Assembly (NCBI GenBank): GCA_010672825.2
Contig: JAAHFU020000001.1
Coordinates: 1,364,001-1,428,000, forward strand
Reading direction: 5' to 3'
DNA: 64,000 bases
Source: Leptolyngbya sp. SIO1E4
Lineage (GTDB): Bacteria > Cyanobacteriota > Cyanobacteriia > Phormidesmidales > Phormidesmidaceae
The notes below the pieces were generated by a model. That model worked only from the letters and a program-made list of their open reading frames with translations, searched no databases and was not told the origin of the DNA. Position 1 is the stretch's first letter. The number at the start of each line of letters is the position of its first letter. Below, piece after piece: positions 1 to 64,000 of this stretch. Both the position numbers and the translations under genes were made by a program.

Positions 1-626
1 TGATCGTGGGTGACAAATACCCCCGATGCTCCCACACTTTTGAGAATGTCCCGAACTTCTTGACGCAGGTAGAGACGCACCTGAACATCCAGATTGCTGA
101 AGGGTTCGTCCAGCAAGATCAAAGAAGGGCGAGGGGCGATCGCGCGGGCAAGGGCAACTCGCTGCTGTTGCCCCCCAGAGAGTTCGTGAGGAAAGCGTTT
201 TTCAAACCCGGTGAGCCCAACCAGGGCGATCGCGCGGTGGGCTTCTTCACGAATGCGATTAGCGGCTAGTTTGCGATGACGGGCGACAGATTTGAGCCCA
301 AAGGCAACATTATCCATCACGGACAAATGGGGAAAGAGCGCATAGTCCTGAAAAACGACCCCTACGTCTCGCCGCTCAGGTGGGATCCAATTTCCTTCTC
401 CGCAAACGGGTTTCCCCGCTAAGGTAATCGTCCCTACCTCGGGTTGCTCAAATCCGGCGATCAATCGCAGTAGGGTGGTTTTGCCACATCCTGATGGCCC
501 TAACAATCCCAACAGGTCTCCGGTGGGTAGGGCTAAGCTCACCCCATCTACGGCTGGGGCAGACTGCCCTCGAAATTGTTTGCGGAGCCAAGTCAACTGA
601 AGAATGACTGACGGATTCATGGGCAT
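1..626 (-). CDS. ABC transporter ATP-binding protein, iron(III)-type (3' end outside window)
   Basis: This gene reads leftward and runs off the window edge, so only the first ~208 residues are visible. They form a nucleotide-binding domain: Walker A GPSGCGKTT, Q-loop in VVFQDYALFPHLSV, signature LSGGQQQR, Walker B LILLDEPFSNLD and the H-loop in VFVTHD at the edge. The stretch PPERRDVGVVFQDYALFPHL and the overall layout resemble FbpC/FutC ATPases, which power periplasmic ferric-iron import, but polyamine and sulfate importers share much of it. Two in-frame ATGs (626 and 620) are possible starts. The permease and binding-protein genes are not in view. It is divergent from carB. The ABC ATPase call is certain; the iron substrate is inferred. 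Confidence 0.8.
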   Translation of the reverse strand, partial: MPMNPSVILQLTWLRKQFRGQSAPAVDGVSLALPTGDLLGLLGPSGCGKTTLLRLIAGFEQPEVGTITLAGKPVCGEGNWIPPERRDVGVVFQDYALFPHLSVMDNVAFGLKSVARHRKLAANRIREEAHRAIALVGLTGFEKRFPHELSGGQQQRVALARAIAPRPSLILLDEPFSNLDVQVRLYLRQEVRDILKSVGASGVFVTHD

Positions 627-652
627 GGAAAATGGCCTGAAGCAGTGTTGCT

Positions 653-671
653 ATTGAAAATGAAATTCAAT
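653..671. promoter_or_regulatory. A+T-rich inverted repeat in the ABC/carB divergent promoter region
   Basis: ATTGAA at 653-658 is repeated in inverted orientation as TTCAAT at 666-671 inside an A+T-rich stretch. It lies about 27 bp upstream of the iron-type ABC ATPase start. Its size and composition suit an operator, possibly of Fur type, but it does not closely match a Fur consensus, so the call is tentative. Confidence 0.25.
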
Positions 672-780
672 AATTTCTACCATACAGGCAGATCGCAAAT
701 CTCGAGGCTCTGAGTTAGGGATCAACATCGCCATATAAAATGATCTGGATCTGTACCCCCTGCGTCCCTGGAAAAAGCCT

Positions 781-3700
781 ATGCCGCGTCGCGATGACTT
801 AAAGAAAATTCTCTTGATTGGGTCTGGGCCGATTGTCATTGGCCAAGCCTGTGAGTTTGATTATTCCGGTACTCAGGCTTGTAAAGCGTTACGAGAAGAG
901 GGCTATGAAGTGGTGTTGGTGAATTCCAACCCGGCCACCATCATGACAGATCCTGAAACGGCAGACCGCACCTACATTGAGCCGTTAACCCCAGATCTGC
1001 TTGCCAAGGTCATTGAGCAAGAGCAACCAGATGCCTTGTTACCAACAATGGGCGGGCAAACGGCCTTAAACCTGGCCGTCGATTTATCTAAAAATGGGGT
1101 GCTTGAACGGTATGGTATTGAGCTGATTGGGGCCAAGCTGGAGGCCATTGAAAAAGCAGAAGATCGCAAGCTGTTTAAGGAAGCAATGGGCCGCATTGGC
1201 CTGGCAGTGTGTCCGTCTGGGCTGGCAGAAACGTTGCCAGAAGCCAAGGCAGTTGCGGCCACGATCAATACATTTCCGCTGATTATTCGCCCGGCCTTTA
1301 CGTTAGGCGGCGCTGGAGGCGGCATTGCCTATAACCAGGAAGAATTTGAACGCATTGCCCAATTGGGCTTAGATGCCAGCCCGGTGTCGCAAATTATTGT
1401 GGAGCAATCGCTGCTGGGCTGGAAAGAATATGAACTTGAGGTGATGCGAGATCTCGCCGACAATGTGGTGATTATTTGCACCATTGAGAATGTGGATCCC
1501 ATGGGTGTTCACACAGGGGACTCGATTACCGTAGCCCCTGCCCAAACCCTGACCGATAAAGAATATCAGCGCTTGCGAGACGCCTCGATTCAGATTATTC
1601 GAGAAATTGGGGTCGAAACTGGGGGCTCAAACATTCAGTTTGCCGTTAACCCCCTGGATGGGAAGTTTATCGTCATCGAGATGAACCCACGGGTTTCTCG
1701 CAGTTCAGCCTTGGCCTCCAAAGCCACTGGATTTCCGATTGCCAAGTTTGCAGCGAAGCTGGCTATTGGGTACACCCTGGATGAAATTTCCAACGACATC
1801 ACCCAAAAAACCCCCGCTAGCTTTGAGCCGACGATTGACTATGTCGTCACCAAGGTGCCGCGCTTTGCCTTTGAGAAGTTCCCAGGAACTGAGCCGGTTT
1901 TGACCACTCAGATGAAGTCTGTGGGAGAAGCGATGGCTATCGGGCGCACCTTCCAAGAATCTTTTCAGAAGGCGCTGCGATCGCTGGAAACGGGGCGAGC
2001 CGGTTGGGGGTGCGATCGCAGGGAAACCCTGCCGACGCTCTCGAATGTCCGCGCTAAGCTACGAACACCGAGTCCAGAACGTATTTTTGCGGTTCATCAT
2101 GCCATGCAGCTCGGCATTGACCTGGCAGAAATTTATGAGCTGACAGCGATCGATCCGTGGTTTTTGTACAAGTTTGCGGAACTGCTGGAAACGGAAAAGT
2201 GGTTAAAGCGGACGCCCCTGGCGTCCATTACCGCAGAGCAGATGTATGCCTTGAAGCGTCAGGGCTTTAGCGATCGCCAAATCGCGTTTGCCAATGGCGT
2301 GAGCGAAGATCAGGTTCGTCATCTGCGCCAGTCGCTCGGCGTGCGCCCCGTCTACAAGACGGTAGACACCTGTGCCGCTGAGTTTGAAGCGTATACCCCC
2401 TACTACTACTCCACCTACGAAGAAGAAACTGAAGTCCGGCCCAGCGATCGCCGTAAGGTCATGATCCTGGGTGGGGGGCCAAACCGCATTGGCCAGGGCA
2501 TTGAGTTCGACTATTGCTGTTGCCATGCCTCCTTTGCGCTGCAGGCAGGGGGCTTTGAGACGATCATGGTGAACTCTAACCCAGAAACAGTCTCAACAGA
2601 TTACGACACCAGCGATCGCCTGTATTTTGAACCCCTGACTCAAGAAGATGTGCTGAACATCATTGAGGCAGAGCAGCCCGATGGCATCATCATCCAATTC
2701 GGCGGCCAAACCCCCTTGAAATTGGCCGTGCCCTTGCAAAATTATCTGGCTAACTATTTGGCTGCTGCTGAGACTCAAGACGGTGCATCCCGAGCCAAGC
2801 GCACTCAAATCTGGGGCACGTCTCCCGATTCCGTAGATATTGCGGAAGATCGCGAACGCTTTGAACAGATCTTGCGGGAACTCGACATCGTTCAACCCGC
2901 CAACGGCATTGCCCGCAGCTACAACGAGGCCCTCCGAGTAGCCCGGCATATTGACTATCCGGTGGTGGTACGTCCCAGCTATGTTCTGGGGGGGCGAGCC
3001 ATGGAAATTGTCTACTCTGATCGCGAGTTGGAGCACTACATGACCTATGCCGTACAGGTAGAGCCCGACCATCCCATCTTGATTGACAAGTTTCTGGAAG
3101 ATGCAATTGAGGTGGATGTGGACGCGATCGCCGATGATACGGGTACCGTGATCGTTGGCGGCATTATGGAACACATTGAACAAGCTGGCATTCACTCAGG
3201 AGATTCCGCCTGCTCTATCCCCACAATCACCCTCACCGCAGCCTCCTTAGCCACCATTCGCGATTGGACAACCAAGCTCGCCCAGCGCCTCCAGGTGATC
3301 GGGTTAATGAACATTCAATTTGCGGTTAAAAATGATCAAGTCTATATTTTGGAAGCCAATCCTCGCGCCTCGCGCACGGTGCCTTTTGTGTCGAAGGCAA
3401 CCGGCTTACCCCTTGCCAAGCTCGCGGTGCAGGTCATGGCGGGCAAAACGCTGGCAGAGTTAGGCATCACCCAAGAAGTGATTCCCAGCTATATATCTGT
3501 CAAAGAAGCGGTGCTTCCCTTTGAGCGTTTTCCTGGCACTGACACCATTTTGGGGCCAGAGATGCGCTCTACAGGCGAAGTTATGGGCATGGATGGTGAC
3601 TTTGGCAGAGCGTTTGCCAAGGCAGAGTTGGGGGCCAATCAGCATTTACCCCAGAGCGGGACTGTCTTTATTTCCATGAATGATCGCGACAAGGAAACCG

Positions 3701-4059
3701 TTGTGCCAGTCGCCAAAGAACTGGCCGATCTGGGCTTTAAGCTGGTTGCCACCAGCGGCACCTGCCAGGTACTCAAACAGCATGGGCTCACAGTAGACCC
3801 GGTTCTGAAAATTCACGAGGGTCGCCCCCACGTTGTAGATCTGATCAAAAACGGGCAAATTCAGCTCATCATCAATACCCCGCTGGGGGATAAAGCCCAG
3901 CAAGACGATCGCGATATTCGCCGCACCGCCCTGGCTTACAAAGTCACCACGCTCACGACGATTGCTGCGGCTCGGGCAACCGCAGCAGCGATTCGTTCGC
4001 TCCAGAAGGAATCGCTATCGGTACAAGCCCTGCAGGATTATCTGCGAGGGCAAAGGTAG
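781..4059 (+). CDS. carB: carbamoyl-phosphate synthase large subunit
   Basis: CarB is the synthetase subunit of glutamine-dependent carbamoyl-phosphate synthase. It makes carbamoyl phosphate from bicarbonate, ATP and ammonia delivered by CarA, feeding arginine and pyrimidine synthesis in the cytoplasm. The 1092-residue length matches the family. The N-terminal half opens with the dinucleotide-like motif [17 protein letters not shown] (about residues 14-30) and [11 protein letters not shown]. The second half repeats it as [17 protein letters not shown] (about 561-577) with [11 protein letters not shown], as expected for two ATP-grasp halves, each with an EMNPR or EANPR motif. The last ~140 residues form the MGS-like allosteric domain. 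ATG at 781 places these motifs correctly. carA is not adjacent, as is usual in cyanobacteria. Confidence 0.98.
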
Positions 4060-4071
4060 GAGAGTGAAGAC

Positions 4072-4149
4072 GCAGAGGGGTTGAAGGGTGGAGCCTGAAC
4101 AGGGCTATAAGAACTCGAAACTTCCCATCCCGCCTTCACTCCCCTCTGC
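4072..4149 (+). terminator. Long imperfect stem-loop downstream of carB
   Basis: GCAGAGGGG at 4072-4080 followed by TGAAGG at 4082-4087 can pair with CCTTCA at 4133-4138 and CCCCTCTGC at 4141-4149. This gives a 15-bp interrupted stem over a ~45-nt loop between the convergent carB and DoxX-like genes. A U-tract is not evident, so a terminator or 3'-end stabilising role is inferred from position. The loop holds a 17-nt match (about 4095-4111) to the right end of the 96-bp repeat family found elsewhere in the window. Confidence 0.45.
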
Positions 4150-4196
4150 TTCCATTTGCCGCCCAAGTTGTCTTCCTCAAATCCCACTCAAGACCC

Positions 4197-4637
4197 CTAG
4201 ACGTTAATTTTCTTATGGGGAGAGCGGTGGTCAACAACCCAAAGCGTATCTAGGTCGCGCAGGTAAAAGACACCAAAACAGGCTGCCAACATAGGCCAGG
4301 CTGCAAAGAAGAGAATGTTAGGCACTGCCAAAGGATCTAGATATCTGGGGAAGGAAATCAGCGTGGATGCAGCATGCATTAGCAGCACAGCACCATAGGT
4401 CCAAGTCTTTAGAAAGCCGACGATAAACCCGATGACAATCAGAAGCTGAACAACCCCGATAGCATAAACAAGGCCTGTTCCCAGACCGCCAATTCCATAA
4501 AATCCCTCAAATACAGCCTTCGTGTGGTCTGGCATGAAGAATTTATCTGCTACCCAGACAAGCATCACGAGCGCTACGCTCAGCCGCATTAGCAGTAAAA
4601 CTAGCGGTACGCGTCCACCAACATTGTTGCCTGTCAT
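4197..4637 (-). CDS. DoxX-like small membrane protein
   Basis: This encodes a ~146-residue integral membrane protein with four hydrophobic segments, starting near LLLMRLSVALVMLVWVADKF, GLVYAIGVVQLLIVIGFIVG, TYGAVLLMHAASTLISF and ILFFAAWPMLAACFGVFYL. Size and four-helix layout fit the DoxX/DoxD-like superfamily, whose members have poorly defined roles in redox or membrane homeostasis. ATG at 4637 is chosen because AGGAGG (complement of 4644-4649) lies 6 nt upstream; a TTG at 4643 would abut that Shine-Dalgarno site. It ends in a charged tail (HRSPHKKINV). It is convergent with carB and divergent from glmS and appears monocistronic. The family is likely; the function is not determined. Confidence 0.75.
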   Translation of the reverse strand: MTGNNVGGRVPLVLLLMRLSVALVMLVWVADKFFMPDHTKAVFEGFYGIGGLGTGLVYAIGVVQLLIVIGFIVGFLKTWTYGAVLLMHAASTLISFPRYLDPLAVPNILFFAAWPMLAACFGVFYLRDLDTLWVVDHRSPHKKINV

Positions 4638-5027
4638 AAACAACCTCCTGATCTGTAGATACCAAAAGTGGATATCACCAGCTTTATAGAAGATCCTGAG
4701 TAGAGAATGAGTGCGCTCCTAGAAAGCACTGATGATTATCCAACCACGCCGAATCTAAGGCTGTCCTCAATGAAGTCTAGAAAGCTTCTGAGCAACTGTT
4801 CCAGCCGCTGGTTGTTGTATTGAATAAGGCGCGATAACTATTGCCATCAAAGCTTCTCGGCGCTAACCGATGACCGCCCTTAATGCCAACCGTTTTTCTA
4901 TCCCATGGGTTTTCACCATTGTTTCGGTGACCGTTGAATCCCATAGACAACCCTGCCAGTTTTTCATATAACTGCATATATCCCAGTCGTAGGGTCAATG
5001 CGAAAGCGTGACCAAGGAGCCAATCTT
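4638..5027. other. Intergenic region with glmS ribosome-binding site
   Basis: This 390-bp divergent region should hold promoters for the DoxX-like gene and glmS. The one clear element is AAGGAG at 5014-5019, 8 nt before the glmS ATG at 5028. It rules out the earlier in-frame ATG at 4998. A 73-codon reverse-strand frame (4777-4998) has no recognisable features and is not called. No glmS-type ribozyme was recognised. Confidence 0.5.
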
Positions 5028-6932
5028 ATGTGCGGAATTGTGGGTTATATCGGCACTCGCCCTGCAAGCGACATCCTGATGGAAGGGCTCCAAAAGCTAG
5101 AGTACCGAGGCTATGACTCGGCAGGGCTCGCCACAGTCTTGGAAGGGGAATTGCACTGTGTCCGGGCCAAGGGTAAGTTACAAAACCTGTTTGAGAAAGT
5201 GATCGGGGAAGAGAATCCTGCCCGATTGGGCATCGGCCATACCCGCTGGGCCACCCACGGTAAGCCAGAAGAGCACAATGCCCATCCCCATACGGACACC
5301 TATCGCCGCACGGCGGTCGTCCAAAATGGCATTGTTGAAAACTATCGAGAACTGCGGGAAGAACTGAAGGCCAAGGGGCATGAGTTCCGTTCAGACACAG
5401 ATACAGAGGTCGTGCCCCATTTGATTGCGGAGTATCTGAAAAACCCGCCAACAGAGACAGCTTCGTCGATTAGCCACAATCCGTTCCTAGAAGCTGTGCG
5501 AGCCTGCGTCAACCGTCTAGAAGGGGCGTTTGCGCTGGCGATTATCAACGCTGACTTTCCTGACGACTTAATCGTCGTCCGCCAGCAACCGCCCCTCATC
5601 ATTGGCTTTGGACAGGGAGAATTTTTCTGCGCTTCAGATACCCCTGCGATCGTGCCCCATACCCGAGCTGTGCTGCCACTGGAAAATGGTGAAATTGCCC
5701 GCCTCTCACCGATGGGCGTTGAGGTGTACAACTTTGCAGGCGATCGCCTCAAGAAGCATCCCTTCACTCTCAATTGGAACCCCATCATGGCGGAGAAGCA
5801 GGGGTTCAAGCACTTCATGCTCAAGGAAATCTATGAGCAGCCCGGGGTGGTTCGCACCGGCTTAGAAACCTATCTGGATAGTGCCTGGTCTGCTGACAGC
5901 GACACGCCCCCGGTTCAGCTCAATCTGCCTGATGAGCTATTAGACGGGTTAGAGCACGTGCAAATCGTGGCCTGCGGCACCAGCTGGCACGCCAGTTTGG
6001 TGGGCAAATATCTGATTGAGCAGCTAGCAGGCATCCCCACGATGGTGCAATATGCCTCAGAGTTTCGCTACTCTCCCGCGCCACTGACCCGCAACACGCT
6101 GACCGTTGGCGTTACTCAATCTGGGGAAACGGCAGACACCCTGGCCGCCTTAGAGATGGAGCAACAGCGGCGTCAGGAAGCTGAAGCTGTCGCTTTAGCG
6201 CCGCGCATGGTCGGCATCACAAATCGCCCAGAAAGTTCCCTGTCTCGCCTGGTGCCCCACATCATCGACACCCATGCTGGGATTGAAATCGGCGTGGCCG
6301 CCACCAAAACATTTACTGCTCAGGTCATGGCCTTTTACTTTCTAGCGCTAGCGTTGGCCTATCGCCGCCACACGCTCTCCCCAGAGCGGATTGAGCAAAT
6401 TGTGAGCGACCTACGCCAGCTTCCTGCTCAGATGGAGTCGGTGCTGGAAATTCAAGAATCCGATATTGAAGAACTGGCGCATACCTTTAGTGAAACCACA
6501 GACTTTATCTACATCGGACGAGGCATTAACTTCCCCATCGCGCTGGAGGGGGCACTGAAGCTGAAGGAAATCAGTTACATCCATGCTGAAGGCTACCCGG
6601 CTGGGGAAATGAAGCATGGCCCGATCGCGCTACTGGATGCCAAAGTGCCGGTGGTGGCGATCGCGATGCCCGGCAGCGTTTACGACAAGGTGCTTTCCAA
6701 CGCTCAGGAAGCCAAGGCGCGGGATGCTCAGCTCATTGGCGTGGTGCCGATGAATGACGCTGAGGCCGAAGACACCTTTGATGAACTCCTTCCCATCCCG
6801 CTGGTGGATGAGCTGCTATCGCCGATTTTGACGGTGATTCCTCTACAGTTGCTGGCTTACCACATCGCTGCTCGCCGCGGGCTAGATGTCGATCAGCCCC
6901 GCAACTTAGCAAAGAGCGTGACGGTGGAATAG
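5028..6932 (+). CDS. glmS: glutamine-fructose-6-phosphate aminotransferase (isomerizing)
   Basis: GlmS makes glucosamine-6-phosphate from fructose-6-phosphate and glutamine, the entry step to UDP-GlcNAc for peptidoglycan and lipopolysaccharide. The start at 5028 gives MCGIVGYIG, so Cys2 becomes the N-terminal nucleophile of the class II glutaminase domain after Met removal; the upstream ATG at 4998 would bury it. HTRWATHG and NGIVENY follow in the glutaminase domain. Two SIS isomerase domains come next, with VACGTSWHAS and VTQSGETADTLAAL in the first and FIYIGRGINFPIALEGALKL with EGYPAGEMKHGPIAL in the second. The protein ends in the canonical NLAKSVTVE. At 634 residues it is full length, and it appears to be transcribed alone. 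Confidence 0.98.
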   Translation: MCGIVGYIGTRPASDILMEGLQKLEYRGYDSAGLATVLEGELHCVRAKGKLQNLFEKVIGEENPARLGIGHTRWATHGKPEEHNAHPHTDTYRRTAVVQNGIVENYRELREELKAKGHEFRSDTDTEVVPHLIAEYLKNPPTETASSISHNPFLEAVRACVNRLEGAFALAIINADFPDDLIVVRQQPPLIIGFGQGEFFCASDTPAIVPHTRAVLPLENGEIARLSPMGVEVYNFAGDRLKKHPFTLNWNPIMAEKQGFKHFMLKEIYEQPGVVRTGLETYLDSAWSADSDTPPVQLNLPDELLDGLEHVQIVACGTSWHASLVGKYLIEQLAGIPTMVQYASEFRYSPAPLTRNTLTVGVTQSGETADTLAALEMEQQRRQEAEAVALAPRMVGITNRPESSLSRLVPHIIDTHAGIEIGVAATKTFTAQVMAFYFLALALAYRRHTLSPERIEQIVSDLRQLPAQMESVLEIQESDIEELAHTFSETTDFIYIGRGINFPIALEGALKLKEISYIHAEGYPAGEMKHGPIALLDAKVPVVAIAMPGSVYDKVLSNAQEAKARDAQLIGVVPMNDAEAEDTFDELLPIPLVDELLSPILTVIPLQLLAYHIAARRGLDVDQPRNLAKSVTVE

Positions 6933-7008
6933 CTGGTTGAAATTTATCGCCCTGAACAGTCTCCCAAAGTGCTGGAAACTTCAGCCTCTTTGTCTGGGGA
7001 GAATGTCC

Positions 7009-7104
7009 TATAGCCTTGTTCAGTTGAGTCCAGTACATCCGGGTCAAGACAGGGTCTAGGGTTTGGGGTCTAGGGTGTGCTTGATTAGCCTGCATGCCGC
7101 TATA
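7009..7104 (-). repeat. 96-bp intergenic repeat, copy 1 (inverted)
   Basis: This is one of six copies of a 96-bp element in the window and the only one in reverse orientation. It begins TATAGCCTTGTTCAGTTGAG and ends CTGCATGCCGCTATA in this strand. It lies between glmS and the threonine aldolase gene. The core carries CCCTAGACC/CCAAACCCT-type runs on the complementary strand. Confidence 0.9.
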
Positions 7105-7222
7105 CCTGGATTTGAGCTAAGTTTAGGTTGGTTATGGCAGTCGGATGCTCATTAAGATTCAGATTCCCATAAGCGGGCGATCGCGCTAACTTGGCAGGGC
7201 GACTCTCAATTTTCATAAGCCC

Positions 7223-8305
7223 ATGATTGATCTCCGCAGCGATACCGTTACCCAGCCCACCCCAGACATGCGCCAGGCGATCGCCGAAGCGATCGTTGGG
7301 GATGATGTGTTGGGCGACGACCCCACCGTCAAAGAGCTGGAAGCAACCGTTGCTGCCCTGCTGGGTAAAGAAGCCGCCGTTTACATGCCGTCGGGGACAA
7401 TGACCAACCAGGTTGCCCTGCGCGCCCATACCGAACCCGGCGACGAAATTATCCTGGAGAGTCAGGCCCACATCTACTACTACGAGGGGGGTGGGCCAGC
7501 AGCCTTGTCAGGCGTGATGTGTCGCTTGGTTAACGGGCAGCACGGCATCTTTAACGCAGCTGATCTGCAGCAGGTCCTTCGTCCCGTGGATGAACACTTT
7601 CCCCGCACCAAGCTGGTGTGTTTGGAAAATACCCATAATCGCGGTGGGGGGCGTATTTTTCCCCTCGAAACGATTCAAGAGATTGCTCAGGTCTGCCAGA
7701 CCCAGGGCTTGCAGCTTCACCTCGATGGGGCCCGACTGTGGAATGCCTGTATTGCCACCGGCATTTCTGAAGCAGACTATGCCGCTGCTTTTGACACCGT
7801 TAGCGTGTGCTTCTCTAAGGGGTTAGGGGCGCCTGTGGGCTCGGCGTTGGTGGGGTCAAAAGACTTGATTCAACGCGCACGGCGGTTTCGCAAGATGTTT
7901 GGGGGCGCTATGCGGCAGGCTGGGATGATGGCTGCCGGGGCGCTGTATGCTGTGCAGCACCATCGCGATCGCCTGGCAGACGACCATGCCAATGCGCAAC
8001 GATTGGCAAAAGGGCTGCAGCAAATTGACGGTATCGAGATCGACTTGAAGGCTGTGCAGACGAACTTAGTTTACTTTCAGACACCAGGGATGCCAGCAGC
8101 AGCGGTGGCCAACCAACTGTCAGAATTGGGGGTTGGGATTTTGGCAACGGGCGCTCACACGCTCCGCGCCGTGACCAATTTAATGGTCAGTCAGGATGAT
8201 ATCGATGACGCACTCAGCCGCACTGAAGAAGCCATGAAGGCAGTACAAGCCAAGCGTTTAAAGACCCCGATTGAGGCATTAACGTCAGGAGCTGCTCGGT
8301 ATTAG
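7223..8305 (+). CDS. ltaE: low-specificity L-threonine aldolase (PLP-dependent)
   Basis: This 360-residue fold-type I PLP enzyme most likely cleaves L-threonine or L-allo-threonine to glycine and acetaldehyde. It opens with [12 protein letters not shown], the usual N-terminus of the family. PSGTMTN (about 56-62) contributes to phosphate binding, HLDGAR (166-171) carries the cofactor-contacting Asp168, and [11 protein letters not shown] contains the Schiff-base lysine Lys199. [17 protein letters not shown] also matches the family. Length is normal. Copies of the 96-bp repeat flank it on both sides (7009-7104 and 8465-8560). It is convergent with the FecR-domain gene and has no evident operon partner. 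Beta-eliminating lyase relatives such as aromatic amino-acid lyases are less likely. Confidence 0.93.
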
Positions 8306-8353
8306 CAAGGGCAGCAAAGGTCAGGCTCGAAGCCAGACTGGTTTTGAGGGTAT

Positions 8354-8388
8354 GGCAAAAGGCAAAAGGCAGAAGGCAGAAGGCAAAA
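8354..8388. repeat. Heptamer short tandem repeat, five units
   Basis: Five adjacent heptamers read GGCAAAA, GGCAAAA, GGCAGAA, GGCAGAA and GGCAAAA. Short tandemly repeated heptamers (STRRs) of this kind are well known between genes in filamentous cyanobacteria. The array sits in the convergent gap after the threonine aldolase gene. Confidence 0.85.
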
Positions 8389-8464
8389 CCTTGCTGCATA
8401 AGGATTCCAGGAAATCCGATTGTCCTAACCAGCACTGCAGGTGCAATAGATGCAGCGTTCAGGC

Positions 8465-8560
8465 TATAGCGGTATGCAGGCTGGTCAAGCACACCCTAGC
8501 CCCCAAACCCTAGACCCTGCCTTGACCCAGATGTACTGGACTCAACTGAACAAGGCCATA
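8465..8560 (+). repeat. 96-bp intergenic repeat, copy 2
   Basis: This full-length copy runs from TATAGCGGTATGCAGG to CTGAACAAGGCCATA. It lies between the convergent threonine aldolase and FecR-domain genes. The internal AGCACA/TGTACT pair is the degenerate form of the AGTACA/TGTACT inverted hexamer in copies 3, 4 and 5. Confidence 0.9.
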
Positions 8561-8601
8561 ATGCTGCCAAACAGAGACTACCGTCAGGGTGCAAAGGGCC
8601 T

Positions 8602-9288
8602 TTATTGAGGAAAGTCGGCCTCGGGGTACAGGGTTTCAAAACTTGTCTGGAGGTCGGCCTCGGTGGGTAATGCTTCAAACCCCTCTACGAGTTCTCCGAT
8701 AACGATGACGCTCTCAAAAACCGACTGCGGCATATCCACCTGATTTTCAAAGGTTCCTGCATCGGTAAAGTCGATGCCCTGCCCGCCCGTTAGCGTCAGC
8801 GGGGCTTGGGCCGGGTTGAGTTCACTAGAAAGAACCACCGTTCCCTCAAACACACCGATATGGCCACCCCCCTCAGGATAAATCTCGACGCTGTAGGTGG
8901 TGCCTCGCACGCTGGCTGTGATGGCGTTTGTGCAAATATCCAGGGTGCCGCTGACGAGGACATGCCCTTGGGAAATTTGAGCACAGGTTTCACCCACCAA
9001 GAGCGCTGCATTTTGCCCCAGCCGACTCACCGCCCCAGTATTGAAACTCAACTCGGCCCGTGCTTGGGTGGTAGAGATCAGGTCACCAACCTGAGCAATT
9101 TCTTCCAGGTGGGTCGCCTGGCCATTAATCGTCGCCTGCTGACCCAGAATCTTGACAATAGTCGCCTCAGTTTTCTCCCCGATGTTGGAGGGTGCATTGG
9201 GTCCATCGGCTGCATTTTGCTGACATGCCGCAACGGCGATCGCGGCGACAAACAGCATTGCCCAATAGCTTGGCAGGTTCTTTCTCAT
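8602..9288 (-). CDS. FecR-domain lipoprotein
   Basis: This 228-residue protein starts with a lipoprotein signal: MRKN, then a hydrophobic stretch ending VAAC, making Cys22 the likely lipidated residue. The mature part contains a FecR domain: the stretch from about ATIVKILGQQATING through QVGDLISTTQARAELSFNTGAVSRLGQNAALLV, then GTLDICTNAITASVRGTTYSV and HIGVFEGTVVL, is typical of this family. In iron-responsive systems FecR transmits a signal to a sigma factor, but many cyanobacterial FecR-domain proteins stand alone, as here with no sigma factor or TonB receptor nearby. The tail is acidic. The domain call is firm; the role is unknown. Confidence 0.8.
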   Translation of the reverse strand: MRKNLPSYWAMLFVAAIAVAACQQNAADGPNAPSNIGEKTEATIVKILGQQATINGQATHLEEIAQVGDLISTTQARAELSFNTGAVSRLGQNAALLVGETCAQISQGHVLVSGTLDICTNAITASVRGTTYSVEIYPEGGGHIGVFEGTVVLSSELNPAQAPLTLTGGQGIDFTDAGTFENQVDMPQSVFESVIVIGELVEGFEALPTEADLQTSFETLYPEADFPQ

Positions 9289-9302
9289 AAAGGTTACAAG
9301 AA

Positions 9303-9398
9303 TATAGCGGTATGCAGACTAATCAAGTACACCCTAGACCCCAAACCCTAGACCCGGTCTTGGCCAAGATGTACTGGACTCAACTGAACAAAGCCATA
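9303..9398 (+). repeat. 96-bp intergenic repeat, copy 3
   Basis: This copy starts 15 bp upstream of the FecR-domain gene start codon, so it occupies that gene's 5' leader or promoter region. It runs from TATAGCGGTATGCAGA to TGAACAAAGCCATA and has the intact AGTACA/TGTACT inverted hexamers. Confidence 0.9.
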
Positions 9399-9465
9399 GG
9401 TTGGGATGGTCAGTCAAAGGCAAGCACCCTGATTTCCACACTGCGAAACGACCGTTGCTGACTCA

Positions 9466-9522
9466 AATGAAGCACGCTCCAAACCCTAAACCTTGTCTCA
9501 ACCCAGGAATCTCGCACTGGCT
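9466..9522 (+). repeat. Degenerate partial copy of the 96-bp repeat
   Basis: GAAGCAC, then CCAAACCCTAAACC, TGTCTCAACCCAG and a diverged CACTGGCTC follow the order of the core and right half of the 96-bp element, but both ends are missing. It lies 67 bp after copy 3 and abuts the stop codon of the ferredoxin/MBL gene. Interpreted as a decayed copy. Confidence 0.5.
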
Positions 9523-10395
9523 CTATTGCGTCTTCATCCAGGCGAGGCATTTGTCCATCTGTTGTTTCATGGTGGCCGCATCAGCATGATGGCGTCTTCC
9601 ATGCCCCGGCAGCACCCATTCAAACGAGTAGGCGGCTAATTTTTCCATAGATGCGATCTGCGCTGACCAGGAGTACCAACAATGTCGTCGAAAGGCATAC
9701 AGTTGGTGCAGCCTTACTGACCAAGCCAGGTGATCGCCTGTGAATAAAAAGCGGTCTTGATAGAGCAACACCGTATGGCCTTGGGTATGCCCTGGGACAG
9801 GAATAATCGTGATGTCTGGGGCAAAGTCAATGGGCGCTGTGCCCGTCAAGGGACGTTCGATCTCAGCCGTTATCGAGCTGATGTCAGCTTGGTGCAAACT
9901 GCGATCGCAGCCAAAATGATCGTGAAAGGCCTGATGATCGGCCACGTCATCACGATGAGTGAGGTACAGGTAACGCACTCCCCCCAGGGCTTCTAGACGC
10001 TTCACCAGAGGGGCAGCAAAGCGAGGAGAATCAATCAGAATGTTGCCCTCGGGCCTTTGAATGAAGTAGCTGGCAGCCCCATAGGATTTCTCAGAATGAT
10101 AGCCGCAGTGGTAAACGCCATCAGCGATCTCAAGGGGGAAGCTCGCCTGTACAGCCTTCATCTCGGTGGGCGGGTCTAGGGTGCCGATGGAGGCGGTGGG
10201 GCAAGACAGCAGGGCCTGGAGGGCCGCCAGGCGATCACCCGCTGTCTCGGGCTGATGAACCACGGCAGATTGCCCATCAATGCGCGTGAAAATATCGGGA
10301 GCCATCCAGCGGCAGGTATCGCAGTCAATGCAGGTGTTGTCAACATAAATGTCGCCATCTACGTTTTGCGATCGCCGGGCCTTGAGGTGAGCCAT
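9523..10395 (-). CDS. ferredoxin/metallo-beta-lactamase-fold fusion protein
   Basis: This 290-residue soluble protein joins two domains. The N-terminus is ferredoxin-like, with CIDCDTC (Cys22, Cys25, Cys28) and a distal CP at Cys65, enough to bind one [4Fe-4S] cluster. From about residue 85 it is a metallo-beta-lactamase-fold hydrolase, with LTHRDDVADH (His147, Asp153, His154), PGHTQGH (His203), FTGDH (Asp221) and LPGHGRRHH. The usual HxHxDH motif is altered to HRDDVADH, so one histidine metal ligand is replaced or shifted. Such fusions occur in cyanobacteria, but I know of no established reaction. It could be a redox-linked hydrolase. It stands alone, upstream of the FecR-domain gene on the same strand but separated by repeats. 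Confidence 0.8.
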   Translation of the reverse strand: MAHLKARRSQNVDGDIYVDNTCIDCDTCRWMAPDIFTRIDGQSAVVHQPETAGDRLAALQALLSCPTASIGTLDPPTEMKAVQASFPLEIADGVYHCGYHSEKSYGAASYFIQRPEGNILIDSPRFAAPLVKRLEALGGVRYLYLTHRDDVADHQAFHDHFGCDRSLHQADISSITAEIERPLTGTAPIDFAPDITIIPVPGHTQGHTVLLYQDRFLFTGDHLAWSVRLHQLYAFRRHCWYSWSAQIASMEKLAAYSFEWVLPGHGRRHHADAATMKQQMDKCLAWMKTQ

Positions 10396-10564
10396 GGTGA
10401 GTGTCTGTTTGAAGCGTGACCGTACTTTGAGTCTATCGTTGACGGTCTTAAATTGTGGGCTTGATCGCCTTCTCAGTACACTAGAGACATGCTGACACTA
10501 GCGAAACCGTAGGTAAGGTAGGCGCTTTCCACCCACCGTTTATTCAGCGAGATCGTCCCGATCC

Positions 10565-11197
10565 ATGTTGCCAACCATCACCCCAAACATCCTCGAACTG
10601 CCTCCGGGTACACGAGTCCAGTTTCCAGCAACTTTCCAGGAATATGAGCAGTTGCTGGAGAGACTCGGCGATCGCGCAGCCATCCGCATCCGGTTTCGAG
10701 ATAACCACATCTTTCTTATGGCCCCCCTTCCAGAACACGGCAATCAGACGGATATCTTGTCTGACTTAATTAAGGTGCTCTTGCGCAAACAAGGGAAAGA
10801 CTGGCAGGGCTTTAATGTGATTACCCTCAGAAAATCTGGGATCCCTGGCGTCGAACCGGATGCTTGCTTTTACATTCAAAACTTGTCTGCCATTTTGGGC
10901 AAACGACGCATCGATTTAGATCTGGATCTACCTCCAGATTTAGCGATTGAAACCGACCTGACTTCCATTACCGACATTGAGGACTATGTCCCGTTTGCTG
11001 TACCAGAGGTGTGGATTTACAAGGCAGGGCAGTTGAAGATTTACCAGTTTGAAGGGGGGTGCTATCACGAGGCAAACACCAGTCAACTCTTTTCTGGCAT
11101 TGCTGTCAAAGAAAGTTTACCCACCTACGTAAAGCGGGCTTGGACAGTGGGTTCAAGTGTAGCGCTGCGAGAATTTGAACAATTCCTTACACAATAA
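10565..11197 (+). CDS. Uma2/DUF820 family endonuclease-like protein
   Basis: This 210-residue protein fits the Uma2 (DUF820) family, a PD-(D/E)XK nuclease-fold group expanded to many copies in cyanobacterial genomes. Family features are an N-terminal FPATFQEYEQLLE region, the acidic GVEPDACFYIQ (about residues 98-108), PDLAIETD (about 124-131) with the E-x-D pair, and VPEVWIYKAGQLKIYQFEGGCY. The role is unsettled; mobile-element-associated or conflict functions have been suggested because of the nuclease fold. No transposase is adjacent. The start is the ATG at 10565, with a weak ribosome-binding site. Downstream, 11198-11258 separates it from the convergent TPR gene. Confidence 0.85.
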   Translation: MLPTITPNILELPPGTRVQFPATFQEYEQLLERLGDRAAIRIRFRDNHIFLMAPLPEHGNQTDILSDLIKVLLRKQGKDWQGFNVITLRKSGIPGVEPDACFYIQNLSAILGKRRIDLDLDLPPDLAIETDLTSITDIEDYVPFAVPEVWIYKAGQLKIYQFEGGCYHEANTSQLFSGIAVKESLPTYVKRAWTVGSSVALREFEQFLTQ

Positions 11198-11258
11198 ATG
11201 GTGCAGTCAGTATGAGGTATTTGCTGGGGCTGATCCTTCAGGAGTTGATCCTTTAGGA

Positions 11259-12761
11259 TTAAATCTCTGCTGGAGCATCCTCTATCAGCGCTCGAAAGCG
11301 CAGGGTCGCTCGGATTTTCTCCAAGCGGGAATCGGTTTTGGCCTGTACCTTGAATCCTGGGGCAGCTGCGACAGCGTTTTCTAAGGCAGCGAGGGCAGGT
11401 TCTATCTCTCCTTGCAGCGCAAAGCAGGTGGCCTGACCATACCAACCCTCCCCACTATCTTTTCCATTGCGTTTGACCACGGTGTCATAGGCGGCGATCG
11501 CCCCCGCGTACTTTCCTTGTTTTTGCAGGAGGTGGCCCTTCTGCAGGTAGGCTTTCGCAAAATCAGGCTTGAGCGTTAGGGCTGCATCATAGTCAGCGAG
11601 GGCGGCCTCCAGGCGATCAAGCTGCGCATAGGCATAGCCGCGATTAAACAGAGTCAGGTAATCTTCAGCTTTACGGGCGACGGCTTCATTGAGAGCTGCG
11701 ATCGCATCTGGATATTGCTGGGCCTTCAACCAGGCAGTGCCCTGGCCCGCCCAGGCTTCATAGGAACCAGGCTTGAGCTGCGTGGCAAACTGATAGGCGT
11801 TGGCGGCTTCGTCATAGCGCTGCAGCAACATCAGCGTTGAGGCTTTAGTAAACCAGGCTTCGTAGAGGTCTGGGCTGAGCTGAATCGCGCGATCGTAGGA
11901 ATCGACTGCATCGTCGTAGCGGCTTTCGAAAAAGAAGGCATTGCCCTGCTTGAGGTAGTCTGTGGCACTAAAAGAGATTTGTGGAATCGCCCGCTTTAAC
12001 CCTTCTAGCAGAGCTGTGAGATTGCCCACACGGGGCTGCACCTCAGGGGAAAGCTTTTCCGTCGTGGAACCGGGCAACAAATTAGTTAATTCTTGAATCG
12101 TCTGGTCTTTAATCTGCTGGGCATCGGTCACCATGGTTTCCAGCTGCGAAGCCGCTTGGGATTTGAGCAGCTCAATTTCCTGATTGGCGATCGCCGTTTG
12201 CGTTTTCAGCTCATCCAAAACGGTTTGGGCCTCTGAGACCATCTGCTCTACCTGCTGCAGCGAGTTTTTCTTAAGCTGTTCAATTTCGGCGATCGCATCC
12301 AGTTTCTGCTGCTTTAGCTGGGTAAAGACCTCTTTCTCTAGCTGGGTTCTCACCTCACTGACCAATTCGCTCACCACGCTACGGCGCAACAGCCACACAC
12401 CCAAAGCTGCCAGCAATGGAATTAGAGTCAAAATTGCCAGGACAATATTCAGCAGCGTGGTGGTGCGGGCGAAGGCACGATCCACCTCAAGCTCAAGGCG
12501 GTCTTGAATTTCGGGGCTATTGGCAATGCGCTGATCAATGAACTGCTTGAAGCGCTTTTCGGTGCGCAAGTCTTCCAGTTCTTGACGTTCTTGGGCATTC
12601 AGCGCGGCATTGCTATCCACTTCAGCTGAGGCTGACTGGGCCAGTGCCGCTGGAGCATGTAATCCGATCAGCCCGATCAGAAGAATGCTGAGGGCTGCGA
12701 TCGCCCACCGTTGCAACTTGTCGCTTATCTTGCTGCCCAAGAATGCCAGTGTTGTCAGCAT
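11259..12761 (-). CDS. membrane-anchored coiled-coil TPR protein
   Basis: This 500-residue protein has no assigned function. Residues ~18-42 form a signal/anchor segment. A second membrane helix lies at ~105-127 (LNIVLAILTLIPLLAALGVWLL). A long heptad-like stretch follows (~135-225, rich in E, Q, L and K), predicted as coiled coil. From ~265 to 480 there are at least six tetratricopeptide repeats, for example GNAFFFESRYDDAVDSYDRA and GHLLQKQGKYAGAIAAYDTV, with the typical W/L/G/Y/A/P spacing. TPRs usually make a protein-protein scaffold. The topology suggests an inner-membrane protein with a soluble TPR arm, but which side is unclear. A 96-bp repeat copy lies about 135 bp upstream of its start. 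Confidence 0.75.
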   Translation of the reverse strand: MLTTLAFLGSKISDKLQRWAIAALSILLIGLIGLHAPAALAQSASAEVDSNAALNAQERQELEDLRTEKRFKQFIDQRIANSPEIQDRLELEVDRAFARTTTLLNIVLAILTLIPLLAALGVWLLRRSVVSELVSEVRTQLEKEVFTQLKQQKLDAIAEIEQLKKNSLQQVEQMVSEAQTVLDELKTQTAIANQEIELLKSQAASQLETMVTDAQQIKDQTIQELTNLLPGSTTEKLSPEVQPRVGNLTALLEGLKRAIPQISFSATDYLKQGNAFFFESRYDDAVDSYDRAIQLSPDLYEAWFTKASTLMLLQRYDEAANAYQFATQLKPGSYEAWAGQGTAWLKAQQYPDAIAALNEAVARKAEDYLTLFNRGYAYAQLDRLEAALADYDAALTLKPDFAKAYLQKGHLLQKQGKYAGAIAAYDTVVKRNGKDSGEGWYGQATCFALQGEIEPALAALENAVAAAPGFKVQAKTDSRLEKIRATLRFRALIEDAPAEI

Positions 12762-12896
12762 GAATCATCTCTATCAGCAACTATGATCTGAACGGATTGG
12801 TAATGACTAATCGATTTTCTATGGTCAATCCATCTTGCACATCTTCGCTGTAGAGAATATTCACATCAGCAGCCAAAGCCGAAGCCAAAATCAGAC

Positions 12897-12992
12897 TATA
12901 GCGGTGTGTATTTGGATCAAGTACACCCTAGACCCCAAACCCTAGACCCTGCCTTCACCAAAATGTACTGGACTGAACTGAATAGGGCTATA
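12897..12992 (+). repeat. 96-bp intergenic repeat, copy 4
   Basis: This copy lies between the ABC exporter gene and the TPR gene, both on the reverse strand. It runs from TATAGCGGTGTGTATT to TGAATAGGGCTATA. Its two termini, TATAGC and GCTATA, are perfect inverted hexamers. Confidence 0.9.
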
Positions 12993-13035
12993 TCCCAACA
13001 CGAAAGCTGACGGGATTCGTTCTTGATTTTGGATC

Positions 13036-14826
13036 CTACAGCAACACCTCTTCTAGCTTGTGCTGCTCCCAAAGCTGCTGATAAAGACCCGGTCGTGCCA
13101 CCAATTGCGCGTGGTTACCCATCTGCACAATGCGCCCCTGATCCATCACGAGAATTCGGTCAGACATGGCGGCGGCCCCCATTTGGTGCGAGATGAAGAT
13201 AACTGTTTGACTTTGGGTGCCGGTTTTCAGGTTTTGCAGAATATGAGTCGCCGTTTGGTTGTCCACGCTGGAGAGGGCATCATCCAAAACAATGACTGGG
13301 GCATCAATCATTAACGCTCGGGCCAGGGCCGATCGCTGACGCTGCCCGCCCGAGAGGGTAATGCCCCGTTCCCCCACAATGGTGGAGTACTGCTTAGGAA
13401 AATTCTGAATCTCAGCTGCAATTTGGGCTTGTTTAGCGGCGTATTGGACGTCTATGAGTTCCGCTAAAGGATCACCGTAGCGGATGTTGTTCTGGATGGT
13501 GGTACTGAACAAGAAACTCTCCTGAGGAACGTAGGCGATCGCCTGCCGCAGGTCTGCCAGGGCTAGCTGGGTAATGTCATGGCCGTCCAGAAAAAGTTGC
13601 CCCGGTGCAATGTCTAACAATCGCGGTAAGGCATTAGCGAGGGTTGATTTGCCAGAGCCAATGGGGCCAACGATGGCCACCGTTTCTCCAGGCTTGATCG
13701 TAAAGTTGACACCCTCTAGGGCCGCAGTTTTGCTATCAGGGTAGGCGTAGGTCAAGTTTCTGGCGTCTAGACGACCCTGCACCTTCTCCTTGGGTAAGGG
13801 ATGAACCGCTGGCATGTCTTTGATGATGGGCTGACTGGTCAAAATCGCTTCTACGCGATCGATACTCACTTCGCCTCGCTGATAGGCCGTGATGGTAAAG
13901 CCTAGCAGCGCCGTCGGGAACACCAGGCGCTCCACATACAGCACCATTGCCACAAAATCACCCACGGTGAGGAAACCATCGGCAATGGCCCCCGCCCCCG
14001 TGGCTAAAATTGCCAACAAACTCATGCTGGCCAAACCACCTAACAGTGGAAATAGCGTGTTCCGGGTGCGCGCCAAGGTTAAATTTGCATCCAGCAAGTC
14101 GTCATTGAGGGCTGCAAACGCCTGCCGTTCATTGGCTTCTTGGGCGTAGATTTTAATCAAGGCAATGCCACTCATATCCTCTTGAATGAGGTCGCTGAGG
14201 CGCGATGTGGATTCTTGCACTCGGAGTTGTTGATTGCGGAGGCGATCGCTAAACAGTCGTACCAAAATCAGCATTACTGGATACACCGCCAGCGCCACCA
14301 CTGTGAGCCGCACACTCAAAGACAGCATGACCGGAATTGTGAAGGCGTAGGCAAATAACGTATTGGCCAGGCTCAGCACCGCAAACCCCAGCAGCCGTCG
14401 AATATTATCCACATCACTTGTGGCGCGGCTGATCAGCTCTCCCACCGTATTAGTGGCAAAATAGCTGGGCTCCATGGTCAGCAGATGCGTAAAGATCCGC
14501 TGCTTCAGGTCAAATTCGACCTGTCGCCCTACCCCAAACAGCAAAATACGAGACCCCATGCGGATGACCCACATGATAGAGGCCAGGACTAAAACAACGA
14601 GGGCGTAGTAAGCGATACGGTCAAAACTAAAGGCGACCTGCAACTCATCAATACCATCGCGAATTAGCAGGGGAATGCGAACCCCGACTAAGTTCACCAG
14701 CAATAGCGCCACAATACCCAGGGCCGATTTTGGCCAATGGGGGCGCAAGTACTGACCTAATTTTTTAAGATGACCGTTTCCCTTAAGAGGACTGTCCGAA
14801 CGTGAGTTGCTATTTGAGCGCGCCAT
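13036..14826 (-). CDS. ABC exporter half-transporter (MdlA/YheI-like)
   Basis: This 596-residue protein fuses six transmembrane helices (about residues 30-310) to a nucleotide-binding domain. Motifs are Walker A GPIGSGKST, Q-loop YVPQESFLFS, signature LSGGQRQR, Walker B and D-loop VIVLDDALSSVD, and FISHQ. The residue after the Walker B Asp is Asp, not the catalytic Glu of fully active sites. LDDxLSxVD is typical of the degenerate site in heterodimeric exporters such as YheI or MdlA, and LIRDGIDEL in the first helices also suits that group. It would then need a partner half encoded elsewhere. Substrates are usually drugs or lipids. No HlyD- or TolC-like gene is adjacent, so it is not an obvious type I secretion component. 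Confidence 0.88.
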   Translation of the reverse strand: MARSNSNSRSDSPLKGNGHLKKLGQYLRPHWPKSALGIVALLLVNLVGVRIPLLIRDGIDELQVAFSFDRIAYYALVVLVLASIMWVIRMGSRILLFGVGRQVEFDLKQRIFTHLLTMEPSYFATNTVGELISRATSDVDNIRRLLGFAVLSLANTLFAYAFTIPVMLSLSVRLTVVALAVYPVMLILVRLFSDRLRNQQLRVQESTSRLSDLIQEDMSGIALIKIYAQEANERQAFAALNDDLLDANLTLARTRNTLFPLLGGLASMSLLAILATGAGAIADGFLTVGDFVAMVLYVERLVFPTALLGFTITAYQRGEVSIDRVEAILTSQPIIKDMPAVHPLPKEKVQGRLDARNLTYAYPDSKTAALEGVNFTIKPGETVAIVGPIGSGKSTLANALPRLLDIAPGQLFLDGHDITQLALADLRQAIAYVPQESFLFSTTIQNNIRYGDPLAELIDVQYAAKQAQIAAEIQNFPKQYSTIVGERGITLSGGQRQRSALARALMIDAPVIVLDDALSSVDNQTATHILQNLKTGTQSQTVIFISHQMGAAAMSDRILVMDQGRIVQMGNHAQLVARPGLYQQLWEQHKLEEVLL

Positions 14827-14891
14827 CCTGATCCCAGCTGCGTGGAGTGCATACCCATCCTAAACGACCTGGAGAATCCCCTTCTCTGAGG

Positions 14892-16010
14892 CTATTCCGG
14901 CACCAGCTCCACAATCTCATTCCAGCGCACGTCAAACCCGGGTAGCCAACCGCGCAAGAAGTAGTAGAACGAGGTCAACACCTCATTCCAGTAACGGGTG
15001 GTGAGCCGTAGGGCCTCGACACTCGGCACTAAATCAGATAGCAGGGCCAGGGTGTCGTCATCACCAGTGGTTTCACTACTGCCATAGAGGTTAGTCGGCC
15101 AGGCAACCACCTGCAGCCCTTCGTTTTCAAAAGTGAGGGCGGTTCGGCGCATGGCGATCGCAGGGGCAACCAGGGCAATACGGTTAGCATTGCGTTGAGG
15201 GACATCATCGTCAGTGAGCAGGTTGCGCTCTTCGAGAAAATCTTCCACTTCTCGCACGGTTGCCCGCACGTCCATACCCGTATCGTCAATGACAATGACT
15301 TCTGGTGGCACCCCGCCCGCCGTGAGCACTTGGCGTAGCCTTTGCTCCTTCTGGGCTTCCTCTTCATCATCGCCAAATACGGGGCCTGCCGTCACCAATA
15401 CCGAGGGATTACTCCCATTCTGCCGGAGGCGCTGATACAAAGTCGCCGAGCTGTTGAGACGGGAAACCAGAACAGGGTCAATTTCAACACCGCGATCTAC
15501 CCGACTGGGGAAATCATCGGCGGGGGTGACCACGTCCATATTTTCCCCCAGCACCACCATTAAAGACACGCGGCTGAGGGGAATATCTGTCGGAATATCA
15601 GCTGGGCAGACATCGGCACAGATGCCCTGCTGTGTCTCGTAAGCGACGCGCACAGCTTGCTCGGCTTGGTTCACCAGGGTGCGGGCAAATAAAGGCACAC
15701 TCGCCACGACCAAAATAGCCAGGGCAACCGCCACCTGTCGCCCCTTCACCTTTTTAAAGCCGTCAACGAGGGCAAAGGTGAGCAGCCCCACGGTCGCCCC
15801 CAAAGGGGTTAACGGCAGCGAGATAATTTTCCAGATGGTTCCGATGGTTTCGTCGTTGGGGTCAATAAACGCTAAAACAATCAGCGTTAAGATGATGGCC
15901 CCGCCAAACCACGTGAGGAAAGCTCGGGGAATAAACCTGAGCAGCACATACCAGATAATCAGCCCTACAGCTGCCCAAACGAGAATCCGAGTAAGCAGAG
16001 TTAAAACCAT
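14892..16010 (-). CDS. membrane-anchored DUF218/YdcF-like protein
   Basis: This 372-residue protein has three or four hydrophobic segments in its first ~120 residues (VLTLLTRILVWAAVGLIIWYV; FGGAIILTLIVLAF; LGATVGLLTFALV; VAVALAILVVASVPLF), then a periplasmic domain. That domain resembles DUF218/YdcF proteins, of which SanA and ElyC are members, through SLMVVLGENM, a VLVTAGP strand, GGVPPEVIVID and IALVAPAIAMRRTALTFENEGL. The usual TSAFHMPRA motif is changed to APAIAMRRTA, so the histidine is lost. ElyC and SanA affect envelope integrity. The envelope location is inferred from topology. It ends 66 bp from the start of the downstream ABC exporter gene on the same strand, so co-transcription is possible. 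Confidence 0.65.
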   Translation of the reverse strand: MVLTLLTRILVWAAVGLIIWYVLLRFIPRAFLTWFGGAIILTLIVLAFIDPNDETIGTIWKIISLPLTPLGATVGLLTFALVDGFKKVKGRQVAVALAILVVASVPLFARTLVNQAEQAVRVAYETQQGICADVCPADIPTDIPLSRVSLMVVLGENMDVVTPADDFPSRVDRGVEIDPVLVSRLNSSATLYQRLRQNGSNPSVLVTAGPVFGDDEEEAQKEQRLRQVLTAGGVPPEVIVIDDTGMDVRATVREVEDFLEERNLLTDDDVPQRNANRIALVAPAIAMRRTALTFENEGLQVVAWPTNLYGSSETTGDDDTLALLSDLVPSVEALRLTTRYWNEVLTSFYYFLRGWLPGFDVRWNEIVELVPE

Positions 16011-16417
16011 GCTGTGCCAGGTGTTCTAGTGCGATCGCGATCGGCGCTATGAGCATTTCGGCGCTGTCGGTAATTTCGGCGCTGAAATCCTCGTCTGCCT
16101 CAGGAATGATACATTCGCTGGGCTTTTCTGGCACAACCAATCTGGCCAAAATTGGAATAATCCTGGGTGTAGGATCCTGAGTTGCGACACAACGAGGAAT
16201 CTATGGGCAGCTCAGCTTGGCATCGGGCCAGCACAAGCTCACCGATGCCCTGGATAATCGTCGCAATCATCGGTGAGGTCAAATCCGGCTAAACACACGG
16301 ATTAGCAATCTCTGATACCGCTGTTGGGACTCTGTAGGACAGCAAATTTGCTGCCCCTACAAGGTTTAGGGATGATTCTCTAGCAAAAGGAAATTGTATT
16401 GACACAGCTTAGAGAGA

Positions 16418-16513
16418 TATAGCGGCTTGCATTCTGATCAAGTACACCCTAGACCCCAAACCCTAAACCCTGTCTTGATCAAGATGTACTGCACTCAACT
16501 GAACAAAGCCATA
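16418..16513 (+). repeat. 96-bp intergenic repeat, copy 5
   Basis: This copy sits between two divergent DUF218 genes. It runs from TATAGCGGCTTGCATT to TGAACAAAGCCATA, with the intact AGTACA/TGTACT inverted hexamers and the CCAAACCCTAAACCC telomere-like run. A forward open frame across it (16427-16681) has no protein features and is not called. Confidence 0.9.
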
Positions 16514-16535
16514 GCTGCTTCGGTCAGGGCGGTAA

Positions 16536-16616
16536 GACGGCGATTCCGGTGGTGCGTTGTGAGGCTGACTGGGGGTATTTCGCTACCCCCAGACCCCGTC
16601 AACCAGGTTCGCCGTC
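16536..16616. other. Nested inverted repeats, possible structured RNA
   Basis: GACGGCGA at 16536-16543 can pair with TCGCCGTC at 16609-16616. Inside is a perfect 9-bp hairpin, CTGGGGGTA/TACCCCCAG (16569-16592), with a 6-nt loop. A third small hairpin, GGAAC/GTTCC, lies further downstream near 16655. This is in the ~800-bp gap between divergent DUF218 genes, right after repeat copy 5. No Rfam family was recognised by eye; a structured transcript or a fossil mobile-element end are both possible. Confidence 0.4.
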
Positions 16617-16816
16617 CTAGACCTCGCGGAAAGGAGGAGACCGTAAGGTGCATGGAACGGTGGGTTCCAGCTGACGATTGATTGAGTTATGGGAAGTTTG
16701 GCAGAGGTTAGTCGCCTCAGCAGATATTGAGAACACTTTTAGCTGTTGAATGAATCAGCCCTACCCTAAAACGCTGGGCGCACCAGAGAATTGCAGATGA
16801 GTCAGGAGGCAAACGG

Positions 16817-17455
16817 GTGACTATGATTGACGCGGTTCTGATTCCGGGTGGGGGGGTGAGCGCATCGGGTCAAGTTTCCCCTTGGGGGCAGGCCAGGCTT
16901 GATCGGGCGATCGCCCTCACGCCCCGCCCCGCCTACTTCATTCCCTTAAGTGCGGGGACAACCCACAAACCCCCTCCGCTGGATGCGATAGGCTTTCCGG
17001 TTTTAGAGTCGATTGCGGCGGCCCGTTACCTGGTGAGTCATAGGGTTGAGCCTGCCTGCATTTTGCCAGAAACCAACTCCCTAGATACAATTGGCAACGC
17101 TTACTTTGCGAGAGTGCAACACACGGATCCGCTGGGGCTGCGACGTCTCCATGTGATCACCTCAGCCTTTCACCTACCGCGAACTGAAGCGATTTTCACC
17201 TGGATTTTTCAGCTGTCTCAGCCTCAGCCGGCTTATCATCTCTCCTTTGAAGCCGTGCCCGATATAGGGCTGACTGAGACCGTTTTAACCGCCAGGTATC
17301 AGAAAGAGGAGGCAGGTTTAGCACAGGTGATGACGCTGCGATCGCAGCTCACCGCTTTGCCGGATCTGCATCGCTGGCTGTATCGCGAACATGCTGCCTA
17401 CGCGATCGCTAAAAATCCCATACGAATCACCGATACAGCCTTGGAAACTTATTAA
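16817..17455 (+). CDS. DUF218/YdcF family protein
   Basis: This 212-residue soluble protein matches the DUF218 (YdcF-like) fold: VLIPGGGVS near the N-terminus, SAGTTHK, ILPETNSLDTIGNAYFAR (about residues 81-98) and LHVITSAFHLPRTEAIF (about 110-126). This is the conserved T/S-A-x-H-x-P-R motif that the divergent neighbour at 14892-16010 lacks. The GTG at 16817 is preferred over the ATG at 16823 because AGGAGG at 16804-16809 is 7 nt upstream of it. No signal peptide is visible, so it is probably cytoplasmic. E. coli YdcF binds S-adenosylmethionine; no reaction can be assigned here. Confidence 0.8.
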   Translation: MTMIDAVLIPGGGVSASGQVSPWGQARLDRAIALTPRPAYFIPLSAGTTHKPPPLDAIGFPVLESIAAARYLVSHRVEPACILPETNSLDTIGNAYFARVQHTDPLGLRRLHVITSAFHLPRTEAIFTWIFQLSQPQPAYHLSFEAVPDIGLTETVLTARYQKEEAGLAQVMTLRSQLTALPDLHRWLYREHAAYAIAKNPIRITDTALETY

Positions 17456-17485
17456 AACTGCCTAAGCCTGCCTAAGCCTGAACCT

Positions 17486-18880
17486 TCAATCAATCGGGGT
17501 CACCTGCACCTCCCCATTGGGGAACAGCAGAACCTGAATCTGCTGAAATTCCCCAGGTGCACTAATTTGGGTGCCGATCTCCGGCAACCCTGCGCGATCG
17601 CGATAGCTGGCTGCCAAATCAGTGTCAGGAGTGATTTCCGCGAGCGCCCCAGCCGCTGTTAATGTCAGCGTATAGCTCAACGTCTGTTCTAACGCCTCTG
17701 GAGGCTGCCATCGTTCAGCGATCGCGGCAGTGAGGGTCGCCAACGGGGGAGGAGCGGCCGCCGCCGCCGCCGTAGAGGTGGCTGTGCGGCCAATATCAGA
17801 AAATATCGATGCATTGGGCGCGTCATTTTCTGGCACGTCGTCTGCTGCCGTCATTCCCTCAGGCATACTCTCAGGACTCATCCCTTCGTCCCCCTCTACT
17901 TCCGCTTCCACTCCCCCGAAGGACTCTGTTTCCACATTGTCATCAGCCCCTGCCAAAGCTTCTGGCTCTGGGGCCGGGGCGGCAGGAAGCTGTGAAGGGG
18001 TAGGGGGCACTGCCGGGGCAACCTCTGCAGGAGTGGGGGGCGCTGCCGAGGGCTTAGGAGGAACCGCTGCCTCGTCGTTGGCAGGGGGCGGTGAGGGGTT
18101 AGATGACTGAGTTTTCGGGGTGGCGTCAACGGTGGCTTGAGGCGGCGAGGCCGACAAAGCTTCATCCGGTGGCGGGGCAGTTTCAGGCGCGGTTGCTGCA
18201 GGGGCGTCTTCAGCTGGCAAGGACTCTTCAGCCACGGGGGCTTGCTCCAACCGGCTAGAGGCAGGGGGGGGTGGGAGTTCCTGATCAGCGATCGGGGCTT
18301 CTAGGGCGGTCTCATTCCCTCCCCGATAGGATTGGTACGTCGGCCATAGGGCCGTGGTCAGCCCAACGGCCGCGACGACCCCCGCCGCAACGGTGCCCCA
18401 TTGTCGCCAGGGGCGACGGCGGGCCAAGGGAGTGAGCGCAACGGGTAACAGCTGCACCTGAGCTTCGAGCTGGTCAAACACGTCGCCTAAATCGGCAAGC
18501 TGTATCGCCCCCAATGTGAGAGTAGACACCTGCTCAGGGGCGCTGAGGCTCCCCAGGTGCAGCACATGGCAGGTCAACCCTTGAGCCTCTAAATAGGGGG
18601 CATCAGGGCGGCGATCGCGCGCTTCAGGGGCGTTTCTGGTTAGCTGAGTTTGAATGTAGTGCTGGACAGCATCGTTCAGGGGAATGAAATCGGTGCGATC
18701 CCCTCGGATTTCAACGGGGGGCACTTCTGGATCTAAATTGCGCACCTGAAGCTGAAAGCGCAGAACCTGCACCACGGGCATGGCTGACCATTGTGAAACC
18801 GCAGCTTCCCGTGCCGTTACCTCTAAGGTGACGGTGGGCGTCTCATAACGGAATGGGGTGAGCTGGGTCGTTAAGGTCAT
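17486..18880 (-). CDS. DUF4335 family membrane protein
   Basis: This 464-residue cyanobacterial protein has a conserved N-terminal domain (about 1-150; starts TPFRYETPTVTLEVTA, then LRFQLQVRNLD and VEIRGDRTDF), which is DUF4335. One membrane helix follows (about 162-183). A long low-complexity Pro/Ala/Glu linker occupies about 190-375, and a C-terminal folded region about 380-464 has IAERWQPPEALEQTLSYTLTL and PNGEVQVTP. The linker is consistent with spanning the periplasm, and the C-terminal part loosely recalls TonB-like tails, but this is not established. It starts 20 bp after the DUF3038 gene stop; the two are a recurrent cyanobacterial pair. Function unknown. Confidence 0.8.
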   Translation of the reverse strand: MTLTTQLTPFRYETPTVTLEVTAREAAVSQWSAMPVVQVLRFQLQVRNLDPEVPPVEIRGDRTDFIPLNDAVQHYIQTQLTRNAPEARDRRPDAPYLEAQGLTCHVLHLGSLSAPEQVSTLTLGAIQLADLGDVFDQLEAQVQLLPVALTPLARRRPWRQWGTVAAGVVAAVGLTTALWPTYQSYRGGNETALEAPIADQELPPPPASSRLEQAPVAEESLPAEDAPAATAPETAPPPDEALSASPPQATVDATPKTQSSNPSPPPANDEAAVPPKPSAAPPTPAEVAPAVPPTPSQLPAAPAPEPEALAGADDNVETESFGGVEAEVEGDEGMSPESMPEGMTAADDVPENDAPNASIFSDIGRTATSTAAAAAAPPPLATLTAAIAERWQPPEALEQTLSYTLTLTAAGALAEITPDTDLAASYRDRAGLPEIGTQISAPGEFQQIQVLLFPNGEVQVTPID

Positions 18881-18900
18881 GGGTCAGGGTAGGTGCGGGC

Positions 18901-19470
18901 TTAACGGGCTCGCTCCAGCAGGGCCAGCCACAGCCGCCGGGTACCACCCGACTGGCTGTAAAACAGCAGATCGACCAGCAGCTTGAGGGCTAAGTCTCGC
19001 AGATGCTCGGTCGTGGGAATGTCGTCAGCGGTCATGCGCTCTGCATAGAAGTTGCTAAAGGTATCCAGGTAGTCGCCTAACAGACCAATGCGGTGGGGCG
19101 GCTTGTTTTGCGCGGTGGCGGTTTCGAGTAAGGTGACGGCTTTTCGAATATTGGATTGGTACTGCTGGGCCAGGTGAATACTCACCAGCACCAGCCCGCG
19201 AGCTTCATCGACATCGAGCTTTTTACGCCCCTGGCCTTTGCGTAGTGGGCTAGCCTGCCGCAACCGCCACAGGGTGACGCGATCGCTCATAAGATCCTGT
19301 AGACCTAGCTGTTTAGCCGCCTCCAACATAGCTTCAGAGCCGAGGCCAACTAAGGACTCCAGGGCCAGCAGTATCAGATCTAGCTGAGCCTTAATACTGT
19401 CCAGTTGCTCCGGCTGGGGAGACGGGGCCAAGTCGGCAGCAGACGGTTTTGATAACGGTTGAGACTCCAC
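18901..19470 (-). CDS. DUF3038 family protein
   Basis: This 189-residue, mostly helical soluble protein belongs to the cyanobacterial DUF3038 family. Recognisable stretches are IKAQLDLILLALESLVGLGSEA, DRVTLWRLRQASPLRKGQ and HRIGLLGDYLDTFSNFY. It starts with GTG at 19470 and is followed after 20 bp by the DUF4335 gene, so the two are probably co-transcribed and work together. Neither has a known function. An upstream gap of ~340 bp separates it from the ATPase gene on the same strand. Confidence 0.8.
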   Translation of the reverse strand: MESQPLSKPSAADLAPSPQPEQLDSIKAQLDLILLALESLVGLGSEAMLEAAKQLGLQDLMSDRVTLWRLRQASPLRKGQGRKKLDVDEARGLVLVSIHLAQQYQSNIRKAVTLLETATAQNKPPHRIGLLGDYLDTFSNFYAERMTADDIPTTEHLRDLALKLLVDLLFYSQSGGTRRLWLALLERAR

Positions 19471-19808
19471 AAGCGTGCCACCACTCTAAGCTACAGATTA
19501 GCCGGGAATGGGGGTGACGGGTTACAGGTCTTGAAACGCTAACGCTATTAGCCTGGAGCTACCCGATTGCGAAATTCAGGTCAATACAGCCGTCCCAGGG
19601 CCATTGAAACCCCAATTTGAACCGAGAGGGAACTTGAATGAATCCCACAATTGCTTTGGCAGTTTTCGCGACATTGAACTCCACAAAGCAGACTCTCATA
19701 GAGATTCAGAAATTCACAGAAAAACATTGACCGTTCGGTTTAAGTTGTGTTCGATGTGAATCTTTCAAAAGAGGAAGTCATCAAGATGCTTGCACATTTA
19801 AGTTCGGA
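19471..19808. other. Intergenic region upstream of DUF3038
   Basis: This 338-bp stretch lies between the P-loop ATPase stop and the DUF3038 start, both on the reverse strand. It presumably holds the DUF3038/DUF4335 promoter. A short forward open frame overlapping the ATPase 3' end has no recognisable features. No repeat, RNA gene or strong terminator was seen. Confidence 0.4.
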
Positions 19809-21902
19809 TCACATCTTATCTGCACTCACATTTTCCGTGGGCATCAGGCAAACTATTTGTTCTTCTAGACTCACGGTGGCATCCAGCACCCTCAGGTGTT
19901 CACCGTCGATGAGCGCGTGGATCACCTGCTGAGCCGTGCCATTCGACAGGTCTGGAAACTGTGCTTGCAGGGTTTCTAGCAGCATTTGTAGGCCCATAAA
20001 CTGCTGTGTTGAGACTAAATTGAGCGCATACTGCTTGGCTGCCTCATGGGGGGATTGGGTGCGATATCGCTTCGCAGAGGGTTCTTCGCTAGCGTCATCC
20101 TCCTGCAGGGCTTCATCCAGTTCTGGAACCACTTCCAGTTCTTGCAGCAGAGGGCAATAATTCAGCACGCCCGTCTTGCGAACCAAAGACTGTAATTCTT
20201 GCACCGTGGGGGTAGTGCGCCCAACCACAAGCTCGCCCCCCGCTGCCGCATTCACGAGACCATGATAGGTCTCTAGGTAATGAACCGAGGCCAGGTCTGG
20301 CTCAATGTGCAGGTAGTTAGCGTAGGCAAAGATTTGACGATAGATCTGGTGTCCCTGGGTTTGGGGCTGACTGATGTCGGCAGCCCGGATCAGGTACAGG
20401 CGATCGCAGCGGCCCTGCTCAATGGCCCGCTCACAAGCCCGCATCAGGTAATAAAAGCTGGTCATGTGGCGATCTTCGCTCCAAACCATACCCACCCTTG
20501 CTGACTGCCGATAGCGCAGAGAATAGGCAGAATATTTGGTGCCCGTCAAGAAAGGGGCTTCTAGATCCGCCACTGCAAGCGCACTCAATACCTCCCAAAG
20601 GATCCGGATCAGCTCTGGGGAGGACTTTTGGGTAATGCGAGTGATTCGGCTCTGAACTTTTTGGAATTCTCGGTGCCAGAGCAGCGCAAAATTCGCTTCT
20701 TGATTTTGGGCAGGCGGGGGCGGCGGGGGCGATGGGGGCACCGTTTGGGCACTGGGTAAGGGCAATGCGCCGTCACGCTGGTACTGCTCAATGAGCTGCT
20801 GCCCCAGCATGAGCGTGTTGCGAGGCAGGGTCCGTCGTCCTGGGAATTTGTACTCCAGCCAGCTACGGGTGAGGGGGGCGATCGCGGTTTCCGGCGGCGG
20901 GCTAACCTGGGCATGTACCGGGGCTAAGCGTAGCTTCCACAGAGCTTCTGCCTGGTTGAGGGTAATCGGTCGCAGAGAAAGCGTTTGGTCAATACGAGCT
21001 ACATCGGCGGGCTGAATCGCGTCTTTATGCTGCTTCCACGTACTGGTAATTAAGCTGATCAGGAGCAAAAAGTTGTTCAGCTTTTCGTTATGCAGGGTGG
21101 AATTAACGTGAAACAGCGCCTGCAGGTCGGGGCGATTATCGGGCAGCAGGGGAATGTTGTCTAAGTTGTCGAAGCACAGAACGATGGGCAGGGTCGCGTT
21201 AGCAATGCGGCCAAAGTTGGCCAGCAGCTTTTGCGCAGCATCTTCAGAGTCGATGGACTGCTTGACCTTAATGGCTTTGAGGTCGCCCTCTTCCAGATCG
21301 TCACCCCGCAGCCAATCCGTCGCGATGGGGCAAAGGTCAGGGTTCAGCAAGTCATAGAGCACCCCGCAGAATTCCTTGCCCTTATAAAGCCCGATCGGAA
21401 AATGAGTCTGCAGCTCTTTGATAAAGGCGGCTCGTTTACCGCGTACCCACTTCACGAGACTGTGATGCTGAAGCGCCGGCAGCGATCGCAACCACAGCAG
21501 CAGTTGGGATTCGTCAGCATCTTCAGGGGTTTGCAACAGACTATCGACGGTGTTGCGGAGAATATGTCGCCAGATAAATTGACTATCTGCCCAGGGGCCA
21601 ATGTAAGTAAAAAAGGCGCGATCGTTGAGCTGTCGTTTAATTCGCCCTAACAAGTGGCTTTTGCCAGAACCAGAATCCCCAGTGAGCAGCAGGGTTCGAG
21701 TTTTGCTATCGGCCCTGACCTGTTCTAAAACGGTATCTACTGCTTGCAGCACAGATTGGTGGATGGCTTCGACTTCCAGGGTTGAATCTGGACTCTCCTG
21801 CCAGAAATTTCCCGGTTTAAACGTCGTGGGATCAAACGGATTAACACTGCGTTGGATGGCTTGCTTCAGCGATCGCCCCCGGCTCATTTCCCTTGTCCTC
21901 AC
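19809..21902 (-). CDS. large P-loop ATPase of unknown function
   Basis: This 697-residue protein has an N-terminal P-loop NTPase domain: Walker A LLLTGDSGSGKSHLL (GKS at 80-82) and Walker B-like LPIVLCFDNLDNI with Asp245 followed by Asn rather than Glu. It resembles STAND/AAA-type ATPases such as ORC/Cdc6- or KAP-like proteins rather than transport ATPases. A proline-rich linker near residues 385-400 separates it from a C-terminal domain of ~300 residues that I do not recognise. The GTG start at 21902 overlaps the TGA of the upstream winged-helix-like gene as GTGA, indicating translational coupling; an ATG five codons in is an alternative. An ATPase coupled to a small DNA-binding-like partner suggests DNA maintenance or defence, which is inference only. 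Confidence 0.7.
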   Translation of the reverse strand: MRTREMSRGRSLKQAIQRSVNPFDPTTFKPGNFWQESPDSTLEVEAIHQSVLQAVDTVLEQVRADSKTRTLLLTGDSGSGKSHLLGRIKRQLNDRAFFTYIGPWADSQFIWRHILRNTVDSLLQTPEDADESQLLLWLRSLPALQHHSLVKWVRGKRAAFIKELQTHFPIGLYKGKEFCGVLYDLLNPDLCPIATDWLRGDDLEEGDLKAIKVKQSIDSEDAAQKLLANFGRIANATLPIVLCFDNLDNIPLLPDNRPDLQALFHVNSTLHNEKLNNFLLLISLITSTWKQHKDAIQPADVARIDQTLSLRPITLNQAEALWKLRLAPVHAQVSPPPETAIAPLTRSWLEYKFPGRRTLPRNTLMLGQQLIEQYQRDGALPLPSAQTVPPSPPPPPPAQNQEANFALLWHREFQKVQSRITRITQKSSPELIRILWEVLSALAVADLEAPFLTGTKYSAYSLRYRQSARVGMVWSEDRHMTSFYYLMRACERAIEQGRCDRLYLIRAADISQPQTQGHQIYRQIFAYANYLHIEPDLASVHYLETYHGLVNAAAGGELVVGRTTPTVQELQSLVRKTGVLNYCPLLQELEVVPELDEALQEDDASEEPSAKRYRTQSPHEAAKQYALNLVSTQQFMGLQMLLETLQAQFPDLSNGTAQQVIHALIDGEHLRVLDATVSLEEQIVCLMPTENVSADKM

Positions 21903-22741
21903 ACGACACTAATAAAGAATAGAGGGCCACCAATATCTTGGGGGATACCTGCTGCAACCGCTTCTTTTTGATAGCGGGTAACATCTTGTAGCGTACTTAA
22001 ATCAATGCGATCTTCTCGCTGTAATTGATAAAGTTGTTCATCAAGTTCATGACGGGACAACGGAGGCTGCAGTTTTGCCCGCAGATGGTAGATCGGCAAG
22101 TAGTTTTCCGTGTTGTGTACCGCATCTAAATGAGTAATCATGTGAAACAGAGTATCCGGGGTAATCGCTTGCTCAAGGGAACCCTCCGGCGGCTCTAAGG
22201 GGCACTGGTCTTGACGCATAAATTGAAGATAGCTGCTCATCAGCGTCCAGCTCACCGCAGGAAAATTGCCCTGAGGAGCGCAATCATCTCGCAGGAAGGT
22301 CTGCCCCGCCATCGTCATCCAAACCTCCCCAATCTGATAGCGGGTCACTTTCAGCAGCCCCCGTTGTGCTAACCCTGTAATCAGCCGTTGCCGCTGGTCT
22401 TTAGGCACCTTGGGATGAATTTGCCCCGGCGTAATGCTCCCCCCCTGACACGACTTTAAGACGAAGCGTTCATCAGGGGTAATGGGTAAGACAGAGGTAT
22501 CTAACGTGAGCAGCGTGCTCCCTGCTGCCGTCAACCCAAAACGAGTCGCGGTTTCTTCACAATCAATCAGCCCTTGCTGACGGAGGTACCGACACAGGCG
22601 ATCGCGGTCTGTCGCTGACGTTTTAGGGCTAGGCCGTAGCTGGGAAAGCTTGGCGCGATAGTCAGGAAACATCAACAAGCGCAGAAGAAACTTGAGTTCT
22701 AGGGACGAAAGCGTCCGGTCTTCAGGGTTCTGATTGCCCAT
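21899..22741 (-). CDS. winged-helix-like protein coupled to the P-loop ATPase
   Basis: This 280-residue protein appears to contain two or three winged-helix-type segments. Helical N-terminal repeats read DRLCRYLRQQGLIDCEETATRFGLTAAGSTLL and QRQRLITGLAQRGLLKVTRYQIGEVWMTMAGQTFL, each a helix-turn-helix-like stretch followed by a beta wing and a T.AG signature. A third C-terminal part (ELDEQLYQLQREDRIDLSTLQ) has similar spacing. It precedes and overlaps the ATPase gene by 4 bp, so the two probably form one complex or pathway. The DNA-binding role is inferred from the fold pattern; no family name could be assigned. Confidence 0.6.
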   Translation of the reverse strand: MGNQNPEDRTLSSLELKFLLRLLMFPDYRAKLSQLRPSPKTSATDRDRLCRYLRQQGLIDCEETATRFGLTAAGSTLLTLDTSVLPITPDERFVLKSCQGGSITPGQIHPKVPKDQRQRLITGLAQRGLLKVTRYQIGEVWMTMAGQTFLRDDCAPQGNFPAVSWTLMSSYLQFMRQDQCPLEPPEGSLEQAITPDTLFHMITHLDAVHNTENYLPIYHLRAKLQPPLSRHELDEQLYQLQREDRIDLSTLQDVTRYQKEAVAAGIPQDIGGPLFFISVV

Positions 22742-23069
22742 GGGAGAAACAGAAAACCAGCATTGGGGTATTCTCTACGGTAAGTCCTAAACTGTAGGGC
22801 AAGCTTCCGCCAAAATCTTCCTGGTGGTGAAGGGATATGCGCTGAGTGGGTAAGCGTGAATACATTTTGTTGCGATTTACACCTTTGCCATCTTCACCCA
22901 TCGCCAGGCAAGGCACGCTGAGGGTATGGGCAGGTCACTGAGCGCAGTAGCCGATGACTCTACAGCCATTCAGTTTTTCAGGTAATTAAGGCTTTGTGGC
23001 AACACCGTTTTCCCGTGGAAGCGAATATCCTACGGGTAGGGTTTATGTTCTGCTCTAACCTCTAAACCA
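22742..23069. other. Intergenic region between divergent genes
   Basis: This 328-bp gap separates the reverse-strand winged-helix-like gene and the forward diguanylate cyclase gene and must hold both promoters. No repeat, RNA gene or operator was recognised. Confidence 0.4.
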
Positions 23070-25052
23070 GTGCTGGACCCATTTTCTGCGATACCGTTTG
23101 ATGATTTGAGGGATTTCAACCCTCAAGCGATCGCCGCGTTATTTCCAAAAATGTCCCCTGCTGTATTGCGCTTACTCCTGACAGTACTCGCCGATACGGG
23201 AAGGGGGCTGCAAATCGTTAAGCCATCAGGGTACCGGCAAGATCTGCAGCAGCAGCTATACCAGCTCACCGACGCAGTGCCTAGCATGATTGCCCATTTA
23301 GATGCTGAAGAGCGTCATCGCTACGCCAATCTCCCGTATCTCAAAACTTTTGGGAGATCGCTCAACACCCTCAAGGGCGAGAGTTTGCAATTGGTCGTTG
23401 GCCCCATTGTTTATCAGCAACTTCAGGATGCGATCAAACAGGCCTGCACTGGGGAGACTGCGGAGCTGTGTTTATCGCTCATCAGCCATGCGCAGCAACG
23501 ATATTACAAACACGTTACCGTCATCCCTGAACGGTCTGGCTCTTCTGTCAGCGGGTTTTACCTGTTGCTCAGCGACATCACGGCCCACAAACACATCAAG
23601 GATTTACTCCACAATCAGACGGATCACTTTCGCTATGCCCTTGAGGGGGCAGCCGTAGGCATTTGGGATTGGAATTTAGTCACCGATGAAATCATCTGGT
23701 CTCAGCAGCAAGAACAGCTGTTTGGGCTGCGTCCAGGCAGTTTTGATGGCAACCCAGAAACCTTATTTTCTCTCGTAGATGCTCGCGATCGCGAGTCCCT
23801 CAACCAGGCGCTACAAACCGCCTTGCACTCCCCAAAAATCTTTTCTGCCGAATTTCGTGTCAGCCTCAGCGATGGCTCGGTACGATGGCTGAGTCACCGG
23901 GGTCAGGTCTTTCCGGGAAATGAAGGTGAACCGGTTCGCCTCGCGGGTGTCGCCTTCGACATCACAATGCAAAAGGCAGCCGCAGAGAAACTATTGCAGC
24001 AGGTCAGGCGCGAGCGCCTAATTGCCCAGATTTCTCAGGAAATTAGCCGATCCAAAAGTTTACAGCCCATTTTGCAGCAGGTGGTGAGTAAAGTTCGAAC
24101 CTTTCTAGGGGTCGATCGCCTAATCATCATTGACTTGCGAGATAAGCAAGCCGGTGAAGTCACCTATGAAGACCACAGCGAAGCCGTGCGCTCCATGCTG
24201 GCCTGGAAGCTGAGACATACCTGGATTGTGAAGGAAGCGTTTTTAGACCGCTATCGCCAAGGGCACCCAGTAGCCGTCAATGATGTGCGCGATCAGCGGC
24301 TCAGTGACGCTGAATTTAGCTTTCTAGAGTATTTTCAGATTTGTGCTGATCTGACAGTGCCATTGCTCGAAAATAATGAATTGTGGGGCTTGTTATCGGT
24401 ACACCACAGCACCACAAAAGACTGGCAACCCGAGGATCGTCGTCTGTTAGAAACCCTCGGCACTCAAGTCAGCACGGCCACTCAGCGTGATAAATTACAT
24501 CGCGAGCTGACCCAGGCCAACCAAAAACTGAAGCGGTTTGCTTATTTAGACGGCTTGACCAAAGTGGCCAATCGTCGTCGATTTGAGCAGTTTCTTCAGG
24601 ATGAATGGCGGCGACTGATGCGGGAAAAAGCGCCGCTGGCGATCATCATGGCCGATATTGATCAATTTAAGGCCTACAACGATGTCTATGGGCATCAGGC
24701 CGGAGATGAATGCCTGCGCCGGGTCGCAGGAACCTTGAGCAGTACCATTCGGCGCCCAGCCGATATGGTGGCTCGCTATGGCGGAGAAGAATTTGTGGTC
24801 GTGCTGCCGAAAACCACGTTAGAGGGGGCGGCGAAAGTGGCTGAAAAGATGCGAACCCTGGTCCGGAGTCAAAAAATTCCCCATCAAGGCTCGACGTCAG
24901 ATCAAATTGTCACGCTGAGTTTGGGAGTGGCCGTCATGCATCCCCATCCCCTCAGAACCCCCGATGACCTGATCCAGGCTGCAGATCAAGCCCTTTATCA
25001 AGCCAAAAAAGAAGGTCGAGATCGCGTTGTCACCGCCCAGCCCCATGATTAG
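23070..25052 (+). CDS. PAS-PAS-GAF-GGDEF diguanylate cyclase
   Basis: This 660-residue cytoplasmic signalling protein makes cyclic di-GMP. A divergent PAS-like domain (~65-180) is followed by a clear PAS/PAC (~190-310; AVGIWDWNLVTDEIIWS, GSVRWLSHRG, GVAFDITMQK). A phytochrome-type GAF (~315-480) ends LWGLLSVHHSTTKDWQPED. The C-terminal GGDEF domain has DGLTKVANRRRFEQFL, ADIDQFKAYND and RYGGEEF. An inhibitory I-site RPAD sits five residues before GGEEF, so product feedback is likely. The GAF lacks the CH chromophore-binding motif (EFSFLEYF is at that position), so it is probably not a photoreceptor. The start is GTG at 23070. It overlaps the convergent GNAT gene by 4 bp. Confidence 0.92.
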   Translation: MLDPFSAIPFDDLRDFNPQAIAALFPKMSPAVLRLLLTVLADTGRGLQIVKPSGYRQDLQQQLYQLTDAVPSMIAHLDAEERHRYANLPYLKTFGRSLNTLKGESLQLVVGPIVYQQLQDAIKQACTGETAELCLSLISHAQQRYYKHVTVIPERSGSSVSGFYLLLSDITAHKHIKDLLHNQTDHFRYALEGAAVGIWDWNLVTDEIIWSQQQEQLFGLRPGSFDGNPETLFSLVDARDRESLNQALQTALHSPKIFSAEFRVSLSDGSVRWLSHRGQVFPGNEGEPVRLAGVAFDITMQKAAAEKLLQQVRRERLIAQISQEISRSKSLQPILQQVVSKVRTFLGVDRLIIIDLRDKQAGEVTYEDHSEAVRSMLAWKLRHTWIVKEAFLDRYRQGHPVAVNDVRDQRLSDAEFSFLEYFQICADLTVPLLENNELWGLLSVHHSTTKDWQPEDRRLLETLGTQVSTATQRDKLHRELTQANQKLKRFAYLDGLTKVANRRRFEQFLQDEWRRLMREKAPLAIIMADIDQFKAYNDVYGHQAGDECLRRVAGTLSSTIRRPADMVARYGGEEFVVVLPKTTLEGAAKVAEKMRTLVRSQKIPHQGSTSDQIVTLSLGVAVMHPHPLRTPDDLIQAADQALYQAKKEGRDRVVTAQPHD

Positions 25053-25621
25053 TTCAGCAGAGACCTATACAGCATGATGGCATCGACATAGCGACCATCT
25101 GGCAAATGCGCCGCCTCAGGGATGCGCCCGATTTGTTGGAACCCGAGAGAATCCCAGAGTTTTAAGGAGGGAAGATTGGTCTCAAACACCAGGTTATACA
25201 TCACGGCTCGGTAGCCGCGATCGCGCGCCAGCGCCAGCATGGTCTCTCCCATCCAGCGACCAATGCCCTGACCGCGAACGTCAGGCGTTACAATGAACCC
25301 AGCATTGCAGATGTGGCTGCATCGACCTGGGAAATTAGGTTTGATGTAGAAAGCCCCCACGATTTCTGATGTCTCTGATACCAGAGGCTTTGAAGCTGTC
25401 ACTGGCTCCGTTTCCTGACCTAATCGCACGACAAAAGCGTCTCCTTTTAGCCAATAGCTGGCAAATCCTTCAGGCGTCAGAGGCGCAGCCTGGGGATAGG
25501 TTAACCCCTCAGCAATGACCGCATTGAGCATGGCCCTCACCCCTTCGCTCTCAGCAGGCCGCATTTCATCGAGTTGTATGGGTACAGAAAACTTGGTTTG
25601 ACGATAAATTGGTAAATCCAC
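25049..25621 (-). CDS. GNAT family N-acetyltransferase
   Basis: This 190-residue protein has the GNAT fold. The acetyl-CoA-binding motif A is VTPDVRGQGIGRWMGETMLALARD (RGQGIG pyrophosphate loop, about residues 117-122), followed by NLVFETNLPSLKLWDSLGFQQIGRIPEA, the typical beta-5/C-terminal element of small GNATs. Family members move an acetyl group from acetyl-CoA to amines, amino acids, antibiotics or protein N-termini; the substrate is not predictable here. It starts with GTG at 25621, is divergent from the SNF2 gene 48 bp away, and overlaps the diguanylate cyclase 3' end by 4 bp. Confidence 0.88.
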   Translation of the reverse strand: MDLPIYRQTKFSVPIQLDEMRPAESEGVRAMLNAVIAEGLTYPQAAPLTPEGFASYWLKGDAFVVRLGQETEPVTASKPLVSETSEIVGAFYIKPNFPGRCSHICNAGFIVTPDVRGQGIGRWMGETMLALARDRGYRAVMYNLVFETNLPSLKLWDSLGFQQIGRIPEAAHLPDGRYVDAIMLYRSLLN

Positions 25622-25669
25622 GGCAATTTAGAGTGGCAAGCAAGGTTTGTTGATCGATTTGAGTGTTGC

Positions 25670-28600
25670 ATGGCAATCCTACACGGAAGCTGGTTACCGG
25701 AAAATCAGCGCTTCTTTCTCTGGGGCGAAACTTGGCAGCGGCTAGATCCCGAGACCCTGCCAGCAGAGCCAGAAATTAGAGACCATCCGTTTTGTACCGC
25801 ACCCCAACCCCTGTTGGACTGCCTCAAATCGGTGGGCGGGCTGCCCAAATCCTTTTGGGTAGAAGCCACAGCGGAAGCCTCGAAGACGCGTCGTGCCCCC
25901 GCTAAAACGGCCAAGCGCTGGGGCACACAGCTCCTCTCTCTGCCCACTGTCGTAACCGAGAGTAGCTGCTTACCGAAACACTCTGCCGATGATCTAGAAT
26001 CTGTCGATGGTTTAGACGCTCCAAGCGCTGCGGATCATACAGTCTTGCTGTTTCCCTGGCGCCTGACTGGGGTGTGGCTGACCCCGGCCGAAACCGCCAT
26101 GTTTTTAGAACAGCTGCCGCTAGGCACTGTGGATTTTGCTGGCACTAAAATTGGCTCTGATGTGCGTTATTGGTCCCATGTGGCCCGCTGGGGGTTAGAC
26201 CTGATAGCCAGGGGTAAATATCTGCCGGCGATCGACATTACCCCCAAAGCTACCCTGGCTCGCTGGCAACTCTTGCTCGACAGCGATACCGATGCTAAAC
26301 GCCTGCGCTTATTTACCCAAAATATGCCCCTGGGCTGTCGCACCTATCAACCGGTCCCCAAAGCCCGTAAGGACACCCTGACTGGTGTGAGCGTCCCCTT
26401 AACCCTAAAGGCAGAAGCCCCCCTCTGCGACTTTTTACGGACGATTGTGGATAGTCAGGTGCGGGCCCAGGCAGAACCCGAGATTGCCAGCAGCGACATC
26501 CTCAGTCCTGATCTGCCGATCCGGGAATGGCTGCAAGCCCTCAGTCGCGATGACGGGGCCTTAGAGAGCAGCGCGATCGCCGCGGCGCGCCTGCGCGATG
26601 CCTTTACAACCTGGACCGCCCCTCTGCAAACCAGCACCACCAGCCAAAACCGCTTTCGGCTCTGCTTTCAGCTAGAACCGCCCCACGATAGCCAGAGCGA
26701 CTGGCAATTGGGGTATTACCTGCAATCGCGAGACGACGAGACGTGCCTCATTCCGGCAGAGACGCTGTGGCAATATCCAGTGCAGGAAGCGGTGATTGAG
26801 GGGCAGCGTCTTAACGCCCCCCAAGAGACCTTGCTAGCCGGTCTGGGGCGGGCCGCGCGTTTCTCTGATCCTGTGCGTGACAGCCTGCAAGAACAGCGCC
26901 CTAGCCGAGTCTCCCTGGACCCGGCACAAACCTATGTGTTTCTCAAGGCGACGGTTGATCGCCTGAAAGACAGCGGCTTTGGTGTGCTTCTGCCGCCAGG
27001 GCTAGGGTCTCAAGGGCAAACGGCTAATCGATTGGGCATTCAAGTGCAGGCGGCCGCCCCTGACCGCAAACAGCGGCAGCGTTTGGGCCTCAAGAGCCTG
27101 CTGAATGTTAAGTGGGAGCTTTCCCTGGCGGGGAAAACGGTTTCCCAAAAGGATTTTGAAAAACTGGTTTCTCAAGAAACCCCGCTGATTGAGGTGGAGG
27201 GGCAATGGGTAGAACTGCGCCCCCAAGACATCCGCGCTGCCCGTGAATTTTTCAAGCGCCGTAAAGACCCCGTCGAACTCAATGTGGAAGATGCCCTGCG
27301 CATGAGCACAGGCGATACCCAAATCATTGATAAGCTGCCAGTGGTCAGCTTTGAAGCCTCTGGAGTCCTGCAAGATCTGATTACGACCCTAACGGAGGGG
27401 AATCAGACCCTGAAGCCTATCACCGAGCCCGAAGGCTTTAAGGGCAAGCTACGACCATATCAAGCCCGCGGCGTTTCTTGGCTATCGTTTCTGGAAGAGT
27501 GGGGGCTCGGGGCCTGTCTGGCCGATGATATGGGTTTAGGGAAAACCATTCAGCTCATTGCCTTTTTGCTCACCCTCAAGCAGCGAGATCTGCTGCATGC
27601 CTCTATATTGCTGGTGTGTCCAACTTCGGTGTTAGGCAACTGGGAGCGGGAAATCCGCAAATTTGCAACCGGTCTTAAGGTGCTGATGCACCACGGGGAT
27701 AAGCGATCTCACGGCGCGGCGTTTGCCCGTAGAGCGAAAACCGCCAACATTGTGCTAACGAGCTATGCTCTGGTGCAGCGAGATCTCAAAGATTTTGAAC
27801 GCGTCGAGTGGCAGGGCATTGTCTTAGATGAGGCCCAAAACATCAAAAACCCCGATGCCAAGCAATCAAAAGCGGTGCGGCAAGTTGACGCCCAGTTTCG
27901 CATTGCCCTGACCGGCACCCCTGTAGAAAACCGTCTGGCCGAACTGTGGTCGATCATGGATTTCTTGAATCCAGCCTACTTAGGGCCGAAAAACTTCTTC
28001 CAACGGCGCTTTGCCACCCCCATCGAGCGGTATGGCGACACGGCTTCGCTGAAGACTTTGAAATCGCTGGTTCAACCCTTCATCTTGCGTCGCTTAAAGA
28101 CGGATCGCTCGATCATTCAAGACTTGCCCGAAAAGCAGGAGATGACGGTATTCTGTGGCCTCTCTGAAGAACAGGCACAGCTCTACCAGGCGGCTGTCGA
28201 AAAGTCTCTGCGCGAAATCGAAGCGTCTGAGGGGGTGCAGCGGCGCGGCATGATCCTGGGTCTGCTCACCAAATTGAAACAGATCTGCAACCACCCGGCC
28301 CAGTTCTTAGCTGAAAAAGCCGCAGTCGTATCGTCGGGCCGCTCTGGCAAACTATTGCGATTTGATGAAATGGTGGAAGAACTGCTGGATGAGGGCGATC
28401 GAGCCCTGATCTTTACTCAATATGCTGACTGGGGCAAACGGCTGAAAGCCCATCTAGAAGGCATCTTCAAGCAAGAAGCCCTCTTCCTCTACGGCAGCAC
28501 TTCTAAAACCAAACGAGAAGAAATGGTCGATCGCTTCCAGCATGACCCCAGCGGGCCACGGCTGTTTATTCTCTCCCTCAAAGCCGGAGGCGTCGGTCTC

Positions 28601-28894
28601 AACCTCACCCGCGCCAACCACGTTTTCCACTTTGATCGCTGGTGGAACCCCGCCGTTGAGAATCAGGCCACTGACCGGGCCTTCCGGATTGGGCAGACCA
28701 AAACCGTCCAGGTTCACAAGTTTGTCTGCACCGGCACCCTGGAAGAACGCATCCACGACATGATTGAGTCTAAAAAGGCACTGTCTGAGCAGGTTGTAGG
28801 GGCAGGCGAGCAGTGGCTCACCGAACTCGACACCGATCAATTGCGGAACCTACTGCTGCTAGATCGCAGCGCCGTCATTGATGAAGCCGGTTAG
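25670..28894 (+). CDS. SNF2-family DNA-dependent ATPase/helicase
   Basis: This 1074-residue protein is a bacterial SNF2 (Swi2/Snf2, superfamily 2) ATPase. The N-terminal ~560 residues are the SNF2-associated region of bacterial members (starts MAILHGSWLPENQRFFLW; contains LNVKWELSLAGKTVSQKDFEKL). The motor begins at LRPYQARGVSWL; motif I is DDMGLGKT (~619-626), motif II is LDEAQNIKN (a DEAQ box, ~720), with LTGTPVENRL, LRRLKTD, LKAGGVGLNLTRAN and DRAFRIGQTKTV further on. Such proteins translocate on duplex DNA and remodel protein-DNA complexes in repair or transcription, as RapA/HepA does. It is cytoplasmic and full length. Its stop overlaps that of the convergent S13 peptidase gene by 4 bp. 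Confidence 0.93.
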   Translation: MAILHGSWLPENQRFFLWGETWQRLDPETLPAEPEIRDHPFCTAPQPLLDCLKSVGGLPKSFWVEATAEASKTRRAPAKTAKRWGTQLLSLPTVVTESSCLPKHSADDLESVDGLDAPSAADHTVLLFPWRLTGVWLTPAETAMFLEQLPLGTVDFAGTKIGSDVRYWSHVARWGLDLIARGKYLPAIDITPKATLARWQLLLDSDTDAKRLRLFTQNMPLGCRTYQPVPKARKDTLTGVSVPLTLKAEAPLCDFLRTIVDSQVRAQAEPEIASSDILSPDLPIREWLQALSRDDGALESSAIAAARLRDAFTTWTAPLQTSTTSQNRFRLCFQLEPPHDSQSDWQLGYYLQSRDDETCLIPAETLWQYPVQEAVIEGQRLNAPQETLLAGLGRAARFSDPVRDSLQEQRPSRVSLDPAQTYVFLKATVDRLKDSGFGVLLPPGLGSQGQTANRLGIQVQAAAPDRKQRQRLGLKSLLNVKWELSLAGKTVSQKDFEKLVSQETPLIEVEGQWVELRPQDIRAAREFFKRRKDPVELNVEDALRMSTGDTQIIDKLPVVSFEASGVLQDLITTLTEGNQTLKPITEPEGFKGKLRPYQARGVSWLSFLEEWGLGACLADDMGLGKTIQLIAFLLTLKQRDLLHASILLVCPTSVLGNWEREIRKFATGLKVLMHHGDKRSHGAAFARRAKTANIVLTSYALVQRDLKDFERVEWQGIVLDEAQNIKNPDAKQSKAVRQVDAQFRIALTGTPVENRLAELWSIMDFLNPAYLGPKNFFQRRFATPIERYGDTASLKTLKSLVQPFILRRLKTDRSIIQDLPEKQEMTVFCGLSEEQAQLYQAAVEKSLREIEASEGVQRRGMILGLLTKLKQICNHPAQFLAEKAAVVSSGRSGKLLRFDEMVEELLDEGDRALIFTQYADWGKRLKAHLEGIFKQEALFLYGSTSKTKREEMVDRFQHDPSGPRLFILSLKAGGVGLNLTRANHVFHFDRWWNPAVENQATDRAFRIGQTKTVQVHKFVCTGTLEERIHDMIESKKALSEQVVGAGEQWLTELDTDQLRNLLLLDRSAVIDEAG

Positions 28895-29787
28895 CGGCAC
28901 GGCTCAACTCGGCCAATGTGTAGCACCATTTCATCGATTGCCTGCAGCAAGACCCGCCCAGACTGGCCGGGCTGATTGACCACAATACTGAAGATCACCG
29001 TGCCGTAGTCTGCCGTTTCAAGATAGCCCGATAGGGCTCTCACCCCATTCAAAGTGCCTGTTTTGGCATGTACCTTGCCCTGCACTGAGGTCCCTTTAAA
29101 CCGATGCTCTAACGTTCCATTGACCCCGCTAATCGGCAGGGAGTTATAAAAAATGCGGCTGGCATCAGCCTCATGCATGGCCTTCAGCAGGGTAACAAAC
29201 GTAGACGGCTTGGCGAGATTGCTGCGAGATAACCCTGAACCATCCGCCTGCCGATAGCTATCTGGGTTGACCCCAAGGGAGCTTAGCGCCGCCCGGACAG
29301 CGTGTTGACCGCCAATAGTTCGCAGTAGCGCATCGGCACGGGCATTGTTGCTGTGGCGATTAATGACTTCGAGTTGTTCTCTGAAAGCCGGTAATGCTCG
29401 GGGGCTGCGTTCTGTAATGATTTGTACAGCCGCCGCGGTGGTCAGCAACTTGATATTCGAAGCTGGAACCAGAAAAGCTTCAGAATCGTGATTGTAGAGC
29501 ACCGTCTCATCAGATAGCGGCTTCACTGAAATGCCCCAATTCGCAGTCGCAAATTGAGGGCGGTTCACGATGGCATCGATCGCAACATCTAAATCACTCG
29601 GACAAAATCCAGGAGTCGGCAGCTGGCCAACAGTGAGGGGGGTAGAGGCAGTCGCTGTCGTTAAAGCAACGTCATTATCCGTATTTGCCCTGGCCGTCGT
29701 AGCTGGCATACACATCACTAAGACGGCCCCAAAAATCGCAGCCATTTCCCGCAGCCAAGGCGAAGGCTGCCGTTTGAAGAATGCCAT
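28891..29787 (-). CDS. compact S13-type D-alanyl-D-alanine carboxypeptidase/endopeptidase (PBP4-like)
   Basis: This is a 298-residue exported serine peptidase of the PBP4/DacB (S13) type, which trims peptidoglycan stem peptides. An N-terminal hydrophobic segment ending in PATTARA looks like a signal peptide. All three catalytic motifs are present: SNIK (Ser110, Lys113) in FLVPASNIKLLTTAA, SNN (146-148) in NRHSNNARADALLR, and KTG (242-244) in HAKTGTLNGVRALSGY. Only ~36 residues separate SxxK from SxN, against ~240 in E. coli DacB, so the usual inserted domains are absent and the protein is well below the ~450-residue norm. It reads as a natural compact variant, because no frameshift is visible and all motifs are intact. 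Confidence 0.85.
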   Translation of the reverse strand: MAFFKRQPSPWLREMAAIFGAVLVMCMPATTARANTDNDVALTTATASTPLTVGQLPTPGFCPSDLDVAIDAIVNRPQFATANWGISVKPLSDETVLYNHDSEAFLVPASNIKLLTTAAAVQIITERSPRALPAFREQLEVINRHSNNARADALLRTIGGQHAVRAALSSLGVNPDSYRQADGSGLSRSNLAKPSTFVTLLKAMHEADASRIFYNSLPISGVNGTLEHRFKGTSVQGKVHAKTGTLNGVRALSGYLETADYGTVIFSIVVNQPGQSGRVLLQAIDEMVLHIGRVEPCR

Positions 29788-29926
29788 ACCTGTCTCTCCG
29801 CGTAATGCTATCGAGCAATTTTCTTAAGACAATATAAACTGGCACCCTTTCACCCATCCACCCTTTCACCCATCTACGCTACAAATCTGGGAAAATACCT
29901 TCCGTAATTGGTTCAAGGGCGCGATC

Positions 29927-30835
29927 GTGACAACGTCTCCTCAGGTGATTGGGCTAGATCTAGGCGGTACCGCCATCAAGCTAGGGCGCTTTACGGCTAC
30001 AGGGCAGTGTGTGCAGTCCCTGACGGTGCCGACGCCTCAGCCAGCGATGCCAGAGGCAGTTTTAAACGCAATTGTGGCCGCGATCGCTGACATTGATCCC
30101 AACCAGGAGGCGATCGCGATCGGAATTGGCACCCCAGGCCCAGCAGATGCCGCCGGGCGAGTTGCCCGTGTGGCAATTAACCTGACTAACTGGCACGACG
30201 TTCCCCTGGCAGACTGGGTTGAAGCGCAAACAGGCCATTCCACAGTCCTGGCGAATGACGCTAACTGTGCTGGATTGGGCGAAGCCTGGCAGGGAGCAGG
30301 TCGTCCCTTTAGCGATCTGATTGTGCTGACCCTGGGAACCGGCGTGGGGGGCGCGATTATTCTTAACGGCGAGTTGTTTGTGGGACGCACAGGGGCAGCT
30401 GGAGAGTTAGGGCTGATCACGCTCGATCCCCAAGGGCCGCCTTGCAATAGCGGTAACAGCGGGTCATTAGAGCAGCACTGCTCGGTGCAGGCGGTACGGC
30501 GTGAGATGGGCTGTGAGCCGGGCAAGTTAGCGGCTCAGGCGCTGATGGGCGATGAGCGGGCGATCGCTTACTGGCAGCAATATGGTCGATACCTAGGGGC
30601 TGGACTGGCCAGTTTAATCTACGTCTTAACGCCAGAAGCCATTATTCTCAGCGGCGGCATGAGTGCTGCAGCCGATCTGTTTCTGCCCACCACCTGGGCA
30701 GAAATTGAGCAGCGAGTACTGCCCAGTTCCCGCGAGGGGCTGCAAATTTTGGTAGCGGAATTGGGGAATCAGGCAGGGGTAGCTGGCGCTGCCCGGCTAG
30801 CGCTACAACGGTTTTGTGAGCATTCTACTAGCTGA
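29927..30835 (+). CDS. ROK family sugar kinase (glucokinase-like)
   Basis: This 302-residue protein has the ROK (repressor/ORF/kinase) fold: VIGLDLGGTAIKLGRF phosphate-binding loop at the N-terminus, GIGTPGPAD, LANDANCAGLGEAW with the catalytic-type Asp, LTLGTGVGGAIILNGE and GRTGAAGELGLIT. It probably phosphorylates glucose or another hexose. The usual zinc motif CxCGxxGCxE is reduced to CNSGNSGSLEQ, leaving one cysteine, so zinc binding is probably lost. There is no N-terminal helix-turn-helix, so it is a kinase rather than a repressor. The start is GTG at 29927, with AAGGG upstream. Its 3' end overlaps the convergent dehydratase gene by 8 bp. Confidence 0.85.
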   Translation: MTTSPQVIGLDLGGTAIKLGRFTATGQCVQSLTVPTPQPAMPEAVLNAIVAAIADIDPNQEAIAIGIGTPGPADAAGRVARVAINLTNWHDVPLADWVEAQTGHSTVLANDANCAGLGEAWQGAGRPFSDLIVLTLGTGVGGAIILNGELFVGRTGAAGELGLITLDPQGPPCNSGNSGSLEQHCSVQAVRREMGCEPGKLAAQALMGDERAIAYWQQYGRYLGAGLASLIYVLTPEAIILSGGMSAAADLFLPTTWAEIEQRVLPSSREGLQILVAELGNQAGVAGAARLALQRFCEHSTS

Positions 30836-31781
30836 AGCCAGCCACCCCTGTCCCACAGACAAGCACACAGACGACTTCATCAGACACCGGTTGATAACAC
30901 CCAGATTGCAGTGCGGCCAGCGCGGCGGCTCCACTCAACTCTGCCCCTATCCCCATTTCAAACCAGAGCCACTGGGCAGCCGTCTGCATCTGCTCATCGG
31001 TCACTAACACCACTTCATCGACATAGTCGCGAATAATGTCGAAGTTAATAGGCTCGGTTTTGCGCGGTGCCAGGGTGTTAGCTTTTGTATTGACCGTTGG
31101 CAGCTCTACGATCTGCCCCACTTGGAGGCTGTTGTAAAGCGTAGGCGCCCCCGTTGCTTCGACCCCAATCACCTTAATATCAGGGCGCAATGTTTTAGCC
31201 ACAACGCTGACCCCGCTGATCAACCCCCCACCGCCGATCGCCAGCACCAGAGTATCGACTTCAGGCAAGTCTTCCAGCACCTCCAGGGTCAACGTTCCCT
31301 GCCCAGCAATCACGCGCGGATCGGCAAAGGGATGAAAATAAATCAGCTGGTCTTGCTCAGCTCTGTATACAGCAGCGTGGTTGGCATCATCCCATACAGC
31401 ACCTTCCATGATGACCTCAGCCCCCCACTGTTGAAGTTTTTCAGCTTTTGCAGGGGGCGTGTTGTAAGGCAAATAAATGATAGTGGGGACCTTAGCGATC
31501 CATCCAGCATAGGCAACCGCTAGCCCATGGTTGCCGCCAGAGGCCGTGATGATACCGCGCTGTAGTGTCTCCGGCGGTAGCGACAGCAGCTTGTTCACCG
31601 CGCCCCGCGCCTTGAATGAGCCAATGGCTTGCAAACATTCCAGCTTTAGCCAGAGGGAATCACAGTCTGCAATCGGCTGCTTTAGTGCTTTAGCCTGCAG
31701 CAGGGGTGTGCGACGAATGTGAGGGGCAATGCGCGATCGCGCCACCTTCACCATATCTAAGGTAATTGCGTTTCCCATCAT
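30828..31781 (-). CDS. PLP-dependent threonine/serine dehydratase
   Basis: This 317-residue fold-type II PLP enzyme most likely deaminates threonine (to 2-oxobutanoate) or serine. Lys57 in GSFKARGA forms the Schiff base, SGGNHGLAVAYA binds substrate, and LAIGGGGLISG is the glycine-rich phosphate loop. It has no C-terminal ACT domain, so it is the short, catabolic or serine-racemase-like form rather than allosteric biosynthetic IlvA. Only 6 bp separate it from the pyrG stop, and AGGAAACC overlapping that stop can act as its ribosome-binding site, so the two are probably co-transcribed. The exact substrate is not certain; racemase activity is an alternative. Confidence 0.88.
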   Translation of the reverse strand: MMGNAITLDMVKVARSRIAPHIRRTPLLQAKALKQPIADCDSLWLKLECLQAIGSFKARGAVNKLLSLPPETLQRGIITASGGNHGLAVAYAGWIAKVPTIIYLPYNTPPAKAEKLQQWGAEVIMEGAVWDDANHAAVYRAEQDQLIYFHPFADPRVIAGQGTLTLEVLEDLPEVDTLVLAIGGGGLISGVSVVAKTLRPDIKVIGVEATGAPTLYNSLQVGQIVELPTVNTKANTLAPRKTEPINFDIIRDYVDEVVLVTDEQMQTAAQWLWFEMGIGAELSGAAALAALQSGCYQPVSDEVVCVLVCGTGVAGFS

Positions 31782-31787
31782 GGTTTC

Positions 31788-34694
<2,907 letters not shown>

Positions 34695-37600
34695 ATGCAA
34701 ATCATGGCACACAAAACTGAGTCTATTGTCTTCATTGACGCGAGTGTTGATGCTCCTTTGCGGCTGGCGGCTGGTATTGCTCTAAACGCTGAAGTCCTAG
34801 TTTTGTCACCCGCTGAAGATGGGGTTGAACAGGTCACTGCAGCACTTGAGGAGCGTCCCAATGTTATCGAAGTTCACCTGGTTGCCCATGGTTTACCAGG
34901 GTGCCTCCATCTTGGGAATGGTCAACTGGGGCTACAAACCCTGAGCCAGTATCGTGCTCACCTCCAGAGATGGTTCATCCTGAAACAGTCTGCTGCCCTC
35001 TATATATATGGTTGTAATGTTGCGGCTGGCGATGCTGGAAGCGAGTTCTTAGCGCAGCTGCGATCGCTGACCGGAGCCAACATTGCGGCTTCTCCTCGTT
35101 TAGTGGGTCACGCTAGCCAGGGCGGTGATTGGTGCCTGGATACCGTATTGGGAGCGGTTCCTTCACGATCACTCTTAACTCAGACTGCGATCGCAACTTA
35201 TCCAGGCGTGCTGGCAACCGATGATTTTGCCAGCGCCACCAATCTAACCAATACCGATACAGGGTCTAATGCAGGCTTCACCCATGAGGCTGGAGAGCCC
35301 ATTCACGACCCGTCAGTGAGCGGTTTAAGCCCGGCTTTTCAGCAGACTCTCAACAATTCTGCCTGGTGGCAGTGGACTGCCCCTACCTCCGGAGAAGTCA
35401 CCGTTAATACCGCAGGCAGTGCCATTGATACAGTACTGGCGGTTTATGCAGGTTCAGCCGTCAACAGTCTGACGCTGGTAGGCAGCAACGATAACATCAG
35501 CCCTGGCGTCACCAGCAGCAGCGTCAACTTTACAGCCAGTGCTGGAACAACTTATTTCTTCGCTGTTGACGGCGTCGGGTCAGCACAAGGTAACATCACC
35601 ATTACCCTGGACACGCCCCCCACAATTGACGCTAATCAGCGCTTTAACGTCAGCGAAGATACCGCCGCAACGGCTGCCTTTGGCACCGTCCAAGCCAGTG
35701 AACCAGGGCTGACCTGGTCAATTTCAGGCGGAAATCCTGACAATGATGGCGATGGAATGGCCGCCTTTGCCATCAACCCTGGCACCGGTGAACTCACAGT
35801 TCAAGACGCCGATGATTTGGACTTTGAATCGTTTGATTCGTTCTACACCCTAGAGGTGACCGCCGAAGATGGCAATTTTACCGACACCGAATCCATCTTT
35901 GTTGAAGTTACCGATGCGCCTGAAGATCCAATCTTGGTGAGCCTCACCCCCAATCAAAGCATTACAGATGAAGGCACCCTGATTACCTTATCGGGGCAAA
36001 TTTTAGACCCCGATCAAGGCGAAACCCAAACCGTCACCATTGACTGGGGCGATGGCACCAATACTGTGGTGACGAGTGACGATCTGGTCGCAATCGATGC
36101 GGTGGGTAATAAAACCTTCGCTCGCAACCATACCTATCGAGATGATGGCAACTTTACAATTAACGTCACCGTTGCGGATGGAGGTGGTAACCCAGATGGT
36201 GACACCCGCACCATCACAGTTAACAATGTTGCCCCCACCATTACCCAGGGCGCTACGCTCCCCCTATCCCTCAACGAAGACTCTGCCAGTACCTTTCAGC
36301 TGTCTGCGACCGATCCCTCGACAGAAGACATTCTCACGTGGAGCGTGGCTGGGCAAGCAGCTAATGGGACAGCAAGCGTTTCTGCGACCCCCGATGGCCG
36401 GAACCAGCTCATCAATTACACGCCCAACGCCGATTTCAGCGGCGATGACAGTTTTCAAATTCAGGTCGTTGATGATGATGGTGGGGTCGATACCATTACC
36501 GTTAATGTCACGGTGGCAGCCCAGGCAGATGCTCCCACGAATCTGGCGTTGGTCACCAGTAGCCCCACTATTAATGAGGGGGAGACTCTAACACTCAGCG
36601 GCAGCTTTACCGACCCCGATGCCGGGGATACCTTTACCGTCACCATCGACTGGGGTGATGGCAGTGAACCCACGGTGCTCTCCAGCGATGAACTAACCGA
36701 AAACGCCAACGGGACTTATTCCTTCAGCGCCGATCACGATTATCTGGCCGATACCAATGGCGTTGCCACGGGGATTAGCGTCAGCGTACAAGACAGTTTT
36801 GGGGCGATCGCCAGTGCCTCCACTCCAGTCACCGTCAATAACCTGCCGCCCACGATTACCCCCGGGCCTAATACGTCTCTGGCTCTCAACGAAGATACCT
36901 CGGGCACTATCGAATTTACAGCAACTGATCCTGCAGATACTAACTTCACCTGGTCCATTGCCACTGATGGTACGAACGGGACTGCGATCGTGGAAGCAGA
37001 TCCAACTGGAGCCAATCAGGTCATTACCTATACGCCGGGTGCCAACTTCAGCGGCATTGATGAGTTTGTGGTGCAGGTGGATGATGGCGATGGGGGTATT
37101 AACACCGTCACCGTGGTGGTTGGGGTCGATCCGGTCAACGATGACCCCACAACTCTGCAGGTTACCCTGTCAGATCCTGGCCCCCTTGACGAAGGCACAG
37201 CCTTCACCCTCGACGGCAGTTTCGCAGACGTAGATCTCAACGACACCCATACCGTCACCATTGACTGGGGCGACGGCACCACAACTGTTCTGCAAGATGC
37301 TGCGCTTAACGATGACGGTCTGGGGGGGCTCTCCTTTGCCGGTGTTCCCCACACCTATGCCGATGAAGGTACCGGAACCTATACCATTACCGTCACCGCT
37401 GAAGATGCAGCTGGAGCGAGCATCTCTACCAGCCAAGAGATTGACGTCAATAATGTCGCGCCGGTCATTGTTGATCCAGATGGGGCAGATGACGGCGTCA
37501 CGACCGTCAGCGTTGCCGAAGACGACAGCCTCACCTTTAATCTAACGGCCAATGACGTCGGCACTGAAGACGATCTGACCTGGAGTGTCTCTAACCCAGG

Positions 37601-40600
37601 GAGTAACGGAACCGTCACGCTAGATCCATCGGTCACGAACGGCACGCAATCTTTTACCTATACCCCTAACCTCGACTTTGCGGGTACTGACACTTTTACG
37701 GTGCAAGTCAGTGACGGTGATGGCGGTCTCGATACCCTCGAATACACCGTGACGGTGAACGGCGATAACGATCCGCCAGAAATTGTCGTGAATCAGTTCG
37801 AGATCACCGAAGGTGAGGAACTGTTAATTGACCTCAATATCTTGGATGCGATCGATATCGAAGTCACCGATGATAACCAGATTCAATTCACCATCACGAA
37901 TCTCACCGCTGGCGATCGATTCTTAGTCTCCGGTGTCGAACAAAACACCTTTACCCGAGCCGACATTCTGGCAGGCAATGTCACCTTTGTCGATAACGGA
38001 GATGAGATTGCTCCCAGCTTCACCATTGAGGTGTCTGATGGTCTGGGCGGCACGGTTTCCCAGCTGGCTAACATTGTCAACTTCGAGACAGTCAACGACG
38101 CCCCAGAAATCATCGTTTCCACCCCCTTTACCATCGCCGAGGGGGGCACAGTTCCTATTCGTGCTCAAAACATCAGCGCGACCGATGAAGAGTCCAACGA
38201 CCCGGATCTAGAATTTACGGCCTCTGATCTGGTAGCAGGAGAATTCTTGGTCAATGGGGTCGTTAGTGACACATTTACCCTTCAGCAAATTAATCAAAAT
38301 GCGGTTCGGTTCCGCCACGACGGCACTGAAACCCCGCCTAGCTTTACCTTGACTGTCAGCGATGGCGATCAGACGAGCACCGTTGATTACGTTCCTACCT
38401 TTAGTGCAGTCAATGATGCTCCTGAGTTTCTGGCAAATACCCTCACTATCGCAGAGGGCGGGGAGGTAACCCTCACGACTGGCGACCTCAACGCCACTGA
38501 TGTGGAAACCTTGGACAACGACCTGGTGTTCTCTATTAGTGGATTGGCCGGGGGCGACTTTTTCCTCAATGGTGTCCTGCTAGACACCGCGACTGAAACC
38601 TTCACCTTAGAAGACATCCTCTTAGGAAATGTCACCTTCACGCACGATGGGTCAGAAACGTCGCCGACCTACACGGTAACGGTGACCGATGACGGCACCC
38701 CTGCCAGATCAGCTAGTAGCGTAGTCGAAGCTGATTTCACCTCTGAAAATGACGCGCCCGAAATTGATGTGATAAATGATCCGCCCTTCACAGTGACTGA
38801 GGGTGGTATCCGCTTAATCACGACAGCTGCAATTAATGCGATCGATGAAGACACCCCTCAAGCTGAGCTGGAATTTACTGTAACGGATGTAGAAGGCGGC
38901 TTCTTTGCCTTAGCCACTGACACATCAGACCCTATCAATGCGTTTACCTGGCAAGACGTTAATCTCCGCCGCATTGTCTTTGTCCATGATGGCAGCGCCA
39001 CCGTCCCCAGCTATACCCTCACGGTTGAGGATGGTGATGGTGGCTCAGATACTCAAGCCTTCACAGCAGCGTTGGTTCCCGTTAATGACTTACCCACGAT
39101 TACGGTGAACACCCTCAGCCTGACGGAAGGCGAAACCCTCACCCTCGATAGCAGCAACTTGCTGGCCACCGATGAAGAATCAGACCCCGCTGGCCTCACC
39201 TACACCATCACAGCAGTAGATAACGGCACCTTCCAGCTCGATGGCGCAACCGACCTCGGGGTAAACGATTCCTTCACCCAGCAAGATGTCCTCGATGGCC
39301 GCATCACCTTTGTCCACGATGGGACGAATGATGCCCCCTCCTACACGCTGGAGCTGCAGGATACGCAGGTTGGTGGTGTAACCAACACCCTCACGAGCGA
39401 GGGAACGGTTGAGTTTACGGCGGTGAATGATGCCCCCGTTGTCACAGCCACCCCCTTCACCATTGCCGAAGGCGGCACCGTTAACATTACCGCTGCTGAA
39501 CTCAGTGCCACCGATGAAGAAACCACTGACCCAGCCTTGCTGGTCTACACCGTCGATACCGTCACCAACGGGAGCTTCCAAGTCAATGGCGCCGAGGCCA
39601 ACAGCTTTACCCAGGCAGATATTGCCGCTAACCTCGTCACCTTTGTCCATGACGGCAGTGAAGAAGCCCCTAGCTATAGCCTCACAGTCAGCGATAGTGA
39701 TTCTCCTGCGGCAGAAACTGAGGTCAGCGTCGACCTGGGATTCACCAACCTCAATGACTTGCCAGAACTTCTCCGCAATGAGCTGGCCATCAACGAAGGT
39801 CAGACCGTTCTCTTCACCACTGACAATCTGAGTGCCACTGACCTGGAGACCCTAGATCCGGACCTTGAGTTCTCCATTACCAACATCACCAATGGCGCTT
39901 TTCTGGTGAATGGTGCCACCTTTGACACGACCGCAACCTTCACGCTGCTCGACATCATTGAAGGGCGCGTCAGCTTCCAGCAGGATGCCTCGAATAACTT
40001 ACCCAGCTACGATGTCGCTGTCTCCGATGGCACAGATACCGTTGGCCCAGAAGCAGCCACCGTCGACTTCACAGCCTTGAATGATGACCCCGTCATCGAT
40101 GTGGTAGCGGATCCTCCCTTCACCGTTGATGAAGGCGGAACCGTGTTGCTCACTAACACCAATATCAATGCCTTCGACGAAGCTGGTGAAACCCCCACAG
40201 CAGACCTGCAATATAGCGTCTCTAACGTCTTAGGCGGATTCTTTGCCACCTCGACCGCTAACTCCACTCCCATCACCTCTTTTAGCCAAGACGACATCGA
40301 CCAAGGTCGCATCGTATTCGTCCATGCGGGCGGAAACGTTCCCCCGAGCTATACCCTCACAGTTGAGGACAGTGACGGCGGGACGGCTACTCAGGACTTT
40401 ATCGCAGGGCTGAATCCCACCAATGATGGCCCTTCCATTCTGGTGAACACCCTCAGCCTGACGGAAGGCGAAACCCTCACCCTCGATAGCAGCAACTTGC
40501 TGGCCACCGATGAAGAATCAGACCCCTCTGGCCTCACCTACACCATCACAGCAGTAGATAACGGCACCTTCCAACTCGATGGCGCAACCGACCTCGGGGT

Positions 40601-43600
40601 AAACGATTCCTTCACCCAGCAAGATGTCCTTGATGGCCGCATCACCTTTGTCCACGATGGGACGAATGATGCACCCACTTACACACTGACAGTCACTGAC
40701 ACAGCAGTCGGAGCCACACCAGCCATTACCTCAGACCCCCTTGTGGGAACGGTTGAGTTTACGGCGGTGAATGATGCCCCCGTTGTCACAGCCACCCCCT
40801 TCACCATTGCCGAAGGCGGCACCGTTAACATTACCGCTGCTGAACTCAGTGCCACCGATGAAGAAACCACTGACCCAGCCTTGCTGGTCTACACCGTCGA
40901 TACCGTCACCAACGGGAGCTTCCAAGTCAATGGCGCCGAGGCCAACAGCTTTACCCAGGCAGATATTGCCGCTAACCTCGTCACCTTTGTCCATGACGGC
41001 AGTGAAGAAGCCCCTAGCTATAGCCTCACAGTCAGCGATAGTGATTCTCCTGCGGCAGAAACTGAGGTCAGCGTCGACCTGGGATTCACCAACCTCAATG
41101 ACTTGCCAGAACTTCTCCGCAATGAGCTGGCCATCAACGAAGGTCAGACCGTTCTCTTCACCACTGACAATCTGAGTGCCACTGACCTGGAGACCCTAGA
41201 TCCGGACCTTGAGTTCTCCATTACCAACATCACCAATGGCGCTTTTCTGGTGAATGGTGCCACCTTTGACACGACCGCAACCTTCACGCTGCTCGACATC
41301 ATTGAAGGGCGCGTCAGCTTCCAGCAGGATGCCTCGAATAACTTACCCAGCTACGATGTCGCTGTCTCCGATGGCACAGATACCGTTGGCCCAGAAGCAG
41401 CCACCGTCGACTTCACAGCCTTGAATGATGACCCCGTCATCGATGTGGTAGCGGATCCTCCCTTCACCGTTGATGAAGGCGGAACCGTGTTGCTCACTAA
41501 CACCAATATCAATGCCTTCGACGAAGCTGGTGAAACCCCCACAGCAGACCTGCAATATAGCGTCTCTAACGTCTTAGGCGGATTCTTTGCCACCTCGACC
41601 GCTAACTCCACTCCCATCACCTCTTTTAGCCAAGACGACATCGACCAAGGTCGCATCGTATTCGTCCATGCGGGCGGAAACGTTCCCCCGAGCTATACCC
41701 TCACAGTTGAGGACAGTGACGGCGGGACGGCTACTCAGGACTTTATCGCAGGGCTGAATCCCACCAATGATGGCCCTTCCATTCTGGTGAACACCCTCAG
41801 CCTGACGGAAGGCGAAACCCTCACCCTCGATAGCAGCAACTTGCTGGCCACCGATGAAGAATCAGACCCCTCTGGCCTCACCTACACCATCACAGCAGTA
41901 GATAACGGCACCTTCCAACTCGATGGCGCAACCGACCTCGGGGTAAACGATTCCTTCACCCAGCAAGATGTCCTTGATGGCCGCATCACCTTTGTCCACG
42001 ATGGGACGAATGATGCACCCACTTACACACTGACAGTCACTGACACAGCAGTCGGAGCCACACCAGCCATTACCTCAGACCCCCTTGTGGGAACGGTTGA
42101 GTTTACGGCGGTGAATGATGCCCCCGTTGTCACAGCCACCCCCTTCACCATTGCCGAAGGCGGCACCGTTAACATTACCGCTGCTGAACTCAGTGCCACC
42201 GATGAAGAAACCACTGACCCAGCCTTGCTGGTCTACACCGTCGATACCGTCACCAACGGGAGCTTCCAAGTCAATGGCGCCGAGGCCAACAGCTTTACCC
42301 AGGCAGATATTGCCGCTAACCTCGTCACCTTTGTCCATGACGGCAGTGAAGAAGCCCCTAGCTATAGCCTCACAGTCAGCGATAGTGATTCTCCTGCGGC
42401 AGAAACTGAGGTCAGCGTCGACCTGGGATTCACCAACCTCAATGACTTGCCAGAACTTCTCCGCAATGAGCTGGCCATCAACGAAGGTCAGACCGTTCTC
42501 TTCACCACTGACAATCTGAGTGCCACTGACCTGGAGACCCTAGATCCGGACCTTGAGTTCTCCATTACCAACATCACCAATGGCGCTTTTCTGGTGAATG
42601 GTGCCACCTTTGACACGACCGCAACCTTCACGCTGCTCGACATCATTGAAGGGCGCGTCAGCTTCCAGCAGGATGCCTCGAATAACTTACCCAGCTACGA
42701 TGTCGCTGTCTCCGATGGCACAGATACCGTTGGCCCAGAAGCAGCCACCGTCGACTTCACAGCCTTGAATGATGACCCCGTCATCGATGTGGTAGCGGAT
42801 CCTCCCTTCACCGTTGATGAAGGCGGAACCGTGTTGCTCACTAACACCAATATCAATGCCTTCGACGAAGCTGGTGAAACCCCCACAGCAGACCTGCAAT
42901 ATAGCGTCTCTAACGTCTTAGGCGGATTCTTTGCCACCTCGACCGCTAACTCCACTCCCATCACCTCTTTTAGCCAAGACGACATCGACCAAGGTCGCAT
43001 CGTATTCGTCCATGCGGGCGGAAACGTTCCCCCGAGCTATACCCTCACAGTTGAGGACAGTGACGGCGGGACGGCTACTCAGGACTTTATCGCAGGGCTG
43101 AATCCCACCAATGATGGCCCTTCCATTCTGGTGAACACCCTCAGCCTGACGGAAGGCGAAACCCTCACCCTCGATAGCAGCAACTTGCTGGCCACCGATG
43201 AAGAATCAGACCCCTCTGGCCTCACCTACACCATCACAGCAGTAGATAACGGCACCTTCCAGCTCAACGGTGCTGATACCACTACGTTTACTCAGCAGGA
43301 TGTCCTCGATGGACTCGTGACGTTTGTCCATGATGGGACGGATAATGCTCCTACTTACACGCTGACAGTCACCGATACAGCAGTCGGGGCCACACCAGCC
43401 ATTACCTCAGACCCCCTTGTGGGAATGGTCGTCGACTTTACGGTAATTAATGATACCCCTGAACTGACCATCAACTTCCCGGTCATTGATGAAGGAGCAA
43501 CCGTCCCAATTACCACGGCTGAGCTCACGGCCACTGATGAAGAAAGTGACGCGACTCAGTTGGTCTACACCATAGATAATTCTTCAAATGGTGAGTTTCG

Positions 43601-45524
43601 CCTCAACGGGGTTGCCACTAACAGCTTTACCCAGGCAGACATTGCCGCTAACCTCGTCACCTTTGTGCATGACGATAGTGAGGTGGGTCCTAGTTTTACG
43701 ATTACGGTGAGTGACAATGGCACTCCTAATGCTGCAAGTGTCACTGAAGTCGTGGAGCCAGGTTTCAATAACCTCAACAATCCGCCCCAATTCACCGCTA
43801 ACCAGCTCACTCTCTCAGAAGGGGACACCATTGTCTTGACCACAGCTGATTTGGCTGCAGAGGATGATGAAGATGTCGCCAGTCAACTGACATTCAGCAT
43901 TAGCGCAGTGACCGGGGGATCTTTCTTCTTAAATGGAGTACTTCTGGATCCTACAGATACCTTCACCCGAGCCGATGTTGCCTTCGGCCAGGTCACGTTT
44001 GTAGATGATGGTGACGAGACAGCTCCGACTTATACCGTTACAGTCACCGACAACGACGGTGAGGAGACCGCAGAAAATGCCATCATCACCTTCGCAGAGG
44101 TCAACGATCTCCCAACTTTAGATGTCAATACCTTTGAGATTGAAGAAGGTGAATTCCTGACCTTAACCAATGCCAATTTACTTGGTCAGGACGCTGAGAC
44201 CACGGATCCTGCTCAATTAACCTACACCGTTAGTGGAGTAGTGGCGGGTGAATTCCGAGATGATCAAGCGAACGCTATCAGCACCTTTACCCAAGAGGAT
44301 GTTGATACCGGGCAGGTCATCTTTATTCACGATGGCAGCAGTACTGCACCCAGCTTCGCTCTCACTCTGGCAGATGCTAATGGTGGTTCTGTTACAGCTG
44401 ATGCCAATATCCTGTTCACTCCCCTCAACGATGACCCGGTGGCCTTGGATGACGACGGAGCTGGTTTTAGCACGGATAAGAACACGCTACTGGTGACCCC
44501 CAGCATCATCCTGAACGACACCGATGAAGATGGAGATACCTTGCTGGTTTCGGAGATTGACGGTAACGCCATCAACCCCAATGAAACCATCACCTTAGGA
44601 TCAGGAGCCCTTGTCACTCTAAATAGCGATGGCAGCTCACTTTCCTACGATCCCAATGGTGCCTTTGATAGCTTACTCGAGAATCAGACGGATACTGACA
44701 CCTTTGCGTATACGGTAAGTGACGGCAACGGGGGTGTTGCGACTGCCGACATCACAGTTGAAGTGGTCGGCTTCAGCGCCGTTTTCTTTGATTACGAACA
44801 GTTGCTGCGTGCTCAATCTCCGAATGCTACAGCAACCGTTCCGACTGATTCTGTAGATGGTCTGTCGATCGCTCAACTCTTTGATGAGAACTATTATCTC
44901 GATCAGAACCCAGATGTTGTGGCGGCAGTCAATGCTGGAGGAGTCGCTTCAGGGTATCAGCATTTCTTGACGTTTGGTTTAGCAGAGGGACGCAACCCTA
45001 GCATCCTGTACGATGAGGCGTTCTATCTAGAAAACAACAGTGATATCGCGCAGGCGGTTGCAGAGGGCCGTTTGTCCAGTGGTTTACAGCATTTCCTCAA
45101 CTTTGGTCACGAGGAAAATCGGAACCCCAGTGGTTTCTTCAATCAGGAAGACTATTTAACGAATAATCCAGGGGTTAAAGCTGCTGTGGACAATGGCACC
45201 TTCCAGAGTGCGTTTGAACACTACATCGAGTTTGGGGCAGATGAAGATCGTTTGCCAGCGTTGTCTTTATACAATGAGGAGTTTTATTTGGATAATAACC
45301 CCAGTGTTGCGGCTGCCGTGGCCAATGGGACTTTCACCGATGGCTTTGAGCACTTTGTCCTTTTTGGACAAAGTGAGAATCGGGCTCCTAGCAGCCGTTA
45401 TAACGAGACCAGTTATCTGGATGCGAATCCAGATGTGGCTGCTTCAGTAGCAGCTGGCATCTTCAGTAGTGGTTTCCAACACTATGAAAACTTTGGCCGG
45501 TTTGAAAATCGTCCTATTGCTTAG
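34695..45524 (+). CDS. giant DUF4347/cadherin-like repeat surface protein, 3609 aa
   Basis: This is a probable exported adhesin or matrix protein. Residues ~5-175 form a DUF4347 domain (VHLVAHGLPGCLHLGNG, YIYGCNVAAGDAGSEFLAQL, GGDWCLDTVLGA). A beta-sandwich (WWQWTAPTSGEVTVNT, ~220-310) follows, then a cadherin-like domain, and PKD-like and VCBS-like domains with VTIDWGDGT (~410-1020). From ~1030 to 3250 come about twenty CSPG/Cadherin_3-type domains of ~110 residues, each with an xxxEG opening, a TDEE-like acidic turn, FTQxDI and FVHDGS. Residues ~3364-3609 are a five-repeat YL..NPDV module. No Sec signal is visible, so type I export is plausible. The start may be the ATG at 34695 or 34704. 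Confidence 0.9.
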   Translation: MQIMAHKTESIVFIDASVDAPLRLAAGIALNAEVLVLSPAEDGVEQVTAALEERPNVIEVHLVAHGLPGCLHLGNGQLGLQTLSQYRAHLQRWFILKQSAALYIYGCNVAAGDAGSEFLAQLRSLTGANIAASPRLVGHASQGGDWCLDTVLGAVPSRSLLTQTAIATYPGVLATDDFASATNLTNTDTGSNAGFTHEAGEPIHDPSVSGLSPAFQQTLNNSAWWQWTAPTSGEVTVNTAGSAIDTVLAVYAGSAVNSLTLVGSNDNISPGVTSSSVNFTASAGTTYFFAVDGVGSAQGNITITLDTPPTIDANQRFNVSEDTAATAAFGTVQASEPGLTWSISGGNPDNDGDGMAAFAINPGTGELTVQDADDLDFESFDSFYTLEVTAEDGNFTDTESIFVEVTDAPEDPILVSLTPNQSITDEGTLITLSGQILDPDQGETQTVTIDWGDGTNTVVTSDDLVAIDAVGNKTFARNHTYRDDGNFTINVTVADGGGNPDGDTRTITVNNVAPTITQGATLPLSLNEDSASTFQLSATDPSTEDILTWSVAGQAANGTASVSATPDGRNQLINYTPNADFSGDDSFQIQVVDDDGGVDTITVNVTVAAQADAPTNLALVTSSPTINEGETLTLSGSFTDPDAGDTFTVTIDWGDGSEPTVLSSDELTENANGTYSFSADHDYLADTNGVATGISVSVQDSFGAIASASTPVTVNNLPPTITPGPNTSLALNEDTSGTIEFTATDPADTNFTWSIATDGTNGTAIVEADPTGANQVITYTPGANFSGIDEFVVQVDDGDGGINTVTVVVGVDPVNDDPTTLQVTLSDPGPLDEGTAFTLDGSFADVDLNDTHTVTIDWGDGTTTVLQDAALNDDGLGGLSFAGVPHTYADEGTGTYTITVTAEDAAGASISTSQEIDVNNVAPVIVDPDGADDGVTTVSVAEDDSLTFNLTANDVGTEDDLTWSVSNPGSNGTVTLDPSVTNGTQSFTYTPNLDFAGTDTFTVQVSDGDGGLDTLEYTVTVNGDNDPPEIVVNQFEITEGEELLIDLNILDAIDIEVTDDNQIQFTITNLTAGDRFLVSGVEQNTFTRADILAGNVTFVDNGDEIAPSFTIEVSDGLGGTVSQLANIVNFETVNDAPEIIVSTPFTIAEGGTVPIRAQNISATDEESNDPDLEFTASDLVAGEFLVNGVVSDTFTLQQINQNAVRFRHDGTETPPSFTLTVSDGDQTSTVDYVPTFSAVNDAPEFLANTLTIAEGGEVTLTTGDLNATDVETLDNDLVFSISGLAGGDFFLNGVLLDTATETFTLEDILLGNVTFTHDGSETSPTYTVTVTDDGTPARSASSVVEADFTSENDAPEIDVINDPPFTVTEGGIRLITTAAINAIDEDTPQAELEFTVTDVEGGFFALATDTSDPINAFTWQDVNLRRIVFVHDGSATVPSYTLTVEDGDGGSDTQAFTAALVPVNDLPTITVNTLSLTEGETLTLDSSNLLATDEESDPAGLTYTITAVDNGTFQLDGATDLGVNDSFTQQDVLDGRITFVHDGTNDAPSYTLELQDTQVGGVTNTLTSEGTVEFTAVNDAPVVTATPFTIAEGGTVNITAAELSATDEETTDPALLVYTVDTVTNGSFQVNGAEANSFTQADIAANLVTFVHDGSEEAPSYSLTVSDSDSPAAETEVSVDLGFTNLNDLPELLRNELAINEGQTVLFTTDNLSATDLETLDPDLEFSITNITNGAFLVNGATFDTTATFTLLDIIEGRVSFQQDASNNLPSYDVAVSDGTDTVGPEAATVDFTALNDDPVIDVVADPPFTVDEGGTVLLTNTNINAFDEAGETPTADLQYSVSNVLGGFFATSTANSTPITSFSQDDIDQGRIVFVHAGGNVPPSYTLTVEDSDGGTATQDFIAGLNPTNDGPSILVNTLSLTEGETLTLDSSNLLATDEESDPSGLTYTITAVDNGTFQLDGATDLGVNDSFTQQDVLDGRITFVHDGTNDAPTYTLTVTDTAVGATPAITSDPLVGTVEFTAVNDAPVVTATPFTIAEGGTVNITAAELSATDEETTDPALLVYTVDTVTNGSFQVNGAEANSFTQADIAANLVTFVHDGSEEAPSYSLTVSDSDSPAAETEVSVDLGFTNLNDLPELLRNELAINEGQTVLFTTDNLSATDLETLDPDLEFSITNITNGAFLVNGATFDTTATFTLLDIIEGRVSFQQDASNNLPSYDVAVSDGTDTVGPEAATVDFTALNDDPVIDVVADPPFTVDEGGTVLLTNTNINAFDEAGETPTADLQYSVSNVLGGFFATSTANSTPITSFSQDDIDQGRIVFVHAGGNVPPSYTLTVEDSDGGTATQDFIAGLNPTNDGPSILVNTLSLTEGETLTLDSSNLLATDEESDPSGLTYTITAVDNGTFQLDGATDLGVNDSFTQQDVLDGRITFVHDGTNDAPTYTLTVTDTAVGATPAITSDPLVGTVEFTAVNDAPVVTATPFTIAEGGTVNITAAELSATDEETTDPALLVYTVDTVTNGSFQVNGAEANSFTQADIAANLVTFVHDGSEEAPSYSLTVSDSDSPAAETEVSVDLGFTNLNDLPELLRNELAINEGQTVLFTTDNLSATDLETLDPDLEFSITNITNGAFLVNGATFDTTATFTLLDIIEGRVSFQQDASNNLPSYDVAVSDGTDTVGPEAATVDFTALNDDPVIDVVADPPFTVDEGGTVLLTNTNINAFDEAGETPTADLQYSVSNVLGGFFATSTANSTPITSFSQDDIDQGRIVFVHAGGNVPPSYTLTVEDSDGGTATQDFIAGLNPTNDGPSILVNTLSLTEGETLTLDSSNLLATDEESDPSGLTYTITAVDNGTFQLNGADTTTFTQQDVLDGLVTFVHDGTDNAPTYTLTVTDTAVGATPAITSDPLVGMVVDFTVINDTPELTINFPVIDEGATVPITTAELTATDEESDATQLVYTIDNSSNGEFRLNGVATNSFTQADIAANLVTFVHDDSEVGPSFTITVSDNGTPNAASVTEVVEPGFNNLNNPPQFTANQLTLSEGDTIVLTTADLAAEDDEDVASQLTFSISAVTGGSFFLNGVLLDPTDTFTRADVAFGQVTFVDDGDETAPTYTVTVTDNDGEETAENAIITFAEVNDLPTLDVNTFEIEEGEFLTLTNANLLGQDAETTDPAQLTYTVSGVVAGEFRDDQANAISTFTQEDVDTGQVIFIHDGSSTAPSFALTLADANGGSVTADANILFTPLNDDPVALDDDGAGFSTDKNTLLVTPSIILNDTDEDGDTLLVSEIDGNAINPNETITLGSGALVTLNSDGSSLSYDPNGAFDSLLENQTDTDTFAYTVSDGNGGVATADITVEVVGFSAVFFDYEQLLRAQSPNATATVPTDSVDGLSIAQLFDENYYLDQNPDVVAAVNAGGVASGYQHFLTFGLAEGRNPSILYDEAFYLENNSDIAQAVAEGRLSSGLQHFLNFGHEENRNPSGFFNQEDYLTNNPGVKAAVDNGTFQSAFEHYIEFGADEDRLPALSLYNEEFYLDNNPSVAAAVANGTFTDGFEHFVLFGQSENRAPSSRYNETSYLDANPDVAASVAAGIFSSGFQHYENFGRFENRPIA
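39105..43264 (+). repeat. 1344-bp tandem array inside the 3609-aa gene
   Basis: A unit encoding four CSPG-like domains (openings VNTLSLTEG, TPFTIAEG, RNELAINEG and PPFTVDEG) is repeated in tandem from 39105, 40443, 41787 and 43131. The first unit is 1338 bp (it lacks two codons), the next two are 1344 bp and appear identical to each other, and the fourth is cut short after ~134 bp of identity. The repeat is in frame (448 codons), and reading-frame integrity is kept throughout. Confidence 0.95.
44782..45521 (+). other. C-terminal five-repeat YL..NPDV module of giant protein 1
   Basis: After a linker beginning FDYEQLLRAQ there are five ~43-residue repeats of the pattern [FY](D/N)xxxYLxxNPxVAxAVxxGxxxSGxxHFxxFGxxExRxPS. 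Each repeat carries YL..N followed by a GF/GL..H aromatic pair. The last repeat ends the protein (FGRFENRPIA). The same module ends the other two giant proteins. It is therefore a candidate sorting or anchoring domain rather than a stalk repeat. Confidence 0.85.
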
Positions 45525-45560
45525 GCTTTAGAGCGATTGATGACCTGAGTTCAGCTATTG

Positions 45561-45602
45561 CCAGAACCCTGCCAAAGCTCGCACGCATTGACAGGGTTCT
45601 GG
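45561..45602 (+). terminator. Stem-loop after giant gene 1
   Basis: CCAGAACCCTG at 45561-45571 and CAGGGTTCTGG at 45592-45602 are perfect 11-bp inverted repeats with a 20-nt loop, 37 bp after the stop codon. There is no U-tract, so it may terminate or protect the 3' end of the transcript. Confidence 0.6.
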
Positions 45603-46543
45603 TAACAGAGGATCGACTGTTTTGAATGTAGATAGGGAGGATAACAGCCATCACTCTATTGTGAATAGCTTCTGATAGGAGTTTCTGGATACCCAGTAAT
45701 TTTCTTGCCTTTTATTGGGGCAATGACATTCAAATTTTAAAGTGAATTCGTGGTCACGATACGTAGCATATCGCCATACTGGCACTTGACCAAATTGACT
45801 GGAGATCGCACCCGACGACCCAATCTACAGAGACTCTCAATCAACCTCTATTTATCTGCAAAGGAGAACGATCATTTCCTTGAAAGGCGATGTTTTCTAT
45901 CAAGGAAATTTTGAGTCAAGCGCGATCAGCACTGCCGACTTCCCACTAGTTCCATTCGGGGTGCATACTTTTATTAGCCCAGAATCAGAAGCTTTGCCTG
46001 AGCTATAGATGCTTACTCCATAAAGCTGACGCCTTAGAGAACAGCAAAATTTCCTGCAGGGATCTCTTACAAATATTGTTCTAACCGTATCTAAAAACAT
46101 ATTTAACTAATTCATACTCTAGAGATTCTTGCATCTATAATTCTCACAACGGCTCCGAAGAGATTCATTCTAATAGAGCCAGCAAAATCCGATTACATCT
46201 AAATTGTAAATTTTTGTATCAGTTTCAAGCTTCTTTTGAGTTGCTATTATCCTTCTAGTATTCCTGTAGGTTTTAAATTGGCTTGTTATTGGTCAACGGG
46301 TGCACCTCATATTTAGATAGTTAATTATCTATCAACCATCTAAATAACATGCTTTGTTAAGGCTCAAAATATGAGATAAATTAAGATGTCATTTTGGCTC
46401 CGTGACATCCATATGACTGTACGCAGAAAGCGCCCCTGCTTCACCATGGCTTATGCCTGTTCATTGTGAAGATTAAAGGTCGTCAAAGGAGCTAACGCGA
46501 GGATTACAGGTACATCATTCAGTCGACATTAAGAGCTAATTCC
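45603..46543. other. Non-coding region upstream of giant gene 2
   Basis: This 0.94-kb A+T-rich stretch has no convincing gene. Its last ~340 bp share three ordered sequence blocks with the region before giant gene 3: one near 46205 (TGTAAATTTTTGT), one near 46376-46400 (AAGATGxCATTTT), and a leader block at ~46471-46547 around GAGCTAACGCGAG. This suggests a duplicated promoter and leader. Confidence 0.6.
46311..46345. promoter_or_regulatory. Hyphenated palindrome upstream of giant gene 2
   Basis: ATTTAGATAGTT (46311-46322) and AACCATCTAAAT (46334-46345) are inverted repeats matching at 11 of 12 positions around an 11-nt spacer, about 200 bp before the start codon. An operator is plausible. 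It is not obviously conserved before giant gene 3, which weakens the case. Confidence 0.35.
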
Positions 46544-49500
46544 ATGGCAGCACCCCAAATTGACAGCAATAGCCTCACCATTTTTGAAGGTCAAATCATC
46601 ACAATATCGACTGACAATCTTGAGGCCAGCGCACCTGGCATCCCCCCTGGCGACATTATCTTTACTATTAATTCGCCGCTTTTCGGAGGTTTCTTTCTAA
46701 ACGGCACAGAAACGAGTGAGTTTAGTCAGGAGGATATCTTTCGGGGCGACGTACAGTTTCGTCACGATGGTTCTAACAGTGCTCCGCAATATACCGTCAC
46801 AGCCAGGGTAGGCGATGAAGCTGCTGAAGCTAGCGAGCCTATGGTGAGTTTTACGCCGTTTAATGACGGGCCGCGTTTCTTGAATGCTGCTCTCTCTATT
46901 AGTGAGGGCGAAACGGTGATTCTGACCCGTGACAACCTGCTAACGACTGATGAGGAGGGGGAATCCGCGCCCGAGGAACTCACCTACGAAATTCTCAGCG
47001 TTACCAACGGTGAATTTCAGCGGGTTGGCGACGGCACGCCTCTCGGGGAAGGGGCGACTTTTACCCAAGCGGACATCGATGCTGAAGCCATTCAATTTAT
47101 ACATGATGGTAGTGAAACTAGCCCTAGCTATCGCTTGCAGGTGACTGATAGTGGAATTCCTGAGTCCCCTACGCCCAAGTCAGTTCGTCGTACTGTATTC
47201 CCAAACTTCACCCCTGTGAATGATCCGCCCGTCGCCGAAGATGACCTCGCTTTCCCCGGCGATGAAGATACTCTCATTACTGGCAATGTCTTAACCAACG
47301 CCACTGACCCAGAAGACGACCCGCTCACGGCAACCGTGGTCACTGATGTCACCAATGGCACGCTCACGCTGAACCCCGATGGCAGCTTTGAGTACCTTCC
47401 CAACGAAAACTTCAACGGTACCGATACCTTTACCTATGAAGTCAGTGACGGCAATGGGGGCACTGATCAAGCTACCGTTACTCTGACTGTGGCAGCGGTG
47501 AATGATCCACCCGTCGCCGAAGATGACCTTGCTTTCCCTGGCGATGAAGATACTCCCATTACTGGCAATGTCTTAGCCAATGCCACTGACCCAGAAGGTG
47601 ACACGCTCACGGCAACCGTGGTCACTGATGTCACCAATGGCACGCTCACGCTGAACCCCGATGGCAGCTTTGAGTACCTTCCCAACGAAAACTTCAACGG
47701 TACCGATACCTTTACCTATGAAGTCAGTGACGGCAATGGGGGCACTGACCAAGCTACCGTTACTCTGACTGTCAACCCCATCAACGACCCGCCCGTCGCC
47801 GAAGATGACCTCGCTTTCCCCGGCGATGAAGATACTCTCATTACTGGCAATGTCTTAACCAACGCCACTGACCCAGAAGACGACCCGCTCACGGCAACCG
47901 TGGTCACTGATGTCACCAATGGCACGCTCACGCTGAACCCCGATGGCAGTTTTGAGTACCTTCCCAACGAAAACTTCAACGGTACCGATACCTTTACCTA
48001 TGAAGTCAGTGACGGCAATGGGGGCACTGATCAAGCTACCGTTACTCTGACTGTGGCAGCGGTGAATGATCCACCCGTCGCCGAAGATGACCTTGCTTTC
48101 CCTGGCGATGAAGATACTCCCATTACTGGCAATGTCTTAGCCAATGCCACTGACCCAGAAGGTGACACGCTCACGGCAACCGTGGTCACTGATGTCACCA
48201 ATGGCACGCTCACGCTGAACCCCGATGGCAGTTTTGAGTACCTTCCCAACGAAAACTTCAACGGTACCGATACCTTTACCTATGAAGTCAGTGACGGCAA
48301 TGGGGGCACTGACCAAGCTACCGTTACTCTGACTGTCAACCCCATCAACGACCCGCCCGTCGCCGAAGATGACCTCGCTTTCCCCGGCGATGAAGATACT
48401 CTCATTACTGGCAATGTCTTAACCAACGCCACTGACCCAGAAGACGACCCGCTCACGGCAACCGTGGTCACTGATGTCACCAATGGCACGCTCACGCTGA
48501 ACCCCGATGGCAGCTTTGAGTACCTTCCCAACGAAAACTTCAACGGTACCGATACCTTTACCTATGAAGTCAGTGACGGCAATGGGGGCACTGATCAAGC
48601 TACCGTTACTCTGACTGTGGCAGCGGTGAATGATGACCCGGCTTTCATCAGCAATACGTTGACGATTGATGAGGGTGCAACGGTTAGCTTTACGGCGGAT
48701 AATCTAGCTGCTGACGACATCGATAGCCTGCGGGGTCGTCTAACATTTGAAATCTCAGAGGTAGTGGGGGGCACCTTCTTTCTGAATGGTCAGCCGTTGG
48801 GGGCGGGTGAGACCTTTACCACCGCATCAATCTCCTTTGGTGAGTTGACCTTTACCGATGATGGGGACGAAGCGCCCCCCAGCTACTCAGTCACGGTTCG
48901 AGATCCTGAGGGCGGCTTCGTTAGTGGGGCAGCAGAGGTCTTCTTTACGACGGTGAATGATGCTCCAGTTTTGGTCACAAATACCTTTGTCATTAGCGAG
49001 GGGCAACGGCTCGCGCTCAATGAAGGGGGCAATGTTAACCTACTGGCCGAAGATGATACTGCCTCAGATGCTGAACTGATCTACAGCGTCAGCAATGTAG
49101 TCGGCGGTGGCTTTTTCGACCTCAATGCAGCCCCCATTGAAAGCTTTACGCAAGCGCAGTTGAATAATGGGGATGTTTTCTTCGTCCATAACGATGAGGA
49201 AATCGCTCCCAGCTTTGATATCGCTGTGAGTGATGGGGAAGCCAGTACAGACCCGACGCCTGGCGTCATCGAGTTTATCTCAGTCAACGATGCCCCCACC
49301 CTAGAAACCGTGCAGCTGAGCGTGACAGAAGGGGCAACCATTCCTCTCACCCCAGACAATTTTGTCGGTTCAGACCCTGATACTGAGGCAGCTAACCTCA
49401 CTTTCGAGGTGAGCGACTTAGCCGGGGGGCAATTCAACCTCTTTGAAGGCGGCGTGGTCGCAGCAGAAGCCATCACCAGCTTTAGCCAAAGTCAGCTCAT

Positions 49501-51046
49501 TGCGGGTCAGATACAGTTCGTTGACGATGGCGACCAACTGCCCCCTAGCTTTAACCTCACTCTCACTGATGGAGAATTCACCACCGCACCGGTGCCCGTG
49601 ACCATCACCGAGTTCATCAATGTGAATGACCCACCCACCGCCGTCGATGATAGTGGCGAAGGATTCACCACCAGTGAAGATGTCGTGCTCACCACTCCAG
49701 ATATCCTGGAAAATGATGGCGATGACGACCCTGAAGACACCATCAGCATTAGTCAAATCGCAGGCATCGATGTCTCTCAGGGGGAGATTACCATCCCCTC
49801 CGGTGCACTCGTCAGTGTGGCCGAGGATGGACGCTTGAACTACAGCCCCAATGGGGCTTTTGATGACCTCGCCCCAGGCGAAAGTCGGCTCGATACTTTT
49901 GAATACACCCTCAGCGATAGCGCGGGCGCAACCGATACCGCCACTGTCGAGATTGTCGTCACTGGTGTCAACGATGCTCCGACCCTGGCAGCCAACACCT
50001 TATCCCTCTTCAAAGGGCAAACCGTGGTGATTTCTGCCAACAACCTCCTGGTCAATGACCCGGATACTCCCCTCAATGAGCAAGTCTTCACCCTTTCTGA
50101 AGTCACTGGCGGGGAGTTTCAACTCAATGGTGAAGTCACCACGACCTTTAGCCAGCAAGATATTGCTCAAGGCCTCGTCAGCTTTATCCATGATGGCGGA
50201 GAGGCTCCACCCAGCTATGAGGTCAGTGTGAGTGACGGGTTAGCCACGACTGACCCCGCAGCGGTGACCATCGACACCTTTATTCCCGTGAGCGATATCC
50301 GAGGGGTGTTTGACTACGAGCAGTTCCTGCGCTTCCAGGTGCCCACGGCGGAGGTAGCCGTACCGACGGATGCAGTTGATGGTCTCCTGTTGGCTCAGTT
50401 CTTTGATGAATCCTTCTATCTCAATCAGAATCCAGATGTGGCCGATGCTGTCAATGCTGGGGTCTTCTCCTCGGGCTATCAGCATTTTGTTCTCTCAGGC
50501 TTAGCCGAGGGGCGGAACCCCAGCCTGCTCTACGATGAGGCTTTTTACTTAGCCAATAATGAAGATGTGGCGCAGGCAGTGACCAGTGGCGTCTTCACCA
50601 GTGGCCTAGTTCACTTTCTGCAGGCGGGTCATGAAGAGGGGCGTGACCCGAGCGCGCTCTTTAGACAGCGAGATTATCTGACCAACAATGCCGATGTCGA
50701 AACGGCAATTGAGAGTGGAGCTGTTCAGAGTGGCTTCGACCATTTCATTAACTTTGGCGCTAATGAAGACCGCTTACCCCCTCTCTACTTGTACAACGAG
50801 GAGTTTTATCTCTCCTCCAATCCTGACGTCGCGGCAGCCGTGCAGACGGGCTTCTTTACCGATGGGTTTGCGCATTTTGCCAGCATTGGTCAAAGCGAGG
50901 GGCGGAATCCCAGTTCTCTCTTTGACCAGGCCGACTATCTAGCCGCCAACCCTGACATTGCTGCGGCTGTCGCCGGGGGAACCTTTAGCAGTGGTTTTCA
51001 GCACTATGTCGCCTTTGGTCGCTTTGAAGAGCGCGCTGTCTTTTAG
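46544..51046 (+). CDS. giant cadherin/VCBS-like repeat surface protein, 1500 aa
   Basis: This is the second member of the giant-protein family. It starts MAAPQIDSNSLTIFEGQ directly with a CSPG-like domain; DUF4347 and a signal peptide are absent. Two CSPG-like domains are followed by five near-identical 94-residue VCBS/cadherin-like domains (VNDPPVAEDDLAFPGDEDT through TVTLTV, residues ~225-695). More CSPG-like domains follow, including FEISEVVGGTFFLNGQPLG, and a VCBS-like domain (~1025-1140). The last ~245 residues are the five-repeat YL..NPDV module ending FGRFEERAVF. The protein is acidic with abundant Asp/Asn turns typical of calcium-binding cadherin-like folds. From about residue 896 it is almost identical to the third giant protein. 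An adhesin or matrix role is inferred. Confidence 0.88.
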   Translation: MAAPQIDSNSLTIFEGQIITISTDNLEASAPGIPPGDIIFTINSPLFGGFFLNGTETSEFSQEDIFRGDVQFRHDGSNSAPQYTVTARVGDEAAEASEPMVSFTPFNDGPRFLNAALSISEGETVILTRDNLLTTDEEGESAPEELTYEILSVTNGEFQRVGDGTPLGEGATFTQADIDAEAIQFIHDGSETSPSYRLQVTDSGIPESPTPKSVRRTVFPNFTPVNDPPVAEDDLAFPGDEDTLITGNVLTNATDPEDDPLTATVVTDVTNGTLTLNPDGSFEYLPNENFNGTDTFTYEVSDGNGGTDQATVTLTVAAVNDPPVAEDDLAFPGDEDTPITGNVLANATDPEGDTLTATVVTDVTNGTLTLNPDGSFEYLPNENFNGTDTFTYEVSDGNGGTDQATVTLTVNPINDPPVAEDDLAFPGDEDTLITGNVLTNATDPEDDPLTATVVTDVTNGTLTLNPDGSFEYLPNENFNGTDTFTYEVSDGNGGTDQATVTLTVAAVNDPPVAEDDLAFPGDEDTPITGNVLANATDPEGDTLTATVVTDVTNGTLTLNPDGSFEYLPNENFNGTDTFTYEVSDGNGGTDQATVTLTVNPINDPPVAEDDLAFPGDEDTLITGNVLTNATDPEDDPLTATVVTDVTNGTLTLNPDGSFEYLPNENFNGTDTFTYEVSDGNGGTDQATVTLTVAAVNDDPAFISNTLTIDEGATVSFTADNLAADDIDSLRGRLTFEISEVVGGTFFLNGQPLGAGETFTTASISFGELTFTDDGDEAPPSYSVTVRDPEGGFVSGAAEVFFTTVNDAPVLVTNTFVISEGQRLALNEGGNVNLLAEDDTASDAELIYSVSNVVGGGFFDLNAAPIESFTQAQLNNGDVFFVHNDEEIAPSFDIAVSDGEASTDPTPGVIEFISVNDAPTLETVQLSVTEGATIPLTPDNFVGSDPDTEAANLTFEVSDLAGGQFNLFEGGVVAAEAITSFSQSQLIAGQIQFVDDGDQLPPSFNLTLTDGEFTTAPVPVTITEFINVNDPPTAVDDSGEGFTTSEDVVLTTPDILENDGDDDPEDTISISQIAGIDVSQGEITIPSGALVSVAEDGRLNYSPNGAFDDLAPGESRLDTFEYTLSDSAGATDTATVEIVVTGVNDAPTLAANTLSLFKGQTVVISANNLLVNDPDTPLNEQVFTLSEVTGGEFQLNGEVTTTFSQQDIAQGLVSFIHDGGEAPPSYEVSVSDGLATTDPAAVTIDTFIPVSDIRGVFDYEQFLRFQVPTAEVAVPTDAVDGLLLAQFFDESFYLNQNPDVADAVNAGVFSSGYQHFVLSGLAEGRNPSLLYDEAFYLANNEDVAQAVTSGVFTSGLVHFLQAGHEEGRDPSALFRQRDYLTNNADVETAIESGAVQSGFDHFINFGANEDRLPPLYLYNEEFYLSSNPDVAAAVQTGFFTDGFAHFASIGQSEGRNPSSLFDQADYLAANPDIAAAVAGGTFSSGFQHYVAFGRFEERAVF
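47216..48625 (+). repeat. Five-unit 282-bp tandem array in giant gene 2
   Basis: Five in-frame 282-bp units (94 codons) start at 47216, 47498, 47780, 48062 and 48344. They alternate between two subtypes, B-A-B-A-B: B has DTLITGNVLTNATDPEDDP and A has DTPITGNVLANATDPEGDT. Units of the same subtype are nearly identical at DNA level, so the duplicated segment was probably a 564-bp A+B dimer. Confidence 0.95.
49229..51030 (+). repeat. 3' segment nearly identical between giant genes 2 and 3
   Basis: This 1.8-kb stretch matches 54913-56714 in giant gene 3 at a constant offset of 5684 bp with only scattered differences. The clearest is an 18-nt patch (49337-49354) that encodes TIPLTP here and AQTLSV there. 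Further clusters of differences occur within the C-terminal repeats near 50560-50600 and 50664-50690. Confidence 0.9.
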
Positions 51047-51077
51047 CAATTTGAGGTACCTATTGTCTGCGTGCAGT

Positions 51078-51130
51078 CAAGGTCAGAAGCCTTCTAAAGG
51101 TGTGACATCTTTGGAAACGCTCTGACCTTG
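51078..51130 (+). terminator. Stem-loop after giant gene 2
   Basis: CAAGGTCAGA (51078-51087) and TCTGACCTTG (51121-51130) are perfect 10-bp inverted repeats, starting 32 bp after the stop codon, with a 33-nt loop. There is no U-tract. The position parallels the stem-loop after giant gene 1. Confidence 0.5.
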
Positions 51131-51407
51131 GGGATTCCGAAAATGAGGCGGTGGTGATAGTAGACTTATGTCGCTGTCAGGGACTTGCTATTTGAGTTGC
51201 TAGGAAGCGCTAAATGCTAGTGACCCAGACCTGAAAAAGCAATCCTTAAACCTGAGACTGGTGTCACGATCGCCCTTCAAACAAACTTTGCAAGAATGGC
51301 GCACTCGCCTGTTATTGATCGCAACTGACTACTGAGTAAATGGGGAACAAGGATGATGACGACTCGTCTGTAATTAAGACAGATTTTCTAACAACCATCA
51401 TGGTGTC

Positions 51408-51429
51408 GCTAAGGGCGATCGCCCTTAGC
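51408..51429. repeat. 22-bp perfect palindrome centred on a HIP1 site
   Basis: The HIP1 octamer GCGATCGC is extended on both sides (GCTAAGG to the left, CCTTAGC to the right), giving a perfect 22-bp palindrome. HIP1 octamers are frequent in this DNA, but such long symmetry is unusual. Confidence 0.7.
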
Positions 51430-51606
51430 CAGATAGACTCGATCTAATATTCTGTTGAGGATCATTAGCGACTACCGTGAATAATAGCTTTGCCCAATGG
51501 CTAGTCGTGGCCAGCCACGAAAAGAACTGCCGCGATCTCAATCAAATATCCTAAGCATTTGCCCCCTGTAACTGGGCGCTTTGAGCTATCTGGCCGGGCT
51601 TGAACG

Positions 51607-51633
51607 AGCTGTCTTCTCGGCAAGAAGACAGCT
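51607..51633. other. Perfect 11-bp hairpin upstream of giant gene 3
   Basis: AGCTGTCTTCT (51607-51617) and AGAAGACAGCT (51623-51633) flank a 5-nt loop, CGGCA. The hairpin sits in the middle of the intergenic region with no U-tract. It could be part of a small RNA or a leftover terminator. Confidence 0.5.
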
Positions 51634-52191
51634 AATGAGCCCTGACTTAACCTGGGCTAACTGGATGAATTTTCTACCCGCCCTGACTTTGCCAACCCGC
51701 GAGTTAAAGGCATTTATAGAAGGTTATTCCGACAGAAACAGGCAGCCAGGTAACTGCCAATGCCTCCATCAAAGTGGCAACTGCTATCACTCTCGGATTG
51801 AGAGCGGAGTCTAGAAATAGACTAGCTTTGCACTGTAAATTTTTGTGTCGTTAAAGCTATTTTTCTGAGGCCTATTTTCTGAGTAGCTACTATCCTTTCT
51901 AGTGTTTACAGAAAAACGCGCTTGTATGGCGTTGTCCATGGATTGCGATCGCCCTTTCATTCGATCAATCATTGGGAAAATATGTCTCTATCAAAACTTA
52001 AAGATGATATAAAATAAGATGCCATTTTAGCTCTCAGGCATCTATCTCTACCATTGTTTACACATTAAAAAAGCACCCTGGCCTCGCTAACACGGATGCT
52101 CATTCGTGTTGGAAATTAAAGGGTGATAAAGGGGCTAGCGCGAGAGTTACAGTCACACGGTTCTTCAGTTGAAAATTAAAGAGTTAATTCC

Positions 52192-55100
52192 ATGGCAGCA
52201 CCTCAATTCATCAGCAATCTTCTCACTATTGTTGAGGGGCAAACGATTACCCTCTCAGCTGACAACCTTGAAGCCAGCGCTGAAGCCGCTGCTAGCGACA
52301 TTATCTTCACGATTAATTCACTGCAAGGCGGGGCCTTTGTCCTGAATGATGTAGAGGTGACTGAGTTCAGCCAGGAAGATGTCTTTGGGGGGGCTGTTCA
52401 GTTTCGCCACGATGGCTTGAACAGTGCTCCTGCATACACGGTTACAGCTAGGGTGGGTGAAGAGGTCTCTGAAGCCAGTACGCCGATGGTAACCTTTACG
52501 CCGTTTAATGATGCGCCCATCTTTGCGATCAATGCCCTCGCTATCAGTGAGGGAGAAACGGTTACCCTGACCGGCGAAAACTTGCAAACAACCGATGAGG
52601 AGTCTGCACCAGAGGCCCTCACCTATGAAATTATTAGCGTTGCTAGTGGGACCTTTCAACGGGTGGCCGGGGAGGAGACAACCCCTTTAGGAACGGGTGC
52701 AACCTTCACCCAAGCAGAAGTCAACGCTGGGGCTATTCAATTTCAACACAACGGTAGCGAAATCGCGCCCAGCTACCGTCTGCGAGTCTTAGATAGTGGA
52801 ATTCCTGAAGATCCGACACCTAAAGGCACTACCCGTGACGTCATCACGACCTTCACCCCCATCAATGATGCCCCAACACTGACGGTTAACACCCTAACGT
52901 TGAATGAGGGCGATACCGTTGTCTTGACGAGTGACAACCTGGCAGCAACGGATGTTGAAAATAACGATGCGGAGCTGCTGTTCACGATTACGGCGGTTTC
53001 TGGGGGGCGCTTTGAACGGCTCGATGAATTTGGCAATGTTGTAGACGTTCTGGCTTCTCCTGAGACTGAGCCCATTGCCTTCAGCCAGAATGAGATCTTT
53101 TTGCAGCGGGTTCGCTTCGTCAACGACCCGGCTACCGATGTGCCGCCTGCCTACACTGTGCAAGTGAGCGATCTGGGGGATCCGCCTCTAACCAATACCA
53201 ATAGCGGTGAAGCAACGGTGGGCTTTACTGCCGTCAACGATCTGCCGGTATTGACAACGCTATCTTTGGTGATCGGAGATGGGCAACTGGTGCCTCTCAC
53301 CAGTGAGATTTTGAATGTTGTCGATGAAGAAACGCCGCCAGAAAGTCTCCAGTATCAAGTGACCGGTGTTGAAAACGGTCGATTTGTGTTGCTCGCAGAT
53401 GGTTCGACCGTCGAAACTTTTACCCAAGGCGATATTAATGCGGGTAACGTCATTGGCTTTGAGCAGAACGGTGTGATTGCGGCACCAGCCTTTAGCCTGA
53501 CAGTGACTGATGGCGAAAATTCAGTCGTTGTCAATAGTGGTGATGGCATCACGTTTCAGCCTGTCAATGATGCACCCGTGGTAGAAGTCAGCACCTTGAC
53601 CCTTGAAGAAGGCGGCAGCGTGGTGCTGAGCAGTGCAGATAACTTGCGGGCGATCGACGCTGAAACGCCTCCTGATGGCCTGCGCTACACCGTTACGATT
53701 ACGAATGCTGATCCAGCGAAACCAGACACGTTTACAGTCGCTGGAGAAGTGTTCGCCGGGCCAGAAGTTACCTTTACCCAAGCTCAGGTCGATGCGGGGC
53801 TGGTTAGCTTTAACCATGGAGGCTCAGACACTGCCCCTAACTTGACAGTGACGGTCACGGATACCTTTAATCCAGACTTTGGCGAGCCACTGACGGTGCC
53901 CGTCCCCTTGGAAGTCAACTTCACGGCTTTCAATGATGTGCCGGTGGTGGTGGTTAACCGGTTAGAGATTGGTGAAGGGGGAACTGTCATCCTCAATGCC
54001 AACCCCGACGCATTGAATCTGGTCACGACCGATGAAGAATCCCCGGCTGAAGCGTTGACATACACACTGGATTCCTCAGTCAATGGAGACTTTCAGCGCT
54101 TTGATCCAGTACAAGGCGTGGCGACAGAAACCTTGGTGGTGGGCAGCACCTTTACCCAAGCTGACGTTGATGCTGGCACGATTCAATTTGTTCACAATGG
54201 CGGTGAAGAAGCCCCTAGCTACTCCTTAACCGTCACGGATACTGCCACCACTCCTGATGGTCAGCCCAATAGTGTGATGACTATCGTAGAAATCCCTGAG
54301 GGGGGCTTTACCAATGTCAATGATGACCCGGTGCTTTCGGTCAACACGCTGGCCGTTACAGAAGGGAGCACAGTCACGTTGGGAGTGGAAAATTTGGCCG
54401 CGACGGATGTAGATAGTGCAGACAGTCGTCTAGCGTTTGAGATCTCAGAGGTAGTGGGGGGGACCTTCTTCCTGAATGGTCAGCCGTTGGGGGCGGGCGA
54501 GACGTTCGCGATCTCGGCGATTTCTTTTGGGCAGCTGACCTTTACCGATGATGGAGATGAAGTATCCCCGAGCTACTCTGTAACGGTTCGAGACCCTGAG
54601 GGTGGTGCATCCCCTGCCGTGGCCGCAGAGATCGTCTTTACGAACGTGAATGATGCCCCGGTTTTGGTGACCAATAGTTTCACTATTAGCGAAGGGCAAC
54701 TGCTGACTCTAGAGGCTGTGAACCTGGCAGCAACGGACGATGAAACCCCAGCAACCGCCTTAACTTACAGCGTCAGCAATGTGGTCGGCGGTGGCTTCTT
54801 TGACTTCAATGCAACCCCAGTTGAGAGCTTTACGCAAGCGCAGATCAATAACGGAGAGATCCTCTTCCAACATGATGGAGGAGAAGCAGCGCCCAGCTTT
54901 GATATCACCGTGAGCGATGGGGAAGCTAGTACAGACCCGACGCCTGGCGTCATCGAGTTTATCTCAGTCAACGATGCCCCCACCCTAGAAACCGTGCAGC
55001 TGAGCGTGACAGAAGGGGCAGCCCAGACTTTAAGTGTGGACAATTTTGTCGGTTCAGACCCTGATACTGAGGCAGCTAACCTCACTTTCGAGGTGAGCGA

Positions 55101-56733
55101 CTTAGCCGGGGGGCAATTCAACCTCTTTGAAGGCGGCGTGGTCGCAGCAGAAGCCATCACCAGCTTTAGCCAAAGTCAGCTCATTGCGGGTCAGATACAG
55201 TTCGTTGACGATGGCGACCAACTGCCCCCTAGCTTTAACCTCACTCTCACTGATGGAGAATTCACCACCGCACCGGTGCCCGTGACCATCACCGAGTTCA
55301 TCAATGTGAATGACCCACCCACCGCCGTCGATGATAGTGGCGAAGGATTCACCACCAGCGAAGATGCCCTGCTCACCACTCCAGATATCCTGGAAAATGA
55401 TGGCGATGACGACCCTGAAGACACCATCAGCATTAGTCAAATCGCAGGCATCGATGTCTCTCAAGGGGAGATTACAGTCCCCTCCGGTGCACTCGTCAGT
55501 GTGGCCGAGGATGGACGCTTGAACTACAACCCCAATGGGGCCTTTGATGACCTCGCCCCAGGCGAAAGTCGGCTCGATACTTTTGAATACACCCTCAGCG
55601 ATAGCGCGGGCGCAACCGATACCGCCACTGTCGAGATTGTCGTCACCGGTGTCAACGATGCTCCGACCCTGGCAGCCAACACCTTATCCCTCTTCAAAGG
55701 GCAAACCGTGGTGATTTCTGCCAACAACCTCCTGGTCAATGACCCGGATACTCCCCTCAATGAGCAAGTCTTCACCCTTTCTGAAGTCACTGGCGGGGAG
55801 TTTCAACTCAATGGTGAAGTCACCACGACCTTTAGCCAGCAAGATATTGCTCAAGGCCTCGTCAGCTTTATCCATGATGGCGGAGAAGCTCCACCCAGCT
55901 ATGAGGTCAGTGTGAGTGATGGGTTAGCCACGACTGACCCCGCAGCGGTGACCATCGACACCTTCATTCCCGTGAGCGATATCCGAGGGGTGTTTGACTA
56001 CGAGCAGTTCCTGCGCTTCCAAGTGCCCACGGCGGAGGTAGCCGTACCGACGGATGCAGTTGATGGTCTCCTGTTGGCTCAGTTCTTTGATGAATCCTTC
56101 TATCTCAATCAGAATCCAGATGTGGCCGATGCTGTCAATGCTGGGGTTTTCTCCTCGGGCTATCAGCATTTTGTTCTCTCAGGCTTAGCTGAGGGGCGGA
56201 ACCCCAGCCTGCTCTACGATGAGGCTTTTTATCTAAATAACAACCCCGACGTGGCGCAGGCAGTGGCCAGTGGCGTCTTCACCAGTGGCCTGGTTCACTT
56301 TCTGCAGGTGGGTCATGAAGAGGGGCGTGACCCCAGTGCGCTCTTTAGCCAAACGGACTATCTGATCAACAATACCGATGTCGTAACGGCAATTGAGAGT
56401 GGAACCGTTCAGAGTGGCTTCGACCATTTCATTAACTTTGGCGCTAATGAAGACCGCCTACCCCCTCTCTACTTGTACAACGAGGAGTTTTATCTCTCCT
56501 CCAATCCTGACGTCGCGGCAGCCGTGCAGACGGGCTTCTTTACCGATGGGTTTGCACATTTTGCCAGCATCGGTCAAAGCGAGGGGCGGAATCCCAGTTC
56601 TCTCTTTGACCAGGCCGACTATCTAGCCGCCAATCCTGATATTGCTGCGGCTGTCGCCGGGGGAACCTTTAGCAGTGGTTTTCAGCACTATGTCGCCTTT
56701 GGTCGCTTTGAAGAACGTCAAGTGTTTATCTAA
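52192..56733 (+). CDS. giant cadherin/CSPG-like repeat surface protein, 1513 aa
   Basis: This is the third family member and a duplicate of giant gene 2. It starts MAAPQFISNLLTIVEGQ, aligning with the neighbour's N-terminus, and continues with about nine CSPG-like domains (opening patterns LTLNEGDTV, LTLEEGGSV, LAVTEGSTV). It lacks the five VCBS-like units of gene 2, showing domain exchange between the two. A VCBS-like domain (~1030-1150) and the five-repeat YL..NPDV module (~1267-1513) close the protein, which ends FGRFEERQVFI. No signal peptide is visible; export through a type I system recognising the C-terminus is an inference. Each giant gene appears to be transcribed alone. Confidence 0.88.
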   Translation: MAAPQFISNLLTIVEGQTITLSADNLEASAEAAASDIIFTINSLQGGAFVLNDVEVTEFSQEDVFGGAVQFRHDGLNSAPAYTVTARVGEEVSEASTPMVTFTPFNDAPIFAINALAISEGETVTLTGENLQTTDEESAPEALTYEIISVASGTFQRVAGEETTPLGTGATFTQAEVNAGAIQFQHNGSEIAPSYRLRVLDSGIPEDPTPKGTTRDVITTFTPINDAPTLTVNTLTLNEGDTVVLTSDNLAATDVENNDAELLFTITAVSGGRFERLDEFGNVVDVLASPETEPIAFSQNEIFLQRVRFVNDPATDVPPAYTVQVSDLGDPPLTNTNSGEATVGFTAVNDLPVLTTLSLVIGDGQLVPLTSEILNVVDEETPPESLQYQVTGVENGRFVLLADGSTVETFTQGDINAGNVIGFEQNGVIAAPAFSLTVTDGENSVVVNSGDGITFQPVNDAPVVEVSTLTLEEGGSVVLSSADNLRAIDAETPPDGLRYTVTITNADPAKPDTFTVAGEVFAGPEVTFTQAQVDAGLVSFNHGGSDTAPNLTVTVTDTFNPDFGEPLTVPVPLEVNFTAFNDVPVVVVNRLEIGEGGTVILNANPDALNLVTTDEESPAEALTYTLDSSVNGDFQRFDPVQGVATETLVVGSTFTQADVDAGTIQFVHNGGEEAPSYSLTVTDTATTPDGQPNSVMTIVEIPEGGFTNVNDDPVLSVNTLAVTEGSTVTLGVENLAATDVDSADSRLAFEISEVVGGTFFLNGQPLGAGETFAISAISFGQLTFTDDGDEVSPSYSVTVRDPEGGASPAVAAEIVFTNVNDAPVLVTNSFTISEGQLLTLEAVNLAATDDETPATALTYSVSNVVGGGFFDFNATPVESFTQAQINNGEILFQHDGGEAAPSFDITVSDGEASTDPTPGVIEFISVNDAPTLETVQLSVTEGAAQTLSVDNFVGSDPDTEAANLTFEVSDLAGGQFNLFEGGVVAAEAITSFSQSQLIAGQIQFVDDGDQLPPSFNLTLTDGEFTTAPVPVTITEFINVNDPPTAVDDSGEGFTTSEDALLTTPDILENDGDDDPEDTISISQIAGIDVSQGEITVPSGALVSVAEDGRLNYNPNGAFDDLAPGESRLDTFEYTLSDSAGATDTATVEIVVTGVNDAPTLAANTLSLFKGQTVVISANNLLVNDPDTPLNEQVFTLSEVTGGEFQLNGEVTTTFSQQDIAQGLVSFIHDGGEAPPSYEVSVSDGLATTDPAAVTIDTFIPVSDIRGVFDYEQFLRFQVPTAEVAVPTDAVDGLLLAQFFDESFYLNQNPDVADAVNAGVFSSGYQHFVLSGLAEGRNPSLLYDEAFYLNNNPDVAQAVASGVFTSGLVHFLQVGHEEGRDPSALFSQTDYLINNTDVVTAIESGTVQSGFDHFINFGANEDRLPPLYLYNEEFYLSSNPDVAAAVQTGFFTDGFAHFASIGQSEGRNPSSLFDQADYLAANPDIAAAVAGGTFSSGFQHYVAFGRFEERQVFI
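54913..56714 (+). repeat. 3' segment nearly identical between giant genes 3 and 2
   Basis: This is the counterpart of 49229-51030. The identity spans three or four stalk domains plus the whole C-terminal module and fades only in the last few codons, where this copy ends RQVFI and the other RAVF. Confidence 0.9.
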
Positions 56734-56908
56734 AGAGTTAGATAAGCTAAATTAAGCGGATCTGACGGATAGATACTCCGGAGATTGACATTTCGGAGGC
56801 TGAAATACTGACATCAACCGTTCCTGAGGGATAGACTCGGGGACGGTTCAACTTTATCGGTCAAGACTCGTAGCTGTATAAAATTCTGTTGTGGAGCTTA
56901 TTTACAGT

Positions 56909-58045
56909 ATGCCGACAGAGTTTCTCAATCAGACTATTTTGGGCAATACGATCGCGGACTATACCCTGGCGATCGCCATCCTATTGGGAGGGATGCTGCT
57001 CACCAATCTAATTCGGATGGTGGTTATCGCTCGTCTCAAGCATTGGGCGCAGCACAGCACCACAGATTTAGACGATCGCTTATTGAGCCTGGTAGAGCAG
57101 CCCATCACCTACTTACTCTATGTGGGCAGCTTTTTCGTCAGCGTGGGTAATCTGGCGCTGCATCCCATTTTGCAAGATTCCATTACTGTTCTATGCATCA
57201 TCCTGGCGACGGTTTTGGTGGTGCAGCTGACCGGCTCCCTGGTGGAATATGGCGTGCGGGTTTACTGGGTGACGCGCCGGGGCGACGCGACCTTCGAAAA
57301 CAGTCTGAGTGCGCTGATTCCTGCCATCAAAGTGGTGGTGTGGGCGGTTGGGCTAGTTTTCTTGCTCGACAACTTAGGGTTCGATATCTCTGCCGTCATC
57401 GCCAGCCTGGGGATTGGCGGGGTCGCGATTGCCTTGGCCTCTCAGGGCGTCTTGGCAGACCTGTTTAGTTATTTTTCAATTCTGTTTGATCGTCCCTTTG
57501 AAATTGGCGATTTCTTGATTGTGGGTGACCTCGTAGGCACGGTCGAACATATCGGCATCAAAACCACACGCTTGCGTAGCATCGGTGGTGAAGAGTTGGT
57601 GGCCGCCAATACTGATCTGACCAACTCTCGTATTCAAAACTTTCGGCGCATGCGGCGGCGACGTATCGTGTTTACCCTTGGGGTCACCTACGAAACAACC
57701 CAGGCGCAAATGGAAGCTATCCCCGGTTTGATTCAAACAGTAATTGATGCAACGGAAGGGGTCACCTTTGATCGCGCCCACTTTTTGGCCTTTGGTGATT
57801 TCAGCCTCAATTATGAGGTGGTTTACTACGTAGAAACTGGCGATTATGCGGCCTATATGGATGCTCAGCAGCAGATGAATTGGGGCATTAAGGCAGCGTT
57901 TGAGACACACCATATTCAGTTTGCATACCCCACCCAGCTGCTGCATCTCACGAATGCCGAGGGCGGGCCTGTAATCGGCAACGGCCGCGATCGCAGCCAA
58001 CCACCAGTGACGACCAGCCCACCCGCCGCTGAAAGCTCTGACTAA
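56909..58045 (+). CDS. MscS-family mechanosensitive ion channel
   Basis: This ~378-residue inner-membrane channel probably releases ions or small solutes on hypo-osmotic shock. Several transmembrane segments occupy the first ~170 residues. The pore-lining helix and the start of the MscS beta domain are clear: IASLGIGGVAIALASQGVLADLFSYFSILFDRPFEIGDFL, then VGDLVGTVEHIGIKTTRLRS, which is the family signature. The C-terminal alpha/beta domain ends in a short polar tail. ATG at 56909, with GGAG 12 nt upstream, is preferred over a GTG at 56891 that lacks a ribosome-binding site. It follows giant gene 3 by ~175 bp on the same strand, but a shared transcript is not indicated. Confidence 0.92.
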   Translation: MPTEFLNQTILGNTIADYTLAIAILLGGMLLTNLIRMVVIARLKHWAQHSTTDLDDRLLSLVEQPITYLLYVGSFFVSVGNLALHPILQDSITVLCIILATVLVVQLTGSLVEYGVRVYWVTRRGDATFENSLSALIPAIKVVVWAVGLVFLLDNLGFDISAVIASLGIGGVAIALASQGVLADLFSYFSILFDRPFEIGDFLIVGDLVGTVEHIGIKTTRLRSIGGEELVAANTDLTNSRIQNFRRMRRRRIVFTLGVTYETTQAQMEAIPGLIQTVIDATEGVTFDRAHFLAFGDFSLNYEVVYYVETGDYAAYMDAQQQMNWGIKAAFETHHIQFAYPTQLLHLTNAEGGPVIGNGRDRSQPPVTTSPPAAESSD

Positions 58046-58054
58046 ACATCTGAC

Positions 58055-58150
58055 TACAGCGATATGCAGGCTAATCAAGCACACCCTAGACCCTAAACCC
58101 TAGACCCTATCCTGACCCAGATGTACTGGACTCAACTGAACAAGGCTATA
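58055..58150 (+). repeat. 96-bp intergenic repeat, copy 6
   Basis: This copy occupies nearly the whole gap between the convergent MscS gene (stop at 58045) and the diguanylate cyclase gene (stop at 58153). It starts TACAGCGATATGCAGG, a variant left end, and ends CTGAACAAGGCTATA. It lies 41 kb from the nearest other copy. Confidence 0.9.
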
Positions 58151-58152
58151 AG

Positions 58153-61100
58153 CTATTGAGCAACAATCACCTGATTGCGTCCGGCAGCTTTCGCCTGATA
58201 GAGGGCCGCATCTGCAGCTTGTACCAGGGTCGAGCCCGCGACGCCATGTTCTGGGAAACAGGCGACGCCAAAGGATGCCGTCAGGGCATCGAGGGTTTTG
58301 CCATTGTGATGAACTTTGAGTTTGCTAATCGCGTCTCGCAGCACTTCGGCTTTGGCCTGGTTTTCTGCCAGGGAAGATTCGGGGAGCACCAGCACAATCT
58401 CTTCGCCGCCATAACGACAGGCAATATCTGACTCTCGCACCTTTTCTCTCAGGAGCTTGCCCACGGCTTGCAGCACATGGTCGCCCGCGTCATGGCCATG
58501 GGTATCGTTAAAGTACTTAAAGTGATCGAGATCGATCATGATGATTCCAATGGTGTGTCGATGGCGCTGGGCGCGCGAAATTTCTTGCTGCAGGGATTCT
58601 TCCAAATAACGACGGTTAAACAAGCCGGTGAGCGGGTCCCGAATGCTTTGGTGTTGCAGCGTTTCCCGTAGGTTCAGATTCGCGATCGCCAGGGCGACCT
58701 GCTCAGCCACCGTTCGCGCTAGCTGCTGCTTCGCGGCCGATAAAGCCCCGGCTGTTGCCCCATTGAGATAGAACAAGCCCAAAGTTTCTCCCTGCGCAAT
58801 CATGGGAATACAGAGCGTATCTGAGATCTCAGCCTGAGCAGAAATGTGATTACAGCGCAGCCCGAGCCGGTCTTGCCCCGCCCAGTGAGGTCGCCCGCGA
58901 CGCAAGGCCCAGCAATCATGGGGATAAAAATCAGTTTGAGAATGTAGGTGCGTGCCCCAAGACGCCACATTTTCAATGCGATTGCGAGAGGCATTGGTGA
59001 TAAAAATGCCGCCAGAACAGCCCGGAAATAGGGGTTCTACCAAGCTAGTCATAACCGCACAGGCTTCTTCAATCGTCAAACAAGCTTGCAGAAAATCACT
59101 CGTTTCACTCAACAGCAGCATTTCGGTATTGCGCTGTTTCAGGGCCCCAATACGCTCTTCTAGTTGTTGATTTGCCCGCTGCAGGGCCTGCTCTGACTGC
59201 TTGATAGCATCAATATTGCGGAAGGTCACGGCAAAGCCATCCTCAAGCTTGACCGCAAAAATTTCAAACCAGCTATCAATCGCATCATGGGTATAGTACA
59301 CCTGATGCTGCATCGGTTCCCCAGATTCAACCACTTGAACATAGAGATCAAACAGCCCCTCGACCCGGTTTCCTGGCAGTTCTTGTAATAAATGATGACC
59401 GATCAGGTGTTGGGCACTCCGCCCCACCAACTCGCAAGCGGTTGGATTACTTAAAAGCCACTCAAAATCCACAATGGTGCCGACTTCATCGCGCACAGAT
59501 CGAAACGCCATAATGCCGTCGAGGGAACTATCCAAAATACTGCTTAACTGCATATCTGAATCTTTCAGGGCAGCTTGTATGGTCACCATGGGGGTGATAT
59601 CTAAATGGCTACCCACCATGCGAACAACCGTCCCCTGCTCATTTTTAAGATGAATGGCCCGGCAGAAAACATGAACGGTAGACCCATTTTTGTGGCGAAA
59701 TCGCTGAGTAATTGAAAAGTGATCGACCTTCCCCCGGTTATAGTCTTCAATACGCTTTAGCGTGGTTGCACGATCATCTTCAAGAATGAGTGACTCCCAG
59801 ATTTTAAAGGTATTGCCAAGTTCGTGGTTAGCATAGCCAAGAATCTCTTTGAAGCGAGGCGAAAAGTAAATGTCTCCTGTGATCAAATTCCAATCCCAAA
59901 AGCCTTCGGACGTGGCTTGAATAAATAATTCAAGCTGTTCCTTCGTGGCTTTCAGATCCGTTTCGGCCTGTTTTTGACGGGTGATATCTCGCACCATCAC
60001 CAGGACATCATGATCTAACAAAGGAACAATTCGCGCTTCTTCATAATGAATTTTTCCTTGCACTAAGAACTGATATTCTTGTCGTTGAACTTCCCCTGTA
60101 TCCAATGCCAGCTTAGCGAGCTGAATGCGCTCTTGAGCAATGTCTGCAGGCATCATTTCAGCAATGGAAATACCTTTGATTTGATCTGCAATTTTTTCTG
60201 AATAGAAATTGTGAATTGCCCCTTTATTAATCACTTCTTTCTGTACGCCATCCTGATGCATGCGCACTAAAAAATCGGGCATGGCTTCAATCAAGGCTCG
60301 ATTCGTCGCTTCGCTTTGTCGCAGAGTCTCTTCTGCTTGCTTGCGATCGCTAATATCTCGGGCAATCGTAGAGGCACCCATGATTTGCCCATTGCTATCC
60401 CGCAGCGGCGACAGGGTCACCGCCACATCAACCCGTTTTCCTACTTTGCTGAGCCGTTGGGTCTCATAGGTATCAATGAGTTGCCCTTGATAAATGCACT
60501 GTAAAACCTGATTAGCGTTGGCTCTTTGTTCGGGTGGAATCAGGGTTGAAATGTGAGTGCCAATTGCTTCTTGAGCTGAATACCCTAATAAATGATTGGC
60601 GGCATGGTTCCAACTGATGATCGTGCCATCCAGGGTGTTGCTAATAATGGCGTCGCGAGAAGATTCGACAATGGCTGCAAATTGATAGAATTGGTGAGTG
60701 CTCCGGCGTAAGATGTCTTGCTGTTGACTCACTTCTGCGCGCCGTTTTTTGCCTTCTTCCAGCAGATTTACATGTGCTTGTTCTAACTGCGCTGTCAGGC
60801 TGGCCAGGTCTGCTTTGGTTGCTTGAAGTTCTTCACTCAGAGCTGCCTGCTGCACCGCAATGCCCATTTGCACTGAAATCCGCTGTAATCCCTCCACCTC
60901 TTCAGGTTGCCATTGGCGAGGTTGGCCGCAGTGGGCAATCAGTAACCCCCAGAGAGTCTCCCCAGAGAGGATGGGAACCACGAGATTTGCTTTCACCTTC
61001 ACCCTGGCAAGAAATTCAGCGTGGCAGGGCGTGAGATCAGCGGTGGCAATATCTTCAATGGCTGCAAACCAGCCCTCGCGATAATGGTCAACGCGGTTTG

Positions 61101-61416
61101 ACTTAAACCAAGAGTCATGGACAACATGATTCAGCAATGACCATTGCAGGTCAGCTACGGACTCTATAACAACCTTGCCGCTCCAGTCTGGTTCAAACTG
61201 ATAGAGCAGGGTGCGATCGCAGTCCAACAGCTGACGCACGTCTGCTGCCATCATTTGCTGAATTTCCTTCAGGTCAATTGACTGCCGAATGTGTAAAGAA
61301 ATCTTAGAAACTACTCGATCCCATTGAAGATGTCTTTGATAAACGCTGTCTTTTTTTCCGTTACCAAGACTGTAGATTTCTGTGCAACTCCCGTTGCGAC
61401 CATTACTCACATTCAT
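58153..61416 (-). CDS. multi-sensor diguanylate cyclase with cyanobacteriochrome-type GAF
   Basis: This ~1087-residue cytoplasmic protein should make c-di-GMP under sensory control. The first GAF domain (~35-195) ends with LTPCHAEFLARVKVKANLVVPIL, the cyanobacteriochrome Cys-His motif (Cys131-His132 from the ATG at 61416), so it may bind a bilin. The DxCF second-cysteine motif reads DSWF, pointing to a single-Cys type. A coiled coil is followed by four PAS/PAC units (~250-760; for example AIVESSRDAIISNTLDGTI and ATSEGFWDWNLITGDIYFS), a second GAF (~790-960) and a GGDEF domain (DPLTGLFNRRYLEE, DLDHFKYFND, RYGGEEI). The I-site RESD is present. The signature is GGEEI rather than GGEEF, a variant likely still active. 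A TTG at 61428 is an alternative start. Confidence 0.9.
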   Translation of the reverse strand: MNVSNGRNGSCTEIYSLGNGKKDSVYQRHLQWDRVVSKISLHIRQSIDLKEIQQMMAADVRQLLDCDRTLLYQFEPDWSGKVVIESVADLQWSLLNHVVHDSWFKSNRVDHYREGWFAAIEDIATADLTPCHAEFLARVKVKANLVVPILSGETLWGLLIAHCGQPRQWQPEEVEGLQRISVQMGIAVQQAALSEELQATKADLASLTAQLEQAHVNLLEEGKKRRAEVSQQQDILRRSTHQFYQFAAIVESSRDAIISNTLDGTIISWNHAANHLLGYSAQEAIGTHISTLIPPEQRANANQVLQCIYQGQLIDTYETQRLSKVGKRVDVAVTLSPLRDSNGQIMGASTIARDISDRKQAEETLRQSEATNRALIEAMPDFLVRMHQDGVQKEVINKGAIHNFYSEKIADQIKGISIAEMMPADIAQERIQLAKLALDTGEVQRQEYQFLVQGKIHYEEARIVPLLDHDVLVMVRDITRQKQAETDLKATKEQLELFIQATSEGFWDWNLITGDIYFSPRFKEILGYANHELGNTFKIWESLILEDDRATTLKRIEDYNRGKVDHFSITQRFRHKNGSTVHVFCRAIHLKNEQGTVVRMVGSHLDITPMVTIQAALKDSDMQLSSILDSSLDGIMAFRSVRDEVGTIVDFEWLLSNPTACELVGRSAQHLIGHHLLQELPGNRVEGLFDLYVQVVESGEPMQHQVYYTHDAIDSWFEIFAVKLEDGFAVTFRNIDAIKQSEQALQRANQQLEERIGALKQRNTEMLLLSETSDFLQACLTIEEACAVMTSLVEPLFPGCSGGIFITNASRNRIENVASWGTHLHSQTDFYPHDCWALRRGRPHWAGQDRLGLRCNHISAQAEISDTLCIPMIAQGETLGLFYLNGATAGALSAAKQQLARTVAEQVALAIANLNLRETLQHQSIRDPLTGLFNRRYLEESLQQEISRAQRHRHTIGIIMIDLDHFKYFNDTHGHDAGDHVLQAVGKLLREKVRESDIACRYGGEEIVLVLPESSLAENQAKAEVLRDAISKLKVHHNGKTLDALTASFGVACFPEHGVAGSTLVQAADAALYQAKAAGRNQVIVAQ

Positions 61417-61895
61417 GCTTGATGCCAATTTTCAGAACTTTGGGTGCAGGCAGTCACAAATAATCTGATACCCACACAACAGACGTCTAAGCTTTTAGCC
61501 TAGAAAGTTCTGGATGGAGAATGGGGATCAATCACACCTAATGCAATGGCAAGTAATGCAAGCATAAATACTGTAATCTTTAGCAACACAAGCTTGAAAA
61601 GCCCGGTCTGCAATAAAAATATGTTTAGGAGGAAAAATCTTTGTCTTTGTCGTTTTACACAGTCCGTATTTAAGCGTTTTGATGTTACCTCGCGGCGAAG
61701 ATTTAGAGAAATATACTGACAAAAGAGCGCTGCACTGTCTGTCGGATTGTCTGTCGGCGAACATTCAATTTTCTGAGAGACCCGGTTTATAGAGGAATAA
61801 CTTTGCTCTTTCTTGATCTGCAGCTTTGAGGCACGGTCTGCAAATATCTTAGAAGACTGTATGAATCATTAACCCGTAGACTGGGTGATGACGCA
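61417..61895. other. Intergenic region between divergent genes
   Basis: This 479-bp gap separates the cyclase gene and the amidase gene, which are divergent. A 78-codon reverse frame (61528-61764) is cysteine-rich and unrecognised, without a clear ribosome-binding site, and is not called. No repeat or RNA gene was seen. Confidence 0.4.
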
Positions 61896-63773
61896 ATGGA
61901 CAGATGTGGGACGATGGCTCAAGGACAGTTGCTAGGTCTCATGGTGAGCATAGTGGGGAGCTTTGCAGTGACAAGCCCTGCGCTGGCTGACGCTCGCTTG
62001 TTTCTAGCCTATCCGCCGGAGACGCACCAAACTACGGCCGATCGCATTTTTCTGATTGGCACGGCTGACCCCGATCTCCCTGTGCTGGTCAATGGTGAGC
62101 CCATCACCGAGCGGAGTGAGGCTGGGCACTTCGCCCCCAGTTTGCCCCTCGCGTTGGGAGAAAATGTCTTGACCCTGACCCAGGGAGAAGAGAGCCTAAC
62201 TGTTCGGGTAACCCGAGTCTCTGCCACACCAACGGTGCCCCCAGACCTTGGATTTCTGGAAGATTCCTTGACGCCGCAAGTGGATATAGCCAGACAGGCT
62301 GGAGAGCTGGTGTGCTTTAGTGCGATCGCGGCCCCAAATGCTGAAATTTCTGTCACCTGGGGCGGTGCAGAAATCCCCCTGGCTCCGGTTGCCAATGCGG
62401 TCACCCTGCCTCCCAATTCCGCGGTCCTGACGGCCCAAAACGAGCCTTTGCCGCTGGTTGCCACCCCCTACGAAGGCTGTACCGTTGTGCCTGCTACTGG
62501 ACAGCTGGGTCAACCCAGGTATGCCATTATTCTGGATTTCGATAATCAAACTCAGTCCTCGGCTGACGCCTCTGAATCCGCGCCTCGTTTGCTGGAGGCT
62601 GTGACCACTGAAAATCAGATCGTCGCCATTATCCCTCCGGGTTCCATTGAACGGCTACCTGCCACCTCGTTTCAGGTAGCAGAGGTGACGGTAGCATCTG
62701 GGGTGGCTCGCACCGGCCCCAGTACAGACTATTCTCGCCTGACCCCTCTGCCCCAAGGCACTCGCGCCAGGGTGACCGGAACCGAAGGTGATTGGCTGCG
62801 GCTGGATTACGGTGGTTGGATTCGGGCTTCAGAAACCCAAGTGGTCTCAGCTGCCGCCCCCCCTCAGTCTCTGATTCGGAGCGTGACGTCCCAGCAGATA
62901 CCCGGCTGGACTGAAGTCCGCTTTCCCCTACAGGTAGCGGTGCCCGTCAGCATTGACCAAACGGCTGATACCTTGACCCTGACCCTCCACAACACGACCC
63001 CCCAAACCGACACCATTTACCTCGATACCGACCCTGTGATTGAACGCCTTGATTGGGCCCCAGTCTTACCCGATAAAGCCCAGTATCGCTTTCAGCTCAA
63101 GGCAGATCAGCAGTGGGGCTACAAACTGCGCTACGACGGCACCACCCTGGTGCTCTCTCTACGGCACCCCCCTCAGCTGCAATCTGAGGGTCAGCCACTG
63201 GCAGGCACGACTCTTTTGATCGACCCAGGCCACGGCAGCGAAAACGATTTGGGCGCGCGCGGCCCCAATGGCTATCCCGAAAAAGACGTCAATTTGGTGG
63301 TGTCTAAACTGTTGCGAGATGCCCTCGAAGCTCGGGGCGCAGCTGTGGTCATGACTCGTGAGGGCGATGATGATCTGTTTCCCCGCGATCGCGTCGACAT
63401 CATCAACCAAGTAGAACCGACCCTGGCCATCAGCGTTCACTACAATGCCCTGCCCGATGCGGGAGATGCCTTGAACACAGCCGGTATCGGCACCTTTTGG
63501 TACAACGCCCAGGCTCACTCTCTAGCCCAGTTTTTGCACGATTATTTGGTGGATGGCCTTGATCGCCCCTCCTACGGGGTTTATTGGAATAACCTGGCCC
63601 TGACACGCCCAACGGTAACACCAGCTGTGCTGCTGGAGTTGGGCTTTATGATCAACCCTTACGAGTTTGAATGGATTACCGACCCCGATGCCCAGCAAGC
63701 CTTGGCTGAGACGCTGGCAGATGCGATCGCGGCTTGGATGCAGCAGGCAACAGCAGATGAGGTAATCAATTGA
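61896..63773 (+). CDS. periplasmic N-acetylmuramoyl-L-alanine amidase (AmiC-like)
   Basis: This 625-residue exported enzyme cleaves the bond between N-acetylmuramic acid and the stem peptide, as in septum splitting or remodelling. A signal peptide ends near SPALA at residues ~30-32. A non-catalytic region follows, with an Ig-like N-terminal part, then a bacterial SH3-like domain (EVTVASGVARTGPSTDYSRL through GDWLRLDYGGWIR, ~265-315) and a beta-rich AMIN-like domain (~330-425). The C-terminal Amidase_3 domain has zinc ligands in LLIDPGHGSEND, the Glu in YPEKDVNLVVS, SVHYNALP and the catalytic Glu in LLELGFMINP. In filamentous cyanobacteria AmiC-type enzymes also drill septal nanopores. An ATG at 61914 is an alternative start. 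Confidence 0.9.
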   Translation: MDRCGTMAQGQLLGLMVSIVGSFAVTSPALADARLFLAYPPETHQTTADRIFLIGTADPDLPVLVNGEPITERSEAGHFAPSLPLALGENVLTLTQGEESLTVRVTRVSATPTVPPDLGFLEDSLTPQVDIARQAGELVCFSAIAAPNAEISVTWGGAEIPLAPVANAVTLPPNSAVLTAQNEPLPLVATPYEGCTVVPATGQLGQPRYAIILDFDNQTQSSADASESAPRLLEAVTTENQIVAIIPPGSIERLPATSFQVAEVTVASGVARTGPSTDYSRLTPLPQGTRARVTGTEGDWLRLDYGGWIRASETQVVSAAAPPQSLIRSVTSQQIPGWTEVRFPLQVAVPVSIDQTADTLTLTLHNTTPQTDTIYLDTDPVIERLDWAPVLPDKAQYRFQLKADQQWGYKLRYDGTTLVLSLRHPPQLQSEGQPLAGTTLLIDPGHGSENDLGARGPNGYPEKDVNLVVSKLLRDALEARGAAVVMTREGDDDLFPRDRVDIINQVEPTLAISVHYNALPDAGDALNTAGIGTFWYNAQAHSLAQFLHDYLVDGLDRPSYGVYWNNLALTRPTVTPAVLLELGFMINPYEFEWITDPDAQQALAETLADAIAAWMQQATADEVIN

Positions 63774-64000
63774 CCTTTTGCCACCGCAGTATGACCGACG
63801 CTCACAACACTCGTGATGCCGACTACACCGGTCATTAAGATGAAAAAATAACTGAAAAATACATTCCTAATTGTCTGCGTGAAGCTTCTGCAAAGCAGCC
63901 AGAACAGTGAATGAGATTGAACAGCGGTTTGCTAAAAACAAGCTAGGGCTGCAGTTCATCGTGTTAAGTTTTGCAGCTCTCAGGTTAAAAGCAAGCTGTT
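63774..64000. other. Intergenic end of window
   Basis: The last 227 bp follow the amidase stop and show no recognisable gene, repeat or RNA. A gene reaching in from beyond the window cannot be excluded. Confidence 0.3.

Follow-up and report, generated by a model that had tools for sequence, protein, structure and literature searches.

Three giant genes lying consecutively on the + strand of the window (the whole 64,000-nt stretch of DNA analysed here, G000:C1:1364001-1428000 of an 8.2-Mb genome) encode proteins, g1 to g3, that all end in the same five-unit module, which is predicted to be helical and also ends other, unrelated proteins of this genome and its relatives. We tentatively propose, with somewhat less than even confidence, that these proteins are exported and anchored to envelope polysaccharide by the module, the export signal possibly lying within it. 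ORFs and profile searches agree with the original prediction on the gene order, the gene lengths and the common C-terminal module (Table 1).

Table 1. Features of the three-gene cluster, in window coordinates
Feature	Position	Strand	Description
g1	34695..45524	+	3609 aa; DUF4347 + PKD/Big + 20 Cadherin_3 stretches + C-terminal module
DUF4347 domain of g1	34725..35213	+	starts at residue 11
g1 super-repeat region	38970..43681	+	cadherin-like block recurring every 448 aa; neighbouring copies share 94% DNA identity
C-terminal module of g1	44781..45521	+	units from 44880; reaches stop codon
Gap before g2	45525..46543	.	1019 bp, A+T-rich; last ~190 bp like gap before g3 (66%)
g2	46544..51046	+	1500 aa; Cadherin_3/Big_9 domains + module
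g2 Big_9/tandem-95 repeats	47216..48634	+	five, near-identical, 282 nt (94 aa) each
C-terminal module of g2	50303..51043	+	units from 50402
Gap before g3	51047..52191	.	1145 bp
g3	52192..56733	+	1513 aa; Cadherin_3 domains + module; by sequence, tandem duplicate of g2
C-terminal module of g3	55987..56730	+	units from 56086; AlphaFold2 model m31a703dccfdf

Domains and ancestry of the three genes

To describe the parts of g1-g3 that precede the module, we scanned the proteins against Pfam and NCBIfam profiles. DUF4347 (PF14252) matched g1 with 165 bits (cut-off 24.6) and was absent from g2 and g3 in the Pfam scan, and the RTX family HemolysinCabind had no Pfam match in any of the three. The tandem-95 profile NF012211 (cut-off 90 bits) was passed by g1 (134) and g2 (484), g3 remaining below it with 38.8 bits; the BapA/Bap/LapF profile NF045619 gave 167.8 bits for g2, below its cut-off of 180, and was not listed for g1 and g3. 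Cysteine is missing from g2 and g3 and occurs three times in g1.

The genes had been described as differing in their N-terminal domain sets, which is true of g1, with its DUF4347 domain, PKD domain and 20 Cadherin_3 stretches, but not of g2 against g3, which are 70% identical across their first ~620 nt. These two genes also share 92% DNA identity across 2.3 kb at their ends and 66% identity in the ~190 bp upstream (E 4e-8; local score 65, where 200 shuffles reached no more than 29). Because starts, ends and upstream DNA are alike, we consider g2 and g3, on these alignments, to be tandem duplicates; further up, their upstream DNA holds two more alike blocks of 30-33 bp.

Each gene does have its own long upstream region (1254, 1019 and 1145 bp for g1, g2 and g3), with a G+C content of 0.40-0.45 in the gaps against 0.53-0.54 in the genes. 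An RNA element in the long gaps was considered and rejected, as an Rfam search gave no match at the gathering score. The largest ORF in the gap before g2 has 66 aa, and both promoter-like sites (10 against 17.0 in shuffles) and terminator-like sites (11 against 15.8) were rarer in the long gaps than in shuffled sequences. Just 3' of g1, an imperfect 54-nt inverted repeat (window positions 45555-45608) is a possible terminator.

Architecture and predicted fold of the C-terminal module

The module of g1-g3 comprises ~247 residues, namely a lead-in of ~33 residues and five units of 41-44 aa, and leaves 0, 0 and 1 residues before the stop codon, respectively. All three copies matched one profile, built from these same three, with E values of 5e-150 to 6e-157. 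Relatives were collected as described below and aligned; of 72 module rows, L100 and L114 were left out of alignment A2. Unit order proved to be fixed: for 338 of 346 units, the nearest relative in another protein stood at the same position (1-5), and mean identity was 0.55 between same-position units of different proteins against 0.49 among the units within one protein. Because units match by position across proteins, the five-unit block appears to have been inherited whole and then fused to different cargos.

None of the libraries searched gives this repeat family a convincing name, and our searches returned no PDB match for it. DUF5338 (PF17273) reached exactly its cut-off on the g2 module (25.9 bits), with a best stretch of 17 residues and no significant stretch, scored 19.9 bits on the g3 module, below the cut-off, and did not match the g1 module; the NCBIfam matches of the module were far below their cut-offs, and neither these nor DUF5338 appeared when the full proteins were scanned. 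Searching PDB sequences with the module profile gave nothing at E<=1, and a 70-row profile reached a best E of 0.13. Among the matches listed in open-licence literature on DUF4347, cyanobacterial type I secretion, C-terminal tags, S-layer anchoring and HesF, no title or abstract described the repeat.

Structure prediction, one of the checks named in advance for the module, gave a confident result: the AlphaFold2 model (70 relatives) has a mean pLDDT of 96.6 and is all-helical, with three short helices per unit. Foldseek found no significant PDB match for it (best E 4.6), and VIA-align found none among the 6 chains compared. Against viral models, a giant-virus glycosyltransferase came first (E 7e-5, TM 0.19) and was the sole hit at E<=0.001. 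A second model, built from N-terminal arrays of other cyanobacteria (five sequences), showed the same helix pattern with a pLDDT of 82.4 and likewise had no PDB match in Foldseek (best E 2.3).

Distribution of the module

Searching this genome with the module profile returned 13 places in 12 ORFs at E<1e-40, of which ten are intact proteins with a terminal module, one is a fragment (L048) and one carries a non-terminal copy (L053). The fragment, a module-only ORF of 227 aa (L048 7397-8080; G000:C4, ~902 kb), lies directly 3' of transposase remnants as judged by eye, and a mobile element has apparently separated its module from the former cargo. Across the order, 12 of 63 genomes matched at E<=1e-10; at E<1e-40 we retained 76 ORFs from 9 genomes belonging to 3 of the 14 genera searched, setting aside partial matches at two contig ends (G014:C212 and C393) and 8 ORFs with E above 1e-40, and fetching weaker partial matches of the profile only in part. 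Of these ORFs, 17 were counted in Oscillatoria sp. CS-180. The module is thus spread genome-wide and over several genera, and the term "locus-specific family" used earlier has to be dropped. Phages yielded 1 record.

The distance from module to stop codon is at most 14 residues in 73 of the 76 ORFs and at most 3 in 61. The non-terminal modules of L053, L106 and L113 are followed by 153-391 residues. We rejected the idea that an RTX domain stands behind all three, as the profile scan matched only L106, and that below the cut-off (21.1 against 23 bits); the ends of L053 and L113 had no RTX match and look type-I-like by eye.

Gene neighbourhoods were compared, as had been suggested. In six other genomes, a gene resembling g2/g3 occurs together with a giant one; the window ORFs outside the cluster gave only three weak blastp pairs (27-43% identity) there. 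The orthologous giant genes at L058/L059 (G032:C1 2.41-2.44 Mb) are split into several ORFs, through frameshifts or assembly errors.

Cargo, composition and export signals

For the cargo we took the 59 of 76 proteins that had both ends present, carried the module terminally and had 40 or more residues of cargo in front of it, and scanned their cargo parts, cut at 1000 residues, against Pfam. Within the 25 of 43 families covered, the most frequent were Cadherin_4 (14), Big_9 (10), DUF4347 (9), Cadherin_3 (8), FG-GAP (8), RTX (4) and legume lectin (4), and subtilase, trypsin, CBM6, VWD, 5'-nucleotidase and ubiquitin occurred singly; all are outward-facing types bar the one ubiquitin domain. The latter belongs to a module protein (L086 3514-7311; G022:C62) that opens with a ubiquitin-family domain (PF00240, 54.6 against 25.4 bits), which is unusual on an apparently exported bacterial protein.

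By our own heuristic (not SignalP), 45 of the 287 ORFs in the neighbourhood have a signal-peptide-like N-terminus, but only 1 of the 61 module proteins does; this is L087, for which the assumed start may lie too far upstream, and none of g1-g3 has one. Transmembrane-like stretches occurred in 10 of the 61 against 116 of the 287. Module proteins have a median of 0 cysteines and a pI of 4.05-4.93, inside or at the edge of the range of 3.2-4.9 reported for 90% of putative RTX proteins (PMC3034196). The type I signal of RTX proteins is described there as uncleaved, C-terminal and ~60 residues long (PMC3034196). RTX motifs themselves, at least 3 by regular expression, were present in only 4 of 73 proteins with the C-terminal module.

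We further read the ends of DUF4347 proteins (56 ORFs read of 85 places, with 15 open-ended ones set aside). Readable ends in module genomes comprised 9 with the module, 5 with RTX, 1 with both and 7 with neither, and on the basis of this tally module and RTX ends mostly exclude each other; this genome has the module on g1 and L051 and RTX on L197. Non-module genomes gave 0 module, 4 RTX, 0 both and 15 neither. As 15 of those 19 ends are of neither type, we rejected the idea that DUF4347 proteins generally end in RTX where they do not end in the module.

From the cargo, the lack of Sec signals, the acidity and the strict terminal position, we infer that the module proteins are exported. On the same grounds, the earlier view, in which exported repeat proteins have a C-terminal module in common while their N-terminal parts are exchangeable, is broadly supported. 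Terminal position, cargo and composition would fit Sec-independent, probably type I, export. A cytoplasmic location, with the module acting as the kind of scaffold that glycosyltransferases carry, has in its favour the want of classical signal peptides and the units found on glycosyltransferases and a methyltransferase, and is highly improbable in view of the cadherin, lectin, trypsin, subtilase, CBM6 and VWD cargo and the acidic, Cys-poor, RTX-like composition.

Search for exporter genes

This genome has a HlyB-type gene over the cut-off (C2:54459-56546) and, beside it, a HlyD-type gene (C2:52928-54304) with 191 bits, under the cut-off of 209. The HlyB profile matched 39/39 family genomes and 14/14 controls (over the cut-off in 34 and 1, respectively), and the HlyD profile matched 38/39 family genomes (over the cut-off in 25). 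Since the HlyB profile rings in family genomes and controls alike, exporter co-occurrence cannot discriminate, and we rejected it as proof. Linkage to exporter genes was likewise rejected as a rule, none being found beside the window cluster: a profile scan assigned the nine flanking window ORFs to housekeeping or signalling (e.g. CTP synthase, MscS, GGDEF, amidase), with no exporter genes and no other type I or polysaccharide genes among them. Type I or polysaccharide genes were also missing from the 57 ORFs round nine other module loci, within 25 of 141 families. One HlyB/HlyD pair lies ~7 kb from a module gene (G014:C117).

The repeat unit outside the five-unit family

At E<=1e-10, matches were found phylum-wide in 30 of 292 genomes and 22 of 116 genera, and, judging by this distribution and the arrays below, the unit predates the C-terminal tag and is more widely spread. 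We read array positions in ORFs from 20 regions of other families plus 13 loci. Other cyanobacteria have C-terminal arrays (e.g. L223, L224, L225, L231 and L235), internal arrays and, frequently, N-terminal arrays, which mostly start at residue 6-8 and usually have four units (e.g. L229, L234, L236 and L170); some of the proteins with N-terminal arrays have no RTX motif. Unit order is not kept outside the five-unit family. We also considered unit 5 as the export signal, using 61 arrays of at least 3 units (57 outside the family and 4 atypical family ORFs, with duplicates L163-L169 left out), and rejected it: unit-5-like units stand last in 5 of 13 C-terminal arrays and in 11 of 34 N-terminal ones and so are not specific to the former.

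Two further arrangements were seen. A second unit subtype stands in about six copies, C-terminal after RTX-like repeats as judged by eye, in L118, L120 and L122. At L236 (1018-8178; G161:C1 2.96 Mb), a four-unit N-terminal array is found in each of six short paralogous ORFs in tandem; in one of these that was scanned, the array is followed by an RTX match below the threshold (17.4 bits, cut-off 23).

On plasmids, 76 records match the unit, and we opened loci from 21 of them, hand-picked and without a baseline, two of which (L157 and L255) are R. rubrum plasmids of like size. C-terminal arrays were found there in two M10 proteins, in L156, L162 and L254, and in small two-unit ORFs; arrays were also N-terminal or internal in glycosyltransferases, a methyltransferase and RTX proteins. 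In the Pseudoroseomonas M10 proteins, six units end 2-3 residues from the stop codon and follow a partial Peptidase_M10_C match (35-103/104 of 193). In alphaproteobacteria the unit is carried by RTX/M10 proteins as well as by glycosyltransferases, frequently at polysaccharide loci. In this hand-picked set, again without a baseline, polysaccharide genes lie in or beside 13 of 20 annotated plasmid stretches (L157, L158, L161, L243-L248, L250, L252, L253 and L256), and type I exporter genes in 4 of the 20 (L157, L245, L250 and L251). Three alphaproteobacterial polysaccharide loci contain ORFs of 130-151 aa that are largely two units (L244 3935-4378, L252 3920-4324 and L256 3887-4279).

The presence of the module mainly on unrelated intracellular proteins had been named as evidence that would refute the earlier view. 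Such an association exists in part for the single unit, on glycosyltransferases and methyltransferases of other bacteria, but, bar the one ubiquitin domain, was not found for the five-unit module in the 25 of 43 cargo families. Module proteins and these enzymes (of alphaproteobacteria and, weakly and by fold, of giant viruses) are alike in having the same unit by sequence, the enzymes being encoded at plasmid loci; the enzymes differ in that they are taken as cytoplasmic, the array is not C-terminal and unit order is not conserved.

Comparison with known surface proteins and sorting tags

PEP-CTERM, LPXTG and the T9SS CTD are known C-terminal sorting tags. The module resembles them as one C-terminal tag placed on many unrelated cargos across a genome; it differs in being helical and ~215-250 residues long, and no such Pfam or NCBIfam match was listed for it. 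Proteins g1-g3 share with RTX/type I adhesins and S-layer proteins the lack of a Sec signal, an acidic and Cys-poor composition and giant repetitive stalks, and g1 shares its DUF4347 cargo with the RTX-ended L197 of the same genome; unlike RTX/type I proteins, they have no RTX match, a helical module replaces the beta-roll end, and no exporter genes adjoin. With BapA/Bap/LapF adhesins and tandem-95 proteins they share tandem Big_9/cadherin domains, g1 and g2 passing the tandem-95 cut-off, although the C-terminus of g1-g3 is different and g2 is below the cut-off of NF045619.

The S-layer protein RsaA of Caulobacter is exported by the type I route. Its N-terminal domain, like the module, is all-helical and holds a surface protein to envelope polysaccharide, as the module may do; it lies at the opposite end of the protein and is absent from the PDB matches of the module in the Foldseek output, the one comparison made. 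Binding of this helical domain to O-antigen has been reported (PMC6978808). Together with the glycan associations of the unit, the RsaA precedent suggests that the array itself may bind polysaccharide.

Proposed role of the module

In the explanation that we favour, g1-g3 would be surface or matrix proteins whose long stalks are cadherin-like and whose export bypasses the Sec pathway; the most likely route is a type I (HlyB/HlyD-type) exporter with its genes at another place in the genome. The module would form a rigid five-unit helical end, serving as a standard C-terminal cassette of this cyanobacterial lineage, and its most likely task would be to fix the protein to the sheath or envelope polysaccharide of the same cell. 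As the module extends to the very end of the protein, it probably covers an export signal as well: a C-terminal type I signal, if present, would lie in or under it. Several observations count against this explanation, namely the N-terminal arrays elsewhere, the lack of exporter linkage here, the negative unit-5 result, the weak RTX support behind non-terminal modules, and the DUF4347 ends of non-module genomes, which are most often of neither type. The fullest version of it seems to us unlikely: a lineage-wide Sec-independent C-terminal sorting cassette, one fixed five-unit helical tag of undescribed fold, recruited from the glycan-associated repeat of glycosyltransferases, which would both direct dozens of unrelated proteins to the outside and attach them to the polysaccharide of the same cell.

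Signalling export could instead be the main role of the module, which would then be a folded domain at the C-terminus that is recognised by a type I or other Sec-independent exporter and does no anchoring. Its strict terminal position in 73 of 76 ORFs, the lack of Sec signals by our heuristic and the M10 proteins, which carry the array where the type I signal normally lies (PMC3034196), all agree with such a role. We nevertheless hold it to be unlikely, given that arrays are N-terminal in other cyanobacteria and occur on glycosyltransferases, that unit 5 has no specificity for C-terminal arrays, that L106 has the module plus a weak RTX match behind it, and that five rigid units are large compared with a signal of ~60 residues.

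Also unlikely, and slightly more so, is a protein-protein assembly domain, whose terminal arrays would pack together or with an outer-membrane partner into a matrix or S-layer. The confidently modelled array with its fixed order and the small, largely two-unit ORFs of the bacterial polysaccharide loci (L244, L252 and L256) are what such a domain would lead one to expect, but the unit also occurs on single enzymes and glycosyltransferases of unrelated bacteria, and no recurrent neighbour family stood out round nine loci of this genome (25 of 141 families).

How exoproteins without a signal leave cyanobacteria is poorly understood, as has been stated for HesF of the Anabaena exoproteome, a protein in which no signal peptide was found (PMC4390845), and the export part of our favoured explanation bears on such proteins. 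An unnamed helical tag on ten intact proteins of one genome is a concrete candidate for exporting such proteins, and, if this is true, proteins without other clues could be labelled as probably exported. Carried by glycosyltransferases and by apparently exported proteins alike, the unit would connect the synthesis of polysaccharide with display at the surface.

Two observations concern the rest of the window. PAS/GAF/GGDEF proteins are encoded at positions 23070-25052 and 58153-61428, of which one lies 1.4 kb beyond the 3' end of the cluster, and from these neighbours a control of the surface proteins by c-di-GMP is possible. The heptamer GGCAAAA is repeated five times in tandem at positions 8354-8388.
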